DNA of 44,639 bases from an uncultured Rubrobacteraceae bacterium. Its GTDB lineage: Bacteria > Actinomycetota > Rubrobacteria > Rubrobacterales > Rubrobacteraceae. The first letter of the stretch is position 1. The number at the start of each line of letters is the position of its first letter. A program made the position numbers and the translations under genes. The notes under the pieces are model-generated. The model was not told the origin of the DNA. It was given only the letters and a program-made list of their open reading frames with translations, and searched no databases. Location: assembly GCA_902805975.1 (NCBI GenBank), contig CADCUT010000057.1:1-44639 (forward strand), given 5' to 3'. Below are positions 1-44,639 of this stretch, in pieces.

Positions 1-2
1 CC

Positions 3-803
3 CTCGGGGTGTTCCTCATCTCGCGTTTCGCTTCCGATGTGCACCTGGACCTGCAGCACGTGCTCTACGGCGAGATCGCGTTCTCCCCGCTGAACTTGCT
101 GATCGTCGGCTCGACGAGCCTGGGGCCGCGCTCCTTCTGGACCATGGGCATCGTCACGGCGATGGCCCTCGGGGTGGTGTTGCTGCTCTACAAGGAGCTC
201 AAGATCGCCACCTTCGACGCCGGCCTGGCCGCCGCCGTGGGGCTCTCGCCGGCGCTCGTCCACTACCTGCTCATGGGGGCGGTCTCCGTGACGACCGTTG
301 GCGCCTTCGACTCCGTCGGGGCCGTGCTGGTAGTGGCGTTCCTGATAGCACCGCCCGCGACGGCCTACCTGCTCACGGACAAGCTCGCCCGTATGCTCCT
401 CCTCTCCTCGCTCCTCGGTGTCGCCTCCGCCGTCCTGGGTTACTACCTGGCGGCCTCGATGGACGTGGCGGTAGCGGGCATGATGGCCGTCGTGGCCGGA
501 GGTCTCTTCTTCCTAGCCCTCCTCCTCTCGCCCTCCCGGGGCCTCGTCGCGAACGCTCTGCGCCACCGCCGCAACCGGCGCTCCTTCTCCCGCAAGCTCC
601 TGCTGGCCCGGCTACAGACCCTTGGCAACCGCGCGACGGAGGCGGAGCTCTCCGAGAACCTGGGATGGGAGGCCGCCACGGTCTCCCGCGCCCTGACCGA
701 AGCCCTGCGCGGCGGCCTCGTCCTCAAACCCGCCGCCGGGGAGGTAACCCTGACCAGAAAAGGCCGCGAGGCCGCGACCGGACCGCGGGCCCCCGTCCGC
801 TAG
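3..803 (+). CDS. Metal (Mn/Zn-type) ABC transporter permease with C-terminal winged-helix domain, 5' end outside window
   Basis: The open frame runs in from the left edge, so the N-terminus is missing; about 265 residues remain where the ABC-3 family normally has about 280 for the membrane part alone. The hydrophobic segments and the 'VFLISRFAS', 'FDAGLAAAVGLSP' and 'GAVLVVAFLIAPPATAYLL' stretches are typical of manganese/zinc/iron permeases (ZnuB/MntB type), which form the inner-membrane channel of an importer. After the last helix there is a basic linker and then, over roughly the last 70 residues, a winged-helix-like domain ('ATEAELSENLGWEAATVSRALTEALRGGL'-type pattern followed by 'VTLTRKGREAA'). 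A permease fused to a DtxR-like regulator is known from chlamydial YtgCR. A ZIP transporter follows. The permease call is firm; metal specificity cannot be read. The GTG at base 9 is internal. Confidence 0.85.
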   Translation, partial: LGVFLISRFASDVHLDLQHVLYGEIAFSPLNLLIVGSTSLGPRSFWTMGIVTAMALGVVLLLYKELKIATFDAGLAAAVGLSPALVHYLLMGAVSVTTVGAFDSVGAVLVVAFLIAPPATAYLLTDKLARMLLLSSLLGVASAVLGYYLAASMDVAVAGMMAVVAGGLFFLALLLSPSRGLVANALRHRRNRRSFSRKLLLARLQTLGNRATEAELSENLGWEAATVSRALTEALRGGLVLKPAAGEVTLTRKGREAATGPRAPVR

Positions 804-1005
804 AGACCGCGGGACCACGCGCAGATCATGCCCCCAAACCCGGCGCGGGCAACCGCCCACGCCATCCCGCGGTTCCCGCAAGCACGAGGCCCGAAACCCC
901 GGCCTGCGCAAGGCGCGGTTATCCAGCAAACTGTTTTAGGCCCTTCAAATTTCTCTTTTCGGGTGATATCAATACGGGCATGACGTTCTGGGGTCGTTCG
1001 CGGTA

Positions 1006-1824
1006 ATGGAGTCCTTCGCCGGCCTGCCGCCCGTTGTGCAAGCCTTGCTGGCGACGTTGTTCACGTGGGGGATGACGGCGGCGGGGGCGGCGCTGGTCTT
1101 TGGGACAAAGAAGGTGCCGCGGAAGTTGCTCGACGCCATGCTCGGGTTTGCGGGCGGGGTGATGATAGCGGCGAGCTTCTGGTCGCTCCTCGCGCCGGCG
1201 ATAGAGCTCTCCGAAGGTGGGAACCTGCCGGTGTGGGTTCCGCCGGTCATCGGGTTCCTGGCCGGGGGCGTGTTCTTGAGGTTGCTCGACAAGGCGCTGC
1301 CGCACCTGCACCCCGGGATGAGGTTAGAGGAGGCGGAGGGGCCCCAGACGAGCTGGCGGCGCAGCGTGCTGCTCGTCTCCGCCATAACGCTGCACAATAT
1401 CCCCGAGGGCCTCGCGGTTGGGGTGAGCTTCGGCGCGGTGGGGCTCGGTATCACCCAAGGCATCCCGGGCGCGACTTTGGGAGGTGCGATCGCGCTCGCT
1501 ATTGGCATCGGGCTGCAGAACTTCCCGGAGGGCACCGCCGTCTCCATGCCTTTGAGGCGTGAGGGGATGAGCCGGGGCAGGAGCTTCTTCTACGGCCAGC
1601 TCTCTGGCGTGGTCGAGCCCATAGCGGCCGTTATAGGGGCCTCGGCGGTCCTCTTCGCCCAGCCCATCCTGCCCTACGCCCTCGCCTTCGCGGCCGGGGC
1701 CATGATCTTCGTCGTCGCCGAGGAGCTGATCCCGGAGGCCAAGCGCGGCAGCCCGGACATAGCTGCCATGTCCCTCATGGTCGGCTTCGCCGTGATGATG
1801 ACCCTCGACGTGGCGCTTGGATAG
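1006..1824 (+). CDS. ZIP family divalent metal transporter (GufA/ZupT-like)
   Basis: A 272-residue polytopic protein with the two ZIP signature helices: HNIPEG at residues 130-135 and QNFPEG at 171-176, which carry the metal-binding His, Asn and Glu of the transport path. The glycine-rich first helices and '[24 protein letters not shown]' fit the GufA subgroup. It would move zinc or another divalent cation into the cytoplasm. The ATG at 1006 has no good Shine-Dalgarno sequence, and the 200 bp before it is AT-rich only near 940-975, where a TGATATCA palindrome lies in the likely promoter. It follows a metal ABC permease, so the start of the window concerns metal homeostasis. Its TAG stop is the start of a heptad-repeat element. 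Confidence 0.9.
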
Positions 1825-1850
1825 GTTTCAGGCTACAGGCATCAGGCCTT
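1823..1850 (+). repeat. Heptad-repeat element, locus A, left arm
   Basis: Four tandem 7-bp units beginning AGG: AGGTTTC, AGGCTAC, AGGCATC, AGGCCTT. The first A and G belong to the TAG stop codon of the ZIP gene. Bases 1830-1846 form a perfect 17-bp inverted repeat with 1954-1970. Confidence 0.85.
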
Positions 1851-1885
1851 AGCCGGAAGAGGCGCCTCGTCTCTCGCGGCGCCGT

Positions 1886-1893
1886 ATATACTG
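1886..1893 (+). promoter_or_regulatory. Possible -10 region of the MFS gene
   Basis: TATATACT is the only AT-rich octamer between the two repeat arms of locus A, about 65 bp before the MFS start codon. No matching -35 is evident, so this is a weak call from base composition alone. Confidence 0.3.
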
Positions 1894-1942
1894 CCGTCCT
1901 GGCAGGGCCACCGGGGAGAGGCGGCGGAGTGCAGGGACACCT

Positions 1943-1970
1943 GAAGCCCGAAACCTGATGCCTGTAGCCT
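1943..1970 (-). repeat. Heptad-repeat element, locus A, right (inverted) arm
   Basis: Four units in the opposite orientation: GAAGCCC, GAAACCT, GATGCCT, GTAGCCT. The ATG start codon of the MFS gene (1958) lies inside the third unit, so the element supplies the start codon and the region where a ribosome binding site should be. The arm pairs perfectly over 17 bp (1954-1970) with the left arm. Confidence 0.85.
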
Positions 1971-3298
1971 CTAGAACAGCGGTCTGGGCGTGGGTGCTCT
2001 ACGACTTCGCCAACACCATGTTCGCGGTCACCGTGCTCTCCCTCTTCTTCCCGCTCTGGGTCGAGGAGAGCGTCGGCGGGGGAGGCGCGTTCATCTCCGC
2101 GCCGGGCCTCGTCAACGCCGCCACGGCCGTCTCCGCGCTACTCGTGGTCTTCTCGGCCCCCGTGCTCGGGGCGGTCGCGGACTTCCGCCAGCGAAGGGTG
2201 CCCTACCTCGTCGCGATGACCCTGGCCGCCGTGGCCCTGACGGCCGCGCTCGACCTGGCCGGAGGCGTGGTGGCCGGGCTCGCCGTCTTCGTGGCGGCCG
2301 ACCTTGCCTACCAGTCGGCCCTCGTCTTCTACAATGCTCTCCTGCCGGCCGTCTCCGCGGGGAGGGGGGAGGGGCGCGTCAGCGGATACGGCACCGCCGC
2401 GGGATACGTCGGCACCATCTTAGCCCTCCTCATCCTGACCTACATCGTCCAGAACGGGGAGGCGCTGCGCTCTTTTCTGGGGCCGCTCGGCGGCTGGCTC
2501 GAGACGGGGGATGATGCGAACTCGAACGCCTTCGTGCCGACGGCCGTCCTGTACCTGGTCTTCAGCCTGCCCGCGTTCTTTCTCGTGCCCGACCCCGCGG
2601 TGCGGGCGCGGCGGCCCGTCTCTTTGGGGCTGGCCTACGGGGACGTGTACCGGACGCTCAAGAACCTCGGCGGCTACGCGGGGGTCGGCACGTTCATCCT
2701 GGCTACGGTGCTTTACACCGACGCGGCAAACACCGCCATCGCGAACATGGCGCTCTACGGGCGGGTCGTCTTCGGGATGAGCACCGGGCAAGTAACCAAC
2801 CTATTGCTCTTCTCGACCGTCTTCGCCGTGGTGGGCTCGGCCGTCTTCGGATTCTTGTGCGACAGGAGCGGGCCGAAGAGGACGCTGCTCGCCGTGCTCG
2901 CGGTGTGGCTCGTCGCCCTCGTGCTCGCCGCGGGCGCCGTGGGCCCCTGGATGCTCTTTGTTGCGGGGCCGTTTGTGGGGGTGGCCCTCGGCGGGATGTG
3001 GACCGTGGGTAGGGTGATGCTCGTGGCGCTCTCGCCGCCGGAGAAGCTCGGGGAGTTCTTCGGGCTCTTCTCGCTCGCCGGCAAGGTCTCGGCCGTCTTC
3101 GGGCCCGCGCTCACGACCGTGCTGCTCTTCGCGTTCGGGGGCGGGCCCATCGGTTACAGGATCTCCATCGGCTCGCTCGCGGTCATAATGGCCGCAGGTA
3201 TCTTCTTTATGCTGCGCGTCCCCGACGCCCGGCCGGGGGACCGGGGGCCCGCCGCACTTGATTCGCCGGCCGCCCGGGCCGAAGATGTAGGGCGATGA
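1958..3298 (+). CDS. UMF1/Atg22-type MFS transporter
   Basis: A 446-residue protein with about twelve hydrophobic segments. The opening 'AVWAWVLYDFANTMFAVTV' is the hallmark of the UMF1 (Atg22-like) branch of the major facilitator superfamily, and an MFS loop motif DRSGPKR occurs near residue 305. Atg22 in yeast exports amino acids from the vacuole; bacterial members are putative effluxers of unknown substrate. The ATG at 1958 is used because conserved sequence begins within ten residues of it, yet it lies inside an inverted-repeat arm and has no Shine-Dalgarno sequence. nagA follows after 13 bp in the same direction, so export or uptake of an amino-sugar product is possible but unproven. Confidence 0.85.
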   Translation: MPVASRTAVWAWVLYDFANTMFAVTVLSLFFPLWVEESVGGGGAFISAPGLVNAATAVSALLVVFSAPVLGAVADFRQRRVPYLVAMTLAAVALTAALDLAGGVVAGLAVFVAADLAYQSALVFYNALLPAVSAGRGEGRVSGYGTAAGYVGTILALLILTYIVQNGEALRSFLGPLGGWLETGDDANSNAFVPTAVLYLVFSLPAFFLVPDPAVRARRPVSLGLAYGDVYRTLKNLGGYAGVGTFILATVLYTDAANTAIANMALYGRVVFGMSTGQVTNLLLFSTVFAVVGSAVFGFLCDRSGPKRTLLAVLAVWLVALVLAAGAVGPWMLFVAGPFVGVALGGMWTVGRVMLVALSPPEKLGEFFGLFSLAGKVSAVFGPALTTVLLFAFGGGPIGYRISIGSLAVIMAAGIFFMLRVPDARPGDRGPAALDSPAARAEDVGR

Positions 3299-3311
3299 AA
3301 GGCACGTACAG

Positions 3312-4472
3312 ATGAGGCTCGTGGCGCTCCGGGGGCGGGTCGTGACCGACTACGAGGTCTGGCCCGAGGGGACCATCCTCTTCCGCGACGGGGCGATAGC
3401 GGACGTGGAACGCGAGGGGTCGTCCCTGGCCGACGAGGCCGACGAGGTGCACGAGTACCCTGAGGCCCTGATCCTGCCGGGCTTCGTCGACCTGCAGGTG
3501 AACGGCGCCTTCGGGGTGGACGTGGCCTCCGAGCCGGAGAGGCTCGCGGAGCTCTCCGGGGCCCTGCTCAGGACCGGGACCACAGCTTTCCTGCCGACCG
3601 TGATCTCCTCCCCCGAGAGCCTCTACGAAGAGGCGCTGCCCGCCATCGGCAAGGTCACCGGCGGCCCGGACGACGGGGCGGAGGTGCTCGGCGTCCACCT
3701 CGAAGGACCTTTCTTGAACCTGGACAAGCGGGGGGCGCATGCCGCCGCCCACGTCGCGCGGCCTGACCCCGGTCTGCTCGCCCGGCTGCTCGACTTGGGT
3801 CCCGTGCGGATGGTTACGCTCGCGCCGGAGCTTGAGGGGGCGGGGGAGCTGATCGAGCAGGCCGTCTCCCGCGGGGTGGTCGTCTGCGCCGGCCACTCGG
3901 ACGCGGGCTTCGGGCTCTCCTACGGCTCCTTTGACGGCCCGGTCGGCGGCGTCACCCACCTCTTCAACGCGATGAGCCCGCTGCACCACCGCGAGCCCGG
4001 CCTGCCGGGGGCCGCCTTCGCCCACCCGCGGGTCTCCTGCGGCATCATCGCGGACGGGCACCACGTCCACCCTGAGATGGTCGGGCTCGCGTTCCGCATG
4101 CTCGGCCCCGACCGCCTCTGCCTGGTCACGGACGCCATCGCCGCCGCGGGCGCCCCCGCCGGCGAGTACCGTCTCGCCACCCGGACCGTCTACTCCGACG
4201 GCGGCGTCCCGAGGCTCGGCAGCGGCGCCATCGCCGGCAGCGTCCTCACGATGGAGGAGGCCTTCAGGAACATCCTGGCCTTCACCGGCTGCACCGTGCC
4301 CGAGGCCGCCCGCATGACCTCGACGGGCCCCGCACGGCTCCTCGGCGAGGACCGCCGCAAGGGCCGCCTCGCACCAGGCCACGACGCCGACGTGACCGTG
4401 CTCTCCCCGGACCTCTCCGTCGAGGCCGTCTGGCGGGGCGGCCGGCACGCCTACTCCAGGATGCGGGCTTGA
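3312..4472 (+). CDS. nagA: N-acetylglucosamine-6-phosphate deacetylase
   Basis: A 386-residue amidohydrolase that removes acetate from GlcNAc-6-phosphate in amino-sugar catabolism and cell-wall recycling. Visible family marks, in order: 'PGFVDLQVNGAFGVD' near residue 60 (the QxN form of the first metal motif, as in E. coli NagA), the metal-binding Glu in HLEGPFLN near 131, GHSDAG near 195, 'THLFNAMSPLHHREPG' near 215-230, ADGHHVH near 250 and the catalytic Asp in LVTDAI near 273. Length is normal. It sits 13 bp after an MFS transporter and overlaps the macro-domain gene by 4 bp, so the three probably form one transcript. No nagB or PTS gene is in view. Confidence 0.95.
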   Translation: MRLVALRGRVVTDYEVWPEGTILFRDGAIADVEREGSSLADEADEVHEYPEALILPGFVDLQVNGAFGVDVASEPERLAELSGALLRTGTTAFLPTVISSPESLYEEALPAIGKVTGGPDDGAEVLGVHLEGPFLNLDKRGAHAAAHVARPDPGLLARLLDLGPVRMVTLAPELEGAGELIEQAVSRGVVVCAGHSDAGFGLSYGSFDGPVGGVTHLFNAMSPLHHREPGLPGAAFAHPRVSCGIIADGHHVHPEMVGLAFRMLGPDRLCLVTDAIAAAGAPAGEYRLATRTVYSDGGVPRLGSGAIAGSVLTMEEAFRNILAFTGCTVPEAARMTSTGPARLLGEDRRKGRLAPGHDADVTVLSPDLSVEAVWRGGRHAYSRMRA

Positions 4473-4999
4473 AACGAACCGCCGGCGCCGTGACGGTCGA
4501 GTGCGTCCGCGGGAACATAACGACGCAGGAGGACGTTGACGCCGTCGTCAACGCGGCCAACGCCCGCCTGGAGCCGGGGGGAGGTGTGGCGGGGGCCATC
4601 CACCGCGCCGCCGGGCCGGGGCTCGCCGAAGAGGCCGTGCCCCTCGGCCCTATAAACCCCGGCGAGGCGGTTATCACGGGCGGCCACGGGTTGCCGAACC
4701 GGTTCGTGATCCACGCCCTAGGCCCCGTCTACGGCCAGGACCGGCCCGAGGCGGAGTTCCTGTCCCGCCTCTACCGCAACGCCCTCGCCCTGGCGGAGGA
4801 GAACGGCGCCTCATCTGTCGCCTTCCCGACTATCTCGACCGGCATCTTCGGTTACCCGGTCGAGGAGGCGGCAGAGGTCGCGCTGCGGACCGTGCGGGAA
4901 GAGGCGGAGGGCCTGAGCGCCGTGCGCCTGGTTCGCTTCGTGCTCTTCAGTGAGAGAGACCTCGATGCCCACGAGAGGGCGCTCTCGGAAGCGTTCTAG
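4469..4999 (+). CDS. Macro-domain protein (ADP-ribose binding/deacylating, MacroD/YmdB type)
   Basis: A 176-residue single macro domain. The motifs 'VDAVVNAANARLEPGGGVAGAIHRAAG' (residues about 23-49), 'NRFVIHALGPVYG' and 'ISTGIFGYPVEEAA' (about 122-135) make up the ADP-ribose pocket of MacroD-type hydrolases, which remove O-acetyl or protein-linked ADP-ribose. Start is a TTG that overlaps the nagA stop in a TTGA arrangement, implying translational coupling. NagA releases acetate and macro domains handle O-acetyl-ADP-ribose, but a metabolic link is speculation. The next 190 bp hold two stem-loops and no gene. Confidence 0.88.
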   Translation: MKRTAGAVTVECVRGNITTQEDVDAVVNAANARLEPGGGVAGAIHRAAGPGLAEEAVPLGPINPGEAVITGGHGLPNRFVIHALGPVYGQDRPEAEFLSRLYRNALALAEENGASSVAFPTISTGIFGYPVEEAAEVALRTVREEAEGLSAVRLVRFVLFSERDLDAHERALSEAF

Positions 5000-5020
5000 A
5001 GTCGTACGGGGAGAGGCAAA

Positions 5021-5091
5021 AGAGAGACCCGGCGATCTAAGGAGGGGGAAATCACAAAGAGTTCTCTCTCTGCGGATCACCGGGTCTCTCT
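5021..5091. repeat. Imperfect hairpin with 12-bp perfect outer stem
   Basis: Arms AGAGAGACCCGG (5021-5032) and CCGGGTCTCTCT (5080-5091) are exact reverse complements; after one mismatch GATC pairs with GATC as well. The loop carries an AAGGAGGGGG run with no start codon after it. It could be the terminator of the nagA operon, though no T-run follows, or a structured leader. Confidence 0.6.
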
Positions 5092-5094
5092 GGA

Positions 5095-5135
5095 GCATAC
5101 CGGCCTTCGGCACCCGGCACAAGCACCCGGTATGC
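5095..5135. repeat. Second hairpin upstream of msrB
   Basis: A perfect 9-bp inverted repeat, GCATACCGG (5095-5103) and CCGGTATGC (5127-5135), with a 23-nt loop, begins only four bases after the previous hairpin. Confidence 0.55.
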
Positions 5136-5173
5136 AACGGCGCCGCCTTAGCCGGGTTCGCGCGGCGGCGTGG

Positions 5174-5186
5174 TAGAATCGGGCCA
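5174..5186 (+). promoter_or_regulatory. -10 box and probable leaderless start of msrB
   Basis: TAGAAT (5174-5179) is followed after six bases by the ATG of msrB. A transcript starting the usual 6-7 nt after a -10 would begin at or next to the A of ATG, and there is no Shine-Dalgarno sequence. No clear -35 is visible. Confidence 0.5.
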
Positions 5187-5602
5187 TGACTGATACGCCG
5201 AGGAAGATCCAAAAGACGGAAGAAGAGTGGCAGGACGAGTTGACCTCGGAGCAGTACCGGGTCACCCGCATGAAGGGTACGGAGCGCCCGTTCAGCGGCG
5301 AGTACCACGACAAGAAGGATGAGGGCATCTACCGCTGTGTCGCCTGCGGCACACCCCTCTTCTCCTCCGAGAGCAAGTACGACTCTGGGACCGGCTGGCC
5401 CAGCTTCTGGGAGCCCGTGGACGCGGGCAACGTGGAGACCGAGGAAGACCGCATGCTCTTCATGCGCCGCACCGAGGTCCACTGCGCCACCTGCGGCGCC
5501 CACCAGGGCCACGTCTTCGAGGACGGCCCCCGGCCCACGGGCCTGCGCTACTGCATAAACTCCGCCGCGCTCAAGTTCGACCCGGAGACTGGCCAGAAGT
5601 AG
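5186..5602 (+). CDS. msrB: Peptide-methionine (R)-S-oxide reductase
   Basis: A 138-residue MsrB that repairs R-methionine sulfoxide in proteins oxidised by peroxide or hypochlorite. The two zinc CxxC pairs are present (Cys51/Cys54 in CVACG and a second pair in CATCG), with the [11 protein letters not shown] substrate loop, '[10 protein letters not shown]' and the catalytic Cys123 in RYCINSAAL. Length is that of a stand-alone MsrB. It is probably read from a leaderless transcript and closed by an intrinsic terminator at 5624-5662. The DNA-repair photolyase follows, in keeping with a stress-repair neighbourhood. Confidence 0.95.
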
Positions 5603-5623
5603 CGGGGCTTCGCGACCGAACAA

Positions 5624-5662
5624 ACGACCGCCCTCCGCGAAAGCGGGGGGCGGTTTGTGTTT
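5624..5662 (+). terminator. Intrinsic terminator of msrB
   Basis: A 12-bp stem (5627-5638 with 5643-5654, one G-T pair) closed by a GAAA tetraloop and followed by TTTGTGTTTCT. It lies 22 bp after the msrB stop and over the spurious upstream part of the photolyase frame. Confidence 0.8.
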
Positions 5663-5737
5663 CTCTTCCCATTCTTCGCGAGGGGCTTTCCCTATGCTCC
5701 TGTGCGGGCAGCAGGAGACTCGGGCCGGAGGGAAGAC

Positions 5738-7132
5738 ATGGCGACCACGCAGATCCAGGAAGAGCGCATCCAGAACCTCAACGAACAAGAGACGAGGGAC
5801 GGAGATCACGTCCTCTACTGGATGCAGTCCTCCCAGCGCGCCGACCACAACCACGCCCTGGAGTACGCGGTCAGGCGGGCCAACGACCTGGGCCAACGCC
5901 TGCTCGTCGTCTTCGGCCTCACCGACGACTACCCGGAAGCAAACCTCCGCCACTACGCCTTCATGCTGGAGGGGCTCGCGGATGCCGAGGAGGCCCTCGG
6001 CAAGCGCGGCATAAAGCTCGTCGTGCGAAAGGGCTCGCCGGACGAGGTGGCGCTTGAGGCGGGAGAGAACGCTTCCCTCATCGTCACCGACCGCGGCTAC
6101 ATGCGCCCGCAGCGTCGCTGGCGCGAGAGGGTGGCCGAAGAGGCGGGTTGCCCCCTCGTGCAGGTCGAGACGGACGTCGTGGTGCCCGTAGAGCTCGCGT
6201 CGGGCAAGCAGGAGCACGCCGCGAGGACCTTGCGGCCCAAGATCCACGAGCACCTCGACGACTTTCTCGTCGGGCTGACCCCGACGAAGCCGGACAAGCA
6301 GTCGTCCAACATGCAGGAAGATGGTCTGGATCTGTCGGACATCGACGGGATCCTGGACGGGATGGACCTCGACCGGAGCGCGGGGCGTCTCGGTCACCTG
6401 TACAGGGGCGGGAACACCGGGGCGAAGAGGATCTTCCGCCGCTTCCTCAAGAAGAGCCTCCCCGACTACGACGCAAACCGCAACCAGCCCCAGACCGACT
6501 ACGTCTCCCACATGAGCAAGTACCTGCACTACGGGCACGTGTCCCCGGTCTGGCTGGCGCTGGAGGCTAAGAAGGCCGGCGGCGGCGAGAACACCGACTC
6601 CTTTCTCGAGGAGCTTATCGTGCGCCGCGAGCTCACCTTCAACTTCGTCTTCTACAACGACGACTACGACTCCTACTCTAATCTTCCAGACTGGGCGAAG
6701 AAGACGCTCGAAGACCACAAGAGGGACGATCGGGAGCACACCTACACGCAGAGACAGCTCGAGAACGCCGAGACGCACGACGAGTACTGGAACGCGGCGA
6801 TGAAGGAGATGATCCACACGGGGTACATGCACAACTACATGCGCATGTACTGGGGGAAGAAGATCCTCGAATGGTCAAACACCCCCGAGCACGCCTACAA
6901 GACCACGCTCTACCTCAACAACAAGTACTTTCTCGACGGCCGCGACCCCAACTCCTTTGCCAACGTCGCCTGGGTCTTTGGCCAGCACGACCGCGGCTGG
7001 ACCGAGCGCGAGGTCTACGGCAAGATCCGCTACATGTCCTCGGGCGGTCTGGAGCGCAAGGCCAAGCCCGGCCAGTACGTCGAGAAGGTGGAGCGCCTGG
7101 TCGAGGAGGGCCGGTCAGAGGGGCCCGCGTAA
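5738..7132 (+). CDS. Class II deoxyribodipyrimidine photolyase
   Basis: A 464-residue flavoprotein that uses blue light to split UV-induced cyclobutane pyrimidine dimers. The N-terminal alpha/beta domain starts with the class II pattern 'VLYWMQSSQRADHNHALEYA'. The C-terminal FAD domain ends with the class II signature around 'LDGRDPNSFANVAWVFGQHD' and 'EREVYGKIRYMSSGGLERK'. The frame is open from 5657, but that part lies in the msrB terminator; the ATG at 5738 has a GGAGGG ribosome site about 10 nt upstream and gives the normal length. It converges on the YihY gene with 15 bp between them. Together with the SPL-family gene at 38 kb it points to strong UV exposure. Confidence 0.93.
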   Translation: MATTQIQEERIQNLNEQETRDGDHVLYWMQSSQRADHNHALEYAVRRANDLGQRLLVVFGLTDDYPEANLRHYAFMLEGLADAEEALGKRGIKLVVRKGSPDEVALEAGENASLIVTDRGYMRPQRRWRERVAEEAGCPLVQVETDVVVPVELASGKQEHAARTLRPKIHEHLDDFLVGLTPTKPDKQSSNMQEDGLDLSDIDGILDGMDLDRSAGRLGHLYRGGNTGAKRIFRRFLKKSLPDYDANRNQPQTDYVSHMSKYLHYGHVSPVWLALEAKKAGGGENTDSFLEELIVRRELTFNFVFYNDDYDSYSNLPDWAKKTLEDHKRDDREHTYTQRQLENAETHDEYWNAAMKEMIHTGYMHNYMRMYWGKKILEWSNTPEHAYKTTLYLNNKYFLDGRDPNSFANVAWVFGQHDRGWTEREVYGKIRYMSSGGLERKAKPGQYVEKVERLVEEGRSEGPA

Positions 7133-7147
7133 GGCCGTCCTCGCGGC

Positions 7148-8023
7148 CTACTCGTGGACCAGTTCGAGCCCCTTCTTCTCTTCGGCCCGGCGGGTGAGTA
7201 CGGCGTTGATCTCGACGCCCACGAGCACCATGAGGCCCATGGCGTAGAGCCAGAGCATGAACACTATGACCGCGCCCAGCTGGCCGTAGATCCGGTCGTA
7301 GTTGCCGAGCCTCGAGGCGTAGAAGCTAAGCGCGGCGCTCGCGACGAACATGAGGACCGTGGCGGCGAATCCCCCCGGCGTGATCCACTTGAAAGGCACG
7401 CGGGCGTCGGGGGCCAGGTAGTAGAGGATGCTCAAGGCGCCGGTCACGACCACGAGGGCGATCCCCCAGCGCACCACGCTCCAGATGGGCAGGAGGGATT
7501 CCATCGGACCGCCGAGCCCCTGCACGAAGATCTCCACCTCGAAGGCCACGAGCGAGAGGGTCGCCATCAGGAGGGTGAAGCCGAGGGCGAGCAGGATGGA
7601 GGTGCCGCGCAGCTTCCAGAAGGGGCGCGTCTCCGTGAGGCCGTAGGCCCTGTTGGCCGCCTTGGTGATGGAGATCGAGGCCGCCGAGCCCATCCAGAGC
7701 GTCGTGACGATCCCGAAGACGAGGACGCCCGAGCCCGTCCCGCGCAGCGTCCGGTCCAGGTAGGCCGCGAGAAGGTCGGCGGCCTCCCGCGGCAGGAAGC
7801 CCGCCGACTCCCCGATAAGACGCCTCACCGCTGATTCCGGCTCATCCAGCACGAGCCCGGCCAGCGCGACGAGGAAGATGAGAAAAGGAAAGAAGGAGAG
7901 CAGGAAGAAGTAGGTCAACTGTCCCGCGAGCCCCAGCAGGTCGTTCTCCCGCACCTTGAGCAGCAGCCGCGCAAGCGCCCCGGGGCCGACGATGTCCCTC
8001 AGGTCGGAGAGGAAGCCCCTCAT
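7148..8023 (-). CDS. YihY/BrkB-family inner-membrane protein
   Basis: A 291-residue protein with about six hydrophobic helices. The pattern 'DNDLLGLAGQLTYFFLLSFFPFLIFL' near the N-terminus (here starting ENDLLG), the later ANRAYGLTETRPFWK stretch and the 'PGGFAATVLMFVASAALSFYASRLGNYDRIYG' region are characteristic of the family once annotated as ribonuclease BN, which is now regarded as a membrane protein of unclear function. The charged C-terminal tail is probably cytoplasmic. It is followed upstream on the same strand by a DedA gene; the two are 31 bp apart and may be co-transcribed from the dedA side. Confidence 0.88.
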   Translation of the reverse strand: MRGFLSDLRDIVGPGALARLLLKVRENDLLGLAGQLTYFFLLSFFPFLIFLVALAGLVLDEPESAVRRLIGESAGFLPREAADLLAAYLDRTLRGTGSGVLVFGIVTTLWMGSAASISITKAANRAYGLTETRPFWKLRGTSILLALGFTLLMATLSLVAFEVEIFVQGLGGPMESLLPIWSVVRWGIALVVVTGALSILYYLAPDARVPFKWITPGGFAATVLMFVASAALSFYASRLGNYDRIYGQLGAVIVFMLWLYAMGLMVLVGVEINAVLTRRAEEKKGLELVHE

Positions 8024-8054
8024 GGATTTCTCGGAGTATACGGCCCGTCGCCGC

Positions 8055-8681
8055 TCACCGGTGCGTCCTCCACCGCCGCCACAGGAACCACAGGGCTCCC
8101 AGCGCGAGGACGACCAGTACTATGAGCCCGACGAACGAGGCGTAAACCTCCACCACCCTCCATCGTCTACCGAGGGCCCACCCGAGGCCGACGAGCGTCG
8201 CGACCCACGAGGTGCTCCCGACGAGGGTGTAGCCCAGGAACCGCCACCGGACGGGCATACGCTTCAGGCCGGCGGGAACCGAGATCAGGGCTCCCACAGC
8301 GGGGATGAGGTGGCCGATGAGGATGGCCTTGCCGCCGTGACGCTCAAAGGCGGCGCCCGCCCTGTCAAGGTCTGACCCGAACACGAGCTTTGTCCGCTCT
8401 GCCCGCTCGATCAGGCGCCGCAGGCGCGCCTCGCCGATCCGGCTCCCCAGGGCGTAGAAGATCAGGGCCGCACTCACCCTCGCCGCGGTCGCCACGACCA
8501 GCACCGCGCCGAACGAGAGACGCCCCTGCACCACCAAAAAGCCGAAGAGCGGGAGGGTCAACTCCGTCGGAACCGGCAGGAAGAGGCTCCCCGCCAACAC
8601 CAGCACGAACACGCCGACGTACCCGAAGGAGTGGACGACGTCCACAACCCATCTCGCAAGCTCGGCGAGCAGACTACCCAT
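8055..8681 (-). CDS. DedA-family (VTT-domain) membrane protein
   Basis: A 208-residue protein with 'SLFLPVPTELTLPLFGFLV' near residue 32 and 'AGAAFERHGGKAILIGHLIPAVGALISVPAG' around 115-145, the core of DedA proteins implicated in lipid scrambling and membrane-potential maintenance. Oddity: the two arginines usual in this core (RFIPxxR) are His and Gly here, so a proton-coupled function may be lost or altered. C-terminus is short and basic. Transcription would run leftward into the YihY gene. Confidence 0.85.
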   Translation of the reverse strand: MGSLLAELARWVVDVVHSFGYVGVFVLVLAGSLFLPVPTELTLPLFGFLVVQGRLSFGAVLVVATAARVSAALIFYALGSRIGEARLRRLIERAERTKLVFGSDLDRAGAAFERHGGKAILIGHLIPAVGALISVPAGLKRMPVRWRFLGYTLVGSTSWVATLVGLGWALGRRWRVVEVYASFVGLIVLVVLALGALWFLWRRWRTHR

Positions 8682-9165
8682 CGCGCTTTACCCACCAATC
8701 TCCCGCGCAGGACCCCTTCAGTATGCACCATCCGGGGTACGCCATGCACGGTATTGACCGCCGCACCACGCCGGGTCGACGAGATGCGTACGCCCACTCG
8801 GCGCTCGGGGCACGCCGCGCGTCGCCGCCGTCTCCCGGGGTTTGGACCCGCAGAGGTAAGTCTCTTGCACGCCTGCCGCCCCGGACAGGCTGCTAATCAA
8901 GGGCAGAGGTTCACTTCAGGAAGGTCCTGCGCATAGAATTTCTACCGTACCCTTCGTCCGTTCTGAAGAAGCGAAGTCGTACGTGATCCACTTCCAGGTA
9001 GCTGAGGCCGTTGCAGCCAAAGTTACCGATCTGGATGCGGAGAGCGCGACGCAACCAGATCGCATGATTGATCTATGGTTCAATGGCTCCACCGGGGTCG
9101 CTTTTTCGTAGGCCAAGGAGGGTTAGCGGGATGCTGGCGAACGCGACGTCCTCGCCATCGCTACC
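8682..9165. other. 484-bp gene-poor stretch with a lower-GC part
   Basis: No convincing gene. Bases about 8935-9115 are visibly less GC-rich than the surroundings and contain a short plus-strand frame (GTG 8983 to stop 9111, 42 residues ending WFNGSTGVAFS) without a Shine-Dalgarno sequence. It reads more like protein than random sequence and may be the tail of a decayed gene. The left part holds the dedA upstream region. Confidence 0.4.
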
Positions 9166-9732
9166 CTAGTTCACCGGGCGACGCCACCGCTCCCTGCCCT
9201 CCCTGTAGAGGTCGCCCCCGCGCAGGTCGTTTACCACGACGACGGGAAAATCCTCTACGACGAGACGCCGTATCGCCTCCGCACCGAGGTCCTCGTAGGC
9301 GACGACCTCCGCCTCCACCACGCGGTCCGCCAGCAGCGCCGCCGTCCCCTCCACCGCCCCGAAGTACACGCAGCCGTGCTCGCGCATGGACTGAAGGACC
9401 GTCTCCGACCGGAGACCCTTGCCGACCATGCCCTTCAGGCCGCGCTCTATGAGTAGCGGCGAGTACGGGTCCATCCTGGAGGCGGTCGTAGGACCCGCAG
9501 GTCCTAGCGCGTGGCCCGGCCTGGCCGGGGCCGGGCCGGTGAAGTAGACGACCTGCCCTTCGGGGTCGAAGGGCAGCGGTTCGTCGTTCTCGATGGCCGT
9601 CTCTATCCTGGCGTGGGCCGCGTCGCGGGCGGTGAAGAGGACGCCCGAGATAAGGACGACGTCGCCGGTCTGGAGGGACTCGTTGCCCCCTCTCGTGAGT
9701 GGAACCTCCAGACGAGTGGGCTCCTCGCTCAT
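9166..9732 (-). CDS. Class I fumarate hydratase, beta (C-terminal) subunit
   Basis: A 188-residue protein equal to the C-terminal swivelling domain of [4Fe-4S] class I fumarases. Key family motifs: 'TGDVVLISGVLFTARDAAH' near residue 23-41, 'GPTTASRMDPY' near 80-90, 'KGMVGKG' and GAVEGTAALLA. Hydratase subunits of this split form convert fumarate to malate with the alpha subunit. Its ATG overlaps the alpha stop codon by 4 bp. The related split L-tartrate dehydratase has the same design, so substrate is assigned by default to fumarate. No class II fumarase is seen in the window. Confidence 0.88.
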   Translation of the reverse strand: MSEEPTRLEVPLTRGGNESLQTGDVVLISGVLFTARDAAHARIETAIENDEPLPFDPEGQVVYFTGPAPARPGHALGPAGPTTASRMDPYSPLLIERGLKGMVGKGLRSETVLQSMREHGCVYFGAVEGTAALLADRVVEAEVVAYEDLGAEAIRRLVVEDFPVVVVNDLRGGDLYREGRERWRRPVN

Positions 9733-10571
9733 AGCTCGACGGAGGCGGTTCGGTGGGAGTGGCAGTCGAGGTTGACGGCGACGGGGAAGGCGGCGATGTG
9801 GGTCGGGAAGCTCTCGACGTGGACCGCGAGCGCCGTCTGGGTGCCGCCGTAGCCGGCGGGGCCTATGCCCGTCGCGTTGATCCTGTCTAGCAGGTCCCGC
9901 TCGAGCTCCGCAAGCTCGGCGTCTGGGTTTGGCTCGCCGGAGGGACGCGTGAGCGCCTTCTTGGCGAGGAGCGCCGCCTTCTCGAACGGGCCGCCCATGC
10001 CGACGCCGACCGTGACGGGAGGGCTGGCGTTAGGCCCCGCCTTCTCTATGGTCTCGACGACGAAGTCCTTCATGGCCTCCAAGCCCTCGGCGGGGGTGAG
10101 CATCTTCAGCGCGCTCATGTTGTCGCAGCCGGCTCCCTTGACGAGCATCGTCAATTTAAGGCCTTCGCCCGGGACGGGCTCGTGGTAGACGACGGCGGGG
10201 GTGTTGTCGCCGGTGTTGGTCCGGTCTATGGGGCTGCGGACGATGGACTTCCTGAGGTAGCCCTCCTCGTAGCCCCGCCTGACGCCCTCGTCGATGGCCT
10301 CGCCGAGGGTGCCCCCGGTAACCCGCGCCTCGTCTCCCGCCTCGACGAAGAAGACCGCGTAGCCGGTGTCCTGGCAGAAGGCCACGCACCTCTCTTTGGC
10401 GACCTCGGCGTTCTGGAGGAGCCGTTCTATTACTTCGCGCCCGAGGGGAGATTCCTCCCTTTCGAGCGCACACTGTAGCGCCGTCACATGGCTCTCGGGC
10501 AGCTCGGTGTTCGCCTTTATGCAGAGGTCTCGCACCGCCCGCGTTACCGTCGTTGCCTGTATCTCGCGCAA
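9729..10571 (-). CDS. Class I fumarate hydratase, alpha (N-terminal) subunit
   Basis: A 280-residue iron-sulfur subunit. Three cysteines placed as cluster ligands are visible: Cys66 in CQDTG, Cys149 in GAGCDNMSALK, and Cys270 in NLDCHSHR. 'PIDRTNTGDNTPAVVYHEPVPG' is also typical. The frame stays open far upstream to 10913, but the extra sequence is low-complexity and non-homologous; the TTG at 10571 gives MREIQ, matching the usual 'MREI' opening and family length. Order alpha-beta with a 4-bp overlap shows an operon. Its promoter must lie in 10572-10850, shared with the divergent membrane-protein gene. Confidence 0.88.
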   Translation of the reverse strand: MREIQATTVTRAVRDLCIKANTELPESHVTALQCALEREESPLGREVIERLLQNAEVAKERCVAFCQDTGYAVFFVEAGDEARVTGGTLGEAIDEGVRRGYEEGYLRKSIVRSPIDRTNTGDNTPAVVYHEPVPGEGLKLTMLVKGAGCDNMSALKMLTPAEGLEAMKDFVVETIEKAGPNASPPVTVGVGMGGPFEKAALLAKKALTRPSGEPNPDAELAELERDLLDRINATGIGPAGYGGTQTALAVHVESFPTHIAAFPVAVNLDCHSHRTASVEL

Positions 10572-10656
10572 GGTCCCGGTCCCGTTCTCTGAGGTTTCGG
10601 GCGAAGGGTAGCACCGCGGGCGGTTTTTCTGAAGCGGTTCTCTCTGTCGGTCGCCA

Positions 10657-10701
10657 CGTAACGCCTCCCGTAACGAACCGGAGACGGGGGATGCGTAGGC
10701 T
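10657..10701 (+). promoter_or_regulatory. Tandem CGTAACG promoter module 1
   Basis: CGTAACG occurs at 10657-10663 and 10669-10675 (12-bp period, spacer CCTCC), followed after exactly 20 nt by TAGGCT (10696-10701), a -10-like hexamer. The same arrangement recurs at 13382 and 26361. It lies upstream of the frameshifted membrane-protein gene; the fumarase genes diverge from the same region. Confidence 0.6.
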
Positions 10702-10849
10702 GGGGATCCGACGGCGTCCCGACGGCAAACGGCGTGGGTTTCGGGCAAACGTAGCCCATTTGGGTGATGCGTCCGGCGCGGCCGGGTGTGATCGTTTAAC
10801 GGGCCGGGTGACGGAGCGACCGTCGGGAGATAGAGGAAAGGGTCAGCGT

Positions 10850-12177
10850 TTGGTCCGGCAGCCAGGAGAACGGTCACGGGGCGGGGGACGGGGGGCGGGC
10901 GTCCGCGCCGCATCCTGGCTGGCCTGGTCGATCGCCGGTCTCTCGCTGGTCTTGTTCGTCGCCGGTACGGCGTTGTACGTCCTCGCCCGGTCCTCGCATG
11001 TCTCCAGCAGAGACATCGGTGGCGTCGGCGAAATGTTGGTCATCGTGCCCTTCCTTGCCTTCCTCATTGTGGGCGCTCTGCTCGCCTCCAGGCGTCCCCG
11101 GAACCCGATAGGTTGGATCCTTTTCTCGCGAACGGGTTCTTGTGGATGCTCATCGTCTTGATCGACTACTACGGTGACTATGGCCTTGCCAACCCCGGTT
11201 CTCTCCCGTTCCCGGTGACGGTCGCCGCGCTGAGCCAATGGTTCTGGGTTCCAACCGTGGGGTTGATCGGGATCTACCTGCTCCTGCTGTTCCCCGACGG
11301 GAGGCTCACTTCGAGGAGATGGCGCCCTCTGGCCTGGCTGTCGGGGTTGATGATCGTGTTGCTCAGCACCGCGGAGGGACTCTACCCGGGACCCTTGCCG
11401 GAACGTGGGGGGGTACGCAACCCGTTCGGGCTCGAGGAGTATCCCTGGATAGTGGATGCGGAGATGGTCATTCTCCCGCTATTGCCCCTATGTATCCTCG
11501 CCTCGGCGGTAAGCCTGGTGTTGCGTTTCCGGCGCTCCGGGGGTGAGGTCCGTGAGCAGATCAAGTGGATAGCCTTCGCCGCCGCGTTCATGGGCCTGTT
11601 GTATCTGGTGAGCATGGGCGCTGGCATGCTCAACGCGTTCATCTCCGCGTCGGAGACCCCGGGTGCCGGAGGCGGGCTACCACTGTGGTTCGATATCCTG
11701 TGGAACGTGGCGGTGCTGAGCTTCGCCGGGGTCCCCGTGGCCGTTGGCTTCGCCGTCTTGAGGTACCGCCTCTACGATATCGAGGTCATCATCAACCGCG
11801 CGCTAGTCTACGGCGCGCTCACCGCTTCGCTGGCGCTCGCGTACCTCTGGAGCGTGGTCTTCCTGCAGAACGTCTTCCGCGCTCTGACCGGTGAAGGCTC
11901 CCAGCTAGCCATAGTCGCCTCGACCCTCGTTATCGCGGCGCTGTTCAACCCCCTGAGACGGCGCATTCAGAATTTTATCGACCGGCGCTTCTACCGCAAG
12001 AAGTACGATGCGAGGAGGACACTCGAAGCCTTCTCCGCCCGGCTGCGCGACGAGATAGACCTTGAAGATTTGACCGGCGAACTGGTGGGAGCGGCGCGGG
12101 GGACGGTGCAGCCGGCGCACGTATCTCTCTGGTTGCGGGGACCGATGTCTCACGAGGGGAGAGGACGAGATGCCTGA
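10850..12177 (+). pseudogene. Polytopic sensor-like membrane protein, paralog 1, frameshifted
   Basis: The reading frame is broken near 11121. The upstream part (TTG 10850, with GAGGAAAG about 10 nt before it) encodes 'SWLAWSIAGLSLVLFVAGTA' to 'RPRNPIGWILF'; the downstream part resumes in the next frame with 'LANGFLWMLIVLIDYYGDYG'. Joined at the CCTTTTCTC run, the product aligns without a gap to paralog 2: both have 28 residues from GWxxx to PGSLP. It then runs through about eight helices to the conserved cytosolic tail YRLYDIEVIINR ... DRRFYRKKYDA ... RLRDEIDLEDL ... VQPAHVSLWLR. A one-base loss, a sequencing error or -1 recoding could explain it. The tail overlaps paralog 2 by 8 bp. This class resembles the input half of membrane histidine kinases without the kinase. 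Confidence 0.7.
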
Positions 12178-13423
12178 TCTCCGCTACTCACGGCTGGCCT
12201 GGGCCCTGTTCGCGCTGGCGCTGCTCATCCTGGCGCTGGGCCTGATCCTCTGGTCGCCGGACACGGGCTTTTACCTCACGTTCGCCCTGATCGCCACGCC
12301 GTTCGCGGTCGTGGGCGTGCTGGTCGCCTCGCGCCGTCCCCGCAACCCGATAGGCTGGCTCTTCCTGGTGTTCGGGGTCGTGGCGGCCTTCACCTCCTTT
12401 GGGGATCGGTACGCCTCCTACGCTCTCGTCGAGCATCCCGGTTCGCTGCCCGGCGGCGACTGGGTGGCGTGGCTGTCGTCGGGGATCTGGCACCCCGCCT
12501 TCGGCTTCTTCGTGTTCGCCTTCCTTCTGTTCCCGAACGGGCGCCTGCCTTCCGCGCGCTGGCGCCCCGTGGCCTGGATCGCCGCTGCGAACTACCTCAT
12601 GGGAGCGGTGCTGGGGCTGCTGTGGGGGCCGCTATTCACGGAGTTCTTCCCGTACGTCGACTTTCCGCTGCGTCTACCGGACTACCCTATCGTGGACGTG
12701 GCTTTCAGCGTCTTTCTCCTCTGCAACTTCGGCCTGATCGCGCTGTCGGCGGGCTCGCTCGTGCTGCGGCTACGCCGGGCCGTGGGGGTCGAGCGCCAGC
12801 AGCTCAAGTGGTTCGTCTACGCCGTCTCGCTGTTCGCGCTCGTCGCCCCGTCGAGCGTCGTTGCCCTTGGGGATGGCAGCGTGATCGTGATCCTGCTGCC
12901 CCTGGTCCCAGCGGCCGCCGGTATCGCCATCTTGCGCCACCGCCTCTACGACATAGACGTGATCATAAACAGGACGCTGGTCTACGGCGTTTTGACCGCG
13001 ACGCTCGTGGCGGTCTACCTCGGGGGCGTGGCGATCACCCAATCTGGTCTCCGCTTTCTGACCGGACAGGAGCAGCAGTCCCAGCTCGCCGTGGTCGCTT
13101 CCACCCTGGTCATAGCCGCGCTGTTCGGCCCCCTGCGCCGGGGAATTCAGGCTCTTATCGACAGGCGTTTCTACAGGCGCAAGTACGACGCCGCGAAGGT
13201 GCTCTCAGAGCTCTCGGCCAAGCTGCGCGACGAGACGGAGCTGGACCGCCTGAACGCGGAGATGCTCTCGGTGGCGCGGGAAACCGTGCAACCTTCCCAT
13301 GTCTCGCTGTGGCTTCGTCCGGCGGCCGGGAGAGAGAGAAGATGTGAGGCGGGGTGCGAGAACTTTACGGGCGGGGGGTTTCGTAACGCTCTTCGTAACG
13401 GCGGGGAGACGGTCGGGCTCTAG
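12170..13423 (+). CDS. Polytopic sensor-like membrane protein, paralog 2
   Basis: 417 residues. The N-terminal half has paired helices with the conserved loop SRRPRNPIGWLF, then FPNGRLPSARWRPVAW, more helices, the loop 'RLRRAVGVERQQLKWFVYA', and the family core HRLYDIDVIINRTLVYG / VASTLVIAALFGPLRRGIQ / DRRFYRRKYDA, ending in RLRDET-like and VQPSHVSLWLRP. No HATPase, GGDEF, PP2C or DNA-binding domain follows. The function is unknown; the layout looks like a sensor input module. The start overlaps paralog 1 by 8 bp. The last 35 residues are atypical and their DNA contains promoter module 2 for the RsbU gene, so the C-terminus may be a read-out extension. Confidence 0.75.
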   Translation: MPDLRYSRLAWALFALALLILALGLILWSPDTGFYLTFALIATPFAVVGVLVASRRPRNPIGWLFLVFGVVAAFTSFGDRYASYALVEHPGSLPGGDWVAWLSSGIWHPAFGFFVFAFLLFPNGRLPSARWRPVAWIAAANYLMGAVLGLLWGPLFTEFFPYVDFPLRLPDYPIVDVAFSVFLLCNFGLIALSAGSLVLRLRRAVGVERQQLKWFVYAVSLFALVAPSSVVALGDGSVIVILLPLVPAAAGIAILRHRLYDIDVIINRTLVYGVLTATLVAVYLGGVAITQSGLRFLTGQEQQSQLAVVASTLVIAALFGPLRRGIQALIDRRFYRRKYDAAKVLSELSAKLRDETELDRLNAEMLSVARETVQPSHVSLWLRPAAGRERRCEAGCENFTGGGFRNALRNGGETVGL

Positions 13424-13426
13424 GAT
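13382..13426 (+). promoter_or_regulatory. Tandem CGTAACG promoter module 2
   Basis: CGTAACG at 13382-13388 and 13394-13400 (12-bp period, spacer CTCTT), then 20 nt, then TAGGAT (13421-13426) as -10. It is embedded in the 3' end of paralog 2 and would start a short leader just before rsbU, whose AAGGAGG lies at 13434-13440. Confidence 0.65.
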
Positions 13427-13444
13427 GACGGGCAAGGAGGCAGG

Positions 13445-14614
13445 ATGACGGCACAGACAAAGCACAAGACGAGGTTCTGGCAGGATCTGTTCAGGCGCAA
13501 CGGGCGCGAGACGCCCGAGGAGACACCCGCGGTCGTCGACGTGCCGCGGCAGGCCGCGCCCGAGCTCGACATCGCGCCGAACGACCCGATCCTGGCCTAC
13601 CTCGTCGGCGTCTCCGGGGTGGTGGAGGTGGAGAAGCTCGACCTCGATTCCCCGGCCTTGGGGCAGATGAGGAAGGCCGGCGTCAAGCTGCTGGTGCCGC
13701 TCGTGAGCCAGGGGGAGCTTATAGGGCTCCTCAACCTCGGTCCGCGGCTCTCCCAGCAGGAGTACTCCGCCGACGACAGGAAGCTGCTCTCGGATCTCGC
13801 CACCCAGACGGCCCCGGCCGTGAGGGTCGCCCAGCTCGTCCGCCAGCAGCAGCAGGAGGCCAAGGAGCGCGAGCGCATCGCGCAGGAACTTAGAGTTGCG
13901 AGCCTGATCCAACAGACCCTCCTGCCCAAAGCCCTCCCCGAGCTCCCGGGCTACGAGGTGGCGGCCTACTACCAGCCGGCCCGCGAGGTCGGCGGCGACT
14001 TCTACGACTTCATGACCCTCGAAGACGGACGACTCGGGCTCGTAGTCGGCGACGTGACGGACAAAGGGGTCCCGGCTGCCCTCGTCATGGCGACGACCCG
14101 CACGATGCTCCGCGCCGCCGCCCAGCGCCTGCTCTCCCCCGGGGAAGTCCTCCGGCGCGTGAACGACGTGCTGGTACAGGACATACCGCCCAACATGTTC
14201 GTAACGTGCCTGTACGCGATCCTGGACCCAGATACCGGTCGCCTCGTCTACGCCAACGCCGGCCACGACCTGCCGTACAGGCGGCGGGCCGGGCGCGGGG
14301 GCGTGGCCGACGAGCTCAGGGCGCGGGGGATGCCGCTCGGCCTGATGCCGGGGATGGGCTACGAGGAGAAGGAGATGGTGCTCGAGAGGGGAGAGAGCGT
14401 CCTGTTCTACAGCGACGGGCTCGTCGAGGCCCACGACCGGCGGCGCGAGATGTTCGGCTTCCCCAGGCTGCAGGGGCTCGTAGGCGCCCACCGCTCGGGC
14501 GGCTCCTCCCTCATAAGCTTCCTCCTCTCCGAGCTCGCGCGCTTTACGGGCGAGGGCTGGGAGCAGGAGGACGACATCACGCTGGTGACCCTGGACCGTC
14601 CGGAGGAGACGTGA
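13445..14614 (+). CDS. rsbU: RsbU-type PP2C/SpoIIE serine phosphatase with GAF-like N-terminus
   Basis: 389 residues. Residues about 44-135 form a GAF-like sensor domain ('VKLLVPLVSQGELIGLLNLG', 'YSADDRKLLSDLATQ'), 135-160 a coiled linker (QQQQEAKERERIAQEL), and 165-386 a SpoIIE/PP2C phosphatase. Metal-binding aspartates sit in GGDFYDF (about 185), VVGDVTDKG (about 203), YSDGLVE (about 323) and QEDDITLV (about 376). In partner switching it dephosphorylates the STAS antagonist, which then captures the RsbW kinase and frees a sigma factor. AAGGAGG precedes the ATG. It overlaps rsbW by 4 bp (GTGA) and starts the rsbU-W-V-V operon. The ligand of the GAF-like domain is unknown. Confidence 0.9.
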   Translation: MTAQTKHKTRFWQDLFRRNGRETPEETPAVVDVPRQAAPELDIAPNDPILAYLVGVSGVVEVEKLDLDSPALGQMRKAGVKLLVPLVSQGELIGLLNLGPRLSQQEYSADDRKLLSDLATQTAPAVRVAQLVRQQQQEAKERERIAQELRVASLIQQTLLPKALPELPGYEVAAYYQPAREVGGDFYDFMTLEDGRLGLVVGDVTDKGVPAALVMATTRTMLRAAAQRLLSPGEVLRRVNDVLVQDIPPNMFVTCLYAILDPDTGRLVYANAGHDLPYRRRAGRGGVADELRARGMPLGLMPGMGYEEKEMVLERGESVLFYSDGLVEAHDRRREMFGFPRLQGLVGAHRSGGSSLISFLLSELARFTGEGWEQEDDITLVTLDRPEET

Positions 14615-15090
14615 GCGCCCCCACAAACGGGTTCCGACGGACGCTCGCCGAGCTTAGCGTGCCGAGCGAGCCGGGCAACGAGCGCCGGGCGATGGAGGAG
14701 GTCGCTGGCACCGTGGGGGGGCTCGGGCTGCCGGAGAGGACCATGGAGCGGCTCAAGACCGCCGTGGCCGAGGCGACCATGAACGCGATGGAGCACGGCA
14801 ATCACTACAGGCGGGAGGCCCCCGTCCTCATAGAGGTTACGGCCACAGAGGCCGAGCTCTCCGTCAAGATCACCGACGAGGGGACCGGACCCGCCGCCTT
14901 CGACCCCGAGACGCCGGACCTCGAGGCCAAGCTCGAAGGCGCGCAGACGCCCCGCGGCTGGGGGCTCTTCCTCATAAAGAGCATGGTGGACGACATGAAC
15001 GTGACCGGCGACGAGCGCCACCACACGGTGGAGCTGATCCTGCACCTGGACGGGAGGGAGGAGGAGAACGATGGCCGTAAAGCACTTTGA
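14611..15090 (+). CDS. rsbW: RsbW-type anti-sigma factor / serine kinase
   Basis: 159 residues with the GHKL ATPase fold: the N-box 'AVAEATMNAMEHGN' (about 51-64), the G1-box 'ITDEGTGPAAFDP' and the G2-like RGWGLFLIKSMVDDM. Such proteins bind a sigma factor or phosphorylate STAS antagonists. The frame is open upstream inside rsbU, but the GTG at 14611 overlaps the rsbU stop in GTGA and gives the usual length. Its 3' end overlaps the first STAS gene by 20 bp. No sigma-factor gene is present in the window, so its target is encoded elsewhere or is not a sigma factor. Confidence 0.9.
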   Translation: MSAPTNGFRRTLAELSVPSEPGNERRAMEEVAGTVGGLGLPERTMERLKTAVAEATMNAMEHGNHYRREAPVLIEVTATEAELSVKITDEGTGPAAFDPETPDLEAKLEGAQTPRGWGLFLIKSMVDDMNVTGDERHHTVELILHLDGREEENDGRKAL

Positions 15091-15427
15091 GGCGGAGGTA
15101 CGCCGGGAGCCCAAGGGGGCCGTGCTCGACCTTAGGGGCGAGATCAACGGCTTCGCACAAGGTACCCTCGATGCCGCCTACGCCGAGGCCGAGAAGGAGA
15201 ACCCGGGGGCGATCCTCCTCAACTTTGAGGGCGTGGACTACATCAACTCGACGGGTATCGCCCTGATCGTGGGCCTCCTAGCCAGGGCGCGCGCCACCAA
15301 GCGCGACCTCTCGGCCTACGGTCTCAGCGAGCACTACGTCGAGATCTTCAACATCACCCGCCTCTCGGACTTTATGGGCGTCTTCCCCGACGAGGAGAGC
15401 GCCCTGTACGGGACGGTGGTGAAGTGA
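15071..15427 (+). CDS. rsbV: STAS-domain anti-anti-sigma factor (RsbV-like) 1
   Basis: 118 residues, one STAS domain. The phosphorylatable serine is Ser60 in INSTGIAL, in the loop before the second helix. The rest ('AVLDLRGEINGFAQGTL', 'SAYGLSEHYVEIFNITRLSDFMGVFP') matches antagonists regulated by RsbW-type kinases. Its ATG lies inside rsbW, indicating tight coupling of kinase and antagonist dosage. The following STAS gene is a close paralog, so the module has two antagonists. Confidence 0.9.
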   Translation: MAVKHFEAEVRREPKGAVLDLRGEINGFAQGTLDAAYAEAEKENPGAILLNFEGVDYINSTGIALIVGLLARARATKRDLSAYGLSEHYVEIFNITRLSDFMGVFPDEESALYGTVVK

Positions 15428-15528
15428 GCGGCGCGGCGCACGGCGGGGAGGGGCTGCACGCGTCTCTTCAGTCCCTGCGCGGCGAGTACGAGGGCGTCAG
15501 GGAGTTAGAACGGAAAAGGAGGAACGAC

Positions 15529-15888
15529 ATGCCGCAGGCACAGGTAACGATGGACGTGCGCAGGGTCGAGGGGAACGTGAGCGTCATCGACGTCAAGGGC
15601 GAGCTGACCGCGTTCGCCGAGGGCGTCCTGATGGACGCCTACAACCAGGCCAGCGACGGGAGGGTCCGCGCCATCGTCCTTAACTTCGAGGGCTTGGAGT
15701 ACATGAACAGTTCCGGCATAGGCCTGCTGGTCACGCTGCTCATCCGGGTCAACCGCGAGAAACAGAAACTCCTGACCTACGGCCTCTCCGAGCACTACAG
15801 GAGCATCTTCCAGATCACACGCCTCGACGACGCCATAGGCATCCACGACTCCGAAGAGGAGGCCGTACGGGCCGCGAACGCCGCGTAG
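15529..15888 (+). CDS. STAS-domain anti-anti-sigma factor (RsbV-like) 2
   Basis: 119 residues from the ATG at 15529, which has a strong AAAGGAGG site eight bases before it. Candidate phospho-serines are Ser61/Ser62 in MNSSGIGLLV. It is close to the first antagonist over 'YGLSEHYxxIFxITRLDD'. Upstream, a GTG at 15424 overlaps the previous stop in a GTGA pattern and would add 35 residues predicted to be helical and charged. Both starts look usable, so two forms are possible. Two antagonists could let one kinase integrate two phosphatase inputs. Confidence 0.85.
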   Translation: MPQAQVTMDVRRVEGNVSVIDVKGELTAFAEGVLMDAYNQASDGRVRAIVLNFEGLEYMNSSGIGLLVTLLIRVNREKQKLLTYGLSEHYRSIFQITRLDDAIGIHDSEEEAVRAANAA

Positions 15889-15911
15889 GGCTGGAAGAGG
15901 ACGGCACCACC

Positions 15912-16154
15912 ATGACCGCCAACCGAACGCCGGCACAATGGGCGCTGACGGTAGCGCTGGTGCTGGTGTACGTCGCCACCGTCGTGGTGTCGCAGGCGAC
16001 GTTCCGTATCTTTACGGGACAGAGATCGCAGCTTGCCGTCGTCGCCTCCACGCTGGTTGCGGCAGCCCTGCTCAGTCCTCCCTGGCGGCGGATCCAGCGG
16101 TTTATCGACCGCCGGTTTTATCTGCGCAACCTACCGAGAGAGAGCCCACGATGA
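15912..16154 (+). CDS. Short membrane protein: C-terminal fragment of the sensor-like family
   Basis: 80 residues: one hydrophobic helix (ALTVALVLVYVATVVVSQATF), then 'RSQLAVVASTLVAAALLS' and RRIQRFIDRRFYLR. These match the last helices and juxtamembrane tail of the sensor-like paralogs; the N-terminal helices and the tail after FYxRKYD are absent. The ATG has a moderate GAAGAGGA site. Its stop overlaps the next ATG (ATGA, 16151-16154), which suggests it is translated and coupled and not simply debris. It may be a degraded copy whose coupling survives, or a minimal anchor. Confidence 0.5.
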   Translation: MTANRTPAQWALTVALVLVYVATVVVSQATFRIFTGQRSQLAVVASTLVAAALLSPPWRRIQRFIDRRFYLRNLPRESPR

Positions 16155-16858
16155 CCGGGCAACCCCGCGATGCTGCCCACTGGGCGCGCTACACCGAGAC
16201 GTTGGAGGTGGCCGGCCTGCGAAAGGGGGCGGGCACCCGCAACGTCGAGGGACGCCGCCCCGTGAGCCCGCTACAGGGCTTCGGCAAGATGTGGCAGAAG
16301 ACCTTCAAGGTGCGACTGGAGGGTGTCGGCGCCTCGCCCGTCGAGGTCGTCGGGGCCTGGCGCGAGCATTTCCCCGAGATCTCCGGTTTCGGAGAGGGTT
16401 TTCGGGTGCCCTCGGGGGGCCTGGTGCCCGGCGCGGTCGCGCTGCTCGCTGGTGGCCTCACCGGCGTGATGGTGCTCTACGCGGACGAGGAGTCCTTTAC
16501 CTACATGACGCCCGAGGGGCATCCTTTCTCGGGTTGGATCACCTTTTCCGCCTACCGGGACGAGGACGGCACGACGGTGGCCCAGGCCCAATTCCTCATC
16601 CGCGCCAACGACCCAGTCTACGAGCTGATGATGCTCGTTGGAATGAACGGGGCCGAGAACCTGCAGTGGCAGGGCACCCTGCGGAACCTGGCGGCGCACT
16701 TCGGGGCCCGCGGGAGGGTGGAGACGAAGGTGGTCTGCGTGGACCCCGGGCGACGGTGGCGCCACTACAAGAACCTCCGCCACAACGTCCTGATCCGCTC
16801 GATGCTCCACGCCTTGATCGCGCCGCTGCGGTGGCTGCGTCCTCGCTCCACAGGCTAA
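16151..16858 (+). CDS. Conserved protein of unknown function, pair member 1 (SRPBCC/DUF1990-like pattern)
   Basis: 235 residues, no signal peptide. Recognisable blocks: GRRPVSPLQGFGKMWQKTF, LYADEESFTYMTPEGHPFSGW, 'RANDPVYELMMLVG' and a CVDPGRRW ending. The 'TPEGHPxSGWxTFSAY' block recalls the 'LPGHPExGEE' region of DUF1990/SRPBCC-fold proteins, which bind hydrophobic ligands; this is resemblance, not a firm assignment. The ATG overlaps the stop of the membrane fragment. It is homologous to the next gene along its whole length (tandem duplication). It lies between the Rsb operon and an FAD oxidoreductase, so it may handle a lipid-like substrate. Confidence 0.65.
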   Translation: MTGQPRDAAHWARYTETLEVAGLRKGAGTRNVEGRRPVSPLQGFGKMWQKTFKVRLEGVGASPVEVVGAWREHFPEISGFGEGFRVPSGGLVPGAVALLAGGLTGVMVLYADEESFTYMTPEGHPFSGWITFSAYRDEDGTTVAQAQFLIRANDPVYELMMLVGMNGAENLQWQGTLRNLAAHFGARGRVETKVVCVDPGRRWRHYKNLRHNVLIRSMLHALIAPLRWLRPRSTG

Positions 16859-16883
16859 CGCGCAAAAGAGAAGGGAGAAGACC

Positions 16884-17633
16884 ATGACGGAATCAATCCC
16901 ACCGAAGGACGAGAAGCAGCCCCGCGACGCCGCGTTCTGGGCGCAGAGGGTGGAGAGGCTCGAGGTCTCGGACGTGCCGGACGGGGCCTCCAACGTGAAC
17001 GTGCACGGAAGGCGGGAGGTCGGGGCGCTGCAGGGTTTCGGGCAGCTCTGGCAGAAGACCTACAGGGTACGCCTGGCCGGCGTCGAGGTGACGCCCGGGG
17101 AGACCGTGCGGGTCTGGAAAGAGCGTTTCCCAGAGCTCCAACCGCAGAACAGCCGGTTCTACCCCTCGATGGCGGGCGTGGCACCGGGCGAGGTCCTGTT
17201 CATAAGCGCGACCGTCGGCGGTATGCCCGTCCACACGGGGGTGCGCGTGATCTACGCCGACGACGAGTCTTTTACGGTGATGACCCCGGAAGGCCATCCC
17301 GAGTCGGGCTGGAACACCTTCTCGGCGCACGCCGACGAAGACGGCACGACGGTGGCCCAGATCCAATCCCTCGCCCGCGCCAACGACCCGATCTACGAGA
17401 TCGGCTTCCGCGTGGTCGGCGCCACGGAGCAGGAGCGTCTCTGGATGCACGTCCTGAAGTCGCTCTCGGCCAACTTCGGGGTGAACGAGCCGGTGAGCCT
17501 GGAGAAGACCTGCGTCGACCCGAAGGTCCAGTGGTCGCAGATACGCAACGTCTGGCACAACGCGGGCGCCCGGTCGATGGTCTACACGATGATGGCGCCG
17601 TTGCGCTGGCGGCGCGCCCGGTCGCGAAGGTGA
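16884..17633 (+). CDS. Conserved protein of unknown function, pair member 2
   Basis: 249 residues, a paralog of the preceding gene: GALQGFGQLWQKTYRVRL, 'IYADDESFTVMTPEGHPESGW', 'ARANDPIYEIGFRVVG', CVDPKVQWSQIRNVWHNAG. It opens with the same PRDAAFWAQRVERLEV pattern as its neighbour (PRDAAHWARYTETLEV). A GAAGGGAGAAG site precedes the ATG. The conserved acidic and aromatic positions shared by the pair suggest a common ligand pocket. Both copies end with an arginine-rich tail after APLRW, perhaps for membrane or nucleic-acid contact. No catalytic motif recognised. Confidence 0.65.
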   Translation: MTESIPPKDEKQPRDAAFWAQRVERLEVSDVPDGASNVNVHGRREVGALQGFGQLWQKTYRVRLAGVEVTPGETVRVWKERFPELQPQNSRFYPSMAGVAPGEVLFISATVGGMPVHTGVRVIYADDESFTVMTPEGHPESGWNTFSAHADEDGTTVAQIQSLARANDPIYEIGFRVVGATEQERLWMHVLKSLSANFGVNEPVSLEKTCVDPKVQWSQIRNVWHNAGARSMVYTMMAPLRWRRARSRR

Positions 17634-17666
17634 ACGAATCGGCGGCGGGGGGAGACCTCATACCGG

Positions 17667-17680
17667 TAGAATCGAAGCCG
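17667..17680 (+). promoter_or_regulatory. -10 box and probable leaderless start of the FAD oxidoreductase
   Basis: TAGAAT (17667-17672) is followed after seven bases by GTG (17680), the same geometry as at msrB. There is no Shine-Dalgarno sequence, so a leaderless transcript starting at the GTG is likely. Confidence 0.5.
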
Positions 17681-19107
17681 TGAGCGGGAGCACCTACGAC
17701 GCTGTGGTGGTCGGCGCCGGGCCAAACGGCCTCGCCGCCGCCGTCGAGCTTGCCCGGCGGGGCCGTTCGGTGGCCGTGTTCGAGGCCGAAGACAGGGTCG
17801 GCGGGGGGACGAGCTCCGCCGAGATCACGCTTCCGGGCTTCGTCCACGACCTCGGATCTGCCATACACCCTCTGGGTTACGCCTCGCCGTTCTTCGCCGC
17901 CCTTCCCCTCGAAGAGCACGGCCTGGAGTGGATCCACCCTCCCGCACCCCTCGCCCATCCCTTCGACGACGGCACGGCCGCCGTCCTCGAACGCTCGACT
18001 GAGGCGACGGGCGCCACCCTAGGACCCGACGCCGAAGCCTACCGGAAGCTGATCGATCCTCTCTCCGAGGACGCGCGGCGCATCCAGGCGACGCTCTCAG
18101 GCTCCACGCGCCTGCCCCGGCATCCCCTCGCCCTGACGTCCGCCGGCCTGCGCTCTCTAGGCTCCGCCAGGGGGTTCGCGGAGGCCGCGTTCAGGGGCGA
18201 GAGGGCCCGCGCGCTCTTCGCCGGCAACGCCGCCCACTCGTTCCTATCGCTCGAGAAACGGCCGAGCGCCCTCTTCGGGGTGGTCCTCGGGACGCTCGGA
18301 CACGCCTTCGGCTGGCCGCTGCCCAAAGGCGGGTCCCAGAGCATAGCCGACGCCCTCGCCTCGTACCTGATCTCCCTGGGGGGCGAGGTCTTCACGGGCG
18401 TCAGGATCGGCTCGGTGGACGAGGTGCCACGGACCCGTACGGTCCTCTTCGACGTAACGCCGCGCCAGCTCCTCGACATCGCGGGCGTGCACTTTACCGA
18501 GCGCTACAGGGGCGCCCTCAAGCGCTACCGCTACGGCCCCGGCGTCTTCAAGGTGGACTTAGCACTCGACGGGCCGATCCCGTGGAGCGCCGGGGAGTGC
18601 CTGCGGGCCGGGACCGTCCACCTCGGCGGCACGCTGGAGGAGATCTCCGCCGGCGAGGCCGCCGTCGCGCGCGGGGAGCACCCGGAGAGGCCGTTTATCC
18701 TGCTCGCCCAGCAGAGCCTCTTCGACCCCACGCGCGCGCCCGAGGGCAAGCATACCGTCTGGGCCTACTGCCACGTCCCGAACGGGTCGACCTTCGACAT
18801 GACGGAGAGGATAGAGGCCCAGATAGAGCGCTTCGCCCCGGGTTTCAGGGATCGCATCCTCGCCCGGAGCGCCTGGGGACCGGCGGACCTCGAAGGGTGG
18901 AACGCCAACCTGGTCGGGGGTGACATAAACGGCGGGTACATGGACGTGCGCCAGCTCTTTGCCAGGCCGATGATACGGGCGAACCCGTACTCGACCTCCG
19001 CGCCCGGACTCTACCTGTGCTCGTCCTCGACCCCGCCCGGAGGCGCCGTACACGGCCTGTGCGGGTTCATGGCCGCCCGCTCCGCGCTGCGCTACCTGAA
19101 GATGTAG
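17680..19107 (+). CDS. Phytoene-desaturase-like FAD-dependent oxidoreductase
   Basis: 475 residues. The N-terminal dinucleotide fold is clear: [20 protein letters not shown] with a Glu ([11 protein letters not shown]) after the second strand. The C-terminal '[22 protein letters not shown]' is the FAD-contacting tail of the CrtI/COG1233 amine-oxidase-like group. Members desaturate carotenoids or oxidise other isoprenoid and amine substrates; this one is not close enough by eye to CrtI to assign phytoene. No crtB or crtE is next to it. It follows the unknown-function pair, and begins 46 bp after it with its own -10. Confidence 0.85.
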
Positions 19108-19354
19108 GGCTGGATGAAGGCTGTGACGGGCGTCGGCAACCAGGAGAGACCGGGCTCCCCGGTTAAAGGCCGGCTCGCCGCATCGCTCGTCCGGCCGCTC
19201 GATGGGCGCTCCGTGGCCGTGTTCTTCGCGGACGTCGCGGTTGCCCCGGCTTCGTCGTTCATCGGGGGCGCGGGGCTCTTCGGAGATCCTCTGAGGAACG
19301 AGCTGGCCGGCGCGGTGCGAAACCCGGTGCGGCCGGCCCACGGCAAGGAGAGCG
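19108..19354. other. Gap with a doubtful 82-residue frame
   Basis: An ATG frame at 19114-19362 overlaps the next gene start by 8 bp. Its product (RSVAVFFADVAVAPASSFIGG in the middle) resembles nothing recognisable, has no ribosome site, and has equally open frames on the other strand. It is probably leader sequence of paralog 3. Confidence 0.3.
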
Positions 19355-20521
19355 ATGAGTGATCGCTCCCTGACCCGGCTGGCGTGGTCGCTGTGCGGGC
19401 TGTCGCTGGGCTTGATAGCCTGCGCCATCGTGCTGGCCGTACTCGACGGCGCCGATGCCCAGACGGTCAGCCTGCTCCTGGCTCCGACGGCGAGCGCGCT
19501 GGTCGGCGGCCTGGTGGCCTCTCGACGTCCCGGGAACGCCGTCGGCTGGTTCTTCCTCGGCGCCGCCGCTTGTTTCGCCTCCACGGGGGTTGCGGCCGAG
19601 TACGTCGCGCTCGGGTTGGCGGGAGGATGGGTGATGGCCTGGCTTTTGAGCTGGCTGTGGTTGCCGAGCATTATGCTCCTGCTGTGCTTCGTGCCCCTCT
19701 ACTTCCCTGACGGGCGACTCGTCTCGCGGCGCTGGCGGTGGCTCGTGCGGTTCGCCCTCGCCTTCTCCGTGGGCACGGCGGCATTCTCCGCGCTGAAGCC
19801 GGGCGAGATACAAGAGGAGGGCGTCGTCAACCCGCTCGGGATCGAGGCGCTGCGACCGTTCCTCGATCTTCTCGAGGCGTTCGTGTTCGGGCCGTACATT
19901 GTTCTGCTGTTCGCCGCGGCGGTGAGCCTCGTGGTGCGCTTCAGGCGCTCGGGGAGTGTGGAGCGTCAGCAGATCAAGTGGCTAGCGCTGGCCGCCGTCG
20001 CGATCCCCGTGTGGTTCCTGACCAACGCCCCGGTCCAGGCTGCGGCCCCCGACCTGTTCCTGGTGCTCGATACTTTCGTCTTCTCCTTCCTGATCCCGCT
20101 CGCCGCCGGTATCGCCATCCTGAGATACCGGCTCTACGATATAGACGTCATCATAAACCGGACCCTCGTCTACGCCGCGCTCACCGTCGCGCTGGCGCTG
20201 GTCTACTTCGGTAGCGTCGTCGGTTTGCAGTACGTTTTCCGGGCATTGGGCGGGGGAGAATCTTCCCTGGCGATCGTCGCTTCGACGCTCGTCATCGCGG
20301 CTCTGTTCGGACCCTTGAGGCGTCGCATCCAAGCTTTTATAGACCGCGCCTTCTACCGAAAGAAGTACGACGCGAAGGAGACGCTTTCGGGCTTCGGCTC
20401 CAGGTTGCGCGACGAGACCGACCTGGACCGTTTGGGGGATGACCTCGTGACGGTGGTGCGTGAGACGGTGCAGCCGGAGTACGCTTCCCTCTGGTTGCAG
20501 ACACCGGAGGGGACGCGGTGA
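19355..20521 (+). CDS. Polytopic sensor-like membrane protein, paralog 3
   Basis: 388 residues. N-terminal helices start with LTRLAWSLCGLSLGL; then SRRPGNAVGWFFL, FPDGRLVSRRWRW, FRRSGSVERQQIKW, and the core YRLYDIDVIINRTLVYA / VASTLVIAALFGPLRRRIQ / DRAFYRKKYDAKETL, followed by RLRDETDLDRLGDDL and VQPEYASLWLQ. The tail ends there, with no output domain. One arginine of the usual DRRFY is Ala. It overlaps paralog 4 by 4 bp (GTGA), so the two are made together and could form a heteromer. Confidence 0.75.
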   Translation: MSDRSLTRLAWSLCGLSLGLIACAIVLAVLDGADAQTVSLLLAPTASALVGGLVASRRPGNAVGWFFLGAAACFASTGVAAEYVALGLAGGWVMAWLLSWLWLPSIMLLLCFVPLYFPDGRLVSRRWRWLVRFALAFSVGTAAFSALKPGEIQEEGVVNPLGIEALRPFLDLLEAFVFGPYIVLLFAAAVSLVVRFRRSGSVERQQIKWLALAAVAIPVWFLTNAPVQAAAPDLFLVLDTFVFSFLIPLAAGIAILRYRLYDIDVIINRTLVYAALTVALALVYFGSVVGLQYVFRALGGGESSLAIVASTLVIAALFGPLRRRIQAFIDRAFYRKKYDAKETLSGFGSRLRDETDLDRLGDDLVTVVRETVQPEYASLWLQTPEGTR

Positions 20522-21747
20522 GGGATCGGCGCGCGTCCCTCCTGCTCGCGTGGTCGCTCTGGGCGGTGTCGGCCGCCCTGCTGGCGCTCGGGGTCTTGTT
20601 CTCGGTCCTGACCCGCTCGACGCCCGACCCGAACGCGTTTGGGGTGACCTTCGATGCGCTCCTCTCGCTCGCCCTGCTCTCGTTCCCGACCGTCGGCGCG
20701 CTCGTGGTCTCGCGCCATCCCGGTAACACGATCGGCTGGCTGTTTTGCACGGTGGGTGTCTCTTTCGGCCTCACGAGCGGCGCCTACGGCTGGGCTGTCT
20801 ATGCCCTTTTTGCCCGGCCGGGAGCTCTGCCCGGCGCCGAGTTGGCGGCCTGGTTCGCCACCTGGACTTTCCTGCCGGCCCTTTTCTGCATCCCCGTGTA
20901 TCTGTTCCTCCTCTTCCCCGACGGACGCCCCGTGTCCCGGCGCTGGCGGCCGGTCGCGTGGCTGGCCGGCGTAGGGCTGCTCGCGACGACCCTGGGCAAC
21001 GCGCTCTCGCCCGGCCGGCTCGCCCAATCTCCCTTCGAGTCGGTGGAGAACCCGGCCGGGATCGGGGCGATCGGCGGGCGGATGGATGCCGTCGTCGGGT
21101 TCGGTTTCTGGCTGACGCTGGCGAGCATCCTCCTGGCCGGGGTCTCCCTCGTCTACCGCTTCCGCCGGGCCCGGGGATCTGAGCGCCAGCAGCTCAAGTG
21201 GTTCGCGGGTTCCGCCGTCGTCTTCGCCGCCACCACCGTCGCATACACGGCCCTGCCCAACATCCCCGAGCAGGCCGGGCAGATCGCCACCCTCTTCGCC
21301 TTCGCCGGCATTCCCGTAGCCGTCGGGGTCGCCATCCTGCGCCACCGCCTCTACGATATCGATCTTCTCATCAACCGCACCCTGGTCTACGCTGTTCTCA
21401 CCGCGGCGCTCGCGCTCGTATATTTCGGCGGCGTGGCCTCCTTGCAGCTCATCCTCCGCATGCTCACCGGCGGCGGGTCGCAACTCGCGGTTGTCGTGTC
21501 CACGCTCGCCATCGCGGCGCTGTTCAACCCCCTGAGACGGCGGGTGCAGTCGTTGGTCGACCGGCGCTTCTACCGCAGAAAGTACGACGCAGGGAGGGTT
21601 CTGGCCGACTTCTCCAAGACGTTGCGCGACCAGACGGACCTTGGCAGACTCGATGAGGACCTGATCTCGACGATCCGGCAGACGGTGCAACCGGAGCACG
21701 TCACGCTGTGGCTGCGGCCCCGGGACGCCTCGGAAGGAGACCTTTGA
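20518..21747 (+). CDS. Polytopic sensor-like membrane protein, paralog 4
   Basis: 409 residues from a GTG overlapping the previous stop. It keeps every family block: SRHPGNTIGWLF, FPDGRPVSRRWRPVAW, 'RRARGSERQQLKWFAG', HRLYDIDLLINRTLVYA, VSTLAIAALFNPLRRRVQ, DRRFYRRKYDAGRVL, LRDQTDLGRLDEDL, VQPEHVTLWLRP. About eight hydrophobic helices are visible. A cytochrome P450 gene follows after 129 bp with its own ribosome site. No kinase or cyclase domain follows the tail. Confidence 0.75.
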   Translation: MRDRRASLLLAWSLWAVSAALLALGVLFSVLTRSTPDPNAFGVTFDALLSLALLSFPTVGALVVSRHPGNTIGWLFCTVGVSFGLTSGAYGWAVYALFARPGALPGAELAAWFATWTFLPALFCIPVYLFLLFPDGRPVSRRWRPVAWLAGVGLLATTLGNALSPGRLAQSPFESVENPAGIGAIGGRMDAVVGFGFWLTLASILLAGVSLVYRFRRARGSERQQLKWFAGSAVVFAATTVAYTALPNIPEQAGQIATLFAFAGIPVAVGVAILRHRLYDIDLLINRTLVYAVLTAALALVYFGGVASLQLILRMLTGGGSQLAVVVSTLAIAALFNPLRRRVQSLVDRRFYRRKYDAGRVLADFSKTLRDQTDLGRLDEDLISTIRQTVQPEHVTLWLRPRDASEGDL

Positions 21748-21876
21748 GCGGGCGGGTATGGACAGGGTAGTGGGCAAGGGACCGGACGGCGTTCGGTCCT
21801 ACGCCCGGCTGCGCCGGCGTCGGCTAACCGTCTAGAAGGCGCCGGGAAGCGGTCCGCAGATCGGAGGAGGAGAGCC

Positions 21877-23256
21877 ATGAGCGCGACGACCAGCAGAGGC
21901 CGGAGGTCCACCCCCGAGGGGACGCCGGGGCCGCGGGGGAACCCGGTCCTCGGCAGCATGCGCGACTTCCAGCGCGACAAGCTCGGCTTTATCCGGGGCC
22001 TGACGCGCTACGGAGACGTCGCCCGCTACCGCACGGCCCACCTGACCTGGTACCAGATCAACCACCCGGAAGGCATCAGGCGCGTTCTGCAGGAGAACAA
22101 CCGCAACTACGGCAAGGGGGCCCTCACCCTAGGCTTCTTCAAGCCGGTGGTGGGGGAGGGTTTGATCACCAGCGAGGGCGCCCTGTGGCTCCGGCAGCGG
22201 CGGCTGATCCAACCCATCTTCCACAGGAAGAGCGTGGCCTCCTTCGGCTCCCTGATGACGGAGGAGACCCTCGCCATGCTGGAGCGCTGGGGGCCGGCGA
22301 TCGAGGCCGGAGAACCCGTCGACGTCCCGGCGGAGATGGCGCGCCTCACGCTGGATATAGTTACCGGAGCCCTCTTTCACGCCCACGTCGGCGAGGAGCC
22401 CGAGGTCATCGGACGGGCGATAAACACGATCGTCGAGGACCTCGGGTTCCGCTTCGAAGTCCCCTTCTACCCGCCGCACCGCGTCCCCACCCCGCGCAAC
22501 CGGCGCTTAAGGGCCGCGATGCGCACCGTGGACCGGGCGGTGTACGCGATCATCGCCGGGCGCCGCGACGGGGGAGACGAGGAAGACCTGCTGGCGCTCC
22601 TGATGGGGACCCGCGACGAGGAGACCGGCGAGGCCATGGGCGACAGGCAACTGCGCGACGAGGTCATGACCCTGTTCCTCGCCGGCCACGAGACCACGGC
22701 CAACGCGCTCTCGTGGGCGCTGTACCTGATCTCCACCCACCCCGACGCAGAGAGGCGCCTGCGCGAGGAGCTAGACGAGGTTCTCGGCGCGGACCGGAGG
22801 ATACCGACGATAGGCGACCTGCCGAAACTGGCGTACACGAAGATGGTCGTCGACGAGACTTTGAGGCTCTACCCGCCGGCCTGGATCACCAACCGCCAGG
22901 CCGTCGCCGAGGACGAGATCCTCGGCCACCGTATCCCGGCCGGATCCTTCGTGAGCCTCAGCCCCTACGTCCTCCATCGTCACCCGGACTTCTGGGATGA
23001 CCCGGACGCCTTCGACCCCGAACGGTTCGCCCCGGGCCAGGGCAACGGGCGCCCGCGCTTCGCCTACTTCCCTTTCGGCGGCGGCCCGCGCCAGTGCATC
23101 GGACAGAGCATGGCCCTCGTCGAAGCCCAGCTCGTGCTGGCGACGGTCCTCGGCCGCTGCCGGCTCCGGCCGACATCTGACCAACCCGCCGAGGCAGAGG
23201 CCCTGGCCACGCTCAGGCCCCGGGGTGGCCTTCCGATGGCCGTCGAGCCCGCGTGA
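21877..23256 (+). CDS. Cytochrome P450
   Basis: 459 residues, soluble type (no N-terminal anchor). The I-helix oxygen-activation motif AGHETT is at residues 269-274, the K-helix ExxR at 327-330 (ETLR), FDPERF near 382, and the heme-ligating Cys407 in FPFGGGPRQCIG. The sequence style ('FHRKSVASFGSLMTEET', 'NRQAVAEDEILGHRIPAG') is that of the CYP4/CYP102-like bacterial group that hydroxylates fatty acids or terpenoids; the substrate cannot be read. GGAGGAGGAG lies just before the ATG. No ferredoxin or ferredoxin reductase is adjacent, although a flavoprotein disulfide-type reductase lies 1.2 kb downstream. Confidence 0.92.
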   Translation: MSATTSRGRRSTPEGTPGPRGNPVLGSMRDFQRDKLGFIRGLTRYGDVARYRTAHLTWYQINHPEGIRRVLQENNRNYGKGALTLGFFKPVVGEGLITSEGALWLRQRRLIQPIFHRKSVASFGSLMTEETLAMLERWGPAIEAGEPVDVPAEMARLTLDIVTGALFHAHVGEEPEVIGRAINTIVEDLGFRFEVPFYPPHRVPTPRNRRLRAAMRTVDRAVYAIIAGRRDGGDEEDLLALLMGTRDEETGEAMGDRQLRDEVMTLFLAGHETTANALSWALYLISTHPDAERRLREELDEVLGADRRIPTIGDLPKLAYTKMVVDETLRLYPPAWITNRQAVAEDEILGHRIPAGSFVSLSPYVLHRHPDFWDDPDAFDPERFAPGQGNGRPRFAYFPFGGGPRQCIGQSMALVEAQLVLATVLGRCRLRPTSDQPAEAEALATLRPRGGLPMAVEPA

Positions 23257-23292
23257 GGTGGACCCGCCTCCTCGGGAGGGAGGTGGAGCGGC

Positions 23293-24483
23293 ATGATCGG
23301 CGGACGTGACGACGCAAGGCCGGCGACCGGACGCGAAAGGTTGGCGCCCGTGGCGGGGGTCGCTCTGCTCTCCCTGACGATCGTGCTCGTCGCCGTCGGG
23401 GTCGTGTTGCTCTTCTTCGGAGGTGGCTTCGGCCGAATCGTGTGGGGCCTGCCGGGCGTGCCGGGTTTGTGGGCTTTGGGGTTCTCTTTGGCCGGGTACC
23501 CGATCACACGCCGCCACCCGGCCAACCCCGTGGGATGGTGCCTGATGGTCGCGGGCGTAACGGCCGGGGTGAACCTCCTGGGCCTGGTCTCCGCCGACCC
23601 CGAGGGTCCGGCGCTGTTGCTCGTGAGCGCCTGGGCGATCTCGGTGGGTGCGCTGAGTAGCGCGGTGGTTCTCTTCCCCTCCGGCTCGCCGCCGTCGCGG
23701 TGGTGGTGGGCGCAACTGCTCTTGCTGTGGGGTTGCGGTCTCCTCGTGTACTTCTCGAACCCGTTCGAGGAGGCGGGCGGGTTTATCGGGCCGCTGGGGT
23801 GGCTGGACCCGCTCGCCGTACCGGTGGGCATCGTCTTTCAACTCTCGCTGGCCGCGGGGTTCTTCTCGCTCGTGGTTCGCTGGCGCCGCTCCGGAGCGGT
23901 GGAGCGGCTGCAGCTCAAGTGGGTGGTGTACGGCGTCCTCCTGGTCGGGACGACGGCGCTGATCGCCGAGACGGCCATCCCCAACCTCGCCCCCGGCTGG
24001 CATCTGCCGGCGACGGTCGCGCTCAGCATCGTCATCCTCGCCGTTCCGGTAACGATGGGGGTGGCGATGCTCCGCTACCGCCTCTACGACATAGACCTCG
24101 TCATCAACCGCACCCTCGTCTACGGCGCCCTGACGGTGACGCTGGCGCTGGTGTACCTGGCGGTCGTCGTATCGATGCAATACGCCTTCCGCGTCGTGAC
24201 CGGCGAAGGCTCCCAACTCGTGATCGTCGCCTCCACGCTGGGCATCGCCGCGCTGTTCAACCCCCTCCGGCGTCGCATACAAGGCTTTGTTGACCGGCTC
24301 TTCTACCGAAGGAGGTACGATGCGGCGAAAACCCTGGGAAACTTTAGCGCCAGATTGCGGGATGAGACGGACCTTGATGCGCTGGCCGACGATCTGGTGA
24401 CGGTGGTTCGGCAGACGATGCAGCCGGAGCGCGTGTCGTTGTGGTTGCGGCGCTCGAAGGATGGAGGAAAACCTGGTGGTTGA
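23293..24483 (+). CDS. Polytopic sensor-like membrane protein, paralog 5
   Basis: 396 residues, the most divergent N-terminus of the set (a longer hydrophilic lead, then LTIVLVAVGVVLLFFGGGF). Family blocks: TRRHPANPVGWCL, 'FPSGSPPSRWWWAQ', WRRSGAVERLQLKW, YRLYDIDLVINRTLVYG, VASTLGIAALFNPLRRRIQ, DRLFYRRRYDAAKTL, RLRDETDLDALADDL, MQPERVSLWLRR. The ATG follows a GGGAGGGAGGTGG run. Its end overlaps the next oxidoreductase by 23 bp, so the sensor-like protein and the flavoenzyme are translationally linked. Confidence 0.75.
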   Translation: MIGGRDDARPATGRERLAPVAGVALLSLTIVLVAVGVVLLFFGGGFGRIVWGLPGVPGLWALGFSLAGYPITRRHPANPVGWCLMVAGVTAGVNLLGLVSADPEGPALLLVSAWAISVGALSSAVVLFPSGSPPSRWWWAQLLLLWGCGLLVYFSNPFEEAGGFIGPLGWLDPLAVPVGIVFQLSLAAGFFSLVVRWRRSGAVERLQLKWVVYGVLLVGTTALIAETAIPNLAPGWHLPATVALSIVILAVPVTMGVAMLRYRLYDIDLVINRTLVYGALTVTLALVYLAVVVSMQYAFRVVTGEGSQLVIVASTLGIAALFNPLRRRIQGFVDRLFYRRRYDAAKTLGNFSARLRDETDLDALADDLVTVVRQTMQPERVSLWLRRSKDGGKPGG

Positions 24484-25933
24484 TGGCCTTGAAATCGTCG
24501 TGGTTGGGGGCGGGCCGGCGGGTGTCACCGCGGCCCTGCGGGCGCGGGAGCTCGGGGCCTCGGTCGCCCTGGTCGAGCGCGGGAACATGGGTGGGACCTG
24601 CACCAACGACGGCTGCGTCCCGACCCGCGTGCTCGCCCACGCCGCCCGACTCGCGCGCGACGCCGAACAGTTCGCCGACTACGGTCTGATCGGTGAAGCC
24701 CCCCGCGTGGACTTCGCCCGGCTCCTCAACCGCACCCAGCGCATCGTCTACGAGGTCCAGGAGAAAAAGCAACTCCGGTCCCGCCTCGAAACAGCGGGCG
24801 TGCGGGTCTTCGACCGCGCGGGCGAGGCCAGATTTACCGACCCGCACACGCTCGCACTGGACGGCGCGGAGTTGCGCGGCGAGAAGTTCGTCCTCTGCGC
24901 CGGCGGGCACGCGCGCCGGATGGGGTTCCCCGGCAGCGAACACGCCCTTACCCACAGCGACGTCTGGACGATGAAGGGCCTGCCCTCCTCGGTCGTCGTG
25001 GTGGGTGCCGCGGCGACGGGCTGCCAGCTCGCCTCGGTCTTCGCGGCGTTCGGCTCCCGGGTTCGGCTGCTCGACGTCGCGCCGCGCATCCTGGGCGGGG
25101 AGGACGAGGCCGTCTCCCGCGGGATGGCCCGGGCTTTCGGCCGGCGCGGGATCGAGCTGCTCACCGGCATCGGCGGCGTCGAACGCATCGAGAAAGAGGG
25201 CGGGGGACTTCGTCTCTTCTACACGCACGAGAACGAGACCCGCGCCCTGGAAACGGAGGCCGTTGTGCTGGCGGTGGGCTGGCCTGGCAACGTGGGGTCG
25301 CTGAACCTCGACGCCGCTGGCGTGCGAACGGAGCGCGGCTACGTGACGGTGGACGACGCGCTCCGGACGAGCGCCCCGCACGTCTTCGCGGCCGGGGATC
25401 TCACGGGGCGCATGATGCTGGTCCAGAGCGCGACCTACGAGGGCGCTCTCGCCGCCGAGAACGCCGCGCTCGGTGACGGGCGCGGCTACCGGCACGCCAT
25501 CGTGCCGCACGGCGGCTTCACCGACCCGGAGTACGCCGGCGTGGGCCTCACGGAGCGCCAGGCCCGCGACGAGGCCGGGGACGCGGACTGCGCCGTGGCG
25601 GTCGTGCCCTACGCGGACCTCGACCGGGGTGTGATCGACGGCCGCCCGGAGGGCTCTTGCAAGCTCGTCGTCTCCCGCTCCTCGCGCCGCGTCCTCGGCG
25701 CCCACATCGTCGGCGAGCAGGCCGTCGAGGTCGTCCAGCTAGCTGCCGCGGCCATGCGCGCCGGCATGCCGGTCGAGCAGCTCGCCGACCTGGAGCTCGC
25801 ATATCCGACCTTCACGGCCGTAGTCGGCCTCGCCGCCCGCCAGATCGTCCGCGACCTGGACTCCGCTTCGCAAAGCCCACGAGGCTCCGGGCGTTCGGCT
25901 GCGGCGGAGTGGGAGCACAGCGAACTCGGTTAG
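24461..25933 (+). CDS. Mercuric-reductase-like pyridine nucleotide-disulfide oxidoreductase
   Basis: 490 residues. FAD-binding VVGGGPAGVTAALRAREL near residue 12-29, the redox-active Cys47/Cys52 pair in GGTCTNDGCVPTR, the NAD(P) fold 'VVVVGAAATGCQLASVF' near 177, the second FAD motif VFAAGDLTGRMMLV near 308, and a C-terminal dimer domain ending AYPTFTAVVGLAAR. 'AYPTFT' is characteristic of mercuric-reductase-like members; dihydrolipoamide dehydrogenase has HxHPT instead. There is no N-terminal mercury-binding domain and no C-terminal CC pair, so the substrate is probably not mercury. Start overlaps paralog 5. The last 30 residues are polar and unlike the family. Confidence 0.85.
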   Translation: MEENLVVDGLEIVVVGGGPAGVTAALRARELGASVALVERGNMGGTCTNDGCVPTRVLAHAARLARDAEQFADYGLIGEAPRVDFARLLNRTQRIVYEVQEKKQLRSRLETAGVRVFDRAGEARFTDPHTLALDGAELRGEKFVLCAGGHARRMGFPGSEHALTHSDVWTMKGLPSSVVVVGAAATGCQLASVFAAFGSRVRLLDVAPRILGGEDEAVSRGMARAFGRRGIELLTGIGGVERIEKEGGGLRLFYTHENETRALETEAVVLAVGWPGNVGSLNLDAAGVRTERGYVTVDDALRTSAPHVFAAGDLTGRMMLVQSATYEGALAAENAALGDGRGYRHAIVPHGGFTDPEYAGVGLTERQARDEAGDADCAVAVVPYADLDRGVIDGRPEGSCKLVVSRSSRRVLGAHIVGEQAVEVVQLAAAAMRAGMPVEQLADLELAYPTFTAVVGLAARQIVRDLDSASQSPRGSGRSAAAEWEHSELG

Positions 25934-26450
25934 GGCCGCCGGCCAGCGGCCCGCTCCTGCTTCGCCCTCGGCGAACGATGTTCGTAACAGGGTTTCGACC
26001 GCTTCGCAAGCCGCGCCGGGGAAACTCACCCGGCGCCGAGGCGCAGAGATTCGCTCTTCTTTTGGAACCGCGCTCGGCGATGCCCTCCACCCGGTCGGCC
26101 TCTCCCCGGTAAGCCCTTACCGTCCACGCGACCCCGTTGCGCGCGACCTGCCTCCTAATCAGGTCCAGGCGGATGTTTCTCTGCCCAGGTGTTCCGACGA
26201 GAACGGTAGTATCGGTTCTTTCCCCCTGCACGGGCCTCCCGCGGGGAAATGAACCCGGCGGCCGGGAGGGCAACTGGTGCTTGTATGCTCGCGTCCTTCC
26301 CCGAACGGTGCGGCCAGGAGTTCTGGTGGGATCTTCGAGAAATTTCGTTGCCGTCGCCCGCGTAACGCCTCCCGTAACGGACCCGTAACGGACCCGTAAC
26401 GGTTGGGGGCTAAGGTGGGAACGTAGACGGCGATCCGAAAGGGAGATGAG
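25934..26450. other. 517-bp gene-less stretch before the small membrane protein
   Basis: No gene is convincing. The only long frames are antisense runs without family motifs. The stretch ends in promoter module 3. A 7-bp inverted repeat, TTTCCCC (26219-26225) and GGGGAAA (26243-26249), lies in its middle. Confidence 0.4.
26361..26416 (+). promoter_or_regulatory. Four-copy CGTAACG promoter module 3
   Basis: CGTAACG at 26361, 26373, 26384 and 26395 (periods 12, 11, 11). The third copy is followed after exactly 20 nt by TAAGGT (26411-26416), as in modules 1 and 2. The first 19 bp (CGTAACGCCTCCCGTAACG) are identical to module 1. Confidence 0.65.
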
Positions 26451-26840
26451 ATGACGAAACTGGGGATGATGCGGTGGGCGGGGTTGGCGGCCGTCGTGGG
26501 CGGGATGTTCATGACGTTCTCTGACCTGTTGAACCTGACGATCTACGTCCCCGGGCTTGGGGAGGCGTCCCACACCGGGTACCAGGCCGTCGGGTCGGGC
26601 GTGATCCTGCTCGCCCTGACGCTGCTCTTCGTCGGCATGGTCGGGCTCTTCGCCGGGTCCTCCCGCGTGGACGGCCCGAAGGTGATCGAGTACGGCGACG
26701 CTCACGCCCGCTATGTCCTCGCCGAGTTCGAACCCCTCCGCCCGGAGGCTACCGGCACGCGGACCCGCGCGAGGTCTGCCGGCATGAGCGTCGAGGCGGC
26801 GCGCGGCCACCGGGTTGGAGATCCCGCCCGGAAGGCCTAG
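26451..26840 (+). CDS. Small membrane protein, probably truncated
   Basis: 129 residues with two hydrophobic helices ('MMRWAGLAAVVGGMFMTFSDL' and 'VILLALTLLFVGMVGLFAG'). The rest after residue 72 is polar, arginine-rich and unlike a membrane protein. The first 70 residues resemble the start of larger four-to-six-helix membrane proteins, so this may be a truncated gene running into foreign frame. A GGGAGATGAG site precedes the ATG. It has the most elaborate promoter of the window and meets the SARP gene tail to tail with 10 bp between. Confidence 0.55.
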   Translation: MTKLGMMRWAGLAAVVGGMFMTFSDLLNLTIYVPGLGEASHTGYQAVGSGVILLALTLLFVGMVGLFAGSSRVDGPKVIEYGDAHARYVLAEFEPLRPEATGTRTRARSAGMSVEAARGHRVGDPARKA

Positions 26841-26850
26841 GCGGGGCCGG

Positions 26851-29805
26851 CTACCACTCGACGAGCTTCCAGATCTCGGGCTGCATCTCGCCGACCTCGG
26901 CGAAGATGGCGACGGCCTCTTTCAGGTGGGCCATGGACTCTTCCTCGCGGCCGGCGGCGTGGAGGAGATCCGCCATGTTATTGCGCAGCGCCGCCTCCCG
27001 GTGCCGGTCCCCGAGCCTGGCGCACAGCTCAAGGGCGACCCCTGCCGCCTCGATGGCCTCCCCGATCTTCCCCTGGTTGCCCAGGGCAAGGGCCAGGTTG
27101 TTGAGGGCCGCCACCCTGGCCTCCGGGTCACCGAGCGCCCCGGCGAGGGCCAGGCTCTCCCTGAGGTGGTACAGGGCCTTCTTCCCGTCGCCCGCGTTGC
27201 CGGCCAGGATGCCTAAAGTGTTGTGCGCCTGGGCCCGGGCCCGCGCGTCGCCGGCCTCCTCGGCCAGCGCGAGCGCCCGATGGGCGAATTTCGTCGCCTC
27301 CTCCGGCTCGTTCTGGAGGTGGGAGAGCAGGCTCAGGTCGGCGTAGAGCCGGGCGAGGTCGGCGGATGATTCACCACCGGAGTCTTCGAGTGCCTCCAGC
27401 GCGGATTCGTAGTGGCTCCGGGCGAGGTCCCGGTCCCCCCGGCGGGCGTGGACGTTGCCGATCTTGTGCTCCAGCACGGCCACGGCGTCGCCGGGGGCGT
27501 CGCCGAGGGCGTCGCCGAGGGCGTCGCCCGAGGCGGCGGCGAGCTCGTAGTGGTCGAGCGCCGCGCCGTACTCGCCGCGGCGGGTGAGAAGGTCGCCCAC
27601 GGCCTCGTGCAGCCCGCCGGCGTCGGGATGCCCGAGAGCGAGCGCCTCCTCGTAGTGGGCCAGGGCTTCGCCGTTGGCGTACAGGCCGCGCGCGTGGTCG
27701 CCGGCGAGCCTGTAGTACTCAGCCGCCTCCCTGTCCTGGCCGGCGAGCCGGTGGTGGCGGGCCACCTGGCCGACGAGGGTGGCGGCCTCGCGCCCCCTGG
27801 CGCGCCCGGCCAGCGCCTCGGCGGCGCGGCGGTGCAGGATGCGCCTGCGGGCGAGGCCCGTCCCTTCGTAGACGAGAGTCCTGAGCTTGTCGTGGTCGAA
27901 GTCGTAGGTCGGACCCTCGGACGGGGCGACGTTTTTTTCCCGGATCAGGCCCCGCGAGACGAGCTCTTCGAGCGAGGCGAGGGTCTCTTCCTCGCCCCGG
28001 CCGCTGGCCTCCCGCACCGTGTCGAAATCGAAGGATCTCCCGACGACGGCCGCGGCGGTGAGCACCTGCCCGGCCGTCTGGCTGACGGCCCGCAGGCGGC
28101 TCTTGATCAGGTCCTGCACCCCGCCCGGCAGCGCCCACGATTCGTCCCCGACGTCCAACTCGCCCCCGGCCACGGCCGCCAGGTACTCGGCCAGGAAGAG
28201 TGGCAGGCCCTCGGTCTCGCCCCCGAGGCGCGCGGCGAGCGCCCCCGGATCTCCCGTGGCGTCCCCGAGCGCGCGCCCCACGAGCTCCCGGACGGAGGCG
28301 GGATCCAACCTCCCAAGGCCAAGGACGGTCGCCTCTCCGGACCTCCGCGCCTCCGCCAGAAGCCCACGCAGGCGATGCCCCTCCGGGACCTCCTCGGGGC
28401 GCCAGGTGACGAGCACGAGGAGCGGCCTGTCGGCGAGCCGACGCACCAGATAGGTGAGCAGGTCGAAGGAGGCCTCGTCGGCCCATTGCAGGTCGTCGAG
28501 AAAGAGGACGCCGGGGGGAGGACCGCCGAGGACGGCGAGCAGGGCCCGGATCACACCATCGTAGAACCGGCTCCGGGCCCCCGGCGTGTCTAACGGCGGC
28601 AGGGGCCCGGAGCCCGGCAGCAGCCCGGCCAGCTCGGGCAACAAGCGCGCCGCCTCGCCCAACGGTCCCGCCGGCAGACCCTCCAGCCGCCCGGTGCCCT
28701 CCCGGCCGATCACGGCGGAGAGACCCTCCATGAACGGTCCGTAGGCCAGGTTCGTCTCGCCCGCGTAGCATCGCGCGGCGACGATGGCCGCGCCCCCGCC
28801 GGCGGCGTGCGCCACGAACTCCTCGGCGAGCCGGGTCTTGCCGATCCCGGCCTCCCCTTCGAGCACGACGAGGCGGCCTCCGCCTCCAACCCCCCCGTAT
28901 GACCGGAGCAACTCCTCCCACTCCCTGCCACGTCCCACGAGCGGGTTGTCCGGGGGAGGCGCGGTGGCCGCGGCCCCGAAGGTTGAACGGCCCGACGTCT
29001 CCCTCTGAACGGCGGGGCCCGGCTCCGGGAGGACGGGCGGTGGCGGCGGGGCGTTCTCCTGGATGGCATGGTAGAGCCCGGTCGTCTCTTCGAGGGGTGC
29101 CACGCCCAGCTCCTTGCCAAGTATGCGGACGCACTCCCGGTATTGGCGCAGGGCCGCGGCCCGCCTGTCCGACCACGCGTAGAGCGCGAGGAGCAGGCGA
29201 TGGGCCGGCTCGTGCAGGGGATCGAGGGCCAGCCAGCGGCGGGCGTGGGCTATGGCCGGCTCCCACTCGCCCCCGGCGGCGAGGCCGCGGGCGAGCCTCT
29301 CTAAAGCACCGGCCAGATCCCTTCGCAGGCCCTCGGCCTGGAAGAACTGCCAGTCGTCGAAGGCGACGCTGTCGCGCAGGCCGAAGCCCGCCATGAAATC
29401 GTCGCGGTGCAGCGCCACGGCCTCGGCCAGCGGCGGCAGGCACTCCTGGCAGACCTCCGACTCCGGGTGGCCGTGCGTCCTGCATTGGGCGAGCAAACCG
29501 TGGAAGCGGTCCACGTCAACCAGGATGCCGTCGCGGACAAGGTCCACGCCCCCCCGGTCCACGCGCAGCCAGCCGGCCTCGCGGGCCTCCCTCAGCGAAG
29601 AGAGGGTCCGGCGCAGGGCGGCGCGGGAGCGGGCCTGGTTGTACTCGGGCCAGAGCAGGCCCGCCAGCGCGTCGCGCGTGTGGCGCCGGCCCGTGACCGC
29701 GAGGTAGGCGACGAGTGCTATCGCCTTTCGCGTGTCCACCTCGACCGGAACCCCGTCGTGCTCCACGCGCGGCGCGCCGAGCAACGTGATCGTCGTCCGG
29801 GCCAC
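26851..29805 (-). CDS. SARP/BTAD-type transcriptional activator with AAA ATPase and TPR domains
   Basis: 984 residues. An OmpR-type winged helix ('PVEVDTRKAIALVAYLAVTG', 'LLWPEYNQARSRAALRRTLS') occupies about 1-100 and a BTAD domain about 100-260. The AAA/STAND ATPase follows, with Walker A GEAGIGKTRL near 318 and Walker B VLFLDDLQWADE near 430. TPR repeats fill about 650 to the end ('AYYEEALAL'-type units). This AfsR/MalT-like plan describes regulators that activate target promoters at heptamer direct repeats when a signal releases the ATPase. The frame is open to 30051, but the GTG at 29805 has a GGAGGAG site eight bases before it and starts the conserved domain. A 12-bp repeat within it encodes GDALGDALGDAPGD. 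Confidence 0.9.
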   Translation of the reverse strand: MARTTITLLGAPRVEHDGVPVEVDTRKAIALVAYLAVTGRRHTRDALAGLLWPEYNQARSRAALRRTLSSLREAREAGWLRVDRGGVDLVRDGILVDVDRFHGLLAQCRTHGHPESEVCQECLPPLAEAVALHRDDFMAGFGLRDSVAFDDWQFFQAEGLRRDLAGALERLARGLAAGGEWEPAIAHARRWLALDPLHEPAHRLLLALYAWSDRRAAALRQYRECVRILGKELGVAPLEETTGLYHAIQENAPPPPPVLPEPGPAVQRETSGRSTFGAAATAPPPDNPLVGRGREWEELLRSYGGVGGGGRLVVLEGEAGIGKTRLAEEFVAHAAGGGAAIVAARCYAGETNLAYGPFMEGLSAVIGREGTGRLEGLPAGPLGEAARLLPELAGLLPGSGPLPPLDTPGARSRFYDGVIRALLAVLGGPPPGVLFLDDLQWADEASFDLLTYLVRRLADRPLLVLVTWRPEEVPEGHRLRGLLAEARRSGEATVLGLGRLDPASVRELVGRALGDATGDPGALAARLGGETEGLPLFLAEYLAAVAGGELDVGDESWALPGGVQDLIKSRLRAVSQTAGQVLTAAAVVGRSFDFDTVREASGRGEEETLASLEELVSRGLIREKNVAPSEGPTYDFDHDKLRTLVYEGTGLARRRILHRRAAEALAGRARGREAATLVGQVARHHRLAGQDREAAEYYRLAGDHARGLYANGEALAHYEEALALGHPDAGGLHEAVGDLLTRRGEYGAALDHYELAAASGDALGDALGDAPGDAVAVLEHKIGNVHARRGDRDLARSHYESALEALEDSGGESSADLARLYADLSLLSHLQNEPEEATKFAHRALALAEEAGDARARAQAHNTLGILAGNAGDGKKALYHLRESLALAGALGDPEARVAALNNLALALGNQGKIGEAIEAAGVALELCARLGDRHREAALRNNMADLLHAAGREEESMAHLKEAVAIFAEVGEMQPEIWKLVEW
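27485..27532 (-). repeat. In-frame 12-bp tandem repeat in the SARP gene
   Basis: Four near-identical units of GCGTCGCCGAGG (27485-27496, -27508, -27520, -27532). On the coding strand they encode GDAL/GDAP units between TPR segments. Copy number could vary between strains without a frameshift. Confidence 0.75.
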
Positions 29806-30320
29806 GACCTCTCCTCCCGATGACCCCTTCATCGCCATTATGACGCTATCCTCCCAAACCCGCAACGATCTCGGCGCGACACTAGAGCTCGTAACGATCT
29901 GGAGGCTTCCTCGGCGGTGATGCTGTGGTGGGGGTGATTCGAGCGGGCCGATCATCCACACCCTCGGCCCCGGTGGATATCGCACGAAACGATCTGCCGA
30001 ACCATCTTTATCACCGGCCGCTCCGGGCTCGGCCCCCGCGCTGCCCGACACCTGCGACAGGAAGATCTGTCCGGCACCCCTGGCTCGTGCGCGAGCCCCG
30101 CGGCCGTGGCCGGCCCCGCAACAAGGCTCGATCCACGACCGCCCCGCCGTTGCGACCGGGCGCGCCGAGATCGGACCTTGCGGGAATGCGACCTGATGGG
30201 CAGATGCCCCTCTGCGATTCCGTGAGAGGGCCCTTCACCGGGCGCCGCCGCGATGCGGGGAGGGGCGTTGGTGCGGGATCTGGCACGATCCCCCGAGGGC
30301 CGTAGCGGAGGCTACTGTTC
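29806..30320. other. 515-bp upstream region of the SARP gene
   Basis: No gene seen; a 126-residue plus-strand frame (29925-30305) is proline/arginine-rich shadow sequence. The 11-mer CGNAACGATCT occurs three times in the same orientation at 29861, 29890 and 29985, close to the likely SARP promoter. Confidence 0.5.
29861..29995. promoter_or_regulatory. Three direct copies of CGNAACGATCT
   Basis: Copies at 29861-29871, 29890-29900 and 29985-29995. Each contains CGNAACG, the same core as the heptamer in promoter modules 1-3. Spacings of 29 and 95 bp are not the classical SARP period, so these could be autoregulatory sites or half-sites. Confidence 0.45.
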
Positions 30321-30959
30321 CTACTCGGCTCCCGGCTCCTCGCCGGCTGGGATCAGCTCCTTCCAGCCCTGCTCGACCGAGGTGCGGCATCTGTCGGGCC
30401 GGTCTCCTGCGCTGGTGAACAGCGCGGTCAGCAGGAGGGTGCCGTCGTCGAGCGCCCGGCGCGGTAGGCAGCCGGCGGTGACCAGGGAAACCAGCCCATG
30501 GCCTATGACCCAGCTCTGGGTCGCCAGTTTCCGAGGGTCGGTGTCGGCGCGGAAGCGGTCGGTCTGCCTGCCCCGTTCGGCGGCCCGGACCAGACACTCC
30601 AGGGTCTCGTCCGCGGCCTCGGCGTCCTCGAGGTCGAAGTCCGCGTCGAACATGACCCGGTAAAGGTCGGGGTGGTCCAGGGCGTTGCGGAGGTAGGCGG
30701 CGGCCAGGGCGGCCAGATCCCGCACCGGATCTGCGGACATCGCCACCGTCTCATACTTGGCCCCCAGGCGGGTGAAACCTTCCTGCCGAAGCGCCTTCCA
30801 CACGCCGTCCATCCCGCCGAAGTAGGTGTAGACGGCCATCGTCGATACGCCGGTCCCGGACACCAGCGAGCGCAGGGTGATGGGCTCGCGGGTGCGGAGC
30901 ATGCGCGCGGCCCGCTCGATGAGCAGGGTGCGGACCGCCGGATCCTTGGTTCTGGCCAC
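30321..30959 (-). CDS. TetR-family transcriptional regulator
   Basis: 212 residues. The N-terminal helix-turn-helix ('ITLRSLVSGTGVSTMAVYTYFGGMDGVW') covers about 27-55; the C-terminal ligand domain ('YRVMFDADFDLEDAEAADE', 'SWVIGHGLVSLVTAG') resembles the TetR subgroup with a WHG-like C domain. A TetR dimer normally represses a divergent target until a ligand binds. The divergent RidA-like gene is 77 bp away, with a 20-bp perfect-arm operator between them, so autorepression and control of that gene are likely. Confidence 0.92.
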   Translation of the reverse strand: MARTKDPAVRTLLIERAARMLRTREPITLRSLVSGTGVSTMAVYTYFGGMDGVWKALRQEGFTRLGAKYETVAMSADPVRDLAALAAAYLRNALDHPDLYRVMFDADFDLEDAEAADETLECLVRAAERGRQTDRFRADTDPRKLATQSWVIGHGLVSLVTAGCLPRRALDDGTLLLTALFTSAGDRPDRCRTSVEQGWKELIPAGEEPGAE

Positions 30960-30971
30960 GGCACCGAATTA

Positions 30972-30991
30972 TATAGCATAGCTGTGCTATA
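30972..30991. promoter_or_regulatory. TetR operator palindrome in the divergent promoter
   Basis: TATAGCA (30972-30978) and TGCTATA (30985-30991) are perfect inverted arms around a 6-bp centre, 20 bp in all. It is AT-rich within very GC-rich DNA and lies 12 bp from the tetR start, overlapping possible -10 boxes for both genes. Confidence 0.75.
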
Positions 30992-31036
30992 GTTTGGAAG
31001 ACCAGAGCCTGCGGGCTCATACGACGAGGAGGCAGC

Positions 31037-31444
31037 ATGGCCATCACCCTGGTTAACCCCGAAGGATTGCCGAAGATAGAGGCGTACCGACAGGTGTCGG
31101 TCGCTACCGGATCCAAGATGGTATTCATCGCGGGTCAGGTCGCCTGGGATGCCGACGGGGTCACGGTTGGCGAGGGCGACCTCGCCGCCCAGGTCGAGCA
31201 GTGCTTTCTCAACGTCGCCAGCGCCCTGGCCGGGGTCGGCGGCTCCTTCGAGGACGTGGCGAAGCTGACCATCTACGCCGTCGACTGGACCCCCGACAAG
31301 ATGCCCCTGTTGATAGAGGGGATCACCCGAGCCTACGCGAAGCTGGGTGCCACCGCGGCCCCGCCGGCCACGCTGCTGGGCATCAGCGCGCTCGACGTAC
31401 CCGACCACCTCGTCGAGGTCGAGGCAACCGCGGTCATCGACTGA
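31037..31444 (+). CDS. RidA-like (YjgF/YER057c/UK114) protein, catalytic Arg not conserved
   Basis: 135 residues with the chorismate-mutase-like fold of the family ('VFIAGQVAWDADG', 'AQVEQCFLNVASALAGVGG', 'EDVAKLTIYAVD'). RidA hydrolyses reactive enamines and imines. The canonical 'PARSxV' with the carboxylate-binding Arg is 'PPATLLGISAL' here, so this is a relative in another Rid subfamily and may not deaminate 2-aminoacrylate. It is the likely target of the divergent TetR. GAGGAGGC lies before the ATG. Confidence 0.88.
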   Translation: MAITLVNPEGLPKIEAYRQVSVATGSKMVFIAGQVAWDADGVTVGEGDLAAQVEQCFLNVASALAGVGGSFEDVAKLTIYAVDWTPDKMPLLIEGITRAYAKLGATAAPPATLLGISALDVPDHLVEVEATAVID

Positions 31445-31529
31445 ACCGAAGGTGGAGGCCACCCGCGCGATTCGGCGAGCCTAGCCTAACAACTCCAGGT
31501 GATGCGTTGACCTGTTGAGGTAACCCTCG

Positions 31530-33401
31530 TTACCGGTTCAGCAGGCCGCGCACGGCGTCGGCTATGTGGGCGGCGTCGATGCCGTGGGAGCTCATCAGCT
31601 CTTCGGACTTGCCCGAGCCCGGCATCTTGGTGACGGCGAGGTGCCTGAACTCGACGGGCTCGCCGCCGCTCTCGGCCAGGGCGGAGAGGACCGCCTCGCC
31701 GACGCCGCCTTCGGGCCAGTGGTCTTCGGCTACGACGACCCTGTTGCCCGTCGCGCGCACGGCGGCCTGGATGCCGCCGGCGTCGATAGGCTTTATGGAG
31801 TAGCAGTCAACGACGCGCACCGAAACGTTCTCGCCCGCGAGGGTATCCGCGGCCTTGATGGCCTCGTGGACGGTGATGCCGGATCCGATAATGGTGACCT
31901 CGTCGTCGTCTGACGAGGTGACCGTCTTGCTGCCGCCGATGGGGAAGTCCTCGTCGGCGTCGTAGATGACCGGCCTCTTCGGGCGGAGGGTCCGCATGAA
32001 GCTTATGCCGCTCGTGTCGGCCATCTGTGCGACGAGCCTGGCGGTCTGGTTCGCGTCGGAGGGCTGCAGGACGGTCGAGCCGTGGACGGCCCGCATCATG
32101 GCGATGTCTTCGAGGGCCATCTGGGATGGGCCGTCCTCGCCGATGGAGACTCCGGCGTGGGAGCCACTGAGCCTCAGGTCGGCGCCGCTTATGGCCGCCA
32201 TCCGGATAAAGTCGTAGGCCCGGGAGAGGAACGCGGCGAAGGTGGAGGCGAAGGGCACGTAGTTGCGCACGCTCATGCCGACGGCCGCGGCGAGCATCTG
32301 CTGCTCGGCGATGAACATCTCGAAGTAGCGCTCCGGGAACTCGTTGGCGAAGTCCTGGGAGTGGGTGGAGTTGCTGACCTCGCCGTCCAGGGCCACGACG
32401 TCTTCGCGGGCCGCGCCAACGGCCTTGAGGGCCGCCCCGTACGCGCCGCGGGTCGCCTCCTCGTCGCCGAGCTCCCACGTCGGAAGAACGGCCTCACCCG
32501 TAGAGCCGCCGCCCGTGGAGGCCGACCCTTCGGGCTTGTGGACCTCGACGCGCAGGTCTTTTGTGCCGCCGAGCTCCTCGAGGGCCGCCTCCTCCCGGTC
32601 CGGCGTCACAGGCTTGCCGTGCATGCCGTCCACGTCTTCCAGGAACGAGACGCCGTAGCCCTTCTTGGTCTTCGCGACGACCAGGGTCGGGCCGTCGCTG
32701 CCGAGGGCCTCCTGGTAGGCCCCGTCTATCGCCTCGGGGTCGTGGCCGTCTATCTCGATGGCGTGCCAGCCGAAGGCGCGGGCGCGGGCCGAGTAGTGGG
32801 CGCCGTTCCAGCCGTCCATAGTCTCGCGCGTCTGGCCGAGGCGGTTCATGTCCAAGATGGCGACGAGGTTGTCCAGCTTGTAGAAGGAGGCGTGCTGGAA
32901 GGCCTCCCACATCGAGCCCTCCGCCATCTCCGAGTCGCCGCAGAGGACCCAGACCCGGTAGGGCTCCTCATCCAGGTACTTGCCCGCGAGTGCGACGCCG
33001 ACGCCTATGGGGAGTCCCTGGCCCAGGGAGCCCGTGGCGACGTCCACCCAGGGGAGGATCGGGGTGGGGTGGCCCTGCAGGCGGCTGTCGAACCGGCGGA
33101 AGGTCATGAGTTCCTCGTCCGTGATGGCGCCGGCGGCCTTGTACATCGAGTAGAGGAGGGGGGAGGCGTGGCCCTTGGAGAAGATCAGGTGGTCGTTGCC
33201 GGGGTTCTCGGGCTCGTCGAAGTCGTAGCGCAGGTACTTGCTCATCAGCACGCTCATGAGGTCCGCCGCCGACATCGAGGAGGTCGGGTGGCCCGAGCTC
33301 GCGGCGCTGCTCGAACGTATGCTGTCCACGCGCAACTGCTGGGCGAGCGCGCGCCACTCCTCCGAGCCGGCGGTCCGCTGGTCTATCTGCTGCGTCACCA
33401 C
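31530..33401 (-). CDS. tkt: Transketolase
   Basis: 623 residues, the shorter eukaryote/actinobacterial-like form. TPP site: 'SGHPTSSMSAADLM' at the N-terminus, GDSEMAEGSMWEAF and DMNRLGQT (usual GDG is GDS here). The pyrimidine domain has the catalytic Glu in FIAEQQMLAAAVG and 'GSHAGVSIGEDGPSQMALED'. A short glycine/serine linker near residue 290 joins the two halves. It moves two-carbon units in the pentose phosphate pathway. AGGAGG precedes the GTG start. It diverges from pckA, so both may answer to carbon supply. Confidence 0.93.
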   Translation of the reverse strand: MVTQQIDQRTAGSEEWRALAQQLRVDSIRSSSAASSGHPTSSMSAADLMSVLMSKYLRYDFDEPENPGNDHLIFSKGHASPLLYSMYKAAGAITDEELMTFRRFDSRLQGHPTPILPWVDVATGSLGQGLPIGVGVALAGKYLDEEPYRVWVLCGDSEMAEGSMWEAFQHASFYKLDNLVAILDMNRLGQTRETMDGWNGAHYSARARAFGWHAIEIDGHDPEAIDGAYQEALGSDGPTLVVAKTKKGYGVSFLEDVDGMHGKPVTPDREEAALEELGGTKDLRVEVHKPEGSASTGGGSTGEAVLPTWELGDEEATRGAYGAALKAVGAAREDVVALDGEVSNSTHSQDFANEFPERYFEMFIAEQQMLAAAVGMSVRNYVPFASTFAAFLSRAYDFIRMAAISGADLRLSGSHAGVSIGEDGPSQMALEDIAMMRAVHGSTVLQPSDANQTARLVAQMADTSGISFMRTLRPKRPVIYDADEDFPIGGSKTVTSSDDDEVTIIGSGITVHEAIKAADTLAGENVSVRVVDCYSIKPIDAGGIQAAVRATGNRVVVAEDHWPEGGVGEAVLSALAESGGEPVEFRHLAVTKMPGSGKSEELMSSHGIDAAHIADAVRGLLNR

Positions 33402-33530
33402 TTACCTCCTGGAAAGGTCTCCACTCCGAACGCTACCATCATACCTACCCCGGCCCCGGATCACGAAAACGGTCCCGAAAATAGGCCGTGTGGCCCAGTT
33501 CTTGCGGCGGCGCGGGAAATGGGCCTTTGT

Positions 33531-33536
33531 TAGAAT
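33531..33536 (+). promoter_or_regulatory. Probable -10 of pckA
   Basis: TAGAAT, the same hexamer seen at msrB, the FAD oxidoreductase and 44385, lies 60 bp before the pckA ATG. No good -35 is seen. Confidence 0.4.
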
Positions 33537-33595
33537 CCGGCGTGCGTCGCGGCGCCCGTTCGCCGCGCCTAATCAGAGCTTGCGAAGGGGAAAAC

Positions 33596-35208
<1,613 letters not shown>

Positions 35209-35212
<4 letters not shown>

Positions 35213-35249
35213 GGGCGCTCTGTAGGGGCGCTACGCGAAGCGCCCCTAC
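35209..35249. repeat. GTAGGGGCGCT repeat and hairpin after pckA
   Basis: GTAGGGGCGCT occurs at 35209-35219 (holding the pckA stop) and 35222-35232, and inverted as AGCGCCCCTAC at 35239-35249 with a 6-nt loop. The 11-bp perfect stem could end transcription, but no T-run follows. It resembles REP-type extragenic repeats. Confidence 0.6.
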
Positions 35250-35359
35250 GGGACCGAACCGTCGCGCGTAGATCCCATGCGCTCGCCCACGCGCGGGTTC
35301 TCTCTTGCTCTAGAGGCCGCACCAGCGGTCAGGTAGCTGTAGCGACGTGTGAGAAGGCA

Positions 35360-35788
35360 TTACCTCGCTCTTGCGCTGCCCACACGCAGGCTCGTCCAAC
35401 CTGTATACCCTCTAGCCAACAGGTAGGCCGCGACGGTCATGGCCGCGAGTATGCCGTCCACCAAAGCGACAGTCGCAGCCCCCACGGCTGCTCCACCGAG
35501 TAGCATCAGCCCCGTCATGGCCATGGCGGCCTTGTGAAAGATGACCAGCTCCCACACGCCCGCGTAGTGGCGCGGTCGGAGGGCGAGCAGCGTGAACAGT
35601 CCCGCGAAGACCGCAAAGCCGTACATCCGCCAACCCTCGACCACCTGTGTTTCGGGACTCGCGGTCGCCGTCGAGGCGATGGCACCGACAAAGGCGAAAA
35701 GCGCACCGAGTGCGGCGAGCAGCATCAACACCATGGCCGCCCGGTCCCGCCGCTCTTGCGTAGTGGCTCCGGCGCCGGATGTGATCAT
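35360..35788 (-). CDS. Small four-helix membrane protein of unknown function
   Basis: 142 residues, with four hydrophobic helices: AMVLMLLAALGALFAFVGAI, YGFAVFAGLFTLLAL, 'AMAMTGLMLLGGAAVGAATV' and DGILAAMTVAAYLLA. A conserved-looking loop RPRHYAGVWELVIFHKA lies between helices 2 and 3. The start is the ATG at 35788 (GAGAGG just upstream); the frame is open 21 residues further but that part is hydrophilic and lacks a ribosome site. No family recognised. Its stop is 110 bp from the pckA hairpin, tail to tail. Confidence 0.65.
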   Translation of the reverse strand: MITSGAGATTQERRDRAAMVLMLLAALGALFAFVGAIASTATASPETQVVEGWRMYGFAVFAGLFTLLALRPRHYAGVWELVIFHKAAMAMTGLMLLGGAAVGAATVALVDGILAAMTVAAYLLARGYTGWTSLRVGSARAR

Positions 35789-36037
35789 GTGACCTCTCTT
35801 CGGATTGGGGTCCCAGATGGGCTCAATGATAGATGATGGGATTGCGGGCAAGGATCCGCTCCTCGTTCGGAAAGCATGGGTAACTTCCCGGATGGTTTAG
35901 CAGGGTCCATGCCCCCACTTACACATAGCCGTTCGACTCCCTACTGGTGCGACCCCTTAGACCGAGTATCTGTTTAGACATTTTCTAGCCGGGGAAGAGA
36001 GGTGGCGTCGGCAAGAGAAGTGCGGAACAGGAGGAAG
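35789..36037. other. Divergent upstream region of the small membrane protein and Mn catalase
   Basis: No gene. Around 35968-35990 an AT-rich segment (GTATCTGTTTAGACATTTTCTAG) contains the small inverted repeat TAGA-n5-TCTA and probably the catalase promoter. It could be a peroxide-sensor site, but it does not match a known box. Confidence 0.35.
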
Positions 36038-36916
36038 ATGTTTCTTCGCATAGACAAGCTACAGATAGAGTTGCCGCACCCGCAGCAGGCAGACCCCGAG
36101 TCGGCGGGTATCGTTCAGGAGCTCATGGGTGGCAAGTTCGGCGAGATGAGCACGTTGATGAACTACACCTACCAGTCTTTCAACATGAGGGGCAAGAGCA
36201 AGATCCGTCCCTACTACGACCTTGTCGCGAACATCGCCGCCGAGGAGATGGGCCACATCGAGCTCGTCGCCAACACCGTCAACCTGCTGCTCGACCAGAC
36301 GGAGGCCAGCACCGACGGCGTGACGCCGCCGCTCAACTTTAGCGGCATGACGGGCAACCCGGACCACTTCCTAAACTTCGGCCTTGGCACCATCCCGGGC
36401 GGGGCCGCCGGGAAGGCCTGGACGGGCGAGAACGTCTTCAATTCCGGCAACCTCAAGCTCGACCTCTTGCACAACTTCTTTTTGGAGTCCGGCGCCAGGA
36501 TGGGCAAGATCCGGGTCTACGAGGCCACACAGAACCCGGTCGCCCGCGAGATGATCGGGTACCTCATCGTGCGCGGGGGCGTTCATCAGGAGGCCTACGC
36601 CAAGGCCCTCTCCGACCTCTCGGGCGCCGACATCACCAAGCTTCTGCCCGTGCCGGAGATCCGCAGCGACAACTTCCCGGACGCCAAGAAGTTCATGGAC
36701 AAGGGTTTCCACCGCTTCCTCTACAAGTTCAGCCCCGAGGACTACAACCAGATCGGCGAGATCTGGAACGGGCTGCAGGTCGACACCGGCGAGCCCCGCG
36801 AGGTCGTCAACGACATCCCCGAGGGCGGGCCGGTCCCGGACCTCACCCCGGCGCCGCCGCTGTACGCCCCCGGCGTCAACGAGGAGGACATCGCCGAGAT
36901 CGCCAAGCGCCTCTAG
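36038..36916 (+). CDS. Manganese catalase
   Basis: 292 residues, a non-heme dimanganese catalase that breaks down hydrogen peroxide. The four-helix core holds the metal ligands Glu36 (GKFGEMSTLMNY), Glu70 and His73 (EEMGHIE), and later YEATQNPVAREM and RGGVHQEAYAKAL. A GTG at 36002 opens the frame, but the ATG at 36038 follows AGGAGG by three bases, and the family starts 'MFLRIDKLQIELP' exactly there. A Fur-family regulator follows after 141 bp, so peroxide control is plausible. A 34-bp palindrome at 36943 probably ends the transcript. Confidence 0.93.
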   Translation: MFLRIDKLQIELPHPQQADPESAGIVQELMGGKFGEMSTLMNYTYQSFNMRGKSKIRPYYDLVANIAAEEMGHIELVANTVNLLLDQTEASTDGVTPPLNFSGMTGNPDHFLNFGLGTIPGGAAGKAWTGENVFNSGNLKLDLLHNFFLESGARMGKIRVYEATQNPVAREMIGYLIVRGGVHQEAYAKALSDLSGADITKLLPVPEIRSDNFPDAKKFMDKGFHRFLYKFSPEDYNQIGEIWNGLQVDTGEPREVVNDIPEGGPVPDLTPAPPLYAPGVNEEDIAEIAKRL

Positions 36917-36942
36917 CGACCCGGAAAACGACCGCCCGAACA

Positions 36943-36976
36943 GAGGCCGGCGCGGGGACGTCCCCGCGCCGGCCTC
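36943..36976. terminator. 34-bp perfect palindrome after the catalase gene
   Basis: 17-bp arms meet at C|G with no loop (GGGGACGTCCCC at the centre), 26 bp after the catalase stop. No T-run follows; it could end transcription or act as a protein site. Confidence 0.6.
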
Positions 36977-37057
36977 CGGCATAGGCATCCGGCGCCGCCC
37001 GCGGTGCGTACAAGAAAGCATATTAAACACGAGTAAACTACCCTCCCCAGAAGGGCC

Positions 37058-37483
37058 ATGATGAGAGAGAATGGACACGCCGAAGAGAAGATGCGGGAGG
37101 CCGGGCTACGGGTCACCCCGCAGCGGCGTGCTGTGTGGTCCGCCTTCGGAGACGGGGAGGACGGGCATCTGGCGGCGGACGAGGTGTTCGTCCGGGCGCG
37201 GCGCGGGTTGCCCGAGCTCTCGCGGGCCACCGTCTACAACGCCTTGGCGGCTTTCGTCGGGGCGGGGCTGCTGCAGGCCGTCGAGGGCCGGGGCGCCGTG
37301 CTCTACGACCCCAACCCCGACCCCGACCACCACCATTTCCGTTGCCAGGGCTGCGACCGGCTCTACGACGTCCCCGTCGAGGGCGTGGAGGAGCTCAGGA
37401 TCTCTGGGGACAGGGAGTTCGTTGTGGACCGCACGACCGTGCTGTTGCGCGGCCTCTGCCCCGCGTGCTCCGCGGCCGGCTGA
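37058..37483 (+). CDS. Fur-family regulator (PerR/Fur-like)
   Basis: 141 residues. Winged helix 'LRVTPQRRAVWSAFGD' to 'LSRATVYNALAAFVGAGLL' (residues 16-75), then the dimer/metal domain with HHHFRCQGC and a second zinc pair CPAC near the C-terminus. Fur-family repressors sense iron (Fur), zinc (Zur) or peroxide (PerR). The neighbouring manganese catalase suggests a PerR-like role, but the metal-oxidation residue cannot be assigned with confidence by eye. An AT-rich promoter (ATTAAACACGAGTAAACTACC) precedes it at about 37021-37041. Confidence 0.88.
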   Translation: MMRENGHAEEKMREAGLRVTPQRRAVWSAFGDGEDGHLAADEVFVRARRGLPELSRATVYNALAAFVGAGLLQAVEGRGAVLYDPNPDPDHHHFRCQGCDRLYDVPVEGVEELRISGDREFVVDRTTVLLRGLCPACSAAG

Positions 37484-37567
37484 AGCCCGACCGCCACTGG
37501 GTCGGGCGTTTAGCCTGTCCCCCAACGAGGCAAGGTAGGCAGACACGATTCACGAGAACGGAGGATC

Positions 37568-37912
37568 ATGCCAGAAGACAAGAGCGTCAAGAAGGTAAGC
37601 TCGAAGACCTCCCCGAAGGGCCAGATGGGCCAGAAGTACCTCGCCGACGGCAAGAGCGTCTCGATGCGCCTGTGGGATGGCGAGGACCCCTCGGACCCCA
37701 AACCGGAGGCCAGCCGCGACTACGAGACCGTCGGCTACGTCATAGAGGGCCGGGCCGAGCTCCACCTCGAAGGCCAGATGGTCCTGCTGGAGCCCGGCGA
37801 CTCCTGGCTCGTCCCGAAGGGCGCCTCCCACACCTACAACATCCTGAAGAGCTTCACCGCCGTCGAGGCTACGAGCCCGCCCGCAGAGGTCCACGGCCGC
37901 GACGAGGGTTAA
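37568..37912 (+). CDS. Small cupin-domain protein
   Basis: 114 residues, one beta-barrel cupin. 'YVIEGRAELHLEGQMVLLEPGDSWLVPKGASHTYNI' shows both cupin boxes, but the metal residues are partly replaced: GYVIEG has no HxH and only the C-terminal His (ASHTYNI) is retained, so the metal site may be weak. GGAGGATC precedes the ATG. Its TAA stop is the beginning of a heptad repeat. Function unknown; such proteins often bind small ligands or act as isomerases. Confidence 0.8.
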   Translation: MPEDKSVKKVSSKTSPKGQMGQKYLADGKSVSMRLWDGEDPSDPKPEASRDYETVGYVIEGRAELHLEGQMVLLEPGDSWLVPKGASHTYNILKSFTAVEATSPPAEVHGRDEG

Positions 37913-37939
37913 GGCTTCGGGCATCAGGTTTTAGCCGTC
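37912..37939 (+). repeat. Heptad-repeat element, locus B
   Basis: AGGCTTC, GGGCATC, AGGTTTT, AGCCGTC: four units beginning on the last base of the cupin stop codon. No inverted arm follows; an intrinsic terminator does. Confidence 0.7.
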
Positions 37940-37959
37940 AGATAACTGGTGGCCGCCGC

Positions 37960-37990
37960 AACCCCCGCCGTGAGCCACGGCGGGGGTTTT
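37960..37990 (+). terminator. Intrinsic terminator after the cupin gene
   Basis: A perfect 13-bp stem (37960-37972 with 37976-37988), a 3-nt AGC loop, and TTTT at its end. Confidence 0.85.
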
Positions 37991-38040
37991 AGGTGTTGCG
38001 GGTTACTGTGAGAAAGGAGTCTCTACCGTAGGCTTTTGTC

Positions 38041-39138
38041 ATGGGAGAGAAGACCAGGAGTAGGGTGCCAGCGGTCGCGGGTGGGTTGTTGCGGGTGGAG
38101 AGGATCTACCACGAGCCCGGCGTCGCGGCCTACGCGCGGGGGCGCGAGATCCTAGCCCGTTTCCCGCACGCCGAACGCGTCGAGGTGCCCTCGCACTGGA
38201 ACATACCGGAGCTCCACGGCGACGCCGGCGGTGTGGGGGACTGGGCCCGCAACAAGAAGAGCGTGCTCGTGCTCGGGGTCAAGAAGGGCCTTGGCATCCG
38301 TCCCTTCTACCGCAGCGCGGACTTTATAGCGCCGTCGCAGGCAAACGGCTGCGCGATGGCCTGCGGCTACTGCTACGTCGGGAGGCGCAAGGGCTACGCC
38401 AACCCCATAACGACCTTCGTGAACGCCGGGGAGATCATGGCCGCGCTCGAGCGGCACGCGGCGAAGCGGGGCTTCAAGTTCGAGCCCACGCAGGCCGACG
38501 ACGACCTCTGGGTCTACGAGTTAGGTACCAACAGCGACCTCTCGGTCGACGCCGCCGTCTCGGGTAACGTCGGGGACCTCGTCGGGCTCTTCCGCGGGCT
38601 CCCGAACGCGAAGGCGACCTTCGCGACGAAGTTCGTGAACCGCGACCTTCTAGACTACGACCCGCAGCGCAAGACGCGCCTCCGGTTCTCCCTGATGCCG
38701 ACCGGGATCTCAAAGCTCGTGGACGTGCGCACCTCGCCGGTCTGGCGGCGGATCGCGGCCATAGACGACTTCGTCGAGGCGGGCTACGAGGTGAACGTGA
38801 ACTTCGGGCCGGTGATCTTCAAGGACGGCTGGCTGGAGGACTACGCTGAACTCTTCGGGATGCTCGACGCGGCGCTCTCCCCAGCCTCCAAAGCCCAGCT
38901 CGCCGCCGAGATCATCTTCCTGACGCACACCCAAGAGCTGCACGAGGTGAACCTGGGCTGGCACCCCGAGGGGGAGAAGGTCCTCTGGCGTCCTGACGTC
39001 CAGGAGCACAAGACCTCGCAGGCCAGCGGCGAGCGGGTGCTCCGCTACGAGCGGAACCTCAAGCGGGGCCTCGTACGCGACTTCCGCGCGCTGCTCTCGG
39101 AGAAGCTGCCGTACTGTCGGGTGCGGTACGCCTTCTAG
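38041..39138 (+). CDS. Spore-photoproduct-lyase-family radical SAM protein
   Basis: 365 residues. The radical-SAM cluster cysteines are Cys104, Cys108 and Cys111 in NGCAMACGYCYVG. The 'YELGTNSDLSVDAAVSGNVG' and 'LRFSLMPTGISKLVDVRTSP' blocks and the 'EIIFLTHTQELHEVNLGWHP' segment match the SPL-related family that occurs in non-spore-formers. Authentic SplB repairs the UV thymine spore photoproduct; the activity of this branch is unproven and the C-terminal sequence differs. It leads a likely operon with an SRPBCC protein (3 bp gap) and a Pmp3 peptide, and a class II photolyase is elsewhere in the window. Confidence 0.88.
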   Translation: MGEKTRSRVPAVAGGLLRVERIYHEPGVAAYARGREILARFPHAERVEVPSHWNIPELHGDAGGVGDWARNKKSVLVLGVKKGLGIRPFYRSADFIAPSQANGCAMACGYCYVGRRKGYANPITTFVNAGEIMAALERHAAKRGFKFEPTQADDDLWVYELGTNSDLSVDAAVSGNVGDLVGLFRGLPNAKATFATKFVNRDLLDYDPQRKTRLRFSLMPTGISKLVDVRTSPVWRRIAAIDDFVEAGYEVNVNFGPVIFKDGWLEDYAELFGMLDAALSPASKAQLAAEIIFLTHTQELHEVNLGWHPEGEKVLWRPDVQEHKTSQASGERVLRYERNLKRGLVRDFRALLSEKLPYCRVRYAF

Positions 39139-39141
39139 CCC

Positions 39142-39669
39142 GTGACCCACTCTATCGGACAGGCGGGCGGGACCCCGGTGCCTATCGGCGCCCCGGAGGA
39201 TTTCGTGGAACACGCCTACCAGAAGTCGTTCTCCGTGGGGCATCCGATCGGGCGCGTCTGGGCGTGGCTCAACGACCCGGCGACGTTCGTCGAGGGTCAG
39301 GTCTGGCCCTTCAGGGTCGAGTTCGTGGACGGTGGCTTCGAGCCGGGCGTGCTCAACGTCCACCACGGGCCGTTCCTGAACGTCGCCGGCGCCATCGGCG
39401 AGGTGCGCGGCCCGGGGGAGGGGCCCGCCTACCGGGACCTCAAGTACTTCTACGGCTCCTACGCCATAAGCCCGCGCCTCGCGCGCCCGACCCGGCTCCA
39501 GTTCTGGGCCGAGGAGGGGGGAGGAGGCACGGCTGTAACCCTGCGCCTGGACGCCCTCGTGCGCCGGCGGTTCGTGCGCCCGTGGGACCTCGGCCAGAGG
39601 GCGTTCTGGTCCAGGTTCCCGCGCTGGATGGACTCGGCGCTAAGAAACCCCGGCGGCGATTCCGCGTAA
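39142..39669 (+). CDS. SRPBCC-superfamily protein
   Basis: 175 residues from a GTG three bases after the SPL-family stop. 'QKSFSVGHPIGRVWAWLNDPATFVEGQVWPFRVEFVDGG' is the opening of a polyketide-cyclase/START-like ligand-binding domain, and 'YRDLKYFYGSYAISPRLARPTRLQFW' continues the beta sheet. Such proteins bind lipids or aromatic ligands. The link with the radical SAM gene is by spacing only; a partner role in binding the SPL substrate is a guess. Confidence 0.75.
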   Translation: MTHSIGQAGGTPVPIGAPEDFVEHAYQKSFSVGHPIGRVWAWLNDPATFVEGQVWPFRVEFVDGGFEPGVLNVHHGPFLNVAGAIGEVRGPGEGPAYRDLKYFYGSYAISPRLARPTRLQFWAEEGGGGTAVTLRLDALVRRRFVRPWDLGQRAFWSRFPRWMDSALRNPGGDSA

Positions 39670-39724
39670 CGGGTGGGGGAGGGGCGATGATCCCCTCGCG
39701 AAGCCACCGGTTTACGGGAGGAAG

Positions 39725-39886
39725 ATGGACGTACTGCGCATCATACTGGCGATCCTCTTGCCGCCGCTCGGCGTCTTTCTACAAGTCGGGCTCAAGGGGC
39801 AGTTCTGGATCAACGTCCTGCTCACCATACTCGGGTACGTACCCGGCATCATCCACGCCATCTGGGTGATCTCGCGGTACAAGTAG
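39725..39886 (+). CDS. YqaE/Pmp3-family membrane peptide
   Basis: 53 residues: 'MDVLRIILAILLPPLGVFLQ' then VGLKGQFWINVLLTILGY and PGIIHAIWVISRYK. The PPLGV and PGIIHAxW blocks are the family signature; the peptide spans the membrane twice. Family members are linked to salt, cold and membrane-potential stress. GGGAGGAAG precedes the ATG. It ends 14 bp before the egtD stop, tail to tail. Confidence 0.9.
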   Translation: MDVLRIILAILLPPLGVFLQVGLKGQFWINVLLTILGYVPGIIHAIWVISRYK

Positions 39887-39900
39887 GCCCGAGCGCGTCC

Positions 39901-40893
39901 TCACGCAGGCCCCCCGAGCGCGAGGGCGAACAGGTCTCTCTCGTCGGTGTAGAGGTCCAGTAGCCGTAGGCCCGCCTCTTCAAAGGTTCGGGCGGCGGAA
40001 TCGGGGGTGAACTTCGTGCTGATCTCGGTCCGCACGCCCTCACCCCTCTCGAAGGCGGCTTCGAGGTTTGGGCTGACCGTCGACTGCTCCGCCTCCGAGT
40101 GGAGCCACATCTCGACGCGCTCCCGTTCGGCGTCGTAGATGGCGCGGTGGGAGAAGAGGTCGGGGTCGAGGCCGGCGCCGAGGCGGTGGTTGATGACCCG
40201 GATCATGTTCCTGTTGAACCGGGCCGTCACGCCGGCGGCGTCGTTGTAGGCGGCCTCGAGGGTCTGCCTGTCCTTGACGAGGTCGAGCCCGACGAGTACC
40301 CGGTCCCCGTCGCGCAGGCCGTCTCGCAGGGCTCCGAGGAACTCCCGGCGCTTCTCTGGGGTGAAGTTGCCGATGGTGCCGCCGAGAAAGGCGACGAGCC
40401 GCCCGTGGTCCGAAGGACGTCCGAGGAGGCGTCCCAGGGAGAGGTCGAAGTCCCCGATGAAACCCTGGATCCCGAGCCCCGGGTACTCGGAGACGAGCCT
40501 CTCGCCGCTCTCTCTGAGCGCGCTCTCGCTCACGTCGAGCATTACGTAGCGGGGCGGGGCGCCGCCCGTGGCGAACATGGCGTCGATCAGGGCGCGGGTC
40601 TTGCTCGCGGAGCCGGAGCCTAGCTCCACGAGCTCCCGGCAACCGGTGCGGGCGACGATCTCGTCCGAGCGGTCCTTGAGTATCGAGAGCTCCGCCCCCG
40701 TCTGGTAGTACTCCGGCTGCGCCGTGATCTCCTCGAAGAGCCGCGACCCTTCGGCGTCGTAGAAGTACTTGGGCCATGGCGAGAGGTCCTTCGGGGTCGC
40801 CGAGAGCCCGGCCCGCACGTCGCGCGCCATCTGCCCGGCATCCTCTGCGGCCCCGCCGAGCGGGATCACCTCCACGGTCCCTTCTCGCGTCAC
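39901..40893 (-). CDS. egtD: L-histidine N(alpha)-methyltransferase
   Basis: 330 residues. EgtD trimethylates histidine to hercynine with SAM, the first step of ergothioneine synthesis. Visible: 'SPWPKYFYDAEGSRLFEEIT' and 'QPEYYQTGAELSILKD' at the substrate end, the SAM loop VELGSGSASKTRALIDA, and FLGGTIGNFTPEKR. The GTG at 40893 (GGGGGAAGA upstream) starts the conserved part; the longer frame is spurious. It is third in the egtB-egtC-egtD order, 22 bp after egtC. No egtA or egtE is in the window. Confidence 0.95.
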   Translation of the reverse strand: MTREGTVEVIPLGGAAEDAGQMARDVRAGLSATPKDLSPWPKYFYDAEGSRLFEEITAQPEYYQTGAELSILKDRSDEIVARTGCRELVELGSGSASKTRALIDAMFATGGAPPRYVMLDVSESALRESGERLVSEYPGLGIQGFIGDFDLSLGRLLGRPSDHGRLVAFLGGTIGNFTPEKRREFLGALRDGLRDGDRVLVGLDLVKDRQTLEAAYNDAAGVTARFNRNMIRVINHRLGAGLDPDLFSHRAIYDAERERVEMWLHSEAEQSTVSPNLEAAFERGEGVRTEISTKFTPDSAARTFEEAGLRLLDLYTDERDLFALALGGPA

Positions 40894-40915
40894 GTCTTCC
40901 CCCTCGGTCCGGCTT

Positions 40916-41710
40916 TCAGGATAACAACCGCCGCAGCGTCGCCCCACGCTCCCCATCGACCGCGAGCAGGTGGCGGTCCGGCACCTCCCGCCAGCCGGCG
41001 TCCGTGTCGAGTCGCTCGGAGGCCACGACGACCCCGCCGGGGAAACGGTCCCCGTCCTCCAACACGTATAGCGAGTTACCTGGACCTTCGGTGGAGTGGC
41101 GGACAAAGGCCATCCCCCGCCCGTCCGTGAAAGCGAGGTTGAGGGTGGCGCGCCTCCCGAGCCCCGCGCACACCGCCGAGACGCGCCGCACGGTCTCCTC
41201 GAGGGCCTCGCCGAGGCCCGCGCCCTCCCTCAGCCGGTCCGCGGCGACGGCGAAGACCGTCTCGGAGTCCGTCACGCCGAGCAGGGCCGAGTAGGACTCC
41301 TCGCTCAGGGAGTCGCGCAGGGTCCGCATCGGCCCGTGCCGGAAGCCCTCGATCGCGCCGTTGTGCATGAAAGTGAGGCGTCCCGAGGCGAACGGCGGTA
41401 CCCCGCTCTCCTCCGCCGGAAGGCCCGGCGTGGCGCTCCGGACGGCGGCGAACACGCTCGAAGAACGGATCTTGGCCGCCATCCCCGCGAAGCTCCTGTC
41501 AGCCCATAGCGGCGAATCGGATCGGTACACCGCAGGCTCCACCCCGCTCCACGGCGCGTACCACCCGACCCCGAACCCGTCCGCGTTCACCACCCCGCTC
41601 ATCATCTCCTCCGGCGCGTAGCTCTGCACCAGCAACGAATGCTCCGGCTCCAGCACGAGCGAGGAGAGCGTCGTCTCGGGTCCGCCCAGGTAGGCGACGA
41701 GGCGGCACAT
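40916..41710 (-). CDS. egtC: Gamma-glutamyl hercynylcysteine sulfoxide hydrolase
   Basis: 264 residues, a class II glutamine-amidotransferase fold. Cys2 after Met1 ('MCRLVAYLGGPETTL') is the nucleophile; 'VNADGFGVGWY', 'FAAVRSATPG' and FMHNGAIEGF are the other family blocks. EgtC removes the gamma-glutamyl group from the sulfoxide made by EgtB. The start codon is directly preceded by a heptad-repeat arm (CCTAAATG), so it has no Shine-Dalgarno sequence. It lies between egtB and egtD in one transcription unit. Confidence 0.93.
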   Translation of the reverse strand: MCRLVAYLGGPETTLSSLVLEPEHSLLVQSYAPEEMMSGVVNADGFGVGWYAPWSGVEPAVYRSDSPLWADRSFAGMAAKIRSSSVFAAVRSATPGLPAEESGVPPFASGRLTFMHNGAIEGFRHGPMRTLRDSLSEESYSALLGVTDSETVFAVAADRLREGAGLGEALEETVRRVSAVCAGLGRRATLNLAFTDGRGMAFVRHSTEGPGNSLYVLEDGDRFPGGVVVASERLDTDAGWREVPDRHLLAVDGERGATLRRLLS

Positions 41711-41712
41711 TT

Positions 41713-41747
41713 AGGCTTCAGGCTCTAGGTTCGAGGTTTCAGGTCTA
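41713..41747 (+). repeat. Heptad-repeat element, locus C, left arm
   Basis: Five units: AGGCTTC, AGGCTCT, AGGTTCG, AGGTTTC, AGGTCTA, starting 3 bp from the egtC start codon. Bases 41720-41736 are an exact 17-bp inverted match to 41810-41826. Confidence 0.9.
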
Positions 41748-41805
41748 CGGCCGTCCGCTTCGGGACCGGGGCATGACGCCGGAAGATCAGAATAATCCCC
41801 TACCT

Positions 41806-41833
41806 CATGCCTCGAACCTAGAGCCTCGAACCT
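41806..41833 (-). repeat. Heptad-repeat element, locus C, right (inverted) arm
   Basis: Units CATGCCT, CGAACCT, AGAGCCT, CGAACCT. Read on the minus strand it begins inside the egtB TAG stop. With the left arm it could fold into a large hairpin in the egtB-egtC transcript, with a loop of about 73 nt. Confidence 0.9.
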
Positions 41834-43136
41834 ACCTCGCACAGCGAAATCCTACGAAGAGTTGGCGCCGGATCGGGAAGTCCCAGTTCCTGAAGGTGTT
41901 GCGAACGGCGCCGGGACGTGTGGCCCAGGAGCCGCCGCGGAGGACCCTGTAGCCGTCGTCGAAGAAGACCTCGGAGTACTCCCTGTACGGGAAACTCTCG
42001 AAGTTGGGGTACGGGGAGAACTCGCCCGCGGTCCATTCCCAGACGTCGCCTATCATGCCCAGGGCTCCGCAGGGGCTCGCGCCTTGCGGGTACGCGCCGA
42101 CGGGGGACGGGCGGAGGGCTAGCTGGTCGAGGTTGGCCTTCTCTGGTGTCCAGGGCTCGTCGCCCCACGGAAAAAGCCTCTTGGTCCCCGTCTCGGGGTC
42201 CCAGGAGGCCGCTTTCTCCCACTCCACCTCCGTCGGGAGGCGCTTGCCGGACCACCGGGCGTACGCGTCGGCCTCGTACCAGGAGACGTGAACGACCGGG
42301 GCGTCCATCCGAAGCGGCTCGTTGAAGCCGAAGCACTCCGTCCACCAGGAGTGGGGTTCCGGCTGGTACCAGTGCTTGGGCGCCGTGATGCCCTCCGCCT
42401 CCCTCCAGGCCCACCCCTCAGGGTCCCAGTGTTCCCTATCGTGGTAGCCGCCGCCTTCCACGAACTCCAGGTAGGCGCGGTTGGTCACGGGGGCCTTGTC
42501 TAGATCGAAGCCGGGGACGTCTATTTCGTGGGCGTCGCCCTCGTTGTCCAGCGCCCGCGCCCGGTCGTTCGTGCCCATGACGAACGGGCCGCCGGGGACG
42601 TGGACCATCTCGTCCTCGGCCGCCGGGTCGCCCGCGGGAAGCTCCGGCGGTTCGTGCGGCCTGTAGCGGGTCTTCGCGAGCTGGAGGGTCTGGAGCATGG
42701 TCTCGTTGTGCTGGTACTCGTGCTGCAGGATCATGTTGTAGACGAAGCCGTCTTTGAGGAGCGGGTCGTCGCCTTCGAGGTCAGCCCCTTCCAGCGCCCC
42801 GAGCGCGGCCTCGCGGACGGCGTCGAGGTACCGGCCGGCGCCGGCGCGGTCGAGGAGGTTCAGGGAGGGACGCTCCTCGCGCGGGTGAAGCGAGGCGTCG
42901 TACATGTCGTAGAGGTCACGGTCCGAGAGGCCCCTGCCGAAGGTTTCCTTAAGGAGCCAGAGCTCCTCGTAGTTGCCGATGTGGCCGTAGTCCCAGATCA
43001 GGGGACTCATGATCGGGTCGTGCTGGACGGTCAAGTCCTTATCCGAAACAGGCCGGAGCAGGTACCGGGTCCGTCCTCTGGCCTCCTCTAGTTGGCGGGC
43101 GAGCGCTTCCCTGGTCGTTGCGCGCGTGGTATCCAT
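41832..43136 (-). CDS. egtB: Ergothioneine biosynthesis protein EgtB (hercynylcysteine sulfoxide synthase)
   Basis: 434 residues. An N-terminal DinB-like domain holds the iron site: an HIGNYEELWLL helix and HEYQHNETMLQ. A C-terminal FGE-sulfatase domain ('MVHVPGGPFVMGTND', 'VTNRAYLEFVEGGGY', 'RLPTEVEWEKAA', 'VWEWTAGEFSPYP', 'RVLRGGSWATRPGAVRNTFRNW') completes the non-heme iron sulfoxide synthase, which joins hercynine to gamma-glutamylcysteine. The ATG at 43136 is chosen by homology; the frame is open to 43253 over repeat sequence. A hairpin 15 bp upstream separates it from the oxidoreductase gene. No Shine-Dalgarno sequence is evident. Confidence 0.93.
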   Translation of the reverse strand: MDTTRATTREALARQLEEARGRTRYLLRPVSDKDLTVQHDPIMSPLIWDYGHIGNYEELWLLKETFGRGLSDRDLYDMYDASLHPREERPSLNLLDRAGAGRYLDAVREAALGALEGADLEGDDPLLKDGFVYNMILQHEYQHNETMLQTLQLAKTRYRPHEPPELPAGDPAAEDEMVHVPGGPFVMGTNDRARALDNEGDAHEIDVPGFDLDKAPVTNRAYLEFVEGGGYHDREHWDPEGWAWREAEGITAPKHWYQPEPHSWWTECFGFNEPLRMDAPVVHVSWYEADAYARWSGKRLPTEVEWEKAASWDPETGTKRLFPWGDEPWTPEKANLDQLALRPSPVGAYPQGASPCGALGMIGDVWEWTAGEFSPYPNFESFPYREYSEVFFDDGYRVLRGGSWATRPGAVRNTFRNWDFPIRRQLFVGFRCAR

Positions 43137-43151
43137 GCCGAAGATGGTAGT

Positions 43152-43182
43152 CGCCCGCCCGTGACCCTGCAACGGGCGGGCG
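43152..43182. terminator. Hairpin before egtB
   Basis: A perfect 11-bp stem, CGCCCGCCCGT (43152-43162) and ACGGGCGGGCG (43172-43182), with a 9-nt loop. It probably ends the quinone-oxidoreductase transcript or structures the egtB leader. Confidence 0.5.
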
Positions 43183-43210
43183 AGGTTCCAGGCTTTAGGT
43201 TCTAGGGTTG
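43183..43210 (+). repeat. Heptad-repeat element, locus D, left arm
   Basis: AGGTTCC, AGGCTTT, AGGTTCT, AGGGTTG directly after the hairpin. Confidence 0.75.
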
Positions 43211-43240
43211 GTGGGTGAGGCAGGGTCCCGCTTGCCCACC

Positions 43241-43283
43241 CCTCGAACCTCAAAGCCTCCGAAGGAGGCGACCTAGAACCTCA
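43241..43283 (-). repeat. Heptad-repeat element, locus D, right arm
   Basis: CCT CGAACCT CAAAGCCT, an interruption (CCGAAGGAGGCGA), and CCTAGAACCTCA. Read on the minus strand it begins on the TGA stop of the oxidoreductase (TGAGGTTCTAGG). It pairs only imperfectly with the left arm. Confidence 0.7.
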
Positions 43284-44231
43284 GACCTTGAGCACCACCT
43301 TGCCGCGACCGTGGCCGGATTCCAGCCGTTCGTGGGCTTCCCCGACCCTGTTCAGGTCAAGGACCTCGTCCACGAGCGGCTTCATCTGACCGCGCTGTAG
43401 CATCAGCGACATCTCGTCGAGGCGCGCGCGCTCGCGCATGAGCAGGACGCCGTGCAGCGTCTGGTTGTTGACGTAGAGCGGCGTCAGGTCGCCCTGCGCG
43501 CCGAGGATCGTCGCCAGCCGCCCGTACGGCCTCGTCGCCGGGATGCTCTCGACCACCGTATCGCCGCCGACGCAGTCGAAGACCGCGTCCACGCCGGTCC
43601 CGCCCGTCTCCTCGAGGGCGGCGTCCGTGACGTTGGTCTGCGTGTAGTCGAGGGCCACGTCGGCGCCGAGCTCCTTCAAGGTCTGCTGGTTGTCGGGACC
43701 TGCGGTGGCGATGACGCGGGCGCCGGCGGAGCGCGAGATCTGGACGGCGAACGACCCGACGCCCCCGGCCCCGCCGTGGATCAGGACGGTCTCCCCGACC
43801 CTGACCTTCAGCCTTCTCACGATCACCTCGTAGGCGGTCCCGCCGGCGAGCGGCACGGCCGCGGCCTCCTCGTGGGAGAGGGAGGGGGGCTTTATCGCCA
43901 CGATCCCGGCCCGGGCGAGGTGGTACCCGGCGTAGCCGCCGTTGGAGCCCGGGCCGAAGATCTCCGGGGTGTAGTAGACCTCGTCCCCTGCGGTGAGATC
44001 CTGGACCCCGGCCCCGACCTCCTCGATGACCCCCGAGACGTCCGAGCCGAGCACCACCGGCGGCTCTAGCCCCGCGAAAGACCCGTCAGCCCTGAGCTTG
44101 GTGTCCACGGGGTTCGTCCCCGCGACGACGACCCTGACCAACACCTCGCCGGGGCCGGGCTGTGGCCTCTCCAGGTCCCTCTCCTCGAACAGTTCGACCC
44201 CGCCGAACCGCGGCGTCACCATGGCTCTCAT
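43281..44231 (-). CDS. NADPH:quinone oxidoreductase / zinc-type alcohol dehydrogenase family protein
   Basis: 316 residues of the medium-chain dehydrogenase fold without the structural zinc cysteines, hence the quinone-reductase (QOR) group. 'GTNPVDTKLRADG' and 'PVVLGSDVSGVIEEVGAGV' form the catalytic half, HGGAGGVGSFAVQISRSAG the NADP-binding loop, and 'HERLESGHGRGKVVLKV' the typical end. It reduces quinones or enones with NADPH and may act in oxidative defence. The ATG at 44231 has an AGGAGAGG site; the longer frame to 44561 is spurious. Confidence 0.92.
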   Translation of the reverse strand: MRAMVTPRFGGVELFEERDLERPQPGPGEVLVRVVVAGTNPVDTKLRADGSFAGLEPPVVLGSDVSGVIEEVGAGVQDLTAGDEVYYTPEIFGPGSNGGYAGYHLARAGIVAIKPPSLSHEEAAAVPLAGGTAYEVIVRRLKVRVGETVLIHGGAGGVGSFAVQISRSAGARVIATAGPDNQQTLKELGADVALDYTQTNVTDAALEETGGTGVDAVFDCVGGDTVVESIPATRPYGRLATILGAQGDLTPLYVNNQTLHGVLLMRERARLDEMSLMLQRGQMKPLVDEVLDLNRVGEAHERLESGHGRGKVVLKV

Positions 44232-44344
44232 GAAACGTCCTCTCCTGTACGAAATTCCCACCCCTAGTTGCCCGCCAGACCCCCCGGACAAACGGCCCCC
44301 CGGCGATGCCGGCCCGAAAAACGCCGTCTCCCGGCCCCTGCCCC

Positions 44345-44372
44345 GAAACCCCAAGCCTTGAACCTGAGACCC
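44345..44372 (-). repeat. Heptad-repeat element, locus E
   Basis: GAAACCC, CAAGCCT, TGAACCT, GAGACCC: four units between two divergent genes, followed at once by the -10-like TAGAAT at 44385. Confidence 0.75.
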
Positions 44373-44384
44373 GAAGAATTGCTT

Positions 44385-44390
44385 TAGAAT
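44385..44390 (+). promoter_or_regulatory. Probable -10 of the last gene
   Basis: TAGAAT, 32 bp before the ATG at 44422; AAGGAGGG (about 44410-44417) lies between as ribosome site. Confidence 0.45.
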
Positions 44391-44421
44391 GTCGGCGGAG
44401 GGTGACGAGAAGGAGGGACGT

Positions 44422-44639
44422 ATGTCCGAGAGCGGCAAACAGGGTGCGGCCGGGGATCTGGCCGGGGCGTTCGGCGAGTCGTACCGGACGGTCGTGCAGA
44501 GCGCCGTGGACGCCCAGCAGCGCAACGTAGGTCTCGCCCAGGACTGGGTCCAGAGCCTCACCGGGCTTCTGGAGAGCCAGGCCGAGACGAACCGGGCGCT
44601 GACCCGGGCGATGGAGTCCTACGTCAAGGTCGTGGACGA
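44422..44639 (+). CDS. Unknown hydrophilic protein, 3' end outside window
   Basis: The first 72 residues are visible: a short glycine-rich start, then a long alpha-helical, glutamine- and alanine-rich run ('FGESYRTVVQSAVDAQQRN', 'WVQSLTGLLESQAETNRAL', 'AMESYVKVVDE'). It looks like a coiled-coil or phasin-like/apolipoprotein-like helix bundle, but no family can be assigned from this part. A strong AAGGAGGG site precedes the ATG, and a heptad repeat lies in its promoter region. Confidence 0.8.
   Translation, partial: MSESGKQGAAGDLAGAFGESYRTVVQSAVDAQQRNVGLAQDWVQSLTGLLESQAETNRALTRAMESYVKVVD

Follow-up and report, generated by a model that had tools for sequence, protein, structure and literature searches.

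A putative split-GAF partner-switching locus in which many membrane receptors may share one RsbU-type phosphatase

Membrane sensing by PP2C phosphatases is known from SiaA and similar membrane-anchored fusions, which are single chains. With the RsbU/RsbP-type phosphatases of Bacillus, as described in PMC12143880, the locus analyzed here has in common a SpoIIE-family PP2C domain, a sensory domain joined to it via a long helix, and adjoining RsbW and RsbV; the same source reports linker-controlled activation for Bacillus RsbU. The Bacillus stressosome with its RsbR paralogs, in the account of PMC9765535, offers a parallel in its paralogous sensors, which combine a variable input with a common output part and feed one RsbU. 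The bipartite RsbQ/RsbP module is similar in that a separate protein completes sensing by the PP2C phosphatase (as presented in PMC3183031), and the HisKA_7TM/PrsK-type membrane histidine kinases (PF16927, TIGR02916) possess the same membrane input half and tail as the receptors reported below. A general question is by what route membrane receptors pass their signals on to partner-switching phosphatases, and the exchange of sensory modules is asked about in PMC12143880.

The window, a 44,639-nucleotide stretch of DNA from an uncultured Rubrobacteraceae bacterium, probably contains a split-GAF, many-receptor, one-phosphatase partner-switching system, a reading that draws on a common cut site, complementary GAF pieces, natural fusions, co-occurrence, a conserved locus, and a confident composite fold, all computed here. 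The features, in window positions, are these:

10907..11167, + strand: N-terminal part of receptor p1 in a separate frame, with an in-frame TGA (genome profile match)
11113..12177, + strand: receptor p1, an ORF of 354 aa without the first membrane helices (ORF and alignment)
12170..13423, + strand: receptor p2, 417 aa, immediately 5' of rsbU (alignment and model)
13241..13315, + strand: predicted GAF helix 1 and strand 1 of p2, residues 358-382, ending in QPSHVSLWL (Pfam and AlphaFold2)
13421..13423, + strand: TAG stop between p2 and rsbU, which are in one frame
13445..14614, + strand: rsbU, 389 aa, GAF remainder and SpoIIE/PP2C phosphatase, with AAGGAGG just 5' of the ATG
13577..13834, + strand: GAF remainder of RsbU (about residues 45-130), followed by a long helix into the phosphatase (Pfam and model)
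14024..14599, + strand: SpoIIE/PP2C domain, residues 194-385 (Pfam E 2e-53, 182 bits)
14611..15090, + strand: rsbW-like anti-sigma kinase (HATPase_c_2)
15071..15427, + strand: rsbV-like STAS protein 1 with NSTG serine motif (named by similarity to rsbV2)
15424..15888, + strand: rsbV-like STAS protein 2 with NSSG serine motif, start uncertain
15912..16154, + strand: receptor remnant, 80 aa, mid-tail only (genome profile match)
16151..16858, + strand: DUF1990-like gene a, sharing 51% identity with b (the longer ORF 15938-16858 gives a Pfam match below the cut-off)
16884..17633, + strand: DUF1990-like gene b (Pfam E 3e-9)
17680..19107, + strand: CrtO-like FAD protein (best NCBIfam BCarotKetCrtO, 102 bits, far under the cut-off of 1000)
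19355..20521, + strand: receptor p3, 388 aa
20518..21747, + strand: receptor p4, 409 aa
21877..23256, + strand: cytochrome P450
23293..24483, + strand: receptor p5, 396 aa
24461..25933, + strand: Pyr_redox flavoenzyme (best NCBIfam MerA, below cut-off)
26451..26840, + strand: small ORF that recurs by the P450/flavoenzyme end of the locus
26851..30051, - strand: large regulator, BTAD/AAA by eye; relatives recur at the edge of the locus, mostly divergent

Scanning the window for Rfam families and tRNAs gave no match. The original prediction had each membrane paralog followed or overlapped by a different gene. This holds for p2, which precedes rsbU, for p4, which precedes the P450, for p5, which overlaps the flavoenzyme gene, and for the remnant, which overlaps the first DUF1990-like gene, but p1 overlaps p2 and p3 overlaps p4. 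The window RsbU displays the phosphatase motifs GDFYD, GDVTDKG, NAGH, SDGL, and DDITL; its SpoIIE domain and these metal-binding motifs predict it to be a PP2C phosphatase of the SpoIIE/RsbU family, and the closest folds to its phosphatase are the phosphatase domains of RssB, SiaA, Rv1364c, and SpoIIE. It is devoid of a complete sensory domain of its own, which is no defining requirement of the family. The phosphatase, the anti-sigma kinase, and the STAS antagonists with their serine occur together, in an order retained in other genomes, and the one SigB/F/G sigma factor scoring over the cut-off in the genome is located outside the window.

Around the rsbU operon lie four intact membrane paralogs, the frame-disrupted p1, and a remnant; thus, the family that had been proposed as five full-length paralogs and one fragment is real, but p1 is not full length. 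The four blocks given as invariant were recovered in all five receptors, STLxIAALF, DRxFYR, and QPxxxSLWL by regular expression and RLYDI by alignment, and the tails of the five window paralogs show 63-68% identity when compared to that of p2; p1 ends in QPAHVSLWLR followed by 12 aa. A Pfam search of p1-p5 detected neither a kinase nor a HATPase domain, nor any other kind of output domain. HisKA_7TM matched p3 only, below the cut-off (21.7 bits versus a gathering score of 28.6), and PrsK gave weak matches on all five, whereas among 17 long relatives that share this tail 16 contain HATPase_c, combined with HisKA_3 in 15 cases and HisKA in one. This supports the proposal that each window paralog corresponds to a membrane histidine kinase's input half, with the kinase itself missing. 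The genome itself furnishes such a relative on contig C10, where a long frame (773 aa) continues the same input half into HisKA_3 and HATPase_c. It also encodes a further lone receptor outside the window (contig C210, found in a profile search of the genome's contigs) and three partial receptor matches situated on contigs C24, C120, and C76, each at the end of its contig or close to it; as the C210 receptor was absent from the query rows and matched at E = 1.5e-136, chance similarity is excluded. The receptor profile found no match among PDB sequences, and a plasmid search retrieved two kinases as its only matches.

The absence of an output domain had been read as the simple end of these proteins; however, that end lies inside a GAF domain. 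All the paralogs terminate at one point, after GAF helix 1 and strand 1, and the remainder of the GAF opens RsbU, which goes beyond the original prediction in suggesting a concrete mode of coupling. This cut is uniform: among distinct tails scoring at least 140 bits, 150 of 150 end within 40 residues (median 11), and in a larger set, from which three open-ended tails were kept apart, 209 of 236 distinct tails are lone, a proportion derived from stretches picked via receptor and RsbU matches and hence no unbiased measure of how common lone receptors are. Every one of the 209 ends within 40 residues, and family members elsewhere are thus not usually full kinases in this collection. These counts omit identical copies and matches that do not span approximately model positions 30-40 to 115-118, and the tail profile, having been made from lone receptors, scores fused relatives lower by construction. 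Over 67 receptors, mean pairwise identity is 62% in the terminal segment, hereafter the plug, versus 32% in the sensor part, and P375 and W381 of the plug are invariant in 67 of 67.

Where the two pieces naturally occur on one chain, they are in the expected order. In natural phosphatase fusions from other genomes, the GAF remainder lies behind the tail in seven of seven cases (gap of 5-46 residues) and the receptor strand constitutes GAF strand 1; the same arrangement is seen in 15 of 17 kinase-like relatives (gap of 1-60 residues), the other two, including the one from the genome itself, having no match to the GAF remainder with the RsbU profile. Six other PP2C proteins (L033-L037 and L039) without a match to this remainder were excluded from the GAF counts. 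Coverage by the Pfam GAF profile is similarly divided: it starts at position 79 for the window RsbU alone and at 43 for that of L027, but extends over 1-133 in the fusions L117, L114 (both above the cut-off), and L111 (below it) and over 2-132 in the kinase L057. The p2 tail alone matched no Pfam family, and reading through from p2 into RsbU yields a match to 4-132 of 133 positions with 31.0 bits (cut-off 22.4), versus 25.2 bits for RsbU alone. A tree of the tails (84 rows, 129 columns, short search) requires at least five changes among the lone, kinase, and phosphatase labels versus 22 in shuffles, with 36 of its 81 inner branches unresolved, and is compatible with one origin of the split as well as with several.

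Structure prediction places the receptor strand in a confidently predicted composite GAF fold with RsbU. In the short AlphaFold2 model, the block with the VSLWL strand has a pLDDT of 95, the GAF remainder 93-97, and the linker mostly <60, and strands of sufficient length to pair with VSLWL are otherwise found in RsbU alone; in the 814-residue model, the values are 93 for the strand and 89-96 for the remainder. Both models represent one p2-RsbU chain with the TAG read as Q, so that proximity was forced; the first alignment misplaced strand 1 of the other rows, and the second included natural fusions. Foldseek matches to the composite model include GAF proteins, and those apparently spanning both pieces have a high rmsd, 9-16 Å for GAF-sized targets, with aligned ranges not reported by Foldseek. 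In p2, the models predict a long helix (residues 305-352), a second helix (358-373), and a strand (378-382), preceded by a membrane part that probably comprises about ten hydrophobic helices.

Across genomes, the link of the receptors to RsbU that had been proposed is borne out. Among 396 sampled Actinomycetota, receptors of the lone type are present in 30 of 30 RsbU genomes versus 9 of 366 others (Fisher 2e-37), and outside the family of the source genome in 20 of 20 versus 3 of 337; in 301 genomes of a second phylum, presumably Chloroflexota, the figures are 19 of 20 versus 2 of 281 (Fisher 7e-27). Both Fisher values overstate the association because the co-occurring genomes are related by descent. 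Adjacency also favors the link: of 44 unfused RsbU preceded by at least 300 bases, 24 have a same-strand tail no more than 276 bases upstream. Copy numbers are strongly asymmetric, with usually one RsbU per genome versus up to 36 receptor-tail matches, the receptors being found in tandem arrays of up to 13. The gene order receptors-rsbU(W)VV-DUF1990-CrtO-receptors recurs in both phyla, and in 26 maps of unfused RsbU the genes behind it include RsbV in 24, DUF1990-like genes in 21, and CrtO-like genes in 18.

The neighborhoods bear on two other accounts of the receptors. The suggestion in the original prediction that they act through adjacent enzymes, here the P450, the flavoenzyme, or the CrtO-like protein, strikes us as quite improbable. 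P450 (four) and flavoenzyme (five) genes do recur among 31 distinct same-strand downstream neighbors, as do the CrtO-like genes in the maps mentioned above, but the gene next downstream is most commonly another receptor (95 of 192 receptor genes, with RsbU in 7, a count that includes fragments and overlapping stretches), arrays of up to 13 receptors have no such enzyme in between, and the piece complementary to the tail is found on RsbU only. Given that the P450 and flavoenzyme genes recur mostly as members of one conserved locus, we prefer to regard them as belonging to the same unit or regulon rather than as direct effectors. Rather unlikely, in our judgment, is that the lone receptors use another soluble partner and that RsbU merely shares the locus, completing its own GAF domain with, for example, its N-terminal FWQDLFRR-like segment. 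Both AlphaFold2 models speak against this by using VSLWL, not the RsbU N-terminus (a low-confidence helix in each), as the strand, as do the receptor-derived strand 1 of the fusions and the rule that genomes without receptors have no RsbU, with G283 as the one exception at the cut-off used. Yet one MAFFT alignment matched the receptor strand to FWQDLFRR, RsbU is missing from 9 of 39 receptor genomes in Actinomycetota (and from two in the second phylum, one genome among all of these, G021, being 100% complete), and the other 20 of the 44 unfused RsbU have no receptor tail just upstream.

Two further accounts would do away with a docking of separate proteins. That the receptor and RsbU are joined in one chain by stop read-through or frameshifting is highly improbable: p2 and rsbU do share a frame, separated by the single TAG and seven codons, but most receptors are not adjacent to RsbU. 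We reject read-through as the natural mode, as only 8 of the 24 receptor-rsbU neighbors share a frame, which is what chance would give, and rsbU has its own AAGGAGG site. The idea that lone receptors are decayed, functionless histidine kinases is barely credible; it could appeal to the remnant and the frame-disrupted copy in the window, but it is at odds with the stop point shared by all 209 lone tails and with plug residues that are invariant over two phyla. Decay would not yield so uniform a cut together with such residues, and this account is likewise rejected.

Under the split-GAF reading, the paralogs would be receptors whose membrane part varies while their plug is common to all. The plug would be a long helix continuing from the final membrane-spanning helix, with GAF helix 1 and strand 1 at its far end, and RsbU would be the rest of the same GAF domain fused to a PP2C phosphatase. 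The receptor tail might dock in the open GAF of RsbU, thereby completing the domain and bringing RsbU to the membrane. A stimulus, which might be a lipid or redox signal as originally proposed, could then shift the receptor helix and be passed via the composite GAF and its long exit helix to the phosphatase, and active RsbU would dephosphorylate both RsbV proteins, which would capture RsbW and free a sigma factor. We infer the binding in the cell, the dimerization, the on/off direction, the signals, and the target sigma factor that this scheme assumes. RsbU would constitute a many-input, one-output hub, because one RsbU faces several to dozens of same-plug receptors.

More generally, we lean slightly toward the view that these proteins form a superfamily of receptors whose mode of signaling is domain complementation, in which dozens of different membrane receptors per cell with one common plug compete for the GAF socket that one PP2C phosphatase leaves open, making up a membrane counterpart of the stressosome across two phyla with a DUF1990/CrtO-like output cassette. 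If true, a domain divided in this way would solve the problem of receptor coupling simply, in plug-and-socket fashion; receptors could be added by duplication without extra phosphatases, and the orphan "kinase-less" membrane proteins that Actinomycetota and Chloroflexota have by the hundreds would be accounted for. Searches of the open-access literature for split GAF domains, transmembrane partner switching with GAF-RsbU, Rubrobacter RsbU, and PrsK-GAF histidine kinases returned no match.

Set against the known systems, the locus differs from SiaA-type fusions in having many receptors and one soluble phosphatase, and from the HisKA_7TM/PrsK kinases in lacking the kinase domain, with the GAF cut after strand 1. 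Unlike in Bacillus RsbU and RsbP, the phosphatase has an incomplete sensory GAF domain, the first strand of which resides on separate membrane-bound proteins. In the RsbQ/RsbP module, as described in PMC3183031, the hydrolase RsbQ acts on an entire PAS domain, whereas here a part of the domain itself lies on the partner. Finally, neither RsbT nor RsbS was noticed in the window, and the soluble STAS proteins and the RsbT kinase of the stressosome would be replaced here by membrane receptors that bind RsbU via the domain split.

Judged from their sequences, the receptors end inside a GAF domain, and RsbU carries the GAF complement of their tails. The genes in question lie on the window, contig C57 of a draft genome of 3.53 Mb (238 contigs, 82% complete), and are ordered as follows, p1 to p5 being the five membrane receptor paralogs.

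Gene order of the receptor locus
From 10.9 kb, + strand: p1 (frame-disrupted), p2, rsbU, rsbW, two rsbV-like genes
After the rsbV-like genes, within 10.9-25.9 kb, + strand: receptor remnant, two DUF1990-like genes, CrtO-like gene, p3, p4
After p4, to 25.9 kb, + strand: P450, p5, Pyr_redox flavoenzyme

Profile searches of all fetched loci yielded 174 distinct receptor tails, later 236, of which 209 are lone, all stopping at most 40 residues past the tail. The other 27 comprise 17 long kinase-like proteins (HATPase_c in 16/17 and HisKA_3 or HisKA in 16/17 by Pfam scan), seven long proteins with a PP2C domain and three truncated where the stretch ends. Past the point where the receptors stop, the chain continues in the kinase of the same genome (L007, contig C10) and in other long relatives. 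A profile of the GAF remainder, built from seven RsbU N-termini, matched behind the tail in all seven phosphatase fusions and in 15 of the 17 kinase-like proteins; it left L007 and L090 unmatched, though L007 still has Pfam GAF matches, which span the C-terminal portion of the model. The tail of fusions L111 and L117 closes with YSVSLWTR/IR, and an ADDDP/GDDP segment, which also opens the GAF remainder of RsbU, follows about 17-20 residues later. Pfam GAF models match RsbU alone only from position 49, 79 or 91 in the window and from 43, 50 or 85 in a relative (L027), and the p2 tail alone has no Pfam match. PF01590 is covered over 1-133 in the natural fusions L117 and L114 (above cut-off) and L111 (below cut-off); the p2-RsbU read-through covered 4-132 at 31.0 bits, against 25.2 bits for RsbU alone.

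Among 67 lone receptors, the membrane part averages 32% pairwise identity, and the last two membrane helices and the plug formed by the tail 62% each, with D331, Y335, R336, Y339, P375 and W381 invariant. We read this variable input joined to a constant output as the pattern of parallel sensors.

Both structure models are single-chain p2-RsbU proxies, not a complex. The short one (a 261-residue read-through of the p2 tail and the RsbU GAF part; 123 alignment rows) has a mean pLDDT of 79.8, with block means of 92-95 for helix 34-49 and strand 54-58 (VSLWL), 44-66 for the linker 61-140, and 93-97 for RsbU residues from 141 (last block 87). Its alignment placed strand 1 of most rows against FWQDLFRR of RsbU; the predicted strand is VSLWL nonetheless. 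A DSSP strand requires a pairing partner, and every other strand of at least two residues sits in RsbU. In the large model (814 residues of p2 and RsbU; mean pLDDT 84.7), where strand 1 was aligned in 73 of the 74 rows reaching it, the strand recurs at 378-382, helix 305-352 exits the membrane part and helix 534-584 joins GAF to phosphatase. Foldseek pairs the short model with GAF proteins: against GAF-sized chains, matches of about 230-250 columns gave target TM 0.54-0.69 and those of 84-107 columns 0.28-0.47, the long matches having rmsd 9-16 A in output that carries no aligned ranges. The large model matches the PP2C domains of Rv1364c, RssB, SiaA and SpoIIE.

The two parts also co-occur across genomes. 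Among the matches listed for the class sample (39 genomes, all of one family), the ten genomes with a strong GAF remainder, once each, all fall among the 16 with strong receptor tails (Fisher 1.3e-5). Among the matches listed for 396 Actinomycetota genomes, the remainder occurs in 30 (22 genera, 6 families), usually as a single RsbU match (28/30); all 30 lie within the 39 genomes whose tail match reaches E 1e-30, the nine with a tail alone being G002, G007, G008, G017, G021, G030, G361, G508 and G561. In 301 genomes of a second phylum (that of G040, inferred to be Chloroflexota), the matches listed place unfused RsbU in 20, lone-type receptors in 21 and both in 19 (RsbU only in G283, receptors only in G207 and G290). 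Genomes G309, G240 and G144, with only a fused phosphatase, show no tail at that cut-off among the matches listed. In all these genome tables lone type was judged by open-frame length, with a check per receptor for fetched loci. Tail matches at E 1e-10 reach 36 in G023 (kinases and partial genes included), 21 in G022 and 20 in G017; receptor arrays number 13 in G044, 11-12 beside RsbU in G040 and at least eight in G023.

Behind unfused RsbU in 26 mapped stretches, several of those without the genes being cut by contig ends, we found RsbV-like (24/26), DUF1990-like (21/26) and CrtO-like (18/26) genes. Because this gene order is common to two phyla, the DUF1990/CrtO cassette is likely part of the system's output. 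Receptor arrays sit upstream of RsbU, downstream of CrtO or on both sides; several Rubrobacteraceae stretches have the P450 and flavoenzyme downstream of the receptors, and L029 has one flavoenzyme homolog upstream. In the three fused-phosphatase stretches none of these neighbouring genes is seen. Two different RsbV-like proteins in succession (15071-15427 and 15424-15888 in the window) are kept in nearly all maps. In many relatives (L024, L025, L027, L028, L093-L097 and others) the RsbU frame extends to about 540-590 aa and is not followed by a separate rsbW, which suggests a putative RsbW domain fused at the C-terminus. Where the GAF remainder would stand, other Rubrobacter PP2C phosphatases (L033-L037, L039) have N-termini of another kind, which look SnoaL-like by eye.

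Around the locus, a fumarate hydratase gene (9732-10571, - strand) is divergent to the receptors, as in L127, L131, L132 and L019. A large regulator (26851-30051, - strand), whose relatives occupy this edge position in maps from Rubrobacteraceae and Chloroflexota, may control the array. A small ORF (26451-26840, + strand) adjoins the flavoenzyme/P450 end, as in L127, L128, L122 and L136. Repeat proteins, their repeats GGxGxDxL-like, are encoded close to the C210 receptor (L006, 3561-2987 region) and to the C10 kinase (L007, 742-1419).

At the sequence level, the arrangement is well supported as both conserved and unusual. We propose that a receptor tail would dock on RsbU, helix motion would be relayed, RsbV would be dephosphorylated and RsbW would then free a sigma factor; the genome has one of SigB/F/G type, at C122. 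Searches of an open-access library gave no paper on a receptor/phosphatase split of a sensory domain, which is weak evidence of absence. Partner switching, PP2C phosphatases and kinase-type membrane input are all known kinds; what would be new is a sensory domain of which many receptors carry one part and a single phosphatase the other. For Bacillus RsbU it is established (PMC12143880) that partner binding orders a linker, which dimerises and activates the phosphatase; that study also makes the case that modules such as GAF and PAS work via linkers of this type. The long helix predicted between GAF and PP2C in the present RsbU fits that model.
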